Source of the DNA: Microbotryomycetes sp. JL201
Lineage: Eukaryota; Basidiomycota; Microbotryomycetes
Assembly (NCBI GenBank): GCA_033819885.1
Contig: JAQYUZ010000046.1
Location: forward strand, 79,501 to 143,500
Direction: 5' to 3'
Length of the DNA: 64,000 nt
Made by a program: the position numbers and the translations under genes. Below, piece by piece: positions 1 through 64,000 of the stretch (positions are counted from its first letter, which is position 1; the number at the start of each line of letters is the position of its first letter). Below the pieces are notes generated by a model. The model was not told the DNA's origin, searched no databases, and was given only the letters and a program-made list of their open reading frames with translations.

Positions 1-1885
1 CTGAACAACCACTTTGGCCGTCGTGGCGCCATTTTTATCTCCGCCATCGTCTCTTTCCTCACCTGCTTCTGGCAGGCCTTCACGAACCATTGGTGGCATT
101 TGTTCATCGCACGCTTCATCCTCGGCATCGGAATCGGTCCCAAGTCTGCCACCACGCCCGTCTACGGCGCCGAGACTGCGCCTCCTTTGATTCGCGGCGC
201 CCTCGTCATGCAATGGCAAGTATGGACCGCTTTCGGTATCATGCTCGGTACAGTGTCATCCCTTGCGTTCTACAAGGTGCCCGACCCCTCAAACATTCGC
301 GGTCTTAACTGGCGAATTATGCTCGGTTCGGCCGGTGTCCCTGCCATTGCCCTGTTCACCATGGTCTATCTGTTGCCCGAATCACCTCGATGGCTTGTGG
401 GCCGTGGTGTGAGTATAGTGTTGGCGTTAGAAGCATGTAAACTGACTGCATCTGCAGCGCCACTCGGACGCCTTCAAAAGCTTGTGCCGCCTGCGCCACA
501 GCAAAATGCAAGCCGCCCGTGACCTTTTTATGATTCACTCATTGCTTGAAGAAGAGGCATCCATTCACACCGGCCGTCCTGCCATCGTCGAGCTGTTTGC
601 AGTGCCTCGCAATCGTCGCGGAGCCCTCGCTGCTGGAATCGTCATGTTTATGCAGCAATTCTGCGGAATTAACGTCATCGCTTATTACAGTAGTACTGTG
701 TATGTATCTGTAGCGATTTCTGGACCTTTCAGAGCTCTCTGGTACGATGTAGAGCTGATCCGGCCCGCCACAGGTTCCGCGAGGCCGGTTTCTCGGAAAT
801 CTCCGCGCTTGGCGCCACGCTCGGCTTCGGTGCACTCAATTGGTTGATGGCAATTCCTGGCATCTTCACCATCGACAGGTTTGGACGTCGCGCCTTGCTT
901 TTGACGACATTCCCCTTGATGGCGATTTTCTTGCTCATGGTCGGCATGGCATTCTTCATTCCTGAATCGTCAAAGGCGCGCATTGCAGTTGTTGCTCTGG
1001 GTATTTACTTGCACTGCATGGCCTACTCGCCTGGAGAAGGACCAGTTCCGTTCACTTGTGAGTTCAGTCCCTCGCTGGATCTGTTTGCGGTCCCATTCGC
1101 TATTCTGGCATCCAAAGGGCTTCCAATAACACTGATCAAAATCAAGCGAACTCAAGTCGACGGCAATCCGTGATCTGACGCGCTGACGCTGCTTCTCTCC
1201 CCATTCTCGAAGATTCTGCCGAGGCTTTCCCACTCTATGTGCGCGAGACGGGCATGTCCCTCGCTACAGCAATCACATGGTTCTTCAATGTGAGTTGTTT
1301 TTGCATTCGATTCTGCTGAATGGTGCTTACTATCGACGCAAACAGTTCATTCTTGCGCTCACGTTCCCTCGACTTTTGACTGCGTTCAAGCCTCAAGGCG
1401 CATTTGGATTCTACGCTGCCTGGTGTTGCGTTGGTGAGTGATCATGAGCGGTTCTTGCCCGCTAGTCGACCGGACGGACTGGAAAACGTCTCCATCGCCG
1501 CTACGGGACCCCTCAGTCGGCTCTGCGTCGCTATTGCACAATTGCTAACAAGCAACTTTCTCGCTATAACACAGGCTTCCTACTTATCCTGCTCTTCGTG
1601 CCCGAGGTAAGCGCGGTGTGATTGCGGTGGCGAACCAGAATTGACCAAACCCGTTTCTAGACCAAACAACTCACGCTCGAGGAACTCGACATGGTCTTTT
1701 CGGTTCCAACAAAGAAGCATGCTGCCTATCAGCTGCGCGAAATCCCTTACTTCATCAACCGCTATATCTTGCGACGCAAAGACACACCAAAGCAACCGCC
1801 GCTGTACCAATGGGCCGGCAAGCCCTCGCATGCTCTCGCCGAGACGATGAGCAGGAGCGGACAGGGTGCAGAATTCAAAGCCTGA
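1..1885 (+). CDS. MFS sugar/polyol transporter, 5'-truncated by window edge
   Basis: The protein is a proton-coupled or facilitative sugar porter of the plasma membrane. The reading begins inside the gene: the first codons encode LNNHFGRRGAIF, the conserved loop between membrane spans 2 and 3, so roughly the first 80-130 residues lie outside the window. Sugar-porter signatures follow in order: RFILGIGIG, PESPRWLVGRG, FMQQFCGINVIAYY (span 7), DRFGRRALL, and a C-terminal VPETKQLTLEEL. At least five introns split it, for example 409-457, about 700-771, and ones after about 1060, 1290 and 1435. The stop is at 1883-1885. The C-terminal tail resembles fungal inositol/polyol transporters more than hexose carriers, but substrate cannot be read from sequence. 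The family is near certain; the substrate is inference. Confidence 0.9.
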
Positions 1886-2937
1886 GCGAACTTTTCAGAT
1901 GCGATATGCGACTCGAATGCTTTTTGCCCTAATCTTGTAGTTATGATTTATTCTGCAATCAGTACGCCCGATGATTTCTCCATATCAGGTGTTGAAGGAC
2001 AGAACCATTGCTGAGCTGTGTTCAGTCGGGCTGTATTAGAACCTTTACGGATACTTCGGTATGTTTGCGAGCTCAATGTCCCGCTATGTACGGATGCCGC
2101 AGGACCGGGTTTCCAAAAGATCGTTCTTTGATTCGCCGCTCGGTTTGAATGCAGTCAATCACTCGACGCGGAATCAATATCGTGGATAAGCCTCAGTCCT
2201 CATCAAGAGAAATCTCGGCCGCTTAACGCCTTTGTTCGTTTATCGCTCGTCATGCAACTCTTGTACTCTCAGTGTAAATCACTATCTAAGCACAACCATT
2301 TTCGTCACATGACTTGCTTTTGAGAAGGAGGTGAAACCGATGGACGAAAGACGATAAATGTGCGGAACTTCGGCCTCTTCTCATTTGGCTCTGCGCCAAG
2401 ACTGCTTGACCTCCTGTATGTGACGGCTTAGCGGTATGTTGGCTCCTTGCTGAAGGAGAGCGTGGATGTTCTTGGCCACGTGTGACCTCCTGTTAAATCC
2501 GCAGTCGTCGTCGTCGCCTCCGTCGTCGGCTCCTGTCGTCTTTCCCTTTGTCTTTTTCCTCCTCGTCACACTCGCTCGACGCAGGCTTTGACTCATCAGC
2601 TTGTCAGGATTGCCACTGCCCAGTGTGCGCTGCTCCGACGTATTTATAGCACGAGAAAGCAGCGGATCGTCGAGTTGTCGCTTGACTAGAAAAGGTGTGC
2701 CGTGGCGCCTGAGCTTGACACAACGCACATAACTCACAATCAGCTTGTTTGTAACATACGAGCCCGTCTCTCGCCGTCTGTGTGCAGCATCCGCCTGCAC
2801 CGCCCACATGCCGTCCGCGAGGACCGAGCGCTCTCAAGGTACACCGCACAGCGCAACTGCAACCGAATGCGGGCCAAGCCAGAACGAAAAATTTCGCAAG
2901 TGAGTGTTCGGACAGCTTGGTGCGCTACGTATGCGAG
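1886..2937. other. Intergenic region
   Basis: No recognisable gene. It holds AT-richer 3' flanking DNA of the transporter, then more GC-rich DNA leading into the inverted nuclease duplication. A GAG|GTGAGT donor-like site at 2937/2938 matches an acceptor at 3054. The stretch 2782-2937 could therefore be a former first exon of the plus-strand nuclease copy, but its translation has no family similarity. Confidence 0.5.
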
Positions 2938-3770
2938 GTGAGTACGCCGCGCAGACCTCGCCCGCTCGGGCATGGGATCCGAGCGCGCGCGGAACTTGTC
3001 TGACGAGCCCTGATTTGGTACATCAATGTCTCCGATGTCTCCTGAATGTTCTAGATGAATGGGACAGCCTACATGCTCGAGGCCATCTCGGCAACCGAGA
3101 TCAAGGTGCTGGCACCTGTCGACCTGACCAAGCGCTGCGTGCGGCTGCATGTTGACATGCTGTCTTGGAAGTGGAGGTTGGAACCCTACAGACGTCGATC
3201 TGGTAGCAAGCAATCTGGTCGCTTGCGGAGCCAGCCCCGGCAGATTATTCTACACCGTCACAGTTCACCTTGAACGTGAAGCGGCAGCAAGCCTGCCAAG
3301 CACACTCGACGTGATGCTATTAAAATGATTCAAGCCGGCTGTGCCGGTATCATAATTTTGGATACGACTCGCGCCGGCGCGACGTATCAGATGATGTGGC
3401 GCCTGGCGCAGCTCATCGAGGCCGCACAGCCTGGCTTTAAGGCGGCGGGAGTCGAAATTGTTATCGTATCGAATGCTACGGAAGCCGTCAACTCGGGGTT
3501 CAACCATGTCTGGCTCGACCGAGAGCGCTGTGACAGTGTCAGATTGGTCAAGACCGGCGATAAGCAAACCTCGTTGTCAGTGGCGATGATGACGCTGTCA
3601 TGGTACTCGGTCGAGATTCGGACTATCTATTTGGGCTGGCACCCGAGACGATAGTGTCAGAGATGTCGAGCCAGTCGTCGACGGCCACGTCACTTGTGGG
3701 ATTCTCAAAGTCGGCGATGCGCTCGATGAGCTACTCCGCATCCTCGACTGCAGTATCCGTGTCAGCCCTC
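2938..3770 (+). pseudogene. Broken copy of XPG/EXO1-like nuclease (left arm of inverted duplication)
   Basis: This copy is a degraded version of the minus-strand gene at 3774-4499. From 3055 it still encodes the first conserved block (APVDLTKRCVRLHVDML), equivalent to the first XPG/EXO1 catalytic strand. Length changes then shift the frame after LSWK. A deletion removes bases in the LEGEAAG region. The frame recovers at about 3325-3540 (AGATYQMMWRLAQLIEAAQP). The catalytic EAD triad seen in the sister copy reads EAV here. A second shift destroys the DSD segment, and the remaining open frame stops at 3654. The upstream DNA from about 2940 also resembles the flank of the other arm, so the duplication included 5' sequence. 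I read it as a decayed paralog; sequencing error in the two indels is the alternative. Confidence 0.75.
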
Positions 3771-4600
3771 GGTCTAATTCACGGAGACTGTGTTGATCAT
3801 GCGATCGAGCTCTTTCAACGCGTCGCCAACTTTGTACAATTTCAAAGCGACGTGGCCGTCGACGACTGGTCCGACGTCTTTAATAACTATTGTATCGGGA
3901 GCCAGCCCGAACAAATAGTCCGAGTCTTGACCGAGTACCATGATGGCGTCATCATCGCCATCGACAACGAGCGTGTGCTCATCGCCGGTCTTGACCAATC
4001 GGACATCGTCACAACGCTCTCGGTCGAGCCAGACATGGTGAAACACCGAATTGTCGGCTTCCGTAGCATTTGCAACGACAATAATATCGACTCCCGCCGC
4101 CTTCAAGACGGGCTGGGAGGCCTCGATGAGCTGCGCCAGGCGCCACATCATCTGATACGTCGCGCCGGCGCGAGTCGTATCCAAAATTATGATACCGGCA
4201 CAGCCGGCTTGAATCATTTTAATAGCATCACGTCGAGTGTGCTTGGCAGGCTTGCTGCCATTTCCCGCCGCTTCGCCTTCAAGGTGAATTGTGACGGTTT
4301 TAAATAGTTTGCCGAGGCTGGCCATGCAAGCGAACAAGTTGTTTGCTGCCAGGTCGACGTCTGTGGGGTTCCAGCCCCCACCCTTCCAAGACAGCATGTC
4401 AACATGCAGCCGCACGCGGCGCTTGGTCAGGCCGATTGGTGCCAGCACCTTGATCTCCGTCGCCGAGATGGCCTCGAGCATGTAGACTGTCCCAGTCATC
4501 TAGAACATTCAGGAGACATGGTTGTACAAGTGAGCATCATCAGGCAAGTTCGCTTGAGAGTGAGCGCTTTGGCCCAACGGACGAGGTCCGAGCGCCCCGT
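2940..4600. repeat. Large inverted repeat (nuclease gene palindrome)
   Basis: The left arm, about 2940-3770, and the right arm, about 3774-4600, are inverted copies meeting 3' end to 3' end with almost no spacer. Long stretches are identical or nearly so. For example, the segment around 3300-3420 is nearly the reverse complement of 4115-4235. Outer parts near 2940-3050 and 4500-4600 are more diverged. The arms differ by substitutions and several indels. Confidence 0.8.
3774..4499 (-). CDS. Divergent XPG/EXO1/FEN1-like nuclease-fold protein
   Basis: This 241-residue reading follows the N-terminal architecture of structure-specific 5' nucleases (XPG, EXO1, FEN1; PIN-like fold). Near residues 20-36, PIGLTKRRVRLHVDML matches the family pattern P-V-x-L-x-x-x-K-x-V-x-V-D. 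At about 70-75, TIHLEG sits where the family has V-F-D-G. KPAKHTRRDAIK follows, then TYQMMWRLAQLIEASQP and LKAAGVDIIVVANATEAD, matching the EAD acidic pair. At about 195-205, VLGQDSDYLFG matches the DSD motif. Three of four acidic clusters are kept; the second has Glu for Asp. The usual MGIxGL start is absent, so the 5' end may lie in an upstream exon (a TCTAG acceptor precedes the ATG) or the copy may be truncated. It lies tail-to-tail with the broken copy. Fold assignment is inference from motif order. Confidence 0.6.
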   Translation of the reverse strand: MTGTVYMLEAISATEIKVLAPIGLTKRRVRLHVDMLSWKGGGWNPTDVDLAANNLFACMASLGKLFKTVTIHLEGEAAGNGSKPAKHTRRDAIKMIQAGCAGIIILDTTRAGATYQMMWRLAQLIEASQPVLKAAGVDIIVVANATEADNSVFHHVWLDRERCDDVRLVKTGDEHTLVVDGDDDAIMVLGQDSDYLFGLAPDTIVIKDVGPVVDGHVALKLYKVGDALKELDRMINTVSVN

Positions 4601-5020
4601 CGCGATTCGGCGCCCGGAGCGAGTGCGCACGCCATCTGCCTGGCTGGAGCGAGACTCTAGAGTGTTCCTCCGACGAAGATGGTTAGATCTGTAAATGTCG
4701 CCTTGAGGGTGAAAGTACGGCCTACGTAAGCAACCGTATGTCGACTCGCTCGCCAGACTACTTGCTGGAGTCTGATGGCCAAAACTCACTCGTCTTTAGG
4801 TCTTTTGCGGTGGATTGGCTCATTGGAAACACCCATATCATGCTGCTGCTTTCGTCTGCAAGTTTCGGTTCAGGAGCCTGACCGCGTCGATCGTGACTGG
4901 ACAACCCGAGAAGCGATCTCATTGTAAGCGATCGGCCACTTCTGCCTTTAGCTCTGGCGTGAATTGATAGTATATTGCAAAAGACTACGGGCGCACAAAA
5001 GCATTGTGTCGGCCCAATTT
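4601..5020. other. Intergenic region
   Basis: I see no gene here. It separates the inverted repeat from the 3' end of the minus-strand membrane DPBB gene. Readings on either strand are short and have no family features. Confidence 0.5.
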
Positions 5021-6882
5021 TTAATCGTCTTTGAGCCAATTTGACCAAGAATGCTCTTCAGAGCCAGCAGGCGCGCCTTTGATTGATTGCATGTCTTTCA
5101 GGCTCGGAGACGTGTTCAAAGGAACGAGACCCCATACGATATCAAGCGGGTCTGCGTCTGTGTCTGCGAGACTGATATCGTGCAAGTGGGCCAAGTCATC
5201 GGACGAGAGCGTCAAGGCTTTGAATGCTGTGCGAGACAGTTCGATAGAGCTGTCATGGAGAGAGTGCAGTGAGCTTTGAGGGCGATACTGTCACATGCGT
5301 TGACGTACTTGGGATCACATCTGCAAAGAACGCAACTCGTCAGTTTTCGCCCTCGTCTCCTGGAGTCATCGAAAGCCAACTCACTTTGTGCAAGCTCCGG
5401 TCACCCAGACTTGAACAGTTGCTCCTGTTTGCAGGTTGGAGACCAAGACTGTAGAATTGCATGTGGCATACGTTCCGCTCTGACCGGTACCGACAAACTG
5501 CGAAACAATTGCGTGAGTTCTCGTTCGGATCTGTGCCTGATACTACTTACAACTGGCAATGGAATGGCAGCGACAAAGTCTTGATCTGTCGTGACCGCTC
5601 CGCAAGGCGTCAAATGTCCAGCTGTATCGAAAACAAATCAGTCTAGAGGGTTTGAGAGGACGCGAATCGAACAAAGCTCACAAGCAGAGTATACGTGACT
5701 GCGTCCTTTAAAAGTCTGAAACGCCTCGGTCGCTAAAGACATGCGAAAGGGGACGGACAAGTAATTGACGGCATTGTTGGCTTGCTGCGTATGGGCTGAC
5801 GAGCGGTTGTCAGTTGAAGCCGAGACATGCGAGAGCAGACTCACCGGGAAGAATTGCCTGGGTCGTCGATGTGGTGCTAAGAGTCTGAGTCGCTTCCCAG
5901 TGACCGTTGTCTTGCCCTGGCAGACTGATCAGCTTGTGCAAAGTAATGGTTGCACTCGTCGCCGGGGAAGAGGCGCCACCGGCTTCAATTGCAATAAGCT
6001 CGGTTTGCGTTTGCATACGAGTCATCGTTTGCTTGGAAGCTGTTGGATGGGCAGAGAGAAACATGTCCTCGTCATCGTCTTTGAACCAGTCGACTGGGTT
6101 CCAGCTCCAATCAAAGTCGTCATCTTCATTGATGTTTGATGACAGGTCACTCGGCGAAGCAGTTGGACTTGCGAGGGTCTGAATTGAAGGTGGAGGAGCA
6201 AAACCTGGGTGTGATAAGCCGCTCTGATGGCCGTCTGTTGGCAGAGCTTGACCGCGTTGCAAAGCGTCTCCAACTTCTTTTGATAGTTGCTCGCCGACTC
6301 TGTGATTGTTGAGTACGACGACGACGATGGCGACAAGTCCGATAATGACCACGAGGGAGGCTCCTATGCCGACGTACAATGCTGTGCGACGAGGTGCAGA
6401 TTTTGTCGCCGGAGATGATGGTTGCGACGATCGCTGGAGAAAGCCTGGCAAAGGCAGAGGACGGCGAGTCGAGGCGTTTTCCAGGTCGTACATGGTTGCG
6501 CCGTTGGGGTTTTCGCGATATCGCGAGTCTGTTGCTCTCACGGAGGTAGACGCAGAGTCGAGGCGTGAATAGCGTTGCTATCCGACATGAACCGAGTACG
6601 TCAGGACGTACGACGTTGCGAAAAAGTCTCCGCTCCGCCACTCACGCTGTCGCGTTTTCCTAGAGCGCGCATGACGCGGCTCTTCGGCGGCTTCTCAAGG
6701 TCAAACAGCTCTTGCTCCAGTGCGTGATCTTCAGAGTCAGTTGATGCATCGCTAGAAAGCGAGTTTCGGCGTGCCTGCGATTGTCGAGCGGGCAGAGGAA
6801 GGCGTATGTGGCTGTCATCGTCGTCAGAGTCTGGTGCACGCTTGAGATCGTCGTATCGCTCGTGATCCGAGTACCTTGGCAT
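5021..6882 (-). CDS. Type II membrane protein with C-terminal double-psi beta-barrel (RlpA/expansin-like) domain
   Basis: The chosen start is the ATG at 6882 (MPRYSDHERYDDL). A disordered Ser/Asp-rich N-terminus follows, then a first intron, and a second exon with the span YVGIGASLVVIIGLVAIVVV. A Ser/Thr/Pro-rich stalk leads to a DPBB domain spread over several small exons. Its segments are TPCGAVTTDQDFVAAI, TGQSGTYATCNSTVLV, VWVTGACTKCDP and SIELSRTAFKALT, then IVWGLVP. CG...DxVAA and CxxC...ELS..AF are the fold's usual signatures. Introns lie near 6650-6535, 5850-5810, 5690-5625, 5550-5495, 5395-5330 and 5310-5250. The stop is the TAA at 5021. No signal peptide precedes the span, so an N-in/C-out anchor is inferred, with DPBB facing the wall. 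Paralogs lie at 54.0-56.9 and 57.1-58.5 kb. Catalysis is unlikely to be provable from sequence; many fungal DPBB proteins are non-catalytic. Confidence 0.8.
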
Positions 6883-7994
6883 GTTCGGCTGAAGGATGAG
6901 AGGAACCAAGTCAGTCTGGTGCAAGCAGCGTCCTCTCCTGCTCCGCGGAGTTCCGTAAAGACTCAGGAGCCGACGTGTCTTGTCGTGAAAGCTGTGCTCA
7001 TGTTTACCCTCGAGATTTTCTTTTTTTTTTTTTTGATTATTTTTCAAAGGTGTCACGTGCGACGAACAGTGTTACCGTTGTGATGGACACTTTGGCGTTC
7101 GCACGTGGCAAACGAGTCGCGTGCGGCCGACGCGGGAGGTCTATGCGGGTATTAATAAAGGTAAGAGCAGGCGATGCCCGAACGCGCTGGTGACTTGATC
7201 TGTATGCCAACTAGCTGAAGGGGCTGCCCCGAATAATTCTCTGTGCAGTCAAACAGGGCATCCGCCGCGGCTCCGTCCGTTTTGGCTGAATCCTTACTCC
7301 CCGGACATTGCGCGTCGACGTCGAGTAGTCCGGCGAGGCCAGCGAGCAACACTGTGACGCCGCGTGGTGCCGACCCGTAACGGCGTGTGGCTGCTCAACT
7401 GCGCTCAAGGTCAGTTTCGGTCCTCGTCCCCGCCGCACGCGAACGGACGAGCTCGGCAGTGACGGGCACGCAACGACAGAACGTAACGACGTCGGCAAAT
7501 CCTCGGATAGGCAAGGTGGGCTAGGCTGGACCTGTCACTCGAACTCGACACGCCCTTGTCAGTGTGCAATCAGCGCATCGGCCGAGCACCGAAGCGGCCC
7601 GGCTGCGCGAGACACCACGCCCATGAGCGGCACAAGCGGCGCACACCAGATATGTTTCAGGAAATAACCAAACTGGCCCCATTGGCCGTTGAGCGGCGAA
7701 AGATCGCTTGCGGCCTTCGGTCGTCGCGGCCGCTGGCGTCACCTCGAACCGGCCCCGCGACGCACAAAGGGGCGCGCAACCATGATGGAACATCTGCCAG
7801 GTTCAGAGAGAACATCACGCATCCGCGCAGCACGCCTCTGCGGGACATCATGCCGGCACATCACGCTGCCCGCTCACGCAAGCCACCGCTGACTCGCCAC
7901 ACTTGGCTTATTCATTGGCCATATTTGCATGAAAACAGATTAGAAGCGCATCGAAACCTCCAGCTCGACTCTGACCCAGCGCAAGTCTGCCGCC
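6883..7994. promoter_or_regulatory. Divergent intergenic region between DPBB gene and SWI1-like gene
   Basis: About 1.1 kb separates two divergently transcribed genes, so it should hold both promoters. A long T tract lies at about 7020-7034. The rest is GC-rich with no convincing coding frame. The translations that stay open are Arg/Cys-rich and look like non-coding shadow. Confidence 0.5.
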
Positions 7995-8060
7995 ATGGAC
8001 CTCAACAACCTCGCCGGCCTCGGTGGCAACGCGTTTGGCTATCAGCAGCAGCCTCTGCAA

Positions 8061-8094
<34 letters not shown>

Positions 8095-9226
8095 CTCTCA
8101 ACCTCAACTTTGGCTTTAATGCAATGCAGCAGCGCCCACAGCAGCCACAGCAGCAACACCAACAAGCAGTGCCAACGGCCGCGCAGCTGCAAAACTTTCT
8201 CGCGGCCATGCAGCAACAATCTCAGGCTGCCCAGGGCCTCAACCCGCAACAACAGCAATTTTTGCTGCAGCAGATGGCTCAGCAACAGCAACAGCAACAA
8301 CAAAGGCAGCAACAGTTGCAGCAGCAGCTGGCGCAAATGAAGCCGACGACGCAGAACGCGGACCACATCGCGAACCTGCTCAAGTCAAACCAGCTGGCGA
8401 GTACTCGAGAGTTTATGAGAACGCTGTCTCGTCACTCATTGGCTACGTTTCACAGACGTCTGAGCAATACAACTTGCTCGCGAGCCAGATCACGGCCATG
8501 CAACAGCGGCCGCCATCAGCTCAGCTCAACCAAGCTCAGCAGCTGCAGCAGGCACAATACAACAATGGCAGTAATGCTCTTGCGACTTTGAATCAGCTGC
8601 AGCAACAACAGCAGCAGCAGCAGCGACCGCAGCCGCAAAACCCGTCTGCATTGTTCTCAACACCGACATCTGCTCCGTTGCAGCAGCAGCAACAACCACA
8701 ACAATCACAACAACATCAAGTGCAAGCACAGATGACGAATCCAGGATTAAGCTTGCCCGCTGTTTCGACTGCTACTGACGAGCAAGGACGTATCCCATAC
8801 GGCGCACTCGCCCAGTATGTCGAGGCCGGCAACAAAGTCAAGCAGTATCAGACTCGGATCAATCTGATACAATCGGCTCTGTCGACGGGCATGATTGGCG
8901 GTCAGGACGGCCAACCGGCAAAACCGGTTGCACCAGAGCAGAAAGCTCAGTTCGAGGTGCAACTCAACCAGCTGAGGTGTGTTGACTTGCTGGTTCCCGG
9001 ATTGCTTGTCTGACATGCTTTGACGCAGGCAACAAGGTATCATGTTGCAGCAATTCGCTGCTTCATTCCAAAATCAATGGGGCGTGCAGCGGATACAAAA
9101 CGACATGGCGTCCCACAAGGCAGAGCGCAATGTTAGTCAATTGCCTCGAAGGGAAAAAAAAAATTGCTGAACTCGATGGATCCATTCGTTTTGCAGGCTG
9201 CCGGGGCGGCTGCATCGACGCAGAGC

Positions 9227-9274
<48 letters not shown>

Positions 9275-12086
9275 CAACAACAACAACAACAACAGCAGCA
9301 GCAGCAGCAGCAGCAGATGTCGCAAACGCAGCAAGGCTTGAACGGAAACCTCAACGCAGCTTCTCTTGCCGCTTTCCAAGCCCAGCTCAACGCGAGGAGC
9401 GGGGCAGGTCCTTCCAGCTCGCCTATTCTCGGACAGCAAAACACCGCAATCAACCAGACCCATCAAGCTCTTTTGAATTTTCAGCAACAACAGCAACAGC
9501 AACAGCAGGCACTGTCTCAACAACAACAGCAACAGGTCCAGCTGGGACAGATGAACGTGATTCCTTCAAACTTGTCGACGAGAGTAAGTGATGCGTGCAA
9601 TTTGCCTTGGTCGTTATCCTAACTTGGAACGCGCCTGCAGATGGATCCGAGGCAGTTTATGCAGTCCCTGGTCGAATTCATGAAGCAGCGCAAAGAACCG
9701 CTCACCTCTTTGCCTGCAATCGACGGCAAGAGCGTTGATCTCTACCAACTGTATCAACTCGTCGTCATGTCCGGTGGCAGCAGCACCGTGAGTTGCGCAC
9801 CGTCTTTAGTGCCGCGCGCCCAAAAGCTGACAGTTCGCCGTGGGCTAGGTCAATGCCAAAGGCTTGTGGCACCGTATTGCCAAGCAACTTGGGTTCGACG
9901 TTGATGTGTCCTCGGCGACGATGCACAACGAAAGTTCCCCTGAGACGACGCGCATCTCGATGGAGTTGTCGCAAATCTATCAGAGGTTGTTGCGGCCATA
10001 CGAAGATGCAAGTTTGAGCCGGTCTGTGTCAAGCAGTGCATGTTTTGCTGATAGATATGCCTTTTTAAGAACTTTCAAAAGTCGCTCAACAAGCAGAGGC
10101 AGGCAATTCTTGAAGCACAAGGCATGACCGGCGGCGCTCTCGACAAAGAAAGTCTTGCAAATCTTCAAGCACGCCTGGCAGCGGGCATGGCTCAAGGGAC
10201 TCAAGCAGCAGCGGCCGCTTCTGGATCGCCACAGCTCAACAACCTCGGCTTGCGGCCTAATTCAACTGGCGTGCAACCGTCTCTGGCATCCATCTTGCCC
10301 GGACAAAACACGAATGTGCCTATATTTAATAATCTGCATCAGCAGCAGAACCTGGCAGGTAATTTGAACGCGACTCAGCTCGAGACAATCAGGCAGCAGC
10401 AGCAACAATCGCAGATGCAGCAGCAGCTTTCATCGGCCGCGCCAATGTACCAAACTGGACAAACGAGCCTCGGCCTTGACATGCCCTCCTCGTCATCCTC
10501 GAACCCGGCGGCTGCCGGTCAGCCTCAAGGCCGCGGACAGGTCCCGCTCAATCCCGAGCCTACGCCAGAGCACTTACAGGAAGCACGCAACAAGGTTGCT
10601 CAGATCAAGAAAATGCTGGACGCCCAAGTGCATGCTTACAAGCCGATTGAATTGCCCCAAGACGAAAAACTCAAAATTAGCCAGTACACGAACCAACTTG
10701 CGCCGCTCGTCGACAAGGTCAACGGGTTGATGCCATTGTTTTTGGCCATATCTGGATCAATTGAGAGCGTCATCAGGCTGATGAGATTTGTACGTAGACC
10801 GGCCATGGGTCGGTTCGCCGCATGCTGACGACCGAAATGTTGCGCAGGCGGCTATGTTTGCCGAGCACGTCAAGATGCTTCCGTCGGGTCGCGTCCTCAT
10901 GGACAGACAAACGCTCGCCAACATGAAGGACATGTTTGACAAGACGTTCGCGTACGTCAAATTTCATCACAAGCCGAAGCGAGAAAGTGCGGCCGCCAGC
11001 GCGGACCCGACCCAGTCGCCCCTGCTTAGGGATCAGTTCTCAGTCATGGCTCAGAAGAATGCGGCGCTGCGCGTCGAAGACCTCAAGCCGCCGCCGTTGA
11101 AACGTGCCAGACGGCAGTCCAACTCTGCCACGTCGCCAGCGGCCCCCTCGCCTTCGACGCCCAACTCTCAAGCAGAAGGCATCGAGTCGCCCCCAAAGTC
11201 TGCTGCGACGCCACGTACGAAAGCAGCTGCCAAGCGCGGCCGCAAGAATATTAATGACGCCGCCGCCAATGCTGCCTCGCCGCCGATCAAGACTGACTCG
11301 CCGAGGACGATTGTCGCATCTCCTTTGTCGATGAGCATGGCACCATCCCCTAAACCTATCGTCGCTCCTCCGATGCCGACAGTGCCAGAAGAGGAGCCGC
11401 TTGCCGTCAAACGCAAACGCGAAGCTGAAGAAGCGCAAGCGGATCCCGACTCGTTCATCGAAAAGACATTGCGAGGGCTGACTCGACCGGTTGATGGTTC
11501 ATCTGCGCTGTCACGCGACTTGACGAGCCAGTTGCCGTTTGATTTCCAGCCTGCGTTGCCTCTTGTCACGAACGCAGCATCATCCGTGTCGTTTGTCAAC
11601 AACGGCAATATGCCTTTGCTGAGCATTCCTGGCGTGTCTGTGACAAGCTCGACGTCGATGACATCTGCGCCTGCCATTGCGGGCAATGCGCCGGCCGATC
11701 CGTTCAACTTTGACTTGTTTATCGACGCTTCGGCGGCCGGCTACGTCGACGACGATGTTGCGACTCCAGACCTTGGCAAAGATGGACCAGACGAAGCGTC
11801 ACCTCCCTCGGATGACGAGCGAGAACAAAGTCAGCGAACGGCCGCGTCAAAGTCTTTATCGACGCAAGGCGCTGCACCGGCGTCTGCTTTCATGGCTGGT
11901 CGTGCTGGTGTTGCCGAAAAGACAATGTTTGGTGGACCTGCTGACGGACATGCGGACGACGGTTCGGACAAATGGTGGTTGACGCCAAGCGCGGACGCTT
12001 CCGTTCCAGACACGTTTTCGTGGACGAACGATGCGATGCCGGCAGGGACGTGGTCCATATTCGCGACGGATACTTTTCTTGACTAA
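7995..12086 (+). CDS. Glutamine-rich ARID-domain protein, SWI/SNF subunit Swi1-like
   Basis: This is probably a DNA-binding subunit of the SWI/SNF chromatin remodeller. The start is ATG 7995 (MDLNNLAGLGG). The N-terminal third has repeated Gln runs, the longest about 33 residues encoded by mixed CAG/CAA near 9227-9315. The ARID domain is split by an intron after SGGSST (9641-9787, then 9848 on). Its first part is DPRQFMQSLVEFMKQR and LPAIDGKSVDLYQLYQLV; the second is LWHRIAKQLGFDV and ELSQIYQRLLRPYED. This pattern is close to ARID of Swi1/ARID1. Downstream is a helical region (HLQEARNKVAQIKKML), then a last large exon from about 10848 with KPPPLKRARRQSN, Ser/Pro/Ala-rich stretches and an acidic tail ending TDTFLD. 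Introns fall near 8400-8454, 8976-9028, 9131-9196, 9580-9640, 9788-9847, 10026-10069 and 10792-10847. The family call rests on ARID plus Q-rich context; Med15-like Q-rich factors were considered but lack ARID. Confidence 0.8.
9227..9315 (+). repeat. CAG/CAA trinucleotide run encoding polyglutamine
   Basis: An almost uninterrupted run of glutamine codons inside the SWI1-like gene. It starts and ends as CAG blocks with a CAA block in the middle. Shorter Gln runs occur near 8056-8092, 8280-8325, 8600-8620 and 9482-9535. Confidence 0.95.
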
Positions 12087-12372
12087 TTATTCTTGGTCAC
12101 GCCCGACTTTCTCGGTTCTCGGTTGTATCTTTTTTACCTTTGTTTGTTGCGTTCACATTGATGCGACTCGTCATGTATTTATTTGTAGCTGTTGCTCGTT
12201 GTTTTGTCCGTCTCGTTCCCGGATCATTCGTTGTATTGAAATCGAAACGTGCTCGTGGTCTTCGCCGTAAACGACAAACTCCGAGGAATTGACGGCGCGA
12301 CTCCTGTGCAAGATCGCGCTATCCTTTACGGGTTTGTCGCTTTTGACCTCTTGGTTCATCAGTCAGAATTAA

Positions 12373-13175
12373 ATGTCATCCTCGTCGTCCGAGCAAGACG
12401 AGAAATTAAAGCGTGAGGAGCACCATCACCGACATGGTGTGCGCAAGCGAGTCAAGCGGCATCTGCATCGAGCTCACGAGAGAGTCAAACACGGACATGA
12501 ACAATTCAAAGCGTATCGCAAAGTAAAATTGAAAGCAGGACGTCACGTGGTCAGTCGCACGCTCAATGAGTACATACATTTGCATGGATTGAAGGTTGCT
12601 GACGTTCGAACGGAATGACCCTGTTGAAGCACTTGCACGAGATGTCAAAACGAACAACAGTCATCATTTGCTGTGTTGTGACTGTGTTGATGCTAGGACT
12701 CGGAGGTTTGGTGTACTGGAAAGGCTGGTGGCAAACTTGGTACGACTGGATTCACGACTTTGTGATTTTCCCAGGTCGGTCAACTCGTAGACAGACCTTG
12801 ATCCACAAAAAAGGGGGATTGTTGACAAGCTTCCTTTTTTGCGTTTTCGTTGACGGGAACAAAGAACTCAAGAAACCTTTTGATGCTGAAGAAGCTTTCA
12901 AGTCGGCCACGTCCGCCGTCGTATCTGTCGCGACCAGTCTCGCTTCTGAAGCAAGACGAGTCATAGATAAAGCAGGTGACGGAGCAAAGGATGCAGCGAA
13001 CGACGTCAAGGATTTCTTCAAAGGGATTGGCAAGCGTGACGAGTTTGACAGGCTTGATTATGTCGAGGCGATTGCTACGACAAGCGCTGTATGGGATGGA
13101 GCGACGATCTCGGTTGCACTACAGGCTTCGCGTCCGACATTGAGCATCGTCAAGCCAACTCGGGGGTGTGTATAA
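12373..13175 (+). CDS. Small single-pass membrane protein, unknown
   Basis: I do not recognise this gene. The first exon, from ATG 12373, is strikingly basic and His/Lys-rich (EEHHHRHGVRKRVKR). An intron starts at about 12547 and ends near 12641 (CACGAG acceptor). The next exon encodes one hydrophobic span, VIICCVVTVLMLGLGGLVYW, followed by aromatic WWQTWYDWIHDF. A second intron, about 12773-12860, leads to an amphipathic Ala/Lys/Asp stretch (SLASEARRVIDKAGDG, KDAANDVKDFFKGIG) and the stop at 13173-13175. A basic cytosolic N-terminus before one span suggests type II orientation, like the nearby DPBB genes, but no DPBB is visible. Splice sites are uncertain because the second frame is also open through the putative intron. 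Confidence 0.5.
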
Positions 13176-13545
13176 CATGCATGCGGTTTCACCGGAATGC
13201 AAGTGCGGGCCGGTCGGGCGCAGGCCGAGTCGCGTCTAGAGCCGTTGAATGACTGCTCGACGAATGAATGTATTCTTTTCCGACTGGCACGAGACATGCC
13301 AGTCGTGTCGCAAAGATGCTTGTGTTATATTCACGCGTTTGTAGTCTTCTTGTTGATCGAGTCGAGCGTTCCAACGGCTTTTGCTTGGCGTTGTCGACTG
13401 CGGGCGATCTGTTCATTTTGCGTCGAGGCGCGCGTCTCTCGTTTCCGGTTCAAACGGCAGCACGAACGACCTTGTCCTTTGGCAGAGCGCCCGACTGTTC
13501 TGATCCGCTGGTCCGAGTCGTGTGCCTGCAAGGCAGCAGCAAGGG
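13176..13545. promoter_or_regulatory. Intergenic region upstream of secreted DPBB gene
   Basis: About 370 bases lacking a supported gene; it should contain the promoter of the secreted double-DPBB gene. No specific element is recognised. Confidence 0.4.
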
Positions 13546-15671
13546 ATGCATTCGTCGATCGCGACTGCAGGAGCCGTCGCGCTCTGGCTCACGGCCGCCA
13601 CAACCGTCTCGGCCTCACACGAGCGCAGGCACTTTGCCCGAGACGCTATCCATCGTGTCATTGTCAAAAAGAGTCAGTCCTGCACACATGGCGTGTCGTG
13701 CCTGTCCGCGAATCGTCGTCCGGACTCGGACAAGACGCGACTTGTTTCAGGAATGTTTGCTGATCAACATGGCAATCCACACCCCACTACCGCCTCGGAC
13801 GGCAACGTCACACAGGGCAAGACGTGCCATTGGTCGGTAAGCTTGTCATGGACCCCCCGCGTGTATGCTTCTGCGTGCACTGACCGCGCTTTTTGGTCTG
13901 TGCGCGCACGCGTCCTCTCGCCTGGGCAAATATCCAGCCAAACTTGCTCTGCCCGGCACACTCGACAGGTCCGAAGCAACAGTCGAAAACGCCACAACGA
14001 ACGCGACTGGCAACGATGCACCTCAAACATCAGCGTGGCGCATCGGCGAGGCGCTCTGGTTCAACCAAACTGGCACAAGCACGGGCGCGTGCAAGCGAGT
14101 CCACACGTCAGTGCATAGACTGAACCTGTGTCAATATCATCGAACAGGGTGCTTACGACGTCCCTGTCCTCTACAGCAACGAGGACCTTGTGTTTGGTCT
14201 AAGTGCGCCACTGTACGGATCGCTCGGACAAATCTCACCAGACTGCGGTCGCCTCGTCGAGGTCGAGCACATTGAATCCGGCAAGACGTGAGTTCTCGTT
14301 TGATGTAAACACTCACGCTCATCGCAGGCTCATGCTAATGATACGCTCTCTCACAGCCTCACCTTGCCGGTTACCGACTCGAGCGGCAACGAATACTTTA
14401 CCTTGTCGATCCAAGCTTTCCGTCAATTTGCGCCACTGAGGACAGGACTGCTCGAAATCAAATGGCGATACGTAGGCGATTCGTCTACGGCGGCTGACGG
14501 CGGCGCCTCCAACTCGACCGCTCCGGCCCACAGTGGCAACTCGACAACGACTGCCCGTCCCGCCGGCGCGACGGCAGTCTCTACGGCCACAATCACTTCT
14601 GCTGCATCATCCGCCTCGGTCAACAGTGCCGCCTCGGCCCGCGAAGCCGCAGAATCGCGTGCGTCAGTGTCCTCGGCTCGAGCTGCAGCCGCTGAAGCCA
14701 GCAAGGAAGCTGCCGCTTCATCATCTTCCGCCGCCGCCGCCGCTGCTGCCGTAAGACACTCTTGCTCGAAACAAGCCGAGTCAAATCATCTGATGTTTTG
14801 CTTCCCTTCGTGCCCAGGCATCCGCATCTGCTGTCGCCGAACGCAAAGAGCGCGAAGCCCAAGACGCTCGCAAGAAAGCCGAGCGCGAAGAACGCGAGCG
14901 CAAGGAAGCTGCCGACCGCAAGAAAGCAGCAGCAGAAGAAGAAGCTGCTGCTGCTGCTGCTGCACGTCAGGCTCAAGAGAAGGCTGAACGAGAGGCGAGG
15001 GAAGAGGCTGAGCGCAAGGCGAGGGAGCAAGAGGAGCGCAAGAAACGCGAGGAAGAGGAACGTCAGCGCCGCGAGGAGGAGGAGCGCAAGAGGCGCGAGG
15101 AGGAGGATCGCAAGAAAGCCGAGGAGGATCGCAAGAAGGCCGAGGAGGCCAAGAACAACAGCAACAACGGTGGTGGCAATGTCGTCCGCGGCGGGTTCGC
15201 GACGTTTTATTACCAGAATGGCAACCCTGGGTGAGCTCTCTGCCGTCCTGTTTAGAAGCGTTCTGCGCTGACCACTCCTGCTTTTTAGTCACGTGAGCTC
15301 GACTTGCGTTTCCTCGAACGAAAATAAGTAATGCTGACAACGTGAAACAAGTGCGGCACGGTCGCTGCCGAAAGTGACAAGGTGATTGCCTTGCCGACCA
15401 ACACGTATGCCAACGGAAAGCATTGCGGCAGACAGATTAGGCTCACGCGCACCGACAACGGTCGTTCCGTCGTTGCTACGGTCCGGTGAGTGCAACTAGG
15501 TTGACAGTCTGCGGTCTGCATCACACACACATTGACACTGGTTTCAATTACCCTAGCGACTCTTGCCCGACATGCCATAACGATCAAAGCCTCGACCTCT
15601 CGGTTGGAGCATTCAATGCCATTGCGTCAGAGTCCGAGGGCATGGTCCCGATCGAATGGGTGTGGGCGTAA
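13546..15671 (+). CDS. Secreted protein with two double-psi beta-barrel folds linked by a charged single alpha-helix
   Basis: The chosen start is ATG 13546, because it begins a good signal peptide (MHSSIATAGAVALWLTAATT). A Cys-containing N-terminal part precedes the first DPBB-like segment at about 14150-14490: VLYSNEDLVFGLSAPLYG, ISPDCGRLVEV, YFTLSIQAFRQFA and LLEIKWRYV. A Ser/Thr/Ala linker follows, then about 90 residues of alternating Lys/Arg and Glu at about 14819-15165 (e.g. ERKREEEDRKKAEED), a typical single alpha-helix. A canonical DPBB ends the protein: ATFYYQNGNPG, CGTVAAESDKVIALP, HCGRQIRLTR, DSCPTCHNDQSLDLS and VPIEWVWA. Introns include 13839-13938, about 14101-14147, about 14289-14357, 14752-14818, 15231-15288, 15293-15351 and about 15486-15556. 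The last two bracket a four-base exon (15289-15292) that restores G-H-C-G in the barrel. The first barrel lacks the CxxC pair. It is probably a wall or extracellular-matrix protein. Confidence 0.8.
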
Positions 15672-16106
15672 CGACCGAGCTCGTGACAGTCGCATGTCCG
15701 CATTCGAGCATCAATTTATACCCGAATGTTTCTGTCTTCGCTCTTTCAAACTTTTGACAACCTTTTTTTTTTTTCTTTGCTTTTGATTGACGAGTTTGGT
15801 CTTGTCTTGTGCGTCTGAGACTGTGTTGCAATCGTTTGCAAGATCTGGCAGCTGTGCTGTTGCCCCAGGCTGGATGTGTATTGTGCTCATTATGTCGAAA
15901 GTGGTGCACCGCCGCGATGCGCAGCACTCTTGGCGATTACAAGTCTGGTTCACGCTTGCGGTTGAAGGCAGAGACATTCGCGTCCGACTCTTTGGCTTCC
16001 CAGTTCTTGAGCCGTTCCACCAGCTCGCGCTGTTTTATATTCGCTTGCACTGCGCTCCTTCCGCTCGCTCACTTTCCTGCTTTGACCGGCTGCCGCGTGA
16101 CCGACG
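15672..16106. promoter_or_regulatory. Intergenic region upstream of fimbrin
   Basis: About 430 bases without a supported gene. A T-rich tract at about 15762-15785 follows the DPBB stop and may belong to its 3' processing signals. The remainder is presumed fimbrin promoter. Confidence 0.4.
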
Positions 16107-18567
16107 ATGCAGGCGATCAAACTGCAGAAAAAGTACCCTGCGTTCTCCCAAGAGGAGATGATGGGGTTGATTGCCCAGTTCAAGTGCGTGTTCCGACTTG
16201 CATGCCATGCTCAGCCCATCTGTACGAATGAATGACGCCGCTGACGTACGTGCGCCGCGCCTGCGCTCTGTCGCCGCCTCGCGAGCAGCCAGATTGACGT
16301 CGACGGCACAGGCAGGTTGCCGAAATCAACCGTGCTCACGAGCTTGTCGGGGGCGAGCGCGCCTCAGCGCTATTCGTATGACCAAGTGCGCGAAGCACTC
16401 AAGACCGTCAACCTGGACTCGTCTGGCAACGTAGAGCTCGACGACTTTGTCGAGCTCAACCACAAGCTCAGAGAAGGTGCAGGACAGAACGCAGGCCGCG
16501 TACTGAGAGGCGGCGCACTCAGTGGCCTCGTCGGCGGAGCGGCCGCTGCTCCTGCGTCGTCTGCACCGAGCCACGCTAGGACGGCCAGTGGAGGAAATGC
16601 ATCGGCAGGAACGGGAGGCAAGGTGCTCGTGCAGGGTAGCAACACCAACATTACTCACTCGATCAACGAGGACGAGCGCACAGAGTTTACCCGCCACATC
16701 AACCAGGTTCGTACACCATGACATCTCGAGATTGAGAAGCGACATCGAATAACACTCGAACACAGGTCCTTGCCGGAGATGCCGACATTGGAGACCGGCT
16801 GCCGATCCCGACCGACACTTTCCAAATCTTTGATGAATGCCGAGGTTCGTCCATGCCTTGGCGACGAACGCACTGTACTGACACCGGTGGAATACTCGCA
16901 GACGGTCTCATCTTGTCAAAACTCATCAACGACTCCGTTCCCGACACGATCGACGAGCGCGTCCTCAACAAACCGTCCAACAAGGCCAAACGCGCGCCAA
17001 CGGCGATGCCAGCCCCATCCTCGGGCGCCGGACCAAAACCAATCAATGCATTCCAAATGACCGAAAACAATAACTTGGTCATCTCATCGTCAAAAGCGCT
17101 CGGTTTGTCGGTCGTCAACATTGGAGCCAACGACATTGTCGAAGGCCGCGAGCACTTGATTTTAGGCCTTATCTGGCAAATCATTCGTAAGGGTTTGCTC
17201 AACAAGATTGACATCAAGCTGCATCCCGAATTGTACCGGTTGCTTGAGGATGATGAGACTCTGGAGCAATTCCTCAGATTGCCGCCGGACCAAATCTTGC
17301 TCAGGTGGTTCAACTTTCACCTCAAGGCGGCCAATTGGGGGCGCAGGCGAGTGCTCGTCCATTGAAACAAGTTCAGTGTGGCAGCCTGTTGACTTTTTGC
17401 GACGCGGATCTCGCTCTGCAGGGTCAATAACTTTTCGAAAGACGTGGCAGACGGCGAAAACTATACAGTCCTGCTTAACCAACTCAAACCGAATGAGTGT
17501 TCGCGCGCTCCACTGCAAGAGCGTGACCTGCACCAGCGAGCCGAGCAAGTCCTGCAAAACGCAGACACGATCGGCTGCCGCAAATACCTCACAGCGTCGT
17601 CGCTCGTCGCCGGCAATGCCAAGCTCAATCTTGCGTTTGTCGCAAACCTGTTCAACACGTGGCCAGGTCTGGAACCGTTGGAAGAGAACGAGCGACCGGT
17701 GATTGAAGACTTTGACGCGGAAGGTGAACGCGAGGCACGAGTGTTTACCTTGTGGCTCAACTCGCTCGATGTCGACCCTGGCGTGTACGACTTGTTTGAA
17801 GACTTGAAAGACGGTCTCGTACTTTTGCAAGCGTTCGACAAGATGATTCCCGGATCGGTCGTGTGGCGACGAGTCGCAAAAACGCCTCAACCATTGTCTC
17901 GGTTCAAGGCCGTCGAAAATACCAATTACGTGCTCGACTTGGCGAAAAACAACAACATGCACATCGTTGGCATTCAAGGTGCCGACTTGGTCGACGGTCA
18001 ACGCACGCTCACGCTTGGCGTCGTCTGGCAGATGATGAGGCGCAACATTCTGTCGACCATGGCGAGCTTGAGCAAGAACGGCAAAGAGATCACTGACGGA
18101 GAGATTGTCAAGTGGGCAAATGATCAGGTCCAAAAGGGCGGCAAAAAGTCGCGCATGTCGAGTTTCAAGGATCCGTCTCTCACGAATGCAATCTTCTTTC
18201 TGGACTTGCTCGACTCGCTCAAGCCGGGTTACGTCGACTATTCGCTCGTGTACGAAGGCAGAACGGACGAGGAATGCAAGGCCAATGGTTAGTGCCGCTT
18301 GTCATTCGCTTCGAGCGGTCGAGCTTGCTGACAAAAGCCTCTCGCGTGCGCACACGCGCACACGTACACACAGCCAAATTGGCCATTTCAATTGCACGCA
18401 AGCTTGGTTCACTCATCTTCATCGTCGCTGAAGACATTGTCGACGTCAGACCGCGTCTCATTCTGACATTTACGGCCGCACTGAGTGAGTCGCTCGGCGC
18501 ACCGGGGGACGATTTGTCAAGTCTTGCTCACGCAGAAACCACAGTGGCGCTGTCGATGGGTGTGTGA
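16107..18567 (+). CDS. SAC6: Fimbrin / plastin, actin-bundling protein (Sac6-like)
   Basis: Fimbrin cross-links actin filaments in cortical patches and cables. ATG 16107 opens MQAIKLQKKYPAFSQEEMM, the usual start of a fungal fimbrin. Two EF-hand-like segments follow, QIDVDGTGRLPKSTVL and NLDSSGNVELDDFVEL, then a Gly/Ala/Ser-rich linker and four calponin-homology domains in two actin-binding units. Diagnostic pieces are GLILSKLINDSVPDTIDERVL, VNIGANDIVEGREHLIL, LLRWFNFHLKAANWGRR and IGCRKYLTASSLVAGN. Later ones are LFEDLKDGLVLLQAFDKMIPG, NTNYVLDLAKNNNMHIVGI, WANDQVQKGGK and LGSLIFIVAEDIVDVRPRLI. Introns lie near 16183-16291, 16709-16765, 16847-16902, 17349-17420, 18291-18370 and 18491-18532. 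The last splice gives the C-terminus TVALSMGV. Length and domain order fit the family fully. Confidence 0.95.
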
Positions 18568-19539
18568 GGCAGGAGATTTGGTGCAGCCAACACGCTTAGT
18601 CGAAATGCTTGTATGATTAATCGAGAAAATTGAATAACAATCAATCGCTCGTCACGAGTGTAAGGAACCGAGGCTGGTCCCGAGAGGCAGCCAATGTGCG
18701 GAAAACCTTGAAGCGTTTTATGGCGTTTCTACATTAAGATCAAGAGTAAAGGAATCGCGCTCGTGTCTGTTCATCACTCGCACATTGGTCCAAAGTCAGC
18801 TCGGTCTGCCGGCTGTCGGATGCTGTTTGTGTGTTTCGCATAGAGAGAGAACGTGCCTGGAGAGGCTCGACGGATCTGTGTTACCTGGTTGGACCACGTT
18901 CATTGCAGCGGAACCACGTTCATTGCAGCGAGTGCGTCACCACATTTGCAAACCGGTGGACGGGCTGCCACTCTTGCACCAGATTTGCAGATCGCTCCTT
19001 TGTACGCAGGGGTCGCTGCCTCATTGACAGGCGCACGTTCTGTCTACCTGTTTCGTGCTTTCGTCACTTTGAACAGGTCATTGTCAGTTCGGGAGTCCCA
19101 TGTTCGTCATCCCGGGACGGGACTCCTGTTTTGCGGGACAATTTTCGCCGAGGTCCAAAAATAGTCCGCGGCGGTTCAGGCGCGGGGGGCGGCGTCATAA
19201 TTTTATAGACGGGCGTGCGTGGCGGGCGTGCTGCAGCTGTCGAACGTGCGCAGAAGCTGGTTTGTGATTGGTTGACCGTCTTGCGTGTGCATGCATATTT
19301 GTCAAAAAAGGCCATCAGACCGGCAAACGAAAGAGGGCAAGACGCCAGACCCGCGAAGGCGGCTCTGGAAAAAAAAAAGGGGAAAAAAACTCCGCAGCGT
19401 CCGGCGCGGCGTCCAGGCCGCGAAAAAAAGTTTGGATTTAGCGCGCCACAAGGAGAGCGGGTCTGAGTACTTTGCTTTCACATCCTGCTCACGAAGCGTA
19501 CGGTCGACACTTCTGCTCAGCAACAGAAGCTGCAGTGAT
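18568..19539. promoter_or_regulatory. Promoter region of phosphate-permease-like gene with CACGTT cluster
   Basis: About 970 bases between fimbrin and the transporter. CACGTT, the weaker core bound by the yeast phosphate regulator Pho4, occurs at 18895-18900, 18915-18920 and 19034-19039. The reverse form AACGTG is at 18850-18855 and 19243-19248. Two of the sites lie in a direct repeat of about 20 bases (18892-18930). An inverted repeat GGAGTCCC/GGGACTCC is at about 19091-19128. A TAATTTTATA stretch is near 19198. Regulatory meaning is inference; the words are seen directly. Confidence 0.55.
18892..18930 (+). repeat. Short tandem duplication, about 20-bp unit
   Basis: The unit ACCACGTTCATTGCAGCG occurs twice in a row with a two-base spacer, each copy carrying one CACGTT word. 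Confidence 0.9.
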
Positions 19540-22127
19540 GGCCGACATTACTTCTCAACCTAGTCCGGCGTCGTCCGTGACGGACAACACGGCACACAGC
19601 AGCGACCACAAGTTGTTGGACGAGTACTTGTTGCCGGACGACTCGTACTCGAGCGGCGTCTACTGGGCAGATTTGCCATTCAGGGAGCGTCTTCGATTTG
19701 TCAACTCTACTTCCAATGCCGAGGCCAAGCGCGAGGCAAAGGTGCGTGTTCTGAAGCATCTCGCGGACTTGCGCATCCCGCTCGTCCGACGTCCCGGCGC
19801 ATTTTTGAAAGCTCTGCATTGCGTTGCAAGCCGTGTCTTGATGCATGGCAGCACTTCGCATGTCTTAACGACCTGCATGCACGTTCTTACACCCGTCCAT
19901 CGAGGCAATGCTGACGAATCGTCTTCCCCGCGCTCGCGCACGCCGTGTCAATTTCAGCTCGTCTGGACGGACGCCAAGCAAGATCCGGCTTTGCCTGTCA
20001 AGAAGTACTTCCGAAAATACTTCATGAACGGCATGGGCTTGTTTGTTGAAGGCTACGTCCTGTTCTCTATCGGCAACTTGTCGCCTCTGTTCAAGGCGGC
20101 ATGGAAGAATTGCTGGGGTGGCGACCACTCTGTTAGTACCTCATGTGCGATTCCTTTCCTTGCTTTATTGCACGCTGACTCTTCTCACCACTCGGCTGTA
20201 GGAGTGTCCGAAAGAGCTCATTGACTCGGTCACGTACCTCGAGATTATCGGTATCATCATTGGTCAGATCGCTGTCGGCATTGAGGGCGACTGGATCGGC
20301 CGTAAGCTGTCGTTTGATGTGCATTTGTAGTATAGCACGTGCTGACTTAGCTGTGTCCAGGCAAATTCGGCCTCGTCCAGGACGCCCTCGTTATGCTGCT
20401 GGGTGTCATCATGCTAACAGCTGCCTGGGGCACATCGCTCGAAGGCTGGGTCATCATGTACACCATTTCGCTGTTTATCTGTGAGTATCCCGCTTCCTTG
20501 CAAATCGGGCACGCGTCAAGGGTCACGAATCGTCAGCGGCTGACACTGTGGCTCGCGCTGGTCAGATGGCTTTGGTGTCGGTGGCGAATACCCGATGACT
20601 TCGACGCGTACGCTTGAGGGTCAAGGCGGTCCTATTGGCTCGCGTGACGATCGACAGCATCGTGGCCGCAACACGTGCGTTTTTATCTTCCCGAGCCCAA
20701 GTCGCTTCTGGACTGACACGAAATGACTCGAAACTGCATTCAAGCGTGCTCGCCTTCCTTTGTCAAGGATGGGGTCAAGTTTTCAATCAAGCGGTGCTCA
20801 TGATCTGCCTCGTCATCTTCAAAGACGGCCCGAACCGAACGGAGCCGCCTTACACCCCGAAAGTCGCTCAATTAACGTACCGTGTCTCGTTCGGAATCAT
20901 TGCCATCCTCCATGCTTGGTTGGCATACAGGCGTTACTACCATATTCATGACGCCAACATGCAGCTCAACAAGGCCAAGAAGCGCCAAAACACGTCCGGT
21001 TACGATCTCGTCTCTTTGCGCTTGCTGTGCGGTCACTATTGGCACAGGTTGTTGGCCACTGCCGGTGGCTGGTTTGCGACCGATTTCTTTTTCTATGGCA
21101 ACAAAATCTTCTCTGGCATTTTCATTGGCGTCATCAAGCCCGGCGCTTCCGTTTTCGTCACATGGGAGTACAACTTGCTCAACACGGCTGTCTCGCTCGT
21201 TGGTTGTGAGTGCATTTGCTTTCATCCGTCAATACGCACTGACCCTTTTCTTCAGACTACCTGGCCGCATTCCTGATCGACTACAAATTCTATGGCCGAG
21301 TGCGCATGCAACAAACCGGCTTCGCCATTTTGTTCCTGCTATTCTTGTTCCCGGCCATCTGGTACGATGAACTCCGCCAACCAGGTGCAAACATCAAGTG
21401 GTTCCAGTTCATGTATTACTTGTCGAGTTTCTTCACCCAATTCGGCCCCAATTGCACGACGTTCCTGGTTGCCGCTGAGGTTTACCCGGCATCGATCCGC
21501 GCCACCGCACATGGCTTCTCTGCTGCCATGGGCAAGCTCGGCGCTCTGGCACCCACTGTTCTGTACAACTACATCGACAATCACACCAAGTTCTGGGTCG
21601 TGCCGTGGTTCGGCTTGCTCGGCGCTGTTTTGACTGCCGCTTTCTTGCCCGATACGACTGGTCTTGACTTGCGCGAGCAAGAGCGCTATTGGCTTTGCGT
21701 TCGACAAGGTCGCGCCGATGCTTACCATGGCGTTGCGATCCACCCTCGCCACTTGTCGTGGTATGAGCGCACCGTCCTGAAGAGACATTTGAACTACGAC
21801 CCCCAACAGGACAGATTGGACAAGATCGACGAGCTGCGCGTCTTGTACGAGTCGCACTTGATCGCCAAGGCCGACGAGACCGGCGAATACTTTGATCCTG
21901 ACCACGCGTTCATCTCGGAAGACGTTGCACGTTTCTTCGAGGCGGAGACCAAGGCTGGTAAATTTGACGAAAAGAAGGCCGAACAGAAGCAGAAAGAGTC
22001 CAAGTTGCACGCTCAGGCACCTGACGTGAGTGTATGCAAGGTACTCAGCTCGGCTCACGCACGCATACTGACTTCGCTTGCTTTTCAGGTTCGCATGCGA
22101 TCCAAGCTTCACGAACAGCTCGAGTGA
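19540..22127 (+). CDS. MFS phosphate:H+ symporter-like permease
   Basis: This is a twelve-span major facilitator of the phosphate permease type. The start is ATG 19540 (MADITSQPSPASS); a cytosolic head contains LPFRERLRFVN. The first span region reads RKYFMNGMGLFVEGYVLFSIG. Then come IIIGQIAVGIEGDWIGRKFGL (loop 2-3 signature), YGFGVGGEYPMTSTRTLEGQGG, LCQGWGQVFNQAVLMICL, GGWFATDFFFYGNKIFSG, and PNCTTFLVAAEVYPASIRATAHGFS. FLPDTTGLDLREQERYW closes the core. A charged C-terminal tail ends HEQLE. Introns include about 19741-19957, 20131-20203, 20302-20361, 20479-20567, about 20680-20748, 21205-21255 and 22027-22088. EYP and D-T-T-G-L-D-L match the phosphate/glycerophosphoinositol permease group, so glycerophosphodiester transport (Git1-like) is the alternative. 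The CACGTT-rich upstream DNA favours phosphate control. Middle exons are repeated at 22.5-23.3 kb. Confidence 0.85.
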
Positions 22128-22466
22128 ATAGTTCTTCGTGTGCACAATCAGACGTTGCATGACTTTTCGCATTTTCTTCGTTCTACCGCATTTCTTCCAG
22201 TAATTATCTTAGGGTTTCGGCATAGAGTTTCTCGTTGCGATATACAACGTACAGAGTTCTTCCTTGCTGCGGTGCAATAGCAGTCCGCTATAGGGCTTTT
22301 ACTCCTGAAGAAACCGAGACATCTTACGAACTCGACCCGGTTCGACTTTGCACCAGGTTGATTTGTTATGGATTTATCAGGGCCTTAATGCTGGCGTATC
22401 GAACATCTACGAGTCGCAGTATGTGCAGTTCGCTTTGACGCTTCAATGTTCGCTGAACACTCCCAC
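22128..22466. other. Intergenic region
   Basis: About 340 bases between the permease stop and the start of its duplicated fragment. No gene is supported. A short open stretch near 22350-22440 (LLWIYQGLNAGVSNIYESQ) is not assignable. Confidence 0.4.
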
Positions 22467-23331
22467 ACTCGGCTGCAGGAGTGCCCGGAAGAGCTCATTG
22501 ACTCGGTCACGTACCTCGAGATTATCGGTAACATTATTGGTCAGATCGTTGTCGGCATTGAGGGCGACTGGATCGGCCGTAAGCTGTCGTTTGACGTGCA
22601 TTTGTAGTATAGCACGTGCTGACTTTGCTGTGTCCAGGCAAATTCGGCCTCGTCCAGGACGCCCTCGTTATGCTGCTGGGTGTCATCATGCTAACAGCTG
22701 CCTGGGGCACATCGCTCGAAGGCTGGGTCATCATGTACACCATTTCGCTGTTTATCTGTGAGTATCCCGCTTCCTTGCAAATCGGGCACGCGTCAAGGGT
22801 CACGAATCGTCAGCGGCTGACACTGTGGCTCGCGCTGGTCAGATGGCTTTGGTGTCGGTGGCGAATACCCGATGACTTCGACGCGTACGCTTGAGGGTCA
22901 AGGCGGTCCTATTGGCTCGCGTGACGATCGACAGCATCGTGGCCGCAACACGTGCGTTTTTATCTTCCCGAGCCCAAGTCGCTTCTGGACTGACACGAAA
23001 TGACTCGAAACTGCATTCAAGCGTGCTCGCCTTCCTTTGTCAAGGATGGGGTCAAGTTTTCAATCAAGCGGTGCTCATGATCTGCCTCGTCATCTTCAAA
23101 GACGGCCCGAACCGAACGGAGCCGCCTTACACCCCGAAAGTCGCTCAATTAACGTACCGTGTCTCGTTCGGAATCATTGCCATCCTCCATGCTTGGTTGG
23201 CATACAGGCGTTACTACCATATTCATGACGCCAACATGCAGCTCACCATGGCCAAGAAGCGCCAAAACATGTCCCTTTACGACCTCGTTTTTTTGCGCTC
23301 AAGCTTGCTGTGCGGTCACTGTTGGCACAGC
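22467..23331 (+). pseudogene. Truncated duplicate of the permease middle exons
   Basis: This segment repeats about 20190-21045 of the preceding permease gene at an offset of about 2277 bases. Introns and exons are both nearly identical; only scattered differences appear, e.g. IIGIIIGQIA becoming IIGNIIGQIV and a small insertion near 23290. It begins in the intron before the PKELIDSVTYLEI exon. It ends abruptly at the LLCGHCWHS equivalent, where unrelated DNA takes over. There is no start codon region, no first span and no C-terminal half, so a functional carrier cannot result. High intron identity implies a recent duplication or ongoing gene conversion. Confidence 0.9.
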
Positions 23332-23739
23332 TGACTGCGAATTTCTTGGCTGTCGATGCACACCTTCGTCGCAGAGAAAAGGTGCAGCCGTTCCAAACAG
23401 CCTCACCGACTCTTCGATTTGTCGCGCATTTTTGGCGTGTTGACCCTAGAGTTTCAGTGTCGAATTCGCTGCTACGAAATGCCACGTGCGGCAATCATTT
23501 CCTGTTGCTATGCACTTGTGATGCGTCTTTATTTCGGAGACAACGTGAAATGACGAACTTGACTCGGTTCGACTTGGGCCTGCTTGCAGACAAGCTTACG
23601 AGTCGCCTCGATGCTTGTGTGCCGGACTCGCACGAGCCGCATCTGGCAAGTATGGGCTGCTACGAGGACGTCATACAGGACTGTCGACCTTGGTCAAGGA
23701 CGATTTCCGCTGCCGAGATGGAATGATCCACGTAGTCGA
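23332..23739. promoter_or_regulatory. Intergenic region upstream of PDH-type kinase
   Basis: About 400 bases from the duplication breakpoint to the kinase start. Short open readings exist here but show no family features. It is presumed to hold the kinase promoter. Confidence 0.4.
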
Positions 23740-25445
23740 ATGAATTTTCGGCGGACGTTATCCACTACATCGAACGACACTGTTCTGGCGGGACAGACTG
23801 ATGCGCAAGAGCTCTTGGCCTCGTATTCGCAGCAGCCGAGTCGAACGGTCAAATTGACCGACTTGACACGGTACGGTCAGCCGCCGTTAACAGAACAAAG
23901 GCTGTTGGAGAGTGCCGAGACGACTCGACACAATTTGCTAGTCGGCTTGGCTAAGCGGGTGCGTTAACATCGGCTCCGGGCGGCAGGTGGGCTCATCGGT
24001 GCCACTAGACCAGCGACAGCTTGCCATGCGACTCTCGGACTCAAGTACAAGCATTGTACTAACACTCACTATTCGTTCATTGATCCACAGGTCACGCAAC
24101 ACTTGTCATTGCCCTTTCTGCCAGCAACAAATCCTTCCCTGCAAACGATTCACAACTTGTATTCGACGGCGTTCTTCAATCTTGTCAACCTGCCGCCGAT
24201 CAAGTCGTTGAAGGACAACGATCAACTATGCGAGGTCGTCAGGCAAATGGTCGAAGCCCACCGTGACAATATTCCCATCTTGGCAAAAGGTGGCGAATTG
24301 AGTGAAGCTACATTTATGCCATCAACACTGACGACGGCCTGTTTCCCACTCGTCAGGCTTTCAAGAGACCAAGAAATATCTCCCCGAAGACGTAATCACT
24401 CAGTTCCTGGACCGTGCGATACGGTTACGCATCTCACTTCGACTCATGGCCGAGCAACATTTGTCACTGTCGGCAGCATCTCTACCTGCATTACAGTCGG
24501 GGTCATCTTTGGAAGCGGCAAGCCCTTCAACGACAGATTTGCGAATCGAGCCTTCGGCGAGGGCCCCCGACACGTCAAGCAGCCTTGCCGAGACAAAGTC
24601 TGGAAGAAGACGCGTCGGTATCCTCGATCTCGACCTTAAACCGCGAGATATCATCGGTTCATGCGCCGATTTCGTAGCCTTGTTGTGCGAGTCGACTTAT
24701 GGCGTCGCCCCAACTTACCGCATAGAGGGTTCCGGCGCGGACCAGCCTGTCGGAGCTGTCGCTTCACACCTCGAATACATACTAACAGAGCTGCTCAAAA
24801 ATGCGTTCAGGGCGACGGTCGAATTCAACGCGCCAAAACGAGAACCGGTTGAGGAAGGCGTGTTTAGGTTTGAAGACTTGCCACATGCGCATCTCGAAAA
24901 AAGTGACTTGCCAGAGGTCGTCATCACAGTTGGAGTGGTGCGGGGGGTATTGACGATCCGTATCCGCGATAGAGGCGGAGGAGTTCGTAAGTCTGGAAAC
25001 CATTGTCTTTTAGAACAGCTTTGGCTGACGCTCGCTCCCTCTTTCAGCTCCCGAGAATGTCGACAACATCTTTTCTTATTCGTTCACGTCCGTGCCAAAC
25101 TTGCCTGATCCCGACTCTGATCCTGACTCGCCCGGAACGCCTGATTTGTACGGTGGCGCCGGCGGAGCGGGATATTACGGAGGAGTGGGTGGCGGCCCCG
25201 GCGGAGGAGAGAGCGCCCTGCAAACCAGTTTTGGAACGCTTGCAGGTCTCGGATTTGGGTTCGTGTCCAATCGCGATATTAATAAACTGAAGCTCGACTA
25301 ACTGACTCATGCTCGGTCTCGCAGTCTGCCACTGTCGCGCATCTACTCGGGCTACTTTGGAGGCAGTCTGGACCTGGTTACCATGCACGGTTGGGGTACG
25401 GATGTGTATGTTGTGATGCCCATCGTCGTTAGCGATGGCGCCTGA
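23740..25445 (+). CDS. Mitochondrial pyruvate/branched-chain dehydrogenase kinase
   Basis: The enzyme phosphorylates the E1-alpha subunit of a 2-oxoacid dehydrogenase complex in the matrix, switching it off. ATG 23740 gives MNFRRTLSTTSND, an Arg/Ser/Thr-rich presequence. The N-terminal helical domain includes TVKLTDLTRYG, LPFLPATNPSLQTIHNLY and FLDRAIRLRISLRLMAEQH, the region carrying the family's QH pair. The GHKL ATP-binding domain has an N box (TELLKNAFRATVEF), G1 (IRDRGGGV) and G2 (GFGLPLSRIYSGYFGG), ending MHGWGTDVYVVMPIVV. A Ser-rich insert sits between the QH region and the ATP domain. A Gly-rich insert (GGAGYYGGVGGGPGGG) sits in the ATP lid. Introns occur near 23957-24090, 24286-24358, 24988-25048 and 25259-25323. 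Whether it is PDK or BCKDK type cannot be settled by eye. Confidence 0.9.
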
Positions 25446-25609
25446 TGAGCTCTGCCCGAGATGTATCAGACCAAGAGGCTAGCCGTGTTGTATGTAGAAT
25501 TTTTACTTGCTCATTTGTACCATGCACGGATCCTATTTCTTTGATCCGATGCACGATTTTGAGGCACAACTTGTTTGCTCTCAGGCCACTCTGCGCGCTC
25601 GTCGCGTCC

Positions 25610-27625
25610 ATGGCCGACACGTTGAGCGACCTGACTCGGCTGAGTCAGTTCGCTGGAACAAATGTCCCAGGTACGTGTGTGCACGCGGGAGAAGCCTCGC
25701 TGTAGACGCTGCGACGCGCATGGCGACCGACTTGCTCGGCCGAGCGTCGAGCGACAGGGCTCTTGACGAGGCGAAAGAAGCTCGGACTGACTCTGTGGTT
25801 TGTACGACTGCCCAGCCGCGCCCCTCAACGGCCCTTGCTTGTCGTTGTTCGGTCAACTGATGACCCACCCGACCCGCGTCACTTACCCGTGGCCACCGCT
25901 GCGCACAACGCTCTCGTCTTTCTTCAACACTGTCAATCCGACTCAAGGTCTCGACCTGAGCAGGATTCAGAGCGGGTGGTGCGGTTTGGCGCTCGTCGCA
26001 ACGAGCTTTAGGCGGTTGGAGCTTGTGCAGAGCGAGGCAGACAAGCAACAGGTGCACGAGTGGCTTGAAGCAGTGAAACAAGCGGCCATCATCAAGAGGT
26101 GAGCTTGTGTGAACCGCGCCCTACGCTTTGCCAGCGTTCTTCAACGCGACTCTCAGGAGGGACGGCCTACTCACATTTCACGACTTTGCAGTCTCACCTT
26201 CAGGGACGCCACATCGAACGAGTTGTACGAAGTCATCAACAGTTTCAAGTCGCCCATCTCACCAGAAGACTTGGAGCAGTACGAGGCCATGTGAGCCCGA
26301 AGCGCGCGCGAGAGATTGCGTCGTGTGACACGGCCCGCTGACCCTCACATTCTTTGTAGTGCTGCACGGGAAGCGGCTGCAATCATGGCGCACCATGGCA
26401 TGCCAGCTTGGAACGTACCCAATGGCCAGATTTCTGGGCATGGGGCACATGACGCCAGCTCTCCTGCTATCAAGAAACCGCAACAACAACAGTCGGGTTT
26501 TGATGACGACGCAATCGATCCGTTGGACCTGTCCGAGTCTGACGAGGGTGCCGTGGAAGATGACGGTGACGATTACGTCGAGAAAACGGGCAGGAAACGC
26601 AAACGAGCTTCGAGTTCGGCGGGTGCAAGGAAGGAGACTACTTCTGCAGCAGAAAGGAGAAGCAGTAGTGTGCAAGCAGTGGGTGAGGTTGGTCAAGTTG
26701 TGACAGCGGGACCCTCGAGTGGCGTCTACGCAAGCCAGAACTCTATGGAGCGACCGATCGTGACGCAGCTAGCAAAGAGGATCAACGAGATGACGGGGAT
26801 TGCCCTCAACAAGTGCATCGAGTCGCTGTCGAGGTTTTCTGACGATGATCTTGGATCGATCAATCCAAATTTGCCGATCCCCCCACAATTTTTACCGGGA
26901 GGTCAAGGCCCGCCGCAACCTCGCGGCGTCGCGATGGCATCCTCGTCGAAACCCAAACCGACAAGTCGAGCTAGATCGGCGACGTCGGTTGACCCGGAAG
27001 GCAACGGCAACGCTATCGCCGGACCCAGCGGGACCCCATTGTCGGGCGCAGGCGCCAGCGGCGGTGGCAGCGGCGCAAAGAAGGCTTCGAAAGCGTCAAA
27101 ACCTCACGACCCGAATCGCCCAAGCTTTTCATACTCTGCTTTGATCGGTCAAGCGATTCTCGGCAACCCAGACAAGCGAGCGAGGTTGTCCGAGATTTAC
27201 GATTTTGTCATGACCAATTGTGCGTTCGGTGGCACAACGTGGTATTGGATTCGTCACTGATCATTTGCACTGCAGACCCGTATTACCGCAGGAACGAGAG
27301 CGGATGGCAAAACTCGATCCGACACAATTTATCGCTCCAACCCGTATTTCGTAAAATTCCAGACGAAACTTATACTGGCAATAAAAAGTCGTGCTTTTGG
27401 ACAATCAAAGAAGAGGAGGAGTGGAGGTTCGCTGGCGGAGGATGGCAAAAGATGGGCGTGGGCAGCGGGAACCATCGACGGAAAGGGGGCAGTGCGTCTG
27501 CGAGTCCAGCGCCGGGTGGAAGCAAGCGATCGAAACGCAAAACCGGTGCAGACGATGACGACGACGATTTTGGCGATGTTTCAATGGCGTCGGCAACTCC
27601 TGCCGGTTTGTCAGACGAAGATTGA
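25610..27625 (+). CDS. Forkhead (winged-helix) transcription factor
   Basis: This is a nuclear DNA-binding regulator. The likely start is ATG 25610 (MADTLSDLTRLSQF). A first intron from 25671 probably ends at 25815. The N-terminal part (QLMTHPTRVTYPWPPL; QVHEWLEAVKQAAII) is not a domain I know. A middle region is acidic then basic (GRKRKRASSS), followed by an unnamed helical piece IVTQLAKRINEMTGIAL. The forkhead domain starts at DPNRPSFSYSALIGQAI. It continues through LSEIYDFVMTNC, is cut by an intron (about 27219-27275), and resumes with YYRRNESGWQNSIRHNLSL, FRKIPDETYTGNKKSCFW. The tail has a basic patch and an acidic run, stopping at 27623-27625. The recognition-helix segment WQNSIRHNLSL is intact. 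It converges on the CIA30 gene, whose stop lies about 100 bases away. Confidence 0.88.
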
Positions 27626-27728
27626 CAGCTTGAATGGAAGTAGCAGGAGGCTTGGTAATTCGGTACAACAGGGTGCATTGCAAGAGTACATGTCCATCTC
27701 GAGTCATGGCACTGATTCATGCAGAAAT

Positions 27729-28907
27729 TCAAGATGTCGTCCCCCTCGCAGACGCAGCCGCGGCGGCCGCACGCTCGCGTTGGTGTTCCTGCTCCTCTAA
27801 CGCGAGATCGCTCGAGACGGCATCGATCGATTCGATGCCGAGTTCGTACCTTATGCCGCAAAGTCAGATCGATGCGTGATATGTCTAATGAGAACGATTT
27901 GAGCTTACCGACCCTCTTTGGGTCCGAGCACCGAAATGCCGACTGTCCTGATCCTCGTTCGCATCATTTCAATTTGCTTCTCAGAAAGGTCTCCAGAATT
28001 TGTCAAAGTAAAGTCTGAGAACGGGATAAGAACATTTGTAAATTCGTGTGGCGCGTCTGGAGTGACGGGCGACGGTAGCCACAGCCGATGTTGGAACAAG
28101 TCTGAGCGAACTGTCAGGCGTAGAGAGACAGTCGTCAGTACTTAGGGGCTGTCGTTTGAACAGAGGAGTTGAGATGGCGCTGACCTGGTCCGTCTGTTTG
28201 AATATTTACAAAGTACCTCATGCCGTCACCAGAACTGCGCACGCGCAGGCGGAGGTAGTCGTGCAGTGAAGTGTCCCAGGTCTGAGCTCCGAACATTGTT
28301 GTGCGTTGCTGCAACGCCGATCGGGTCGATCGCAGGGCGAGTTAGCGTACTCAGTCGTCGGGCCGAGCGCGCTCGATCGCACCTTTGTCCTAAAGCCGGC
28401 ATACCCGCCTCGTTCTATGACACCTTCTTTGCGCCTGCCTGCCTGCAGCTCGCTGCTGAGCTTGCCCCACAAACGGCCTTTGCCTTCGGGGCCGAGGTCC
28501 AGATGCACCGTGCTCTTGCCGCCTGTCACCGTACCGAATTAGTCGGACCAGTCCTTTGTTTCACATTTGAGCCCCTGTGCGCGCTTGACTGCACGGTGCG
28601 CATGCGAAATGCGCGGGCGGAGTACTGACCCAAGTCTTCGTCACATCCGAGCGCAAACTGCTGCAAGTCTTCGGGCTTCTTGAGCTCAACCAAAGGTAGA
28701 ACCGTCCTTGTTTCAGGCACAGGCGACGCTCTTAACACTGCACACGCCGAAGAGCGGGTCGCGAGGGCGAGGACAACGACGTCAGCGGACAATGGACAGC
28801 ACGCACAGCACACGCGCGTGCACCGAACGAGCACACTGACCTTGGTTTGTTCGACTGCGCAGGTGCTCGGCTGAGCGCTGCAAGTAGGATCGCCATGAGC
28901 CAGACAT
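27729..28907 (-). CDS. Complex I intermediate-associated protein 30 (CIA30/NDUFAF1)
   Basis: CIA30 is a mitochondrial assembly factor for the membrane arm of respiratory complex I. ATG 28907 begins MSGSWRSYLQRSAEHLRS. After an intron come LPLVELKKPEDLQQFALGC and DEDLG, spliced to GGKSTVHLDLGPEGKGRLWG. Next are GGYAGFRTK, then MFGAQTWDTSLHDYLRLRV and DGMRYFVNIQTDGP. The last segments are LFQHRLWLPSPVTPDAPHEF, VLIPFSDFTLTNSGDLSEKQ, MMRTRIRTVGISVLGPKEG and YELGIESIDA. These are the family's hallmark segments in order. Introns: about 28841-28735, 28627-28518, 28402-28310, about 28190-28100, and 27907-27845. The C-terminus is Ala/Glu-rich and ends RGTTS. Its presence implies the organism has a proton-pumping complex I. 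Confidence 0.92.
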
Positions 28908-31900
28908 TCCTCAGTGGCGCGGAGAGAAAGGAACCTGATCCATGGTGGCCAACACTCTCGTTGTAATGGCACCGGCTCTCAATAATTTCTTTGACCACAA
29001 CACATGGGTACAGTCGACGAAAACTCTCGTCGTATCTCTTCCCACCCCTGTCCACTCATTCAAGGTCACGAGTGGCCATTTGCTGAAGATCATTCGCGCT
29101 CAGGAAACACTTTCAGACAAGGGCCGCGACCATCGACTGCGCCGCTTTCAAACTTGTTTTTCTTCGCAGACAGGCCTCTGACGGTATCTCGTAGCCGCTC
29201 AAGCGCCCAGCGCTGACATCGCAAACTCATCTCCGAGCGCTCCAAACGTATCAATCTGACGCTCGATCCGGCCCCGCCCGGAGTACATTGCACGCAGCGA
29301 AGACTGATGGTTGTATGCGTGTAAAAATAAATTTGTTTCCCTCCTCACTTGCAGCCGAGGGCCGTATCGAATGCATTCTCGAAGATCGCCAACCCAGCCT
29401 CGGGAGCTTCATCGGACTCTTCGGAGATTGGTCTTCTGAAGTGGAGGCCTGCACATCCCTCTGCTCTCGCGCTTGTGCGGAAAAGAAGAGGAGTCGAGGT
29501 CTGTACAGACAATTGCCCACAGCACTCGCGATCTCGTCACAGTATTGCCTGTCAGAAGCGCCCATTTGTGCCCTTCACGCTCGGCTTTGTGCATCGCTTG
29601 CAGCAGTCGATCGGTGTCACACAAGAACGGACTTTTCAGAGCATGCAACGAGAGAAAGTAAGCCCCGACTGAACGATCTTCATTCCGCCTCTGCGCGAGC
29701 CTCTCGGTTCCGAGAGCGCTAGCGTCGCCTCGCTGTGAGGGGGCGACACCGAGGTCAGCAGGCGATTTCACGTTGCACTGGTTGAACAAGCCCGATCGGC
29801 TTCAAGAGTTCTCGAGACTTGTCAGCGTAAAAGATCGTGACAAACAGAAGGAGATTCCAGATATTCCAGCACCCCTGTTTCCACCGGAAAGAAGAAAATC
29901 CAAGGAACAAAAACATTAAAGAGAAAAAAGGAAGACCTGCCGATCTGCAGCCTAATAGCACAGTGATTGAGCGGATTCAGAATCCAGCTCAGAGCAAAGC
30001 AGGACGGACAAGAGGCCGCCAAAGCCGCGGAGCCTCGGCCGTCTTATCTGATGCTGGAAGCTTTGGAATCGGAATTCAGGCTCACGAGAAGGCAATCACT
30101 GTGAGCATTTTATGACGCACAACGCTCACAGGAGAATTGCTCTGTCTAATAAGGCAGACTCGCACGTCACGCTTCACTGACGTCTTGCCAGCCTCGACGC
30201 TTTTGTGCTGCAGGTTCAAGCAGCGCAGTCTATCCGCGGCTGTTCTCGGATAGACTCAGCTTAAATGGTTCCGCCTGACGCGCTTCGGTGCTTGTCGGGC
30301 GTTTTCTATGACTGGCTTGGCTTTATGCCGGTCTGCTCCAATTTCGTGGGATTTTGTTTGTTAACCCACAAACATTGAGGGCGTCTGCGGTCATTGTCAA
30401 GTAGCTTATCGTCGCCTTTGAATTCTTCCAGAATTCGAGGCATTCCGACGAAGAGCAACAGTCGCAGCAGTTCGGCGAGTGTAGTGCCGCTGTTTCAATG
30501 CTGTGTCATCCGATTGACGCAGCTCGCCACAGACCGGGGACGTACAAGGTTAATGTTGAATTTTGTCATAACATTATGAGAATGACGCGATGCAGCAGAA
30601 TACCATCATGACACTGCGGTTCAGTCCCCAGAACGCGCATTTCATAACGCGGCGTTTCTGACGATCGCCCTTACGTTATGGCTGATTCTCGACACGTGCG
30701 TGGCCAAACGTAAATTGCTCACAGGGTTGCTTCTCGGCAAGTCCGTCGGAGTCGGCCAGAGCCCTCTTACTGAGTCCATGAGACGACAGCGACGCTGATT
30801 TCGAACTCCATGTGAGACATGCTCGAAATTCAGCGCAGGACAAAAGTGTACAAAGCGCATGCGCCCGAGCCCGCGCGCGTGCGCTCATCTCGTGCGGAGA
30901 GACGAAATTGCGTGCATGCGGAGTTGAAACCCTATTTTGCCGAACGTTGGTCGCGACCTGCACGCCTGTGCTTTGCGCATACTATTCATCGCACATATGC
31001 AACAGTAATGCACGTCAATCGCCTGCCAAGGTTGAGCTTTTCCGCCCATTCGGCCGTTCAAACTGCGCCCTGGGCCCTTTTGGGTTCGGGACCACGGGCC
31101 GGCGATCCGTCTCGTTTCGGCACAGTTTTTGACTTTCTTTTGCTCAAGAATGTGGAGGCTCTAATGAACGGCCAAAAGCTCCGGGCGCGCCCAGCAACAA
31201 GAAGAAAAAAGAAACCTGTTGGCAGGATGGGGTTTTCTTCGGGCTCTGCACATGATCTCACCGTTTCCCGCGAGCGCGCTATACAGTCGGAATCGACACC
31301 AGAAAGGGGAGGATCGCCTGTAATGCACATGGTTGTTAGAAGACGGTGCCTTCGCCGTAAATGAATGAACAGGAAAAAGCAGTCTTGGCGAGTTGTGACT
31401 TTTTGTTGTGGAGGCAGAGCGGAAATGACGGCTCGCCGCACGGCGGGAGGTGGAAAGCCCATCATCAATCGACTTTCGAATTGATTGCGAAACGCCGCGA
31501 ACGTCAGAACGAGCTCGCCCGTCTGCTCACACACATAGCAGACAACCCATATTGCACGGCCACCGGGGATCAGCACCGTACACTCCGCCCGAGTCAACTG
31601 CACCTGCGCCAGTGCCCTGTGTGCGTCTGCCGCCGGCCGTTCGGACGACGCGCGTTTGCCGTGAGTGCAAAAACGTGGCGCCTGACGAGCAGGTGAGTCG
31701 AATGGCAGAGTGCTTCTGCTTCGCATTGGACCATGCTTCGTCGAGGGACATGCAAAAAGTACGCCCCGGCGCGCGCTGTACTCTCGACTGCTGGGCGTCG
31801 ACTTGCCCGGGCGCCTCGTCGGTTCAAAGGCCGCTTGCCGCGCACACTCCGCGCATGCACGTACAAGCGACGTGGCGAAGGGTGCTAGTATCATTGCATG

Positions 31901-32473
31901 ACGCTGTACTATGCAGTCGTCACAACGATCGAGCCACTCGGCCCTCACAAGCGCCCAAGGCTCCTGAATCGCCCATTGTTCTGGGGTTTGCTGATGTGAG
32001 CAATCCCCGTGTGCCTGCGTGACTCGCGCCGCGCCAGGAACGACTGTTCGCTTTCATGCACTGCGCCATCGAACGAAACACAATGGTCATACCTCGGCCA
32101 TGACACTCATGACATTCGTCTGCCGTGCACGTCCCTGACTGTTCTGCTGCATGCTTCCCTTGTCTTCGGGTCCGTGGCGTCACCAGTGCAACTTTCGGCG
32201 AAACGGCTTCGGGCTTGCGTCTACAGCACATCAAACATGTTTCGACACCTTGAACAGCAACATTCTGTCAACTTGAACCATGATATAGACAAAGCTGCCG
32301 ACAATATGCAACAATACACTGCGAGCGGTCTGACCGAGCCATCTCCGAGTCACGTGTTCGGGCAAGTCGGTTTACCCTTTGTCTGCCGAGCTCGTCTCAA
32401 TACATGCCGCTGACTCTGCCACGATTTCACCAGAGCTTGGGAGCAACACCAGATCTCAAACGGCCATCACAAT
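28908..32473. other. Gene-poor stretch of about 3.6 kb
   Basis: No convincing protein gene is visible on either strand. Several readings of 100-300 codons stay open (e.g. 31058-31948 minus, 31450-32022 plus), but they are Arg/Cys/Ser-rich, overlap one another and carry no domain. The region contains the hairpin cluster at 30227-30373. Its 3' part should include the promoter of the Zn2Cys6 gene. Confidence 0.5.
30227..30373 (+). ncRNA. Candidate structured RNA: four successive hairpins
   Basis: Four hairpins lie in about 150 bases. H1 has a perfect 10-bp stem, 30227-30236 with 30247-30256. H2 pairs 30273-30279 with 30294-30300, then 30280-30283 with 30288-30291, closing a C-UUCG-G tetraloop. 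H3 pairs 30310-30316 with 30327-30333. H4 pairs 30356-30361 with 30368-30373 and its 3' arm carries ACA. No known snRNA or tRNA signature was found. An H/ACA-like snoRNA is possible. The strand is arbitrary because stems work on both. Confidence 0.35.
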
Positions 32474-33395
32474 ATGCAACAGCAACAGCAACAGCAACAA
32501 ACGTTCTCGACTGAATCGCGCTCGGACGATGGCAACGGATCTTCGTCGCCGAAGCCTCAGCGGAGGCCAACAACGAGTCGCAGTGCCATGGCTTGTGTCT
32601 TGTGCCGGAAACAAAAGGTGAGACACTATCTTGATCGGGTTTTGTTTTGGTCAAGCTTACTGAGGACCGGGCGCGACAGATGAAATGCGAAGGGAAGGAC
32701 AAAGCACCGTGCAAACGCTGCCGGGCAGCCAAAGTCGAGTGCACGTTCGAGCCCAGTCACGCCGGCTCCAATTTACCTCGTGCACGAGGCATCTCGAAGG
32801 AGTGGATCGAAGAGTACGTCGAATTTGCAGAGGCTCTTGTCTCCCGCGCTTACTAAATTTCACCCATTTCAGTCGAATGGCTTCGGTTGAAGGTCGACTA
32901 GTCAAACTGGAAAGCAGGAGAGGCTCGCTCGATTCGGATTCTTCCGCCTCGCCGAGCACGACGTCTCCTACGACGCCGTCTTCGTCCACGGCTGCACTCG
33001 AAGCGCGGATAGCTCAACTCGAGGCGCAGGTCTTTGCGCTGACGTTCGCCGCCACTGGACAACGGCCAAGCATGCTACAGGGCAATTCGACGCCGACCGT
33101 CTTACCGCCACACGGCGTATACGCAACGTCTCAATCTCACTTTGCGTACGCCGCTCCCGCGCAAAGTCAACTTCCTTTGAATGGTGGCTTTGCTTCTCAG
33201 CCACACGGCGCACCTCCTGCTCATGTTGGAGGCGCATATAACGATTATTATCCGACACCTAATTTGGAACTGCCTTCGCAAGCAACCGAAATGTTTTATC
33301 AACAGCAATTGTCAAACGCATCCGCTCCGACGCTAGGTCGGGACGGTATCGCGTACGCTCGGCACCCTCAAGACGTGGATTCGGGCCTGCGATGA
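32474..33395 (+). CDS. Short Zn2Cys6 (fungal binuclear zinc) protein
   Basis: This is a putative fungal transcription factor. ATG 32474 begins with a Gln run; Ser-rich sequence leads to the zinc cluster, split by an intron (about 32617-32680). The halves are ACVLCRKQK and MKCEGKDKAPCKRCR, then AAKVECTFEPS, giving all six cysteines with normal spacing. A second intron (about 32814-32873) precedes a stretch with a coiled-coil-like heptad segment (ALEARIAQLEAQVFAL). The rest is Pro/Ser/Gln/Tyr-rich and ends DVDSGLR. At about 260-270 residues it lacks the large fungal middle-homology domain of typical members. Either it is a short-form regulator or the last exon was missed; DNA after the stop shows no continuation. 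Confidence 0.8.
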
Positions 33396-33662
33396 TTCGA
33401 TACTGGGACAGACTTGATCAACGCGGGAGAGACCCAACAACCATCCAGGTGGTCTCCTGCATCGTGGAACCGCCATTGTAAGCATGCACTTGCCTGCCCA
33501 TCTTCAAACGTATATACGCCTTATCATGTGTGCTGCACGTACATGTTCTCCTTGCCCGCTTCTTGTTTCGCTACATTTGTTGTGACATAAACAAAAACTG
33601 CAATCCAACCTGTCCCTATTCCGCCCTTGACCGAGTGCCTTGCCCCTTTTCTAAACCCCCAC

Positions 33663-34885
33663 ATGCCGAAGTTCTCGGTTCGGTCTTTAAGGTCGGATCG
33701 AAGCTCAACCGCCATGGACGAGCAACCCATGCTACCTCCAGAGATTATTCTTCAAGTATTACGACACTTGTCGTGCATCTCTACAGCGGACAAGGTCGCG
33801 TACGCCGCCAGTCGAGCGACACTCGTTGTTTGCTCGCTCTTGTCAAGAGCATGGCGTCCTGTCGTCTTGTCTGAGCTGTGCAGAAACGTCAGAATTAAAG
33901 AGTTGGCAGTAGACCGCGGTCTACTGCCGTGGTTTATCAGTCGAGTCTTGGATGACAACGACAGTGACGTCGATCGAAGATTTCTGGTTCGAGAGTTGTC
34001 GATAGATCTCGATCAAGGTCATCAGAAAAAGCATACGAAGCACCAAGTGCCACGGGAGCTAGGCAGGATGCCTCGCTTGCAAGCGATCGAATTGTGCGGG
34101 TTTCACATAGAATGGGCGAGCCTGTTTCAATCTTGTGCGCGGGCAAATTCTTTGCGACGCTTTTGAACAGATTGAGCTGACTCGTGCTCGTCTGTTGACA
34201 ATCAGATCCTTCGCTCAAGCGCGTTGCTCTTAGCGGCTGCCTTGTCAACACCACCCTCTCCTTGTCAACCGTGGTCCACGCTGAAGAACTCGCGTTGGAC
34301 AACTGCACAATTTTGACGAGGGATGACACGAAGTGGTCGCTTGACCCTCGTGTATTTCCAAAACTCAATTCTCTGACCATCAAAGGTCCACTGCACATGT
34401 CGGGCGACATGTTTCTCGGAGCGTTCGAGCGAATCATTGACAGAGTCGAACGATTGGCATTATCGTTCGAGCCTCGTTGGGAGCCAACTGGCCCCAGTGC
34501 CGCTCAACTGAATTTATGGATCACCCATCTGCTGGCTCGATGCAGTTCACTCTCGTCGATCAGCCTGGACATTGTGACAATCAACCCCTGGATCGCATTG
34601 GCTCTCCGTGCGGCAACACTGAGACCTCGCTACAGTCAAGACATCCGTCACCTTGAGATCGTACTTCAACCAGACAAGGAACACCAACCCATCAGAGATA
34701 TGAGTCTGTGTTTTTCGAGGTTGATGATGATCGAGTTGAGGTCAGGAGCTTTGCCAAAGCTGGAGACGTTTAGGGTCGTTGACCGAGATGGAAAGGATCT
34801 CAAGGATGTCATGGTGACGCGTGGCCTCGTCGAACAGCTGCAGCAAACAGGAGTGGCGCTGAGCTCGGCTAATGTCTGGCGTTGA
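33663..34885 (+). CDS. F-box-like / leucine-rich protein, unknown target
   Basis: An N-terminal segment LPPEIILQVLRHLS resembles the first helix of an F-box, the Skp1-binding module of SCF ubiquitin ligases. ATG 33663 and ATG 33714 are in frame; the second sits seven residues before the motif and is the likelier start. The rest has irregular Leu-rich segments (LGRMPRLQAIELCGFHIEW, YPSLKRVALSGC, LDPRVFPKLNSLTIKG, RVERLALSFEP), as in basidiomycete F-box/LRR-like proteins. One intron at 34135-34205 joins FQS to YPSLKRV in frame. The stop is at 34883-34885. Family assignment is by the short N-terminal motif and overall pattern only. Confidence 0.7.
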
Positions 34886-35414
34886 GGCGTTTGTTGATCT
34901 GTCGGAAGACAAACGTGGACCGTAAGGCGAAGTGTGGTCGAAAACGCTGTCCCTTATGTTAACTGAATGCGGTTTAACTGCTCTTGTGCGAATAAAATGA
35001 CTTGCCTCGACTGATTTTCTCCCACTCGGGTGGGAGAGCCTGCGAGGGCGATCAAGCTGGAATGCTTTACAGCCAAGATGGCGATAGAAGCCGGCTACGT
35101 GACATGATGCTTGACAGCAGGTAGCGAGTGTGTTTGTTGCAAGGTTTTGGCCAATCCGGCGCTCGCAGAAAGTGTCAGGACAAGAGTCCGGAAACGACGA
35201 GACTTTGGCCCGGCGGCATCGTCGGGGCAGGCGCAGGTTGGCCGCGGCGCGAGTTGGTTTGAGCTCAAGCGCGACCGGCACAACAGAAACAACAGCGAAA
35301 CTGTCGTGTCAGACTCTGCTGCGCCTTTCTCAAGAATCGAATCCCTTCTGCGAACGTATCACCCCAGTCTTTGCCCCGCGCGCACATTCGAGCTTGGCAC
35401 GAGCACAAGAGGCA
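34886..35414. promoter_or_regulatory. Intergenic region upstream of acetoacetyl-CoA synthetase
   Basis: About 530 bases with no supported gene; presumed promoter of the downstream synthetase. Confidence 0.4.
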
Positions 35415-38339
35415 ATGTCGAACCCGATGCAGGCGAGCGGCAAGCTGCTGTGGACACCCAAGAATGTCGAGCACACGCAAATGTTCAAGTTCCAGCAGCA
35501 CATTGCTCAAAAGTATTCTGTTCAACTGGGTCAGTCCGCTGTCAGACAAGGCGAAGCCCCAGATTACGGCTACTTTGCTGACGATAGTCGACTGTGTGAA
35601 TACAGACAACTACGAGTCGCTGCAAAAGTGGTCAACGACCAATATTGCACAATTCTGGCAAGAAGTGTGGAGCTGGGGCGAGCCCGTCAAGGCGAGCAAG
35701 GAGGCAGATGAGGTGAGCGCGAGCGGGCCTCGACACCTTTTCAGTAGTTTCCAATCCCGCAAAGTCCCTGCCGGATTGACCGTCGCGGGCTGCGCTGTCA
35801 TCACCTGCCCTGTTGTCGATACCGGCGGATGACTTCTGGCTCCGACGGAGAGTCAAGTTCACAGACAAAGGGACTCGTTATGGAGCCCACGTCTGCGTAC
35901 AGCCCTGGTCAATCTTGTCGTGACTGTAGTGTCCACGCAGCAGAGGCGAAAAGTCGCAATTACAAGCACTCACTTGACTACGATCCTCGGAGCTCAGTGG
36001 CTGACGACGCTTGTCTTTGCGATCTCACATAAGGTGATTGAACTTTCAGTTCCGATGCAAGATATCCCGGCTTGGTTCACGGGTGCCCGCTTGAACTGGG
36101 CCGAAAACATGCTTCAAGCTGGCCGCAAGACGCCGGGCAAGGTCGCAATTGTTGAATGCAGTGCGTGACTTGACGCAAAAAAGGGGAACGAGTCTATGCC
36201 TGTGTCTGACGAGGCTATTATTCTGCCCTCCAGGCGAGCCTGCAGCCGGCGAACCCATGGAGTACACACACATCACGTACGAGTCACTTCTTGGCCAGGT
36301 GCACGCCGTGGCGCTCTCTTTGCGCGAGCTCGGTCTCAAACCGAACCAAATTTTATGTTATTACGGTCCGACGTCTGCTGCGTCCCTCGTGCTCTTGCTC
36401 GCGGCCACTTCAATCGGCGCCATCTGGAGCAGCGCCGCTTCAGACTTTGGTGCCAACGGCGTCCTCGAACGTTTCGAGCAATTCCTTGCAGAAAATGACG
36501 ACAGGCTGTGGGGTATCGTCGGTGTCGACAGCGTCAGGTACAACGGTAAAATCATCAGTCAACGACAAAAGTTTGATAGCGTGGTCGATGGCCTGAAAAA
36601 GCAAATCAAGGGCGGCCACGACATTGCAGTCATTGTGCAAGACTACCTTGGCGTGGGCAGACAAGAACCTCTCAAGGAAGGTTACCGCGACTGGGCGGAC
36701 TTTGTCGCAGTTGGAGAGAAGCAGAAAGCGCAGGGCAAAGAATTGATGTTTGAGCAAGTGTCGTTTGACCAGCCCTTGTGGGTTTTATTCTCGTCGGGAA
36801 CGACTGGCAAGGTGAGTTGGTCCGTGCTGTTCGCATATGCAAGTACTCTTGTTGATTACAGCCGAGCAGCCCAAGCCGATCGTGCACCGCGCTGGAGGCA
36901 TGCTGCTGCAGAGCAAGAAAGAGCATGTCATCCATGGCGACGTGACCGCCGAAGATGTCTTTTATTACTACACGACTCCGGGATGGATGATGTACAGTGC
37001 GTCGAGAGCGCTCACTGTGTGCTTCTCTGATTTAAACGAAACGATCGCTTGCAGACTACCTCGTGTCGGCTTTGCAAACGGGATGCACGTTGGTCATGTA
37101 TGACGGATCTCCACTCTTCAGGCCAGAGCTTCTGTGGAAGATGGTCGACGACATTGGTGTGACCGTTTTTGGCACAGTAGGTTGGACTTTACGTCGCACC
37201 GATCAACGTGCTGTGTTGACCATGCATGACCCCTTTCTCCACTTTCCTGTCTGCAGTCGGCAAAGTACATAGACGTTTTGTCAAAGGGATACGAACCTAA
37301 AACGAAACATTCGCTCGCGTCTCTCAAGCAGATCTTGTCAACTGGTTCGCCTTTGAAACCCGAACTGTTCTCTTGGGTCTACGAACACATCAAGACGGAC
37401 GTCTTGCTCGGTTCAATCACGGGTGGTACAGACATCTGCAGCTTGTTTGCAGGTCACAACACTGCTTTGCCCGTGTACGAAGGCGAGATTCAGTGCATCT
37501 GCCTCGGCATGGCGATCGAGTCGTGGTCAGACGACGCAAAGTCGTTGCCTCAGGGCGAGCAGGGCGAACTCGTGTGCGTCAAACCCTTCCCGTGCATGCC
37601 CATCTTTTTCTGGGGAGACTCGAAGGACCACGCTAGATATCGGTCGAGTTACTTTGAAAAGTTTGAAGGCGTGTGGGCACATGGCGATTTCTGCATCATC
37701 ACGCCATCGAGGGACGGAAACGGTGGAGGTTTGCTCATGCTCGGTCGATCGGACGGCGTACTGAACCGTAGGTGTTCATTGCGATTGTTAATAAGGCGCT
37801 GTCGCGGCTGACATCGTCTCTTGGTCATCAGCATCTGGCATTCGGTTCGGCTCGGCAGAGATCTACGAAGTATGCGACACGTTTTCGCCGTCTGCAGATA
37901 ACGCTGGTGCGCTTAACGTGATTGAAGACTCGCTCGTTGTCGGTCAAAAGACTCAGGGCGGAGCTGATGAGCGAGTGGTCCTGTTTGTCAAACTGATTGA
38001 CGGCAGGCAACTCGGTGACGATCTCGTCAAGGAGATCAAACTTCGAGTTCGTACTGCACGGAGTGCTCGACATGTGCCTGAGCGCATCATTGCCGTTGCA
38101 GATATTCCGGTGAGTGTGGCTACGAGGCGCGGGAATCACAGAATCCTCGGAATTCGTCTTAATGTCCGGCCTCGTTATGATTGCAGCACACGATCAACGG
38201 GAAAAAAGTCGAAGTGCCGATCAAAAAATTGCTCAACGGCGCGCCTCTCTCGTCCATCAATGCGTCTACGTTGCGTAATCCGGAGTGCTTGGACGAATAT
38301 GTCGCATTGGGCGAAAAGCTGCGACAAGAAGTTGCATAG
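35415..38339 (+). CDS. Acetoacetyl-CoA synthetase
   Basis: The enzyme activates acetoacetate with ATP and CoA in the cytosol, feeding sterol or fatty-acid synthesis from ketone units. ATG 35415 starts MSNPMQASGKLLWTPKN. The N-terminal cap (NYESLQKWSTTNIAQFWQEV; IPAWFTGARLNWAENML) is typical of acetoacetyl-CoA/acetyl-CoA synthetases. The ATP motif is SSGTTGK-PKPIVH, split by an intron whose acceptor lies directly before PKPIVH. Further signatures are TTPGWMMYNYLVSALQTG, GTSAKYIDVL, GGTDICSLFAG, EIQCICLGMAIESW, GDFCIITPS and GRSDGVLN-PSGIRFG. The lysine region HTINGKKVEVPIKKLL contains the expected catalytic Lys (NGKK). Introns lie near 35529-35604, 35712-36033, 36161-36233, 36811-36870, 36993-37053, 37175-37258, 37768-37831 and 38110-38187. 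Length and order fit the family. Confidence 0.95.
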
Positions 38340-38369
38340 AGTAGTCTCTATCTTGAGATGTTTGATGAA

Positions 38370-38433
38370 GTCGTTGCTGTCATGTATGTGAGGTCGTTGC
38401 TGTCATGTATGTGAGGTCGTTGCTGTCATGTAT
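38370..38433 (+). repeat. 23-bp direct tandem repeat, about 2.8 copies
   Basis: The unit starts GTCGTTGCTGTCATGTATG and repeats at 38370, 38393 and 38416, the last copy being partial. It starts about 30 bases after the acetoacetyl-CoA synthetase stop, so it is likely transcribed in the 3' UTR. Confidence 0.95.
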
Positions 38434-39410
38434 TCGTGTCCATGGGCGCAATCCGGTAACAATGAATACGACGGGTCCGGGTCCGTCTGAGCCAACTCGC
38501 CGATGATGTGGCTCGAGTCGCAAAAGGGACAGGGCTTGCCTAGGCAAATACTGAAGCACAGCACAAACAGCATAGCTCTCACAAACCTTTCGTTGCGACT
38601 GGCGCCCTGTTAATTTTCAGAGTCTGGCAATGTGGCTCTGAGAAACCAGTCGCGATGAGCGGCTGCGCATCGGTTCTGGCTTCGCTTGATCTCGCTGGTT
38701 TCTCTTCGTCCGGCGCGCTTGCAAAGCCCACGACGAGACGATCGACTGCACTGAATGCTATTGGGAGTGCAGCTGTAGGTCAGAGATCCGCGCCAGCTTG
38801 ATCTCATTTGCTCGAGATCGACTTTGCGTTCCGGCGGCATCAGAGCGAAAACGATCCGTGCACAACGATCGACCGAGAAACAAACAACAAACAGTGCCAA
38901 CCGGAACAGACGGCTCGTGTCTCTGCTTCAAACAACCAGCCACCCGATGTCAGACATGGTGAGAACTCTGGGCTGTGCATCAAGACTGCATACACGCTAC
39001 GCGGCCATCTCTGGCGACGTCATTTTCACGTGCGAAACAAGCAAAGAGGGGCGAGGGCAGAGGCCTGAGCGCGACGAGGCATGTGGCGCGTAAACAGTGC
39101 AGGTCGACTGGATTGAGCCGGGCGACGAACTTATCAACGATGCCTGACTCTCTTTATCACGGCCAATTCGAGCTTGGCGCGTCGACCAAGCGTGTACGGA
39201 GCATTCGCTCCTGACCAGCATCAGCGAACCCGCAAATGCAGCGTACGCGTGGTGTAGCCGCCCTAGGCGTGGAAGCACGAATTCATCAGTATAGACAGTA
39301 TACACATCCCCGCAGCGCCATTGACACACTTTTTGACGTACGCTCAGGCCGCAACGGGAGAAGCTGCAAGTACCACGCCCATTCGATCGCCGTTACAGGA
39401 CAGCACAAAT
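38434..39410. other. Intergenic region
   Basis: Nearly 1 kb without a supported gene. It separates the synthetase and its 3' repeat from the SAM-domain gene and should hold the latter's promoter. Open readings here are short and featureless. Confidence 0.45.
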
Positions 39411-41821
39411 ATGGAGGACCGGTACAGCATCGGGGTGGGCAGACCTTCTGAGTGTGAGAATCTCCGGTGTGCCCATTTTGCTGCTCATCATTCTGGCCAA
39501 GTTCTAACGGTAATTCCGCTCGCAGCGACATCACCATCAAGCCATCGCACAGGGACGCCAGACCGATATCACAGGTCAATATCGTGGACAGCTCAAAATC
39601 TGCTCCCGTGGCTGACAAAATCCTCAAGAGGTCGTCGATGCCTCGCTACTCACTTTCGACGCCATCAACCCACGCGCCGATTCCAGCACCAACGTATCCG
39701 ATACTGTCCCAACAATCTGTCAGCCTGTCGCGCTCACCTTCACTCACAGATGCGAGTCTCGAGCCGACGATCAGTGGCGGACTGACTCGTCGTCTCAGCA
39801 TCAGCTCATCCGAAGACGACGCTGAGCATGAAGAATGCGGCCAAATCATGCGCGCAGAGAGGTACAGTCGTGCAGAACCGAATCTGACGAGGCGTGACAG
39901 CTTGCCGCCCTCGCCACTAGAATCGATCATGCGCTTCGACACGATGAAGGACAAACTCGAACAAGAGCTTGCTGAATTACCAGTCAGTTGCTGCGACTAT
40001 TGGCAGCGTTCCGCTCAGACTGATTGCGCATCCATTGTCAACGACAGCCCAATCCAAAGCTATGGTTGCCGTCTCACCTAGCGACTTATTTGGCAACGCA
40101 CCTTTCGCTGCATCCCGTCCTGCGTGAAGACGTGACTTCATTCGTGCGAGCGTCTCGTCTATCCGGTCGAACATTTCTCCGCTTGAGAGATAGCGACCTC
40201 GAGTCGCTCGGTGTCAACATTGCGTGGCGCAAAGCGTTGAACGAGGCCCGAGCGCGTTTGCGACGAGAGTCTTTGTGCGGGCGTGTCATGTGGGGTTTCG
40301 AGGGCGGCGATACGTCGAACCTGGATATGGGCTCAGACAATGGCGACACCAAGTCGGGCAAGCAAAAGAGGCAGAGTCACAGCCGACGCGGTAGCATGGA
40401 AGTTGAAGGGTCCGACTTGTCGGACGAAGAAGGAAAAGAAGAGTGGAAACGCAGTTGGAGGATGCTTCAAGGTAACCGACGCGTTCGATGTATGGTCGGA
40501 CGGTTCGAAGATGTTGTCGAAGCGTCTCGCGAAGGCACTCCAAACGTTTCACCTGTCAAGATTCAACCGATGACGACTCGCAATCGGTTCGCCGCACGTC
40601 AGTTTCCGTTGTCCCCATACCCGCTCAAGGATCAGCATCAACGCGAAAGCTCTGGCGATAGCCAGGCTTCAATTGATCCTGGTGTCGACGAGGATCAAGC
40701 AGATGGAGCGGCTGCTGCGACGGAGCGGGTGTCTGCCCCATCGCGCCTAGCAACAAGTCACTTGCCGTCTACGTTTTCATCTCCTTCTGTCGCTGGCACC
40801 CCGCCCCCGCTGTACGAGGTCACCGACTCTAGCAGGCAAACGTCGCCGGCTTCCGCGCCACAGTCCACCTCGTCGAGCGCCGATGCGTCTCCTGCGTCAG
40901 TGTCGCCTCTTCTCAACACCAAGCCGTTGCCGAACGTACCGAATTACCAAGGGTTGATCCTGTCTCACTCGCACCCGTACGGCCTCGTTCGTCGGCCGAG
41001 TCATCACCGGCAAAAGGATGGACGAGCTGAAAAGGAGGGCCGCGTTGACGACGGCGATGGCGCCACCGTGCGGTCAGCCCCGTACAAGAAAGCCGGTTCG
41101 CACACTGGCGCTTCTGTCAGGTTCTCGGACACTGACGGAAGAAAGAGCACACTGCAAGACTTGTTCGGCATCGATGTATCAGCGCCTGGTCGCGATCGAG
41201 ACCATTCTGATGTGGATCGAGACGAGGTTTTGCCGTTCACGGTGAACGGAGGCAGGGATAGCAAGGGAAGCATGGTCTTGGTCAAACGAAGCCAGCTCGA
41301 AGAGCTTGCTCGGCGCATGAACGAAGTCGAAATGCAAGTGGCGCTCGTCCAGGGACAGATGTCGGCTTCAAATTCGGTATTTGATTGCTCCGAGGTCGAA
41401 GAGTTGGACGCTCGCCTGTCACAGTGGGTCGCCGCTGGCCGGTTCCTTTTGCACTCTTGCTAATGACAATCACTCTAGACTCGAGACTGTTCTCCAGAAT
41501 CACTCATGGCACGGCACGACCTCGTCGACCGTGTCGCATGCTTCTGCCATCACGACAATGTCTTCGTCCGCCTCGTCGTCCGGATCGCTGTCGCATACGG
41601 ACATCTTGTCTCGCTGGTTCCGAAATGCTTTTACGACCTTTTCGATGCATGACATTGCTACAGCATCGCACGACTCTGCTCGCATGTTGATGGACCCACA
41701 AGGACCGTTGATGGGATGGACATCGCTTGGTGGATACATTCTGGCGGCGAGTATTGGCATTGGCATCGTCGCGGGCGAAGTTGTTGTCGCTCGCGTGTTT
41801 GGCATTCGCCGTCGAGCATGA
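39411..41821 (+). CDS. SAM-domain protein with C-terminal membrane anchor
   Basis: I do not recognise the full protein. The start at ATG 39411 (MEDRYSIG) is chosen because its exon splices in frame to DITIKPSHRDARPIS after an intron of about 39434-39524. An internal ATG at 39638 is an alternative. Ser/Pro-rich sequence and a short coiled segment (MKDKLEQELAELP) lead, after an intron (39982 to about 40060), to a SAM-like domain. Its pieces are LATYLATHLSLHPVL, VTSFVRASRLSGRTFLRL and DSDLESLGVNIAWRKAL. A long disordered part follows, then a coiled coil (QLEELARRMNEVEMQVALVQ) resumed across an intron at 41424-41478 (LSQ|LETVL). The C-terminus has one hydrophobic span, GYILAASIGIGIVAGEVVVA, and a basic end (GIRRRA), suggesting a tail-anchored organelle-surface protein with SAM-driven self-association. 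Confidence 0.75.
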
Positions 41822-42158
41822 GAGTCGCGTAAGGTGAAGTTAAAAGAGAGAGAAACCTCCACGTTCTGCTGCATTTACTTTGTGTTGTTGTGCTCCTCTG
41901 TGTCCGCACAGATCGGTATTTGTGCTCGAGCTCGGTAGCGTTGATCGTTGAGCCAGCCCGATATGTTTGCAATGCTGCAAAAGTTGTGCCCCTTTCTGTT
42001 GTGCATCTGAGCGCGATCCAAGGTGTGTCTGTGCACAGCCCTGTGCGCACGAGGGTCGTAAATAGTCATGCGCAGCGCCACGTCTGCGGAATATTGACAA
42101 TCTGACAATTCTTGGCGCGGCGAACAAGACACTTGTCCACGCGCGCGGCTTTGGCGAA
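41822..42158. promoter_or_regulatory. Intergenic region upstream of GH16 gene
   Basis: About 340 bases with no supported gene; presumed GH16 promoter. No element is recognised. Confidence 0.4.
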
Positions 42159-43786
42159 ATGTTTGCATCGACAGTGGCTGCCTGCATTGTTCTAGCCACT
42201 GCTGCTCGTCTCCAAGGCGCGAACGCCCAGACGCTGTCGCCATACACGCTCGTCCAGCGATGGCAAGGCGCGACATTCTTTGACGGATGGACATACTATG
42301 GCAAGTACGACAACCTTACAAACGGAGGTATGTCACTGTTTGAGTGTGGCCATATCTGCGTGGGAGTGTACCCGGCATGGTGTGCTACACGGCTCCTGAC
42401 GAGTCGTACGACGCGCGCGCGCGCATTTTGAGGCCCGAGCGTTGGCGCTTGCTGCAAGCGATGCCCATGCCGCACCCACTCGTGGAGGCAAGATGGAAAA
42501 ACAAATTATCTGGACTGACGTGACCCCACCAGACGTCAACTTTGTCAACAGGTCGGATTCGAGCCAACTCACGTTTGTCAACAGCGCCGGCAACGCAATC
42601 ATCAAAGTAGACAACACGTCAGTTGTTCCTTACAACGAAAAGCGCAACACGGTCAGGATCACCTCGGAAAAACAGGTACGCGGGCGTGAAGCTAGAGCCG
42701 ACCTTGCCACCGCGTACTCATCTTGCCATTCCAAACCCGTGAAATCCGTGCTCGGTAGTTCGGAATCGGCTCTCTATGGGTCATGGATGCGGTGCATGTT
42801 CCGTATGGAGTGAGTCTCTCGTGCGACCATTGCGTATTGCTGCTGATTCAAATTCGCACAGTGCTCCGTCTGGCCGTAAGTGCCTCTCGAAACCCGCTCG
42901 CAACAGGTGACATTTGGTGACCGCTTACGTGTTCAGCGCGTTCTGGTCACATGCCCCCGTGTGGCCGTCGGGAGGCGAGATTGACACATTTGAAGGTGTG
43001 AATCTAGTGACGCGCAACCAAATGGCGGTAAGCAGTAATGCGCCTATTGTCCATCTTGTCCTGTCTTGCTCGCGCAACGACATCCGCTGAAGTGTACCTA
43101 TTCTGATGCAGCTCCACACGCGGTCGGGATGCACCGCAGGAAACACGTCTGCCGCCCAGACAGGCAACCTGACGTACGGCAACTGCGATGCCAACGTCAA
43201 TTCAAACTCTGGCTGCACTGTCGTCGACCCCGACGCCAATTCTTATGGGGCCGCTTTCGCCGCTGCCGGAGGAGGGTTGTGGGCGACAGAAATGGCAGAG
43301 ACGGGCATCTCAATCTGGTTTTTTTCTCGGAACAATATTCCGGTTGACCTTGACGTTACTCGCAACGCATCGGCTGTTCCCAACCCCGCTAGCTGGGGCA
43401 CTCCAACAGCCTACTACCCGTCAAGCTCGTGCGACATTGCACAGTTCTTTCAACCCCAGCAACTGACGTTCACCATCACGCTGTGTGGCGATTGGGCCGG
43501 CAACGCTTTCGTGTTTAACCAAACTTGTCAGGGTCGATGCTACTTGGACTATGTCTTGAACGCCTCGAACTATGATCAAGCGTACTTTGAAGTGAGGCAC
43601 GTGTCGGTGTACTCTGACGGGTCTTCAAATTCTACCTTGCCTTCATCGACGAAATCGACGACCGGCTCGCAAGCTACGACTGCGCCTACGTCCTCTGCTC
43701 TCGCTTTACAAAACAATGGGATTGTTTTAGCAACTATCGCAGTTGTGAGCGCTGCTGCGTGCGCTTGGACGACGTTCCTTTCATAG
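42159..43786 (+). CDS. GH16 family glucanase/transglycosylase, GPI-anchored
   Basis: This is a secreted beta-glucan hydrolase or transglycosylase acting in the cell wall. ATG 42159 starts a signal peptide (MFASTVAACIVLATAARLQG). The domain opens with RWQGATFFDGWTYYGKYDNL and TNG, spliced over an intron of about 42329-42531 to DVNFVNRSDSSQLTFV. It continues VDNTSVVPYNEKRNTVRITS, GIGSLWVMDAVHVPYG and VWPAFWSHAPVWPSGGE. The catalytic motif is GEIDTFEGVN (E-x-D-x-x-E intact). Further family pieces include SGCTAGNTSAA, GLWATEMAETGISIWFF and LTFTITLCGDWAGN. A Ser/Thr-rich C-terminal stretch and a final hydrophobic segment (GIVLATIAVVSAAACAW) indicate GPI attachment. Introns also lie near 42676-42756, 42808-42861, 42876-42937 and 43030-43111. 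Confidence 0.93.
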
Positions 43787-43934
43787 ATTCGATATCGACA
43801 TTGTTTTCTGTCAACTTCGGTCTGGTAGGCGTGCATCGCGAACCTACTCGGAAGCGCACGCTTTTGCGCAACCGTATATCATTGTTGTTAATGAAAAATA
43901 TTCCCGCTGTGTCGTCGGACGTTCGCCAATATTC

Positions 43935-44536
43935 ATGAGGAGTCTAGCCCGCGCATCCGCGGCGCAAATACCCCACTTTAAGCGCTTCAAGTCAGGAAAC
44001 AACGTTTCGACACCAATGAGCAAACCAAATTCTGCTCGTCAGAGTATCGGTGCATCAGATTGGTCGAGCGACGATGACCAAATTCGAGAACAGTGGAGTC
44101 GTCCATCGTTGTCTAGCGATGACGAACACAAGCTCATGAATAATGTTCAGGCGAGTCTTGGCATGACCCGAGGGTCAAGATCATAGCGACTGCTAACGAT
44201 TATTTTTTCGCAGGGCCCTTCTGAAAGGAAGCGCAGGCAGGTGCAACCGACAAGGAGCAAAGTCAAACGGTGTTGCTCGCTGGTGACAGAGTATGGTGGA
44301 ACGTGGACATGTTGGCTACGTGCGTTCACCTTGCATCTTGATGACCCGCACGAGCACGAGAAAAGACTGAATCCATACCCTGTAAAGCCATCATTGCTTT
44401 TTTTGCTGCCGTCGGCATTTTCGCAGGCATCTACTTTGGAAAAAACGCCGCCGCACAGAGACACTTGCAGGCCCAGAACATGACAAACAGCTATACTCCC
44501 GTAGCCGTTACAATGCCGGGCGACTTGACGCGTTGA
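43935..44536 (+). CDS. Small predicted membrane protein, unknown
   Basis: I do not recognise this gene. Exon 1 (ATG 43935 or 44016) encodes a Ser/Asp-rich sequence, WSSDDDQIREQWSRPSLSSD. It appears to end at NNVQ, followed by a GC-AG type intron (about 44152-44213) and a basic piece, GPSERKRRQ. The last exon, after an acceptor at about 44388, encodes the span AIIAFFAAVGIFAGIYFG and a tail AAAQRHLQAQNMTNSYTP ending at 44536. The internal donor of the last intron is unresolved. A charged head plus one span near the C-terminus suggests a small tail-anchored protein. Confidence 0.4.
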
Positions 44537-44887
44537 TGCACCCTGACGCATAGGCCTGGCTGGAAGGAGGCCTGAACGATTTGCCGAGCTATTGTGTTTC
44601 TAGAAAAGACATCTACATAACTCTTGAATGGTATCAGGGGTACGAGCGATTGTCGGTTTCCAAAGCTAAGCAGAAGAAAGACACCTTTTCGAGCGGGCGT
44701 GATGACCGCGAGTGCTGGTCTGTCTGTTGGTTTTTTCCAACCTGAACATTGATGTGATGACAAGTAGATTTAGACAAAGTAAACTGAAAACAACAAAAAA
44801 AGAAACGTGGCGCGGGGGTATCTAAGAAAGGTGGTTTCTCAACCGAGACTATATACGAAGACGGCACGAGCGCTCAAGACCGCCTAA
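44537..44887. other. Convergent intergenic region
   Basis: About 350 bases between the end of the small plus-strand gene and the end of the minus-strand J-domain gene. It is A/T-rich in places (run of A near 44795-44802) and has no supported gene; it probably holds 3' processing signals of both. Confidence 0.45.
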
Positions 44888-46554
44888 GTGCCCCATTTTT
44901 CACCCTTTTCGAGCACTTTGCAAGCAAGGACGAGCACGCCTTTGACTCGCGGACCGAGCAAGCCGCGGCGTTGCAATTCGCCGGCAGCAGCAGAAAAGTT
45001 CGGGTCCGAGTCGTCGTCCATGTCAGATGCAGCAGATGGTCCACCGCCTTCAGAGTCGCTGCTGCTGCTGCCTCGCGAAGACGCTCGGGTGTGCGACGAA
45101 TTGGATGACGGATTCGGATGCACGACTACTTCTTCGCGCATAGCCTTGTCGAGCACCATCGGAATTTCGAGCGTGACACGTGTCAGTGCAAGCGTTAATC
45201 GCAGGCGGCCAAGAATGTCAAAGTACGACAAGGCGCGCAGGTTCGATTGAATCTGGTATAGCCTGATCAACTCGAATCGGATCAGCCGCATGTACTTTTG
45301 GCCACCTGTGTTAGACAGTCAGCGTGTTAGCGAAGCTCTCACAAGGCGAAGAAACGTGGCTCTGACGCACTCAGAAGCACTTCGCGAACGCGCCTGAAAG
45401 CGCCCTCGAGGCTGTCGACGGTCTCGTCTCCGAGGTTGAGACCAGGGTTGCCCTCATTGAGAGCGTCTGCAGCACATGTCAGTGAGCCCGACTTTCCGAA
45501 GCTTTGTGAGTAGACGCGCACTCACTGACAAAGACACGAATCATCTCAAAATCACCGTTCAAGAACTGTCAATGAAGCGCAGATCAGCCTACATCCTTTC
45601 TTTCTCGGCACGCGGGCGCGGATCTACCTCGGTAAAGACAGATCGCAACACGCCGTTGAGGGTTTCATCACCAAGACCGGCCGATCCGTCCTTTGGAGTG
45701 GCTAGAAACGCGATTGTTCAATATGCGATACAGGTCAGGCCCATTCAAGTACAACTTACCTTGGTCAAACGAGCGTCCTCCGCCGAGATCGTAGATGCGC
45801 CTGCTCGCGGGTTTGCTCAAGGTTTCATAGGCGTACGATAGACGCTGAAAAGCAGGTGTAGCCGCTGCAAAGTCTGGCAATTTGCTGCGATACAAAGACC
45901 ACGATCAGCATTCGTACAAGCAGAACGCGCAGGCTGACGCAAGACTGACTCTGGATGGCAAATTCTGCTGCGGCCGAGAAATGCACGCCTGATCTCTTCC
46001 GACTTTGCCTTCTTGTTGACGCCGAGAATCTGGTACAGATCTTCAGTTTCGTTTATCAGCTTCACGAGCGCGATGGCATCTTTCGTGTCTTTTGTCTGCG
46101 CGCTGGTAGGATGTGATGGCGAGCAGCCACCGCTCTGAAATGAAGACGAGGTTGGGCCGGTCGAGTGGCGATGGGTTGCGCCGTTCGGTGCGTGACCATG
46201 ATGATACGATGCTGAAGTCTTGCGACTGCGTGACGGCGACGAGGCGGCTGCTCCTGTAGGCGTGCGTTGTGAGCCGTTCGCTGCGGCTGTTGTCGTTGTC
46301 GAAGGAGTTCTGCGGGAATGCGCCGCGTGGTGATGGCGGTGCTGCGGGTGATGATGCCGCGGCGGGGACGCTGATGGCAGTTGAGAGGCTGTGCGCTTGT
46401 GATGGGGCCTGACGACCTTTTGGTGACCGCCATCATCGGTGGCGGCTGCGGTTGAGCGATTCGATCCGCTGCCGCTGCCAGCGCCGTCGTCCGTCATGGG
46501 CACCTGACTGGTCGACGCATCCTGTCGCCACATGTAGCTCGATGCTGTGCGCAT
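44888..46554 (-). CDS. J-domain (DnaJ/Hsp40) protein
   Basis: This is a co-chaperone of Hsp70. ATG 46554 (MRTASSYMWRQD) is followed by a long disordered His/Ser/Thr-rich stretch; an in-frame ATG at 46497 is an alternative. The J domain reads DLYQILGVNKKAKSEEIRRA and FLGRSRICHP. An intron (about 45955-45891) lies inside the HPD motif: CATCCAGA plus C restores His-Pro-Asp followed by KLPDFAAATPAFQRLSYAY and ETLSKPASRRIYDLG. Later exons encode GLGDETLNGVLRSVF, FLNGDFEMIRVFV, ALNEGNPGLNLGDETVDSL and YMRLIRFELIRLYQIQSN. These belong to a C-terminal helical region seen in fungal J proteins with an uncharacterised client domain. An acidic Ser-rich linker precedes the end (VLVLACKVLEKGEKWGT). The client or organelle is not evident. 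Confidence 0.85.
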
Positions 46555-47270
46555 CTCTCAAGTCAGCTTGCGAGCACTCTTGCGCTACACAACGGGCACG
46601 AGCACTGACCGGCCGAGAGCGCACAAGAGCCCGCGCTCGACGCCAATCCGAGCATTGTCGGCGTCCAGCAAGACCAAAACGAGTGTGCCCAAGAAGTCTC
46701 GAGCCAGTGCTGGCTCAGGCGTCAAGCGGGTCACCTACACGCGCCGTCGAGGGCGTTTTGACGCGAGCCCCGTGCGCACACGCGTGTGCACGAGCGCGGC
46801 ACCCGCAGCCTTGTCTCACGCCTGCAAGTGATCAGGTCCGTCAAGGTCGCCCTGTGGCGGGCGCGTGACCGCGAAGCAGGCGCCAATATCGAACAGAATC
46901 CGTCACGCAAAAGAACAACGTGAAAGCGCTGGCACGGACCGCGTGCGACCCCCTGTCTCTGTCTGGCACGACTGTTCAGGGTTGCGATCGACTCGGGTAG
47001 TCAGTCACATGTTTGAAATGCCATCCGGCTCACTCCATCCACAAGTGGATAGCAGCAGAGTATATGCACGCGTGCCGAGCAGATATTCATCGTGGTCGTA
47101 ATGCAAGCAAGCTTGCTGGCGGACCTCCCTTTCAACAAGCCCAGTTGGCATGCATGCGCGCAAATCTTTTGCCAAAGGACTGAGGTGAGAGGTGTGAGAG
47201 GCTCGAGCGCTCTCCTTCCGGGCGCAATCAGCATCGCCACTAAGCTGACTGTGGTCGGACAGCTTGCGTC
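46555..47270. promoter_or_regulatory. Divergent intergenic region
   Basis: About 715 bases between the divergently transcribed J-domain gene and the HERP-like gene, so both promoters should be here. Readings are Arg/Ser-rich shadows; no gene is supported. Confidence 0.5.
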
Positions 47271-50050
47271 ATGAGTGACCAGGTTGCTACTGATGCTGGT
47301 GACCCGAGCGACATGAACAGCGCGGCCGAACAGGCGAGCAACGGCGTTGGTGACGACGACCAGCAGCGCGCGACCGTCTCTGACGACGTGTCTGGCATCA
47401 CACTGACGCTCAGAGTCACGTCGCCTCCGGTGCCACACTATCCCTCGGCTCAAAGGCTCGTCGTGCACGGCGCTGCAGCCCATTCGTCGGTCGACAGGCT
47501 GACCATGACGACGACAACGGTCGGCGACGTCAAGCGCACGATGCACGCACAGTGGCCAGGCAAACCTCTCCCCGAGCACACAATCGTCATCAAGGGCGGT
47601 CGAGTCTGCAGAGAGCCAGAGCTCGTGCGCGACGTGCTCACCATCCAGGCGAGTCTTATGCACCCTAGACCGCGTGGGTCTACATACTGACCAGACTAGG
47701 GCCGATCAGGAACTTCAAGACAAGCACGCCACTCTGCATGTCTTGTTCAGACCAGGCGCGTGGACAGAGCCGTTCCCGGACCCTTTGCCAGCTACAGACA
47801 CGCGAAAAAGCCAGCCAACGCCTGACGCTGCAGTCGAACGAGATCGTTTCCCATCGACGCCGTCCTTGTCATCTCGTCCGTACCACCCCGCGTACACGGC
47901 AGAGGCGCCCGTTGCGCAGCCGCCGCCACAAGCTGAACCAGCGCCACCGTACGCTACGTATCTTGCCTACCTGTCACAGCTCATTCCTCTGCAACGATCA
48001 CTACTCTTCATCAACTTGCAAAAAGCTCAGCATCACTACGCCAACGAAGTCCAGTTCAGGCACGCTCAGCTCGGATGGGGTTTGCCACCGCAACAAACCG
48101 ATGCTACTGAAGCGGCCACTCAGAAAACAGGTCAGGACGAGCGAATCGAGGTCGACGCGATCAAGCAGCTTTTAATCGAGTGCAAGCTGTGGCTCCTCGT
48201 CGAGGAGCAAGAAAAATCGGCCGAGCAGGACGTGGACCGCTGGACTACCGCAGCTGCTCAAGGTCCATCTGAATTTCAGATCGTCCAGGTCGGGTCAGTG
48301 TAGTCATGCGCTCTCAATATGGCTAACGAGCTGACCTTGTCGCTTTGTACTCAGTGGCCTGCCCTATCTTTTGCACACGCCTCGGCACGCCAACGAGACT
48401 CTGCCAGTGCCTGACCTCGGCTTGTACCGCTCGCTCAAGCGCGGACAAGCCATTCATCGCGTGCTGACGAACATGATTGACTTGCTCACGACGTATCAGC
48501 CAACTGCTCCGTCGCTCGCGTACGGACAAGCACTGCTCTCGCAAACGAACACGGCCGCGGCTACTGCAGCAGGTCAATTCATGCCCGCTGCAGGTGTGCC
48601 GCCTCACGTAGCCGCAGCTGCTCTCGCCGCTGCCAACAGGCGCCGAGCGACGTTATCCATCGTCATCAACCTTGAAGCAATCTTGTCTATCGTCGTGCCA
48701 ATGCTGCTCCTCGCGCTCAAAGTTGGCTTCCTGCTCTGGATTTTCGGTCGTCACGCCAGTTACGCGAAACGTATCGTCATGGGCGTCATGGCCGCTCTGT
48801 GGATCTTGTACGAGACGATGAACATGTACAGACGACGAGCACACCTCGGGAGAGAACGCGAGAGGCTCGAGCGCGCTCAAAGACGAGGGAATGTCGCCGT
48901 GGCAGCGGCAGCTGGTGGTCCGCCAGCTGCGCATGTTGGACCTGGCCTGGCTCATAACGATATCGCTCAACCCCCTCAGCCTGATCGAGCAGGGCGATAC
49001 GCACACCAGGGAGACGCTCCAGCCGATATTGAGACCGACGGCAATGCGGATGTTGGCTTGCGTCGTCGCCCTGAGGGCCAAAACGAACCAGTTCCAGACC
49101 GAGCTGCTGCAGTACATCTCCCTCACAGACCCGCACGAGCAGGCCGTCGTCGTCGAGGACCGCTATCTCGTTTTTCTCCGCGCTACTGGATCGCTCGCAT
49201 AGCCACAATCGGACTCGTCGAAGAAGCTCACGAACTGGGTTTAGCGCCGCGCACGCTTGCAGGGCGGACGGTCGCACCTCCCATCCCTCCACCTGGTCCT
49301 CGAGACCGCATTGGACGTGCGAGATTCGCTAGACGGAAAGCGATCAGAACGGCTTTGATTGCCGTCGTCTTGTTCTTTGGAACGCTCGTGCCAGAGGTTG
49401 AGAGAAAGCGCAAGCGAGCGCTGGAAAAGCGCGACAGACTTCTTGCGGAACGCAGAGTACAACGTGAGCGCGTGCAAGAACAGCAAGACCAATCAGTGGC
49501 GGCTGCCGAGCGTAGTGCTAGCGAGCAATCTCCGGTGAATGCGGCTTCAGTCGACCCTGATGGTAGCGCCCCCAACGCCGCCGATGAGGACGACCAAGAT
49601 GAGGGCATGAATGCGCGATCGCCGAGCGAGTTGTCTTCGCCAGGCTTGTCCTATCACGTCGACCGAGATCCCATGATACGTGCTGCAGAGGCACGAGCTG
49701 CTGCTGCGCGCAACAGAGGCAAATTTGGAGAAAGCGCAAACACGGTTGCGGCGGCTCGAGCACAAGGCTCTGCGTCAGCTTCAACGTCGTCTCAACTGCC
49801 GCCACCGCCAGCTGGGCGCGCCGTGATTTCAGACGCCGAGTTGTTTGCCAATGACGATGATGATGCGCACGAGTCGACGCCAGACACCTTGATCGCCTCT
49901 CAGCGCGCGGAAGACCACAACGAGACGTCAAATGACGAGCGCGGAACGGCGGACGAGCTCGAGACGGACGACGATGACGAGGAGCAAGGTGATCGGCAGG
50001 ATCGAGACGGGCAAGATGATCAAGTTGATCAAGTGGTCGCCTTGTTTTGA
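47271..50050 (+). CDS. Ubiquitin-like domain ER-membrane protein, HERP/Usa1-like
   Basis: It is probably an ER-associated degradation scaffold. ATG 47271 (MSDQVATDAGDPSD). An N-terminal ubiquitin-like domain spans ITLTLRVTSPPVP, TTTTVGDVKRTMHAQWPGK, EHTIVIKGGRV and, after an intron (about 47649-47699), KHATLHVLFRP. The mid-part has a Tyr/Leu-rich segment (YATYLAYLSQLIPLQRSLLF). A second intron at about 48297-48353 leads to the large exon. There two hydrophobic spans, IVVPMLLLALKVGFLLWIFG and IVMGVMAALWILYETMNMY, sit close together as a hairpin. A later segment, TALIAVVLFFGTLVPEVER, may be a third. Long charged, disordered tails follow, with an acidic C-terminus (DELETDDDDEEQ). UBL plus membrane hairpin matches HERPUD/Usa1. 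The exact donor of intron 1 is unresolved: the best-looking site, a GC donor, leaves the frame off by one. Confidence 0.75.
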
Positions 50051-50354
50051 TGAATGCAGTCCTTGTTGCAATTGCTGACATTGTCCGAATACTTGGACCA
50101 TTCTTTTTCGAAAGGCGAGAATCCAAATCTCAACCCGCCTTTGGCGGCACATTGCAATGCCGAAATCCATTACGAAATGAGCCTCGAGGACGAGGTCTGG
50201 ACTATGAATGAGGCGCATCGCGACGCGAGAAAGCGCGAGACTCCTCGCGGACTCTTGAGTCTGGCACCGCGTGGCGGTGATGGTCATTCGAGCCCCGCAT
50301 TGCTGTTTACTGACCAAGCGCCTACGAGCTATGTCTATCATGACGGTCTCAAGA

Positions 50355-52495
50355 ATGTCGTCTCCTCATGACATGGCCCACTCGCGGTCAACGTCGTCGC
50401 CATCGAGTCTGTCTCCGTTGAGCCCCGCATCATCTCTCCCGCCAGCCCCGCCTTGTCGTCTACGCCAAAAAAGATCGAAAGTGGGCATGTTTCAGCTTGG
50501 ACCGTCGACAAGCAGCGTTGACGATGACGACCCGTTGACGAATGATACGCCTGGTGCGGGAGCGAAAACTCTTTTGAAAGCGAGTTTGGACAGAGCGGCC
50601 AAGCAACGCGTGCTGTTTGTTCCCGGACAGATGGCACGAGTATTGAGCCCTGAAGAGGCAGAGAGGTTGAGACGAGAGGAAGAAGAGTTGTTGATGAGTT
50701 GCAGCAGCGGGAGACCGAGTCTCGAACAAGACAATGCGCCACAAACGGAAGAGCAAGACGACGCGCCAGGCGATTGGGAGACGGATGAAGAGGAGCACAG
50801 TTTGACGTCGTCTTGCGTAGCTGGCGCCTGCGTCAAACGCGAACCTCGCCCGTTCAAGCGTTCGAGAGTCTTGTTGCGAACCGCGCAATCGCTCTCAAAG
50901 GGTGACGGGGAACGTGTCCATCGTGAGTACTTCGATAATGCGATTTCTGCCCGCCGAGACTCAGCAGTCCTTCAACAGCACTGCTTACTGCCGAGTTGTC
51001 GAAGCGTAACGCCGTTTGTTGCTCCGATCTGGTTAGTTGGCCCGACGATGCGGTGATCAGCGAGCAGCCAGTATCTAGATTGTCTGCTCTTTTCCAGAAC
51101 GAGTCGGCCGGCGTTGACTCCGGTCCACGCAATATTGACGGACGTTTGCCACACGGGTCAGAAACTGTAGGCGACAGCAGGCGAACGCAGCACGATAACG
51201 GCCCGAAGACTCGAAAGCACATTCATTGTGTGACGCAGGACGCCAGCCTCCTCGACCGGGTCGCAACAGATCAGCTACGACCTCGAACGCTCAACAACAA
51301 GGGTTCGACGATTTTGCCGGTGACTGTGCCACTTTTGAGCGACCTGGCTCGTGCACCTGCATCTTTGTCTGCACCTGCGCAAATTCATACTGATGGCTCG
51401 AACGCGAATCCGTCTTTCGTGCGTTCGTCCGGGGGCCCATCTACCATCACGAACGCGTGCACCGAACCAGTACCGGAACTCGTTTTTGCACGACGGCCGA
51501 CAACGACTCGGCAGAGCTCGCTAGGAGGAACGTTCAATCAGCTGTATGCGGGTGACGTTCAAGCAAAGCGTGAACAGGCCATGAGGATCCGCCATTGGCA
51601 AAGGGACAGCGCGAGCAGACGGGGCTCGCGACAGAACAGCAGATCGAGCAGCTCGACGGACCTGGCTTCGATGGCCACAGTGACATCGCAGCTTAGCTCA
51701 ACTGAATGCGTCGACAGTCCAGTGTCGACAACGTCGGATGAGGGCAAACATGGTGAAGAAGACCGCGACGTCGTTTGCGATGCGTTTGGTGAGTCGTGGC
51801 AGGGTTTTTGTCGACTGGAGCAAGCTCTGACAATTTGACGCTTGCCATCGGCAGAGGTCTCGGTATTTGCTTCACCCGGTTCAAACAGCGCCACCTCGCT
51901 TTCTCGATCTTCGGCATCGTCCGTGTTTTGGTCCGCACAGTCTGCTTCGCCCGCGCCCTCGCCTCTGTCACCCGCCTTGTCCAGCGATGACGCAGAACTC
52001 TGCTCGTCACCTCCCAAAAGCTGCGCTGTGGACGGATATACCACGCCGCGAGCCTCGGCGCGTGTCGCTCCTTTTCGTCCGACTTTTCCAGTGACGTCGC
52101 TATCTGCTGTTCCAACGCCAGTCATGTCTCGAGCTTCGTCTCGGGCGCGACCTCAGTCATCAAGTCCTGTGTGGTCAAAGCCTCGAGCGGAAGACGACGT
52201 CGTGGCGGCATTCAACCGACTTGCAACGGCAGAATTGTCGGCCGTACAGGGCGATGAGATTGACCGCGACCAGCGCAAAGTGCGAGCACGCTCTCGTCAA
52301 ACTTCATTTGCTTCTTCCTCTGCGTCGGGCTACTCGACGCCTATGCGAGCGAGCGAGCTGTCAATTCCACTGACAGCGACGGAGCAACGCAACCGTCAAG
52401 AAGCTCTGGCCACGCTGGGCTTGGACGCACAGGGTCAACCTTGTCCAACCCAGTCTTCAGTCATGTTAAACATCAAAAAGATTCTTGGTTTCTAG
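50355..52495 (+). CDS. Disordered Ser/Thr-rich protein, unknown
   Basis: I do not recognise this protein. ATG 50355 opens MSSPHDMAHSRSTSSP. The first exon has VGMFQLGPSTSSVDDDD, a charged segment with SPEEAERLRREEEELL and GDWETDEEEHS, and a basic patch RPFKRSRVLLRTAQ. After an intron starting near 50921 the frame resumes by about 51025 and runs to 51786, with FNQLYAGDVQAKREQAMRI and Ser-rich stretches. A second intron (about 51788-51854) leads to the last exon, which ends AFNRLATAELSAVQGDE, TATEQRNRQEALATLGLDA and MLNIKKILGF. An open reading at 50054-50371 (SKGENPNLNPPLAAHCNAEI) has coding-like composition and may be the true 5' exon. The gene closely follows the HERP-like gene on the same strand. 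Confidence 0.6.
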
Positions 52496-52792
52496 ACAAC
52501 ACGCGCATCGCGCTTCTTCTGCGCTGAATACTCGCATCACAGCGTCATACGTGATTCGTTCTCTTGCACTCTCTCGTAGTGCTTGTATTACAAAACCTCT
52601 CCCTCTCGCGTACGTCCTTGAGTAGAATTTACGCTCGGGCCTCGCCGGCGTCTTTTGCTTCGTGCTCCTTTTGTGCCGCGCCTTGCTTGCCACAGTCACA
52701 ACATAGCTGCTGTATACCTATATCGAGTGTCTCAGTGTCATCGGTCGCCCTTCGCATGAGGTGCAGACGCAGGAGCAAGCCTGTGCACGACA

Positions 52793-53872
52793 ATGGATGC
52801 GACTAGGCCGGCAAAAAGGCGGTGAGTGCCGTTGTTGAGCCTGGGTGCTCACCGAAAACATGCCTGCTCGTGCTAATTTGGTACCCGATGTTGCAGCAAG
52901 ACGCTCCCAAAGCTCGACGACAGCTTTCTCGGCCAAAGTATGTGAAGCACGACATTGGTAGGGCTCGGATTTGCTATTGACGGCTCATTGTTGCTTTCAG
53001 CGCGCTCTGCGGATGTACCAGAGCTTCACCAGGGTCGCTCGCGCGCTATTGCGCACCAGCCAGGACAATGGGCTGCGCACGTGTTTGTAGAGCGTCAGTG
53101 CAGGCTATCACATCGCTGCAGCTCTTCCAATAACGCGTTCATACTTTTCACGCAGTCTTACCAGACGATGCTTCGAGTCAGGTTCTCAAGAACGCCGTCA
53201 AAGATGCGAGCTCGGGCCTCAAAGACTCTTCAGCCACCGTACACTCCTTACTGGACAAGACAAGGCCCGAGAAGGAAGGGCAACTTGCTTCAGAAGACCT
53301 CGTACTCCACATGTCTCTGTCAAGACCGCTCATTTTGCAGACAAATCAGAGAGGCGACTTGAAAGCTGCTGTCGCGAGTGTGGCAAATTCAGCGAAACAG
53401 TCAGTCGACGGGGCATCTCGAGTCGAATGAAAGCGCTCAATGGATCTCACAGACCGTCTTGTTGCTTTGCCTCGTTTGGCTGGCTCGAGAATGACGACAA
53501 GACGCGGCGATTTCTAGGTGTCGAAGTAGGTTCTGGCTATCAACAGGTCAGCATGCTCTCATACCTTATATTGTCGTGGTGATGAAAACTGGTTGCGTGC
53601 AGCTCAAGGCCCTCGTCGCGATACTTGACGAGCAGTTTGTCCGCCTCCGACTGCCCCGTTACTACGACACGCCTCGCTTTCATTGCTCGCTAGCTTGGAC
53701 CATCACGACATCCAACAAAGCTACACCGGACACACACCTTCCATTTGACAACGATGTAATTGAGCTGCTCAATAGCAAGTACGGCTCAGTCTTATCTCAT
53801 GAGCCAATGACACCCTCGCACTTGTGCGTCAAAGTCGGCAAAGTTGTCACTCGTTATCCTTTCGCATCGTAA
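52793..53872 (+). CDS. USB1: U6 snRNA phosphodiesterase Usb1/Mpn1
   Basis: Usb1 is a 2H-type 3'-5' exoribonuclease that trims the U6 snRNA 3' end to a protected terminus in the nucleus. ATG 52793 begins MDATRPAKRR; after short exons comes LDDSFLG. The core reads GRSRAIAHQPGQWAAHVFVE, the family's usual entry, then DDASSQVLKNAVKD. Both 2H catalytic motifs are present: LHMSLSRPLIL (His-x-Ser) and FHCSLAW (His-x-Ser). Between them are ASFGWLENDDKTRRFLGVEV and FVRLRLPRYYDTPRFH. The C-terminus is HLCVKVGKVVTRYPFAS. Introns lie near 52820-52896, 52937-53000, about 53094-53155, about 53398-53455 and 53547-53602. The gene converges on the membrane DPBB gene, with about 145 bases between stops. Confidence 0.88.
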
Positions 53873-54017
53873 CGGCCGTTAAACTTTTGCATCGTATCAA
53901 CAAGCAATTTTGATGGATAACTGTAATATTGCACGCGTTGGAAAATAAGAATTAAAAACCAAACGAGTTCAAACAAGTCCGTCTACGAAGTGTTTGCCCG
54001 TGCTCCACCGCGATTCC

Positions 54018-56856
54018 TCATTTTTCGTGCCATTGTCCGTCGTTGCTTGCATCTCGGTCATTGTCTTGCACCCTTTCCTCGTGGTATCTGCCGTCGTCGT
54101 TGACGTCGTGCTCCCCACCAGATGATGGCCCGCCATCGCCGACAAGCAGGGTTTTCGCCTCTTGGCCCTCTTGCTGCTGTTGCTGAGGCTCTGCGCGCTC
54201 GCCCGAAGCAGAAGGCGCTTGACCACTGATTTCGTCGAATGGTTTCCCAGCGAGACGCTCAGCTTGTCCAGGCTCGCCTGCCCCAAAAGCCGGAACAGGG
54301 TCGGCGATACCGTCTTGCAAATCTGGGGGCATCAGCGAGGCGTATCGTTCATCGTCCCACCACCATTGAACCTCCAAGACTCCTTGATCGAGCAGGCCGA
54401 GGTTTGAAAACGCCGTCTTTGACAAGTCAAGAGAAAAGTCTCTTCGACATCTGAGACATGCAAACAGTCAGCAACGCTTGAGCCGCAAGCGCCCGAGCTT
54501 GGAATGCTCACAATGGGCAATTGTCTTGAATGACCACGTCAACAGTGTTTCCGGACACAGGATTCATGCTATGATGCAAAAGCACTCAGCATGGGTTGTT
54601 GAGAGCCCAAAAATGACCAACTCACACGTGAATAAGCGCGCCGCAGAATGGAGAGACCGTGCCATTTGATCCGTACTGATAATAAAGAAACCATCAGCGA
54701 CACAATGCTCAAGATAACTTGTCGTCACTGACCAGGTCGGGATGCAGGGCAGCGACCATGTCCGTGTCACTGAAGACTGTGTGACACGCACTGAGATGCT
54801 GCGAGCTCTCGAACCAGGTAGCTTTGCAATCTCGTAGTCAGAAACAAAGCAAGACGTACGCAAGGCGAAATACTCACCTCGACCTTGATAATGGACGCCA
54901 GTAAGCCCGAAATTGACGGCACCGGCTGCAGTTGTCTGATTCGTGCTGCTCGGAATTGGCGGAGCAGCAGATTGACCGGGTGCATTCGAAGGCGACAGGT
55001 TGCTATTGGCCGAACTCGAAATCGCGGCCGGACCGGTCTTGACAATTGGCGTGGGGAGAAAAGTGGCCGTGATGTGGTCTGTCTGCTTATCCAAAGGATT
55101 TTGCCTGACATCACTGTTATTCTGCTGGTCTTGATGTAATCCAGGCAGCCGCGTCTGTGTGGCATGCGGCACAGTCTGAATTGAGCCAACCCACTGTGCG
55201 TGAGACAGAATATGATCAGTCTGACACTGCGGCTTTGCTTGTTTTGCACGTACATCATCGCCTTGAACAGTCTTGCTTGGTTGAGCAATCTGAGTCTGAT
55301 AAGCCTTGTCCGTTTTCGGAGGGGCCTGAAACATCACCGAGTCAGTCAGAGCAATTTAGAGCAAAAGAGCAACCATGCAGAATACAATAGACTTTACATC
55401 TTTTGAGTCTCTTTGTTGAGTGGGCTGAGCTTGTGACTTGTCGGTGAACGGGGTAAAGTCGTCGTCAAAGGTCGCAGTCATCTCCTGCGCAGAACGAGTG
55501 AAAAACCACGCAAGAACAAGCGTCCAGCTCGAAAGCGCACCTTTTTCTCGTCAAATTTACTTCCTTGGGCCCCGGACAAAGATGTAGATACGTGATCAGG
55601 CTCGCTCGTTTCGAATGCGCTCAGCTTGCCGTCCTGAATTTCGGTAGCGGCAAGGGTGGTCGTGTGATCGACAACCTTACTTGTCTGCGTCGAAGCGTCA
55701 TGCTCGCTCGATGCGATCTTGTCTGTTGGCGCCGTCTTGTCCGTCGCGAGCTTATGAATCATTCCGTCAGAGAGAGTGGCGGTGGCAGAGTCGGCGGTCT
55801 GAATTGAAGACGAGCTAGAAGGAGCGGAAGCCGACGCTTGCGTCGCTTTTGACTCGTGGACGAGATCAGACGCAGAGTCCGAGGCCGCCAGGCCATCTGC
55901 CGAAAACGACAAAGCAAGCCTGGATGTAGTAGCCATGGCTTTGAGCTCGTTTGTCGGGAGGGCCGTGTTCACCTTCGAGCTTGCGGTAGCAGAAGAGGAC
56001 AATGTAGAGCCAGTTTTTGTGTCTGTTGAATTGGCGGAGTTGGCCGAAAACATGTCGCTGTCGTCTGCGCTCTTGTTGTCGTCCTTGTTCTTGTTGTAGA
56101 CGACGATACCAATTATGACACCGATGACGAGAATCACGATGAGCGCGCCGACGAGCCACCACTTGTATTTCGAAAAGAACCCCTCGTCCTTTTCAGTCTC
56201 TTTCTCCTGCGTTATGGGCATCGCCTTGTCTCGTTTACTGCGAGTCGATGACGATCGATGCGCTGGCTTGGATGTACGTGCAATGGCGGGGGGAGGCAGC
56301 GCGGAGCCATCGTCACTGAGATGGCCGTCGCTGTCTGACGCGCTGAGAAAGTCGTCTTGCTTGTCACGAACAGGCGCATACTGCAGAGAGAATCGGGTCA
56401 GCGAGCGAGTTCAGGGAACTAAAATTCACTGATCACTCACCGCTGGACCCCCTTGTGTGCTAGTCAAAGGCTTTTTGGCGAGCTCAAACTGGCGCGTGCG
56501 CGCGCTGCCAGCTGCTGCTCGGTCAGTGTTGCGCGCGCTGCTTTGACGGCTGCGGTTATTACTCCTCTCGGATCGCGCTGGAAGAGATCGCATCGTGCGC
56601 TGCAGTTCGTCTTCATCAGCAGAGGCATGTCTCGCCAGCTGAGGCTGAAAAGGCTTCGACTTGCCGAATCACCTCGCTCGAGGTCTCGCTCTCGCGTGTT
56701 GCTATGCTCGCGCTCGGTGCTCGATTCGCTCATATCAGTTGAAAAGTCTGCCGAGTCCGTGTCAGAGTTGGACAAGTCATCTGTCGAGGCACGTCGAGGG
56801 CGCGGACGCTCAGAGTCTGCGGCAACGCCACGCGACCGCGAGCCAGAGCGCGACAT
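54018..56856 (-). CDS. Type II membrane protein with C-terminal double-psi beta-barrel domain
   Basis: ATG 56856 starts MSRSGSRSRGVAADSE, a Ser/Arg-rich cytosolic region. Part of it (SADEDELQRTMRSLPARSER) is read after a frame change that needs one more short intron. After an intron at about 56440-56382, YAPVRDKQDDFLSASDSDG leads to MPITQEKETEKDEG and the span WLVGALIVILVIGVIIGIVV. A long Ser/Thr/Ala stalk and further exons (54.9-55.5 kb) follow. The DPBB domain comprises TWFESSQHLSACHTVFSDT, DMVAALHPDL, YGSNGTVSPFCGALIHV, VVIQDNCPL, FSLDLSKTAFSNLG and VLEVQWWW. Its conserved Cys and Asp positions (C...D.VAA; DNCPL; LDLS..AF) are kept. A Gln/Glu-rich tail ends GQWHEK. It sits directly downstream of a paralog with the same strand and plan. 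Confidence 0.8.
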
Positions 56857-57137
56857 CTTTGCAAGAGTGTGTCATCAGCTATGCATGTAGACGACTGAGA
56901 GGTCCCTTTCGTACCTTGTTATGCGTGAAGAAAAGAAGACACGGGAGCGAACCGCGTTGCACTGTTCTGCTCCGCGGAGGGCAACTCCTTACCGCGAGCG
57001 GCGAGCAGCGCAGAGCGGTGCAGGCGATGTAGAGTCGGTAATCTCAAATAGATAAGCCGCAAAACCTGAATTGGTACGAGTATTCGAATTCACGGCGCAG
57101 CCACATGGGAAAGAAACAGGATATAGAGAACAAAAAA
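56857..57137. promoter_or_regulatory. Spacer between adjacent DPBB genes
   Basis: About 280 bases between the end of the 57-58.5 kb DPBB gene and the start of the 54-56.9 kb one, both on the minus strand. It should hold the terminator of the first and promoter of the second. No element is identified. Confidence 0.4.
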
Positions 57138-58478
57138 CTAGGGTTTTTGGGCGTGCTCATGCTCAACCTGCTTGGTTTCTTTCGACCATTGTGCGCCAGT
57201 CTGGAATGCAGTTGGCACGAAACTTTCAATGGATGGCTTCGGCTGCTCGTCTTTGGGCGTAAACCACCATTGGACGTTCTTAGCGATGCCAACGTCTGCG
57301 TCACCAACAAGCTCGTAGAATGCACGAGCAGACAGGTCGAGCTCATACTTGCGACACCGCTCGCAAACACCTTCAACGGTGAGATGGCGAGTCTGGTCCG
57401 TTTCAGGATTCCAGACGGTGACCCATTTGCCACAGTACTTCGAGATGCGGTCAAGCTTGCCATACTGCATGCACGAAGGATCGTGAGTTGATTCGTTCGC
57501 CACGACCGACGCAACAGCTGACCAGTTCTGCCGAAATATGCACAACGTAATCGTGATCGAACGACTTGCTCAAGCACGTGGTGATGCCCTGATCGGAGGA
57601 AAACCAGGTAGCCTGTACAGCTTGAGTTGCAATCGAAACGGCTTTCGTTTTCGAAGGCTTGTCGTCAGCGTCCATGTCCGTCTTTGTTGGCGCGTTCGCC
57701 TTTGTGTTTGTGCGCGTGGGCATGTTGGGCACGTCGTCTGTTGAGTCGCGAGGGTGACCACTCGCGATCATGGTGGATATATCAGTTTCGTTGGGTTCAA
57801 TTGTGTTTGACGTGGCTGTTGCTGTCGCGTTGTGCACGGACGAGTTGAGCGTTACTGTTGAGCCTGACGAGTCTGGGGAAAGCGTCTCGGACGAGGGTAA
57901 AGATGTAGACGAGTCCAATCTTACGCCTGTGACTGTCAACGAAGCCGCCATGTCGGTGACGGCCGTCGATTCTGTCAAGTTCGGTCGATGTGGGACTTCT
58001 GCCGAATCTTTTGTCACGAGCTTGTAGATCTGACGGGCAAAGAGGGATTTATGAAGCGTCACAATTAATCCGTAGCTTGACTGCTTACCAGGAAACCACC
58101 TGCTGTGAGCAAGAGCAGGACGAGCACGCCGACGATGACCCAGAGCCATGTCCTGCTGCCATTTGTGCGCGCCAGACCTGGCCTGCTTGTCGGTGCTGGA
58201 TTCACAGAAGGAGGTTTGCGAGACTTTCTCTGATGCATCGGCGGCGGCTCATCGTGCGACTGGTCGGTGTCCGAATCGTGGTGGATCGAGGCATACTCGC
58301 GTTTCTTGTCTGATGAGCGTCCTCCGACTCTTTTCTCTTCGTCTTTGTCGTCTCCTGAATGATCTGTGTGCTCGTCATCCGTGTTACTGTCAGGATGGCG
58401 ATCCGACTCGTCGCTGCTGCTCGGCGGACGCGCCGAAGAGGGCTTTTTGCTTGTCTCTGATGTTCGGGATGCGGGCAT
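57138..58478 (-). CDS. Type II membrane protein with C-terminal double-psi beta-barrel domain
   Basis: ATG 58478 starts MPASRTSETSKKPSSA. A disordered Ser/Asp/Lys-rich head precedes the span WLWVIVGVLVLLLLTAGGF. An intron (about 58089-58031) joins GGFL to IYKLVTKDSAEV. A Ser/Thr stalk with several N-x-S/T sites follows. The DPBB comprises ATWFSSDQGITTCLSKSFDH, DYVVHISAEL, YGKLDRISKYCGKWVTVWN, LTVEGVCERCRKYELDLS, ARAFYELV and IAKNVQWWF. One intron at about 57509-57452 splits it. The tail ends KQVEHEHAQKP. Like its neighbour at 54-56.9 kb it has no signal peptide before the span, so an N-in/C-out topology is inferred. The pair is diverged well beyond recent duplication. The closest functional idea is cell-surface glucan/chitin binding; enzymatic activity is not evident. 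Confidence 0.82.
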
Positions 58479-58807
58479 ACTAAATTGGATTTGACTGGTC
58501 TGACGCGCCAGTGCCGTATTCAGCAGGATTCAACCCCTACTTGACGCCGCCTCGTGTACACGCGCGGGTCCACGGAGCTCGTCAACGGCCAAGGCTCCTG
58601 AATACATGACGGCGAACGCAGATTGGTGGTGGACACGCACGGACATGTTGACGGGTGCGCCTGGTAGGGTGCGGAGTGTGCCATCGAGGCAAACGCAAGG
58701 ACGCGCTTCCTTTCGGCCCCACTCTTGTCTCGCGTCCCCGGCTCCGAAATCGCATGTCACGGACAGCAACGAGCAGCTCCTAGCCTCGACGACCGTTGCC
58801 GCCAGAG
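58479..58807. promoter_or_regulatory. Divergent promoter region
   Basis: About 330 bases between the divergent membrane DPBB gene and the phosphotransferase gene. An open plus-strand reading from 58606 overlaps the first phosphotransferase exon in another frame and is treated as a shadow. Confidence 0.45.
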
Positions 58808-60405
58808 ATGCGTACGGCGCTGTATTTGACGCGCGACAGGCTCAGGCACTTGGAGTCTGTCGTCACCTGCAGGCAATCATACGCAATCGTCTGACAAGCT
58901 CTCGCGCGCAGTTCGTACAAATACTCGAGCGTCGACAAGTCTTTGATCAGCAACTACATCCTGCAACCCTGTAAGCGAGCGAGCGAGCAAGCAAGCAAGC
59001 GCGGCGCTCAGACCTCTGCTCGTCGGAATGGGCGCTGACCGGCTTGGTCTGCGCCCGTCAAACGGCTCACATCATATAGACTGGCGAGCATGCGCAAAGC
59101 TTCTGCCGCCATGGCTCGCGCCCAATATGGTTACGCTCATTGGGTTTGCGGCCATCGTCATCAACTTTTGCCAGGTGGCAATCTTTGCACCAGAGCTCGA
59201 GAATGCCACTCGATTCATGTGCCTGTCCTTTGCCGTAGGCCTGTTTTTCTACCAGACGATGGACGCACTCGACGGCAAGCAGGCGCGCGCTACAAACACT
59301 TCGAGCCCGCTCGGCGAATGCGTGGATCATGGGTTCGATACACTAAATTGCGCGATATCCGCATCTGTTCAAGCATGTGCACTAGGTCTTGGCCACTCTT
59401 GGAAAGCACTCTTGTGCATCCTGCTGCCGTGCTTGACGATGTATCTTTCGACCTGGGAAGAATATCACACCTCGACGTTGTATCTAGGTATCATAAATGG
59501 TCCGACGGAAGGCATTCTAATTGCAGTGCTGCTGTACCTGGTCGGAGCAGTCAATCCGCTCGGTGCGTGATCGTGTGGGGTCGAAAGATCGTCGCTAACG
59601 TTCTGCGCATCTGACAGGGCCCCAACTATGGCAGCAACCCGCGAGTGATTACCTTCAATTGCCTTTTGTGCCTCGCTCTGCTCTGCTATCCGATCTTGTC
59701 CTTGGCATGGCCGTGGCGTTGTTCACTATCGCGCACCTGCCCTTTTGGTAGGCACACTTTGCAGGGTAGGCAGGACTGGCGCTGACCTCGGCCCTTCTAG
59801 CCTGATCAACGTCTCGAAAGCCATCAACTCGCGGTCAAAGCGCGCCCTCACTAGCCGCGACGTGTCGGTCTCCGTCTCGGACGCGTTTGTGCAACTGTTT
59901 CCAATGATTTCATTTGCCGTCTTGTCAGCCACATGGATCTTGAGCCCGTACAGTGTCATTCTGACGGACATGCACCTGCTCGAGTTTGCTGTGCTCGCGT
60001 GCTTCCTCTACGGCCAGCTGTCGACCAAGATTATTGTTGCGCATCTCACACACGGACCTTTTCCGTTTTCGCCGGCACTCGTGTTGTCGCTTGTGCCTCC
60101 CGCAATCGGTATCAATCTGCCTGTGCTTGGCATGTGAGTTTTCGAGCTCGTACCAGAACGTCTCAAAGCTAACAAAGTCGACTTGTAGTCGTGTGTTTGA
60201 GCCATTTGAAGTGCTCTACCTGCGCGTCCTTGCAATACTTGCATTCGTTTCCTGGCTCACATCAGCGACCATGGTGGTCAATGCATTTTGCCACTATTTG
60301 CGCATTTCTGCATTCACAATACCCGCTCGACTCGATCAGCGCAGGCGCTCAAACACGGGTTTACGAGAGGAAGGGTTGGCTCGCAAGACGGCGAGAGTTG
60401 GGTAA
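58808..60405 (+). CDS. CDP-alcohol phosphotransferase (choline/ethanolamine phosphotransferase)
   Basis: The enzyme makes phosphatidylcholine or phosphatidylethanolamine from diacylglycerol and a CDP-alcohol at the ER/Golgi, the last Kennedy-pathway step. The start at ATG 58808 (MRTALYLTRDRLRHLES) is chosen because the same exon region leads to SSYKYSSVDKSLISNYILQP, the conserved N-terminus. An intron rich in GCGA/GCAA repeats follows (about 58972-59075). Next is LLPPWLAPNMVTLIGF. The catalytic signature D-x2-D-G-x2-A-R-x8-G-x3-D-x3-D is complete (MDALDGKQARA ... LGECVDHGFD). Membrane segments fill the rest: WKALLCILLPCLTMYL, GPTEGILIAVLLYLVGA, ILSPYSVILTDMHLLEFAVL. The C-terminal basic tail ends RKTARVG. 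Introns include about 59565-59617, about 59747-59800 and 60135-60188. CPT1 versus EPT1 specificity cannot be told. Confidence 0.92.
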
Positions 60406-61571
60406 AAGACTTGTATGATTTGTTGTCAGACTGCATGCGAGATCGAGGTGGAGCCAGCGAGCGAGCTTTGTTGAACAGCATTGACAGGCCGAATCGAATG
60501 AGAGCCGTTTGCGAGGACGAAAGAGGCTGTGTAAGCGACCCTGCACGCATGCGCAAGTTCGCTTACGCCGAATTCAAGAATACGCTCATCGTAGGTGGAA
60601 TCTGGCCGCTACGAGCGCTTCGAAGTGCCTTGCCCGGCCAAGTTGCCGCACTCTCTGTAGCAATGACTGACGTTCAGCTGCCGTTCATAGTATTTCACAG
60701 ATTCGTATATGGCACACGTGACCGAGTCGCTCTGGCACAAGTGAGAAGCCACATCAGCCTTCGTTGTAAAGTCTCCTTGCGTCCAGAAGAGCACCTCCAA
60801 TATGACGTGCTTAGCTTTATATTGGTCCGCCCGCACAGCCATGCCAGCTGTGCAGCAAGCCTGCGTAATCGCGCGCGAGAGAGTCCTGGCCGACATGCGC
60901 CACCGGACGCGCAGGCTGCAATGAGGGTTTATCCTGCCTGCAGAGCATGGTCGAGATAGCACAATTTCGTTGAAAATGTAACCTTTGGGTGGCACGCTGT
61001 AGCGAGACTGTTGCACGCTCGGTTTCACTGAGCGCGGGCGCTCGGGCTTCCTTTGCGCTCTTGCCTTGACCAGCCGCAACCGACATCAGCGCTTACCTCG
61101 GCGCACGCTTGACTAGAATAATCCACACACCAGACACGCTGCGTGAAATAGTAAGAATACTTCACGCACCAGACACGCTGCGTGAAATAATATTACGCTC
61201 GTCGGCGAGAACTTGGCGGCGGCGGCGGCGACGAAGGCGCGCTCTGCCGACTCAGATTGCGGAAATCTCCAGTCCATGCCAACGCGTGGTTCAGCGGCAG
61301 CGTATTCGAACGCTTCAAGCTCTTGATCGCAAGCGTCTGCTTTGCCTGGCATTCATGGCCCACAATAGGGTTTAAGAGAACACTTGCGCGATGAAGAGCT
61401 TGGCAAATTGTGTTGCGGTGATTCTGGTTGATGTCGAATGTACAGGGCCATGTTGGTAAGGCGATCGACGACAACGAGGATGTGATCGAAATTCTCAGAA
61501 AGAGGCAACTGGGCGAGAAAAGGTATATCACTTCAAATGAAGCGCACATAGGCACCTAGAGCAAGACAAGT
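60406..61571. other. Convergent intergenic region
   Basis: About 1.2 kb between the phosphotransferase stop and the FunK1 stop. Open readings on both strands at about 60.3-61.1 kb overlap and lack domains. It contains the repeat/palindrome at 61125-61195. Confidence 0.45.
61125..61195. repeat. Tandem repeat with internal palindrome
   Basis: The block CACCAGACACGCTGCGTGAA occurs twice, at about 61129-61148 and 61166-61187 with flanks also shared. The second copy lies inside a perfect inverted repeat, TTCACGCA (61161-61168) with TGCGTGAA (61180-61187). Confidence 0.9.
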
Positions 61572-62410
61572 TTAATGCTTGGCCCACTTGTTTTTCAACT
61601 CTTCATCAAGCGCCAACTGATCCGCACAATCGAGCAATACCCACAATCTCCTGACAAGATCTTCTTCGGATATCGACGACGTTACCTTGAGACGATGTTC
61701 TAGCAGGCTCCCAATCAGACGGCCGAGCTCAGGCGAGGCTCTGGTCAAATGTTCGCACAAGACTTCGCCGGTGATGCCCCCCCATAAGGACTCTCGCGCA
61801 GTGCGTATCCTACGCGCATCCACGTTTGCATCATCAAAGTGGATCTCGGTTGACCAGAAGTCGAGCTCTGCCTTTGACATTTGAGGCCGGAGATGGAACC
61901 ACAGCACCTTTAGGAGCACGTACACGGCACTCTCAACGTCGTGGCGCAGTTCGTGTCGGAAATCAGGTCTGCGCAGGGTGGGGACGCACGAGAGCAGAAC
62001 ATCGACTGCCATTGTGTCTACCGTGCCGGTTCGCTGACGACGTTGGTCCAAGCTGCTGTTTGAGGAGACAGTCCACGCACAGTCGTAGTCGGTTAGCACA
62101 AGATGACCCTCAAAATTGAGCACGTTTCCGGTTGAGATGTCCCGGTGTAAAACGTCAGGCCCGCGCGACAGCTTGAGCAAGACGACGAGCAGCGTCTTGA
62201 TGACCGCCACAAGTTGACTTGGCTTCGGCGGTCGCGCGCAGGCCTTCGTTGTCGTTGACGAACGCGTGAACGCCTATACCAGGCGGCAGCTGCTGGTGCG
62301 TGCCAGCGGCAGCGGCAGCATCGCCAGCAGGTACGATTAATGCGACTTCCGGACGCGTTGAGAACGCCATTGCGAGCTTTCGAGGGAAAGTACCAGCGTT
62401 GACGGGCAAT
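61572..62410 (-). CDS. FunK1-type fungal protein kinase, C-terminal part
   Basis: FunK1 kinases are a group expanded in multicellular basidiomycetes; substrates are mostly unknown. The clear part reads PKPSQLVAVIKTLLVVLLKL, then VLHRDISTGNVL (catalytic HRD-type loop, Asp kept) and LVLTDYDCAW (metal-binding DYD in place of DFG). Next are QRTGTVDTMAVDVLLS and RHDVESAVYVLLKVLWFHL, the group's hallmark. The end is a helical region finishing EELKNKWAKH. An intron ending at a TATAG acceptor (about 62336-62277) joins FSTRPEVALI to AFTRSSTTT in frame. The upstream ATP-binding lobe was not found on this strand up to the window edge, so the gene is either 5'-incomplete as I read it or truncated. Confidence 0.75.
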
Positions 62411-64000
62411 CAGACGTCTCGGAGACGCAGCCTGCACCGGGGAGCTATGCATGTTCTACAATGCAAGCAAGTCCTGGAATGCGTGCGTCGGTTTACTGCC
62501 AATGTGCTCGAGCGCGGGCGGGTCAAGCGAAACCTACCGGGATGGACCTCGAGACCCGAGTGCTTCCAGGCCATTCTCAAACGCGCGACTCGCTCGTGAT
62601 GGCGGTACGCATACGCCACAAGGAGAACCCTGACTAGCTACAAAGCGCTATCTCGGCTCGAGATTATGCGCGTGACGCCTTGGCCGCCGACGTGCCACAG
62701 CTCGAAAGAGTCGCACACGCTGTGCACGACAATTTGTGGCAGCCCGTACACAGAGATGCACTTGAACTCATTCACGCCGTCATGAGCATCCTCGACGCAC
62801 AGCTGGAACATGCCCCAGGGCGACGGTATCGCACCGCCTCACCTAGCGCGGCGGCTCACATGCATTGCAACCCCAACATAGGGTCTCCAAACGCGCTCTC
62901 GTTCGTGACCATGCCAGCACACGCGCACTTCGTTGATACCAGAGTCGTTGCCGCCGAGCTCGACTCTTGTCAAATTCCAAAAATGTAATGAGCTGGCAGA
63001 TTGGAGATCGTTCAAGCTGATATACGCCAGACCAGACAAGAGCCGGCTCTTCTGGAATTGATGTAACTAGGGGTCGTCCAGCAACCGACCTCCGGGTCGA
63101 CCATCAACGGCGAGACCTTTCAGCTCGCCATTCGCGCATGCCCTGTCTATGGGCGTGCGCAAAGTCGCATCGTTGCAACACACAAGTGAGTTGCATGGTC
63201 AATATCTGGAGTTACCAAGCAGTCTGATGGTGTATGTATTCAGCTGCCATTGAAACTTTGCCCTCGAACCTGACGTTGCCACCCACGCGCGGACGTCTCG
63301 CAGTTAGGCTTGCCAGTGCAGCAAAAGGACGGCAAGAGAGTCGGCTAGGGAGGACGCTGACGCGCGTTGGCGCTGTCAACCTGGCTTGACTTGATATTTG
63401 TATGCTACAGGGCATTTTCAGGCATATGAGGAACAAAATTGGGTCAATGGATACTGAAAATTATCAGCACTGAACCGCAATGTGACAAACTCCATGCACA
63501 TGACGTATCCGGTGGCGAGGGTCAAGCAGGTTTTGCCGTGCCAGAACTGATATAAACCGCTTGCACAGCAATGCTGAGGTCAATTTGCGCGCTTTTGTCA
63601 AGAATCATGCACAAAAAAGGAGTGAAAAGATGGAACCAGGCATTTTGTAAAGTTTGCGTGGGTGTCGTATGCGGGAGCAAGGAGCAATCAGGTTTCTTGA
63701 TTAGGGGATGGGCTCTCAGGTCAATCCAGCCTGCAGTGCTATACTGTGTATCTGTTTGTGTTTTCTCAAGCTGTCACTACAACAATTTATAGGCACGCTT
63801 GTGCGTATCCGCCCGGGAGAGCACAACCGAACGGCTGCCCGAGCGCGCAACCGAATACGCACACTGCAGGGCAGTTTCTGGATTTTGGAGCACATGGTAA
63901 GCGCACATGTCGTTTCAACACAACGTCGACTACACCATCTTGTCATTGACTGCACCCGGTATTCAGACATTCGACAATGTGAAGGAAGCCGAGGACAACG
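62411..64000. other. Unassigned terminal stretch
   Basis: About 1.6 kb to the window end. A plus-strand reading at about 62640-62988 has coding-like composition (DVPQLERVAHAVHDNLW; RDALELIHAVMSILDA) and follows an acceptor-like CTAG, but no start or domain could be assigned. Missing N-terminal exons of the FunK1 gene may also lie here on the minus strand. Confidence 0.35.

What the first reader, a model, noticed from the sequence alone, without database searches (positions are those of the whole stretch)
5021..58478. Four DPBB genes, five barrels, in one 64-kb window
Genes at 5.0-6.9, 13.5-15.7, 54.0-56.9 and 57.1-58.5 kb all encode RlpA/expansin-like barrels. Three share the rare plan of disordered cytosolic head, one span, Ser/Thr stalk and C-terminal barrel. 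A surface-tethered barrel family with a large cytosolic tail could link wall contact to cytosolic signalling, a receptor-like role not usually ascribed to fungal DPBB proteins.
Basis: partly seen in the sequence, partly recalled or inferred. Interest (0 to 1): 0.8.

Follow-up and report, generated by a model that had tools for sequence, protein, structure and literature searches.

The report
Membrane-tethered loosenin-like wall proteins
A basidiomycete yeast carries, near one another, genes for wall-loosening-type barrel proteins, three of them apparently held in the membrane behind a long disordered head, and two of those three have lost the residue thought to do the loosening.

Summary
Confirmed: four genes and five double-psi beta-barrels (DPBB) lie at the stated places in a Microbotryomycetes sp. 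JL201 contig. NCBI's proteins for A and D equal my models; C differs only in a head segment. A profile of other DPBBs finds the barrels of A, C, D and the first of B; B's second passes Pfam. A fifth DPBB gene starts about 8 kb left of the window; the genome holds at least 12. A, C and D have a head, one span, a stalk and a loosenin-like barrel; orthologues in two other Microbotryomycetes keep the plan. B reads as secreted, with two barrels. New: the Asp reported as strictly conserved and essential in microbial expansin-related proteins is Gly in A and D and in their orthologues, but kept in 13 of the genome's 15 aligned barrels, C included; A also lacks the paired Thr. Barrels of A and D stay 69-76% identical to their orthologues. 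Best reading: tethered loosenin-like wall proteins, C possibly still loosening, A and D only binding, heads mostly for sorting. The receptor idea has no positive evidence here. Structure prediction was too weak to decide. New variant of a known kind.

The parts
5021..6882 (-). Gene A: single-span protein with N-terminal head, 502 aa, 7 exons
   Evidence: identical to NCBI OIV83_005498 = P0005
6311..6382 (-). Gene A membrane span (residues 145-168)
   Evidence: helix, 10-residue blocks at pLDDT 72-92
5123..5715 (-). Gene A DPBB (residues 351-469); Thr12-like is His, Asp82-like is Gly
13546..15671 (+). Gene B: two-DPBB protein with a signal-peptide-like start (by eye), 542 aa, 8 exons including a 4-nt microexon
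   Evidence: the exon 1 donor and the 37-nt intron 2 are the least certain parts
14036..14474 (+). Gene B first DPBB (residues 119-229), CxxC pair lost, Asp kept
14818..15180 (+). Gene B Ala-rich and charged (Lys/Arg/Glu) linker between the barrels
   Evidence: read directly
15184..15668 (+). Gene B second DPBB (residues 444-542), canonical, Thr and Asp kept
54018..56856 (-). Gene C: single-span protein with N-terminal head, 765 aa in my model, 10 exons
   Evidence: NCBI OIV83_005514 = P0003 (742 aa) differs in one head segment; JL221 orthologue P0004 reads MRSMPSR where my model reads MRSLPAR, a segment absent from P0003
56096..56161 (-). Gene C membrane span (residues 192-213)
54351..54893 (-). 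Gene C DPBB (residues 552-655), Thr and Asp kept; a 110-residue tail follows
57138..58478 (-). Gene D: single-span protein with N-terminal head, 407 aa, 3 exons
   Evidence: identical to NCBI OIV83_005515 = P0001
58024..58151 (-). Gene D membrane span (residues 110-132), interrupted by intron 1
57258..57627 (-). Gene D DPBB (residues 265-368); Thr kept, Asp82-like is Gly

Best explanation
A, C and D are type II membrane proteins that hold a loosenin-like DPBB on a stalk on the outer (or lumenal) side of the membrane, so that the barrel meets the fungus's own wall polymer (chitin or glucan) next to the membrane. C keeps the Thr/Asp pair and probably still loosens polymer contacts locally. A and D have lost the Asp and most likely bind wall polymer without loosening it, as membrane-to-wall linkers. 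The long disordered heads most likely direct where the protein goes (YxxPhi-type sorting). B is a separate protein, apparently secreted, with two barrels. Shown: sequence family, single span, conserved plan, loss and retention of the Asp. Inferred: orientation (flank charge in A and D, glycosylation sequons in the stalks of D and of C's orthologue, Cys only in barrels), the polymer, and the roles of head and barrel.
For: Models equal to NCBI's for A and D and nearly so for C. DPBB profile matches with decoys. C, D and A barrels match PDB 9ce9 by sequence (6e-12, 5e-5, 9e-5), which names as the fungal loosenin PcaLOOL12. One span per protein; N-side flank +3 in A and D against -1 and +1 on the C side; no Cys outside the barrel in the six proteins with that printout. 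Asp kept in 13 of 15 JL201 barrels, Gly in A and D and in both their orthologues. Barrel identity to the orthologue 82/118 (A), 84/104 (C), 79/104 (D), against 0.31-0.46 in stalks, so the Asp-less barrels are still under constraint. PMC9888185 (passages): Thr12 and Asp82 strictly conserved among microbial expansin-related proteins, Asp82Ala inactive, loosenins bind chitin. PMC12779228 (passages): Asp82 conserved in all its fungal sequences. YxxPhi in 7 of 7 complete heads (C of JL201 from the shuffle-test line only).
Against: No localisation, binding or expression data. Flank charge does not set the orientation of C (-2 and -1 in its JL221 orthologue). The YxxPhi motif was chosen after reading the heads; shuffled heads of A hold one 64% of the time (C 10%, D 7%, C15 orthologue 25%; product 0.001). 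Asp is not universal in relatives: two Streptomyces proteins have Asn there. Structure models are weak (barrel blocks at pLDDT 47-69 in A, 34-59 in D), with no Foldseek match at E 0.001 or better. Pair profiles of A and D match 9ce9 less well than single sequences do (0.0016, 0.0098). A Golgi protein would fit the same topology.
Confidence: 0.5

Rival explanations
1. Wall-contact receptors: barrel binding or stalk tension is passed to the cytosolic head, which recruits signalling proteins, like an inverted WSC/Mid2-type sensor (that family recalled).
For: Barrel on a stalk, single span, large head; conserved loss of the Asp in A and D points to binding without loosening; heads are at least as conserved as stalks between orthologues: 0.48 and 0.46 in A, 0.55 and 0.31 in C, 0.41 and 0.32 in D.
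Against: No signalling domain over Pfam's cut-off; heads of A, C and D are not recognisably related; no partner known.
Confidence: 0.15
2. Secretory-pathway (Golgi/ER) wall-biosynthesis factors, in the manner of Kre6: the barrel works on nascent glycans in the lumen and little reaches the surface.
For: Same topology as Kre6, which PMC11221361 describes as a type II membrane protein around the nucleus, in ER, Golgi and cell periphery (passages); YxxPhi motifs in the heads.
Against: Barrels are loosenin-like, and loosenins are described with an N-terminal secretion signal (passages); no glycosidase-family match.
Confidence: 0.2
3. A and D are decaying copies kept by accident beside a working C.
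For: Loss of the Asp, and of the Thr in A.
Against: The same Gly in the orthologues; the four barrel Cys kept; barrel identity 0.69 and 0.76 between species, far above the stalks.
Confidence: 0.05
4. The spans and barrels belong to separate genes joined by mistake.
For: No transcripts were available.
Against: Introns of 49-72 nt with GT-AG ends in A, C and D; NCBI's models agree; the same fusion in three orthologues from two other genomes.
Confidence: 0.03

Closest known systems
Fungal loosenins (PcaLOOL12, PDB 9ce9; LOOS1)
   Same: A single DPBB without expansin D2; C keeps the Thr/Asp pair and four Cys
   Different: Here joined to a head, span and stalk; A and D lack the Asp
Expansins (BsEXLX1 and relatives)
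   Same: DPBB (D1) homology of C: 2bh0 at E 0.026, EXLX1 7wvr at 1.7e-9
   Different: No D2/CBM63-type match in Pfam up to E 1
Kre6 (yeast type II membrane protein of beta-1,6-glucan synthesis)
   Same: Topology (PMC11221361, passages)
   Different: Different lumenal domain; sequence relation not compared directly
WSC/Mid2 wall-stress sensors (recalled)
   Same: Single span, Ser/Thr stalk, wall-facing tip
   Different: Those are type I with a short C-terminal tail; here the N-terminus would be cytosolic and the tip is a DPBB
Wallemia ichthyophaga expansin-like proteins
   Same: Basidiomycete DPBB proteins
   Different: Described with a signal peptide (PMC3849046, passage)

Membership tests
DPBB_1 (PF03330) | Over the Pfam gathering score | tested here: inconclusive
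   Met by B (47.3 bits) and C (35.1) against 28.8; not met by A (18.9) or D (no hit in the full protein). A profile of other barrels finds A, C, D and B's first barrel
DPBB fold | Predicted structure matches solved DPBBs | tested here: inconclusive
Fungal loosenins | Sequence relation to a solved loosenin | tested here: met
   9ce9: C 6e-12, D 5e-5, A 9e-5; pair profiles 0.0016 for A and 0.0098 for D. B's first barrel did not list 9ce9 up to E 1
Fungal loosenins | Asp82-equivalent of the presumed active site | tested here: not met
   Kept in C and in both barrels of B; Gly in A and D and their orthologues, so A and D are relatives and are not filed as loosenins
Fungal loosenins | Secreted by an N-terminal signal | tested here: not met
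   A, C and D have one internal span after a head of 112 to about 190 residues, by hydropathy
Fungal loosenins | Weakens cellulose or chitin networks without lysis | not testable with these tools
   Needs protein
Expansins | C-terminal D2/CBM63 domain | tested here: not met
   No such Pfam match up to E 1 in the four proteins
Wall-sensor receptors | Cytosolic part that recruits a signalling partner | not testable with these tools
   No signalling domain over cut-off; partners need experiments
Kre6-like proteins | Lumenal glycosidase-type domain | tested here: not met
   No glycosidase-family match in the four proteins

The most novel reading that the evidence does not exclude
A split toolkit at the membrane: one tethered loosenin (C) that can still loosen wall polymer, and tethered 'pseudo-loosenins' (A, D), in which the loosening residue is gone and the binding barrel kept, that report wall contact or tension to their cytosolic heads. 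To my knowledge it would be the first membrane-tethered, action-dead expansin-type barrel used as a wall sensor.
Probability: 0.13. Interest if true: 0.75.

Novelty: new variant of a known kind. Interest (0 to 1): 0.42.

Why it matters
[quoted passage not shown] Tethering would fix the barrel beside the cell's own wall, so these proteins point to a role there rather than in plant decay. Natural Asp-to-Gly barrels, kept between species and sitting beside an Asp-bearing paralogue, make the separation of binding from loosening directly testable.

Tried and rejected
Structure prediction of A and D with eight-row alignments: barrel blocks at pLDDT 47-69 (A) and 34-59 (D), no Foldseek match at E 0.001 or better; VIA-align rows for A are middling and mixed. 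I do not use these for the fold claim. Shared head homology between A, C and D: not found by profile comparison (four raw pairwise tests were reached by 9, 21, 28 and 24 of 300 shuffles). One recent tandem burst as the cause of the cluster: not supported, since B's second barrel groups with C37b and X2 (98) away from A, C and D; C and D group at 71 only. Shared introns: A, C and D have a phase-0 intron at one aligned place, and A and C also a phase-2 intron before the last barrel Cys; but by my reading of the C3 DNA printed the first is in C3 too, so it is not specific to the tethered genes. Literature: searches listed no paper whose title or abstract start names a membrane-tethered fungal DPBB protein; beyond listings I saw only passages of PMC9888185, PMC12779228, PMC11221361, PMC4372547, PMC3849046 and PMC10132060. 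This is no proof of absence. Breadth in other fungi: three protein searches gave 2, 2 and 7 proteins, the last scoring only the 7995 candidates that shared most words; distant relatives can be missed.

Cuts made: the flank and Cys printout was skipped for C of JL201 (both models) and for B; some paralogue barrels are partial (X1, C12a1 and C37a lack the start; C15 of JL201, X2, C37b and C12a1 lack the end). P0007 was left out of the head tests because NCBI's model lacks the span. B's second barrel is itself in the profile, so that call does not test it.
Full report
Where it is. The window is the right end (79,501-143,500) of contig C41 of a 17.15-Mb genome in 92 contigs. Proteins A, C and D carry NCBI names of Microbotryomycetes sp. 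JL201, an unclassified Pucciniomycotina basidiomycete.

The genes. I read the exons by hand. A has 7, C 10, D 3 and B 8 exons, with introns of 49-72 nt in A, C and D and 37-136 nt in B. A and D equal the NCBI proteins letter for letter; C differs in one head segment of 36 residues against NCBI's 13, where the JL221 orthologue P0004 has sequence like my model's and NCBI's has none. B's first donor (GTCGGT) and its 37-nt second intron are uncertain.

The barrels. Pfam's DPBB_1 passes its cut-off only in B and C; A is below it and D is missed in the full protein. A profile of 11 other barrels (eight from JL201, one from NB124-2, two from Streptomyces), without A, C, D or B's first barrel, finds D at 7e-12, A at 6e-10, C at 5e-23 and B's first barrel at 1e-7. 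The best of 500 shuffled decoys is 2.1; of 614 window frames the seven below E 1 all lie in the four genes. By sequence C, D and A match PDB 9ce9, named as loosenin PcaLOOL12, at 6e-12, 5e-5 and 9e-5; two-row profiles of A and D gave weaker values, 0.0016 and 0.0098. Structure prediction did not add to this.

The plan. A, C and D each have one strong hydrophobic span, after heads of 149 (A, hydropathy window), about 190 (C) and 112 (D) residues rich in Ser/Thr/Pro and charges; stalks are 21% (A), 25% (C's JL221 orthologue) and 32% (D) Ser/Thr. C has 110 residues after its barrel, D 39 and A 33. Orthologues keep the plan: P0006 (NB124-2) for A, P0004 and P0002 (JL221) for C and D. C and D have consecutive locus tags in both JL201 and JL221. 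Orthologue identity for head/stalk/barrel is 0.48/0.46/0.69 in A, 0.55/0.31/0.81 in C and 0.41/0.32/0.76 in D. Flank charges favour an N-terminus inside in A and D but not in C; D and C's JL221 orthologue have N-glycosylation sequons in the stalk, A none.

The active-site pair. PMC9888185 (passages) states that Thr12 and Asp82 of BsEXLX1 are strictly conserved in microbial expansin-related proteins and that Asp82Ala abolishes activity; PMC12779228 (passages) finds Asp82 in all its fungal sequences. In my alignment Asp is kept in 13 of 15 JL201 barrels, among them four that have lost the CxxC pair; it is Gly in A and D, and in their orthologues. The Thr is kept in C and D; it is His in A and Ala in A's orthologue. 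Two Streptomyces relatives have Asn at the Asp place. The four Cys are kept in A, C and D.

Context. The genome has at least 12 DPBB genes: five on C41 (one, with two barrels, starting about 8 kb left of the window), two on C12, two on C37, one each on C3, C15 and C56. Gene outlines outside the window were read by eye. The C15 gene reads with a short head and a span in the DNA, as its NB124-2 orthologue P0008 does, so the tether occurs outside the window as well; on the tree it groups with the secreted-type C3 (84), which suggests a separate origin. Beside the DPBB genes lie unrelated ones: of 20 long frames scanned, 8 matched Pfam, to Med15, CH, sugar transporter, forkhead, AMP-binding, DnaJ, CDP-alcohol transferase and fungal kinase families. 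Four or more of 12 genes within 64 kb came up in 1 of 20,000 random placements.

Reading. The best-supported account is a set of membrane-tethered loosenin-like proteins: C able in principle to loosen wall polymer beside the membrane, A and D binders that have lost the key residue but remain constrained. The heads most likely serve sorting: 7 of 7 complete heads have a YxxPhi motif, but the motif was picked after reading and is uninformative in A. A receptor role remains possible and is the most novel reading; nothing here shows it.

Noticed in passing
window 15289-15292 (+): A 4-nt microexon (TCAC) in gene B between introns of 58 and 59 nt; it keeps the frame into the barrel's conserved CG. 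No transcript was seen.
   Followed up: partly
L006, C41:69.8-71.6 kb, left of the window: A sibling of gene B: signal-peptide-like start, a first barrel without CxxC, a Thr/Ala-rich linker and a second barrel.
   Followed up: partly
L011, C15:86.5-87.4 kb: NCBI's model P0007 starts after the span and runs on into PF13532 (AlkB-like, name recalled); the NB124-2 orthologue P0008 has the span and ends after the barrel, so P0007 looks misjoined.
   Followed up: partly
window 6083-6103 (-), gene A stalk: WNPVDWF, flanked by acidic residues, is kept in the NB124-2 orthologue within a variable stalk.
   Followed up: no
window 55161-55181 (C) and 57724-57741 (D), both -: Short stalk islands (IQTVPHA in C, TDDVPN in D) are kept between JL201 and JL221.
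   Followed up: no
   Followed up: no
L008 (C37) and L009/L013 (C12): Two more places where two DPBB genes lie close together, so local clustering of this family recurs in the genome.
   Followed up: partly
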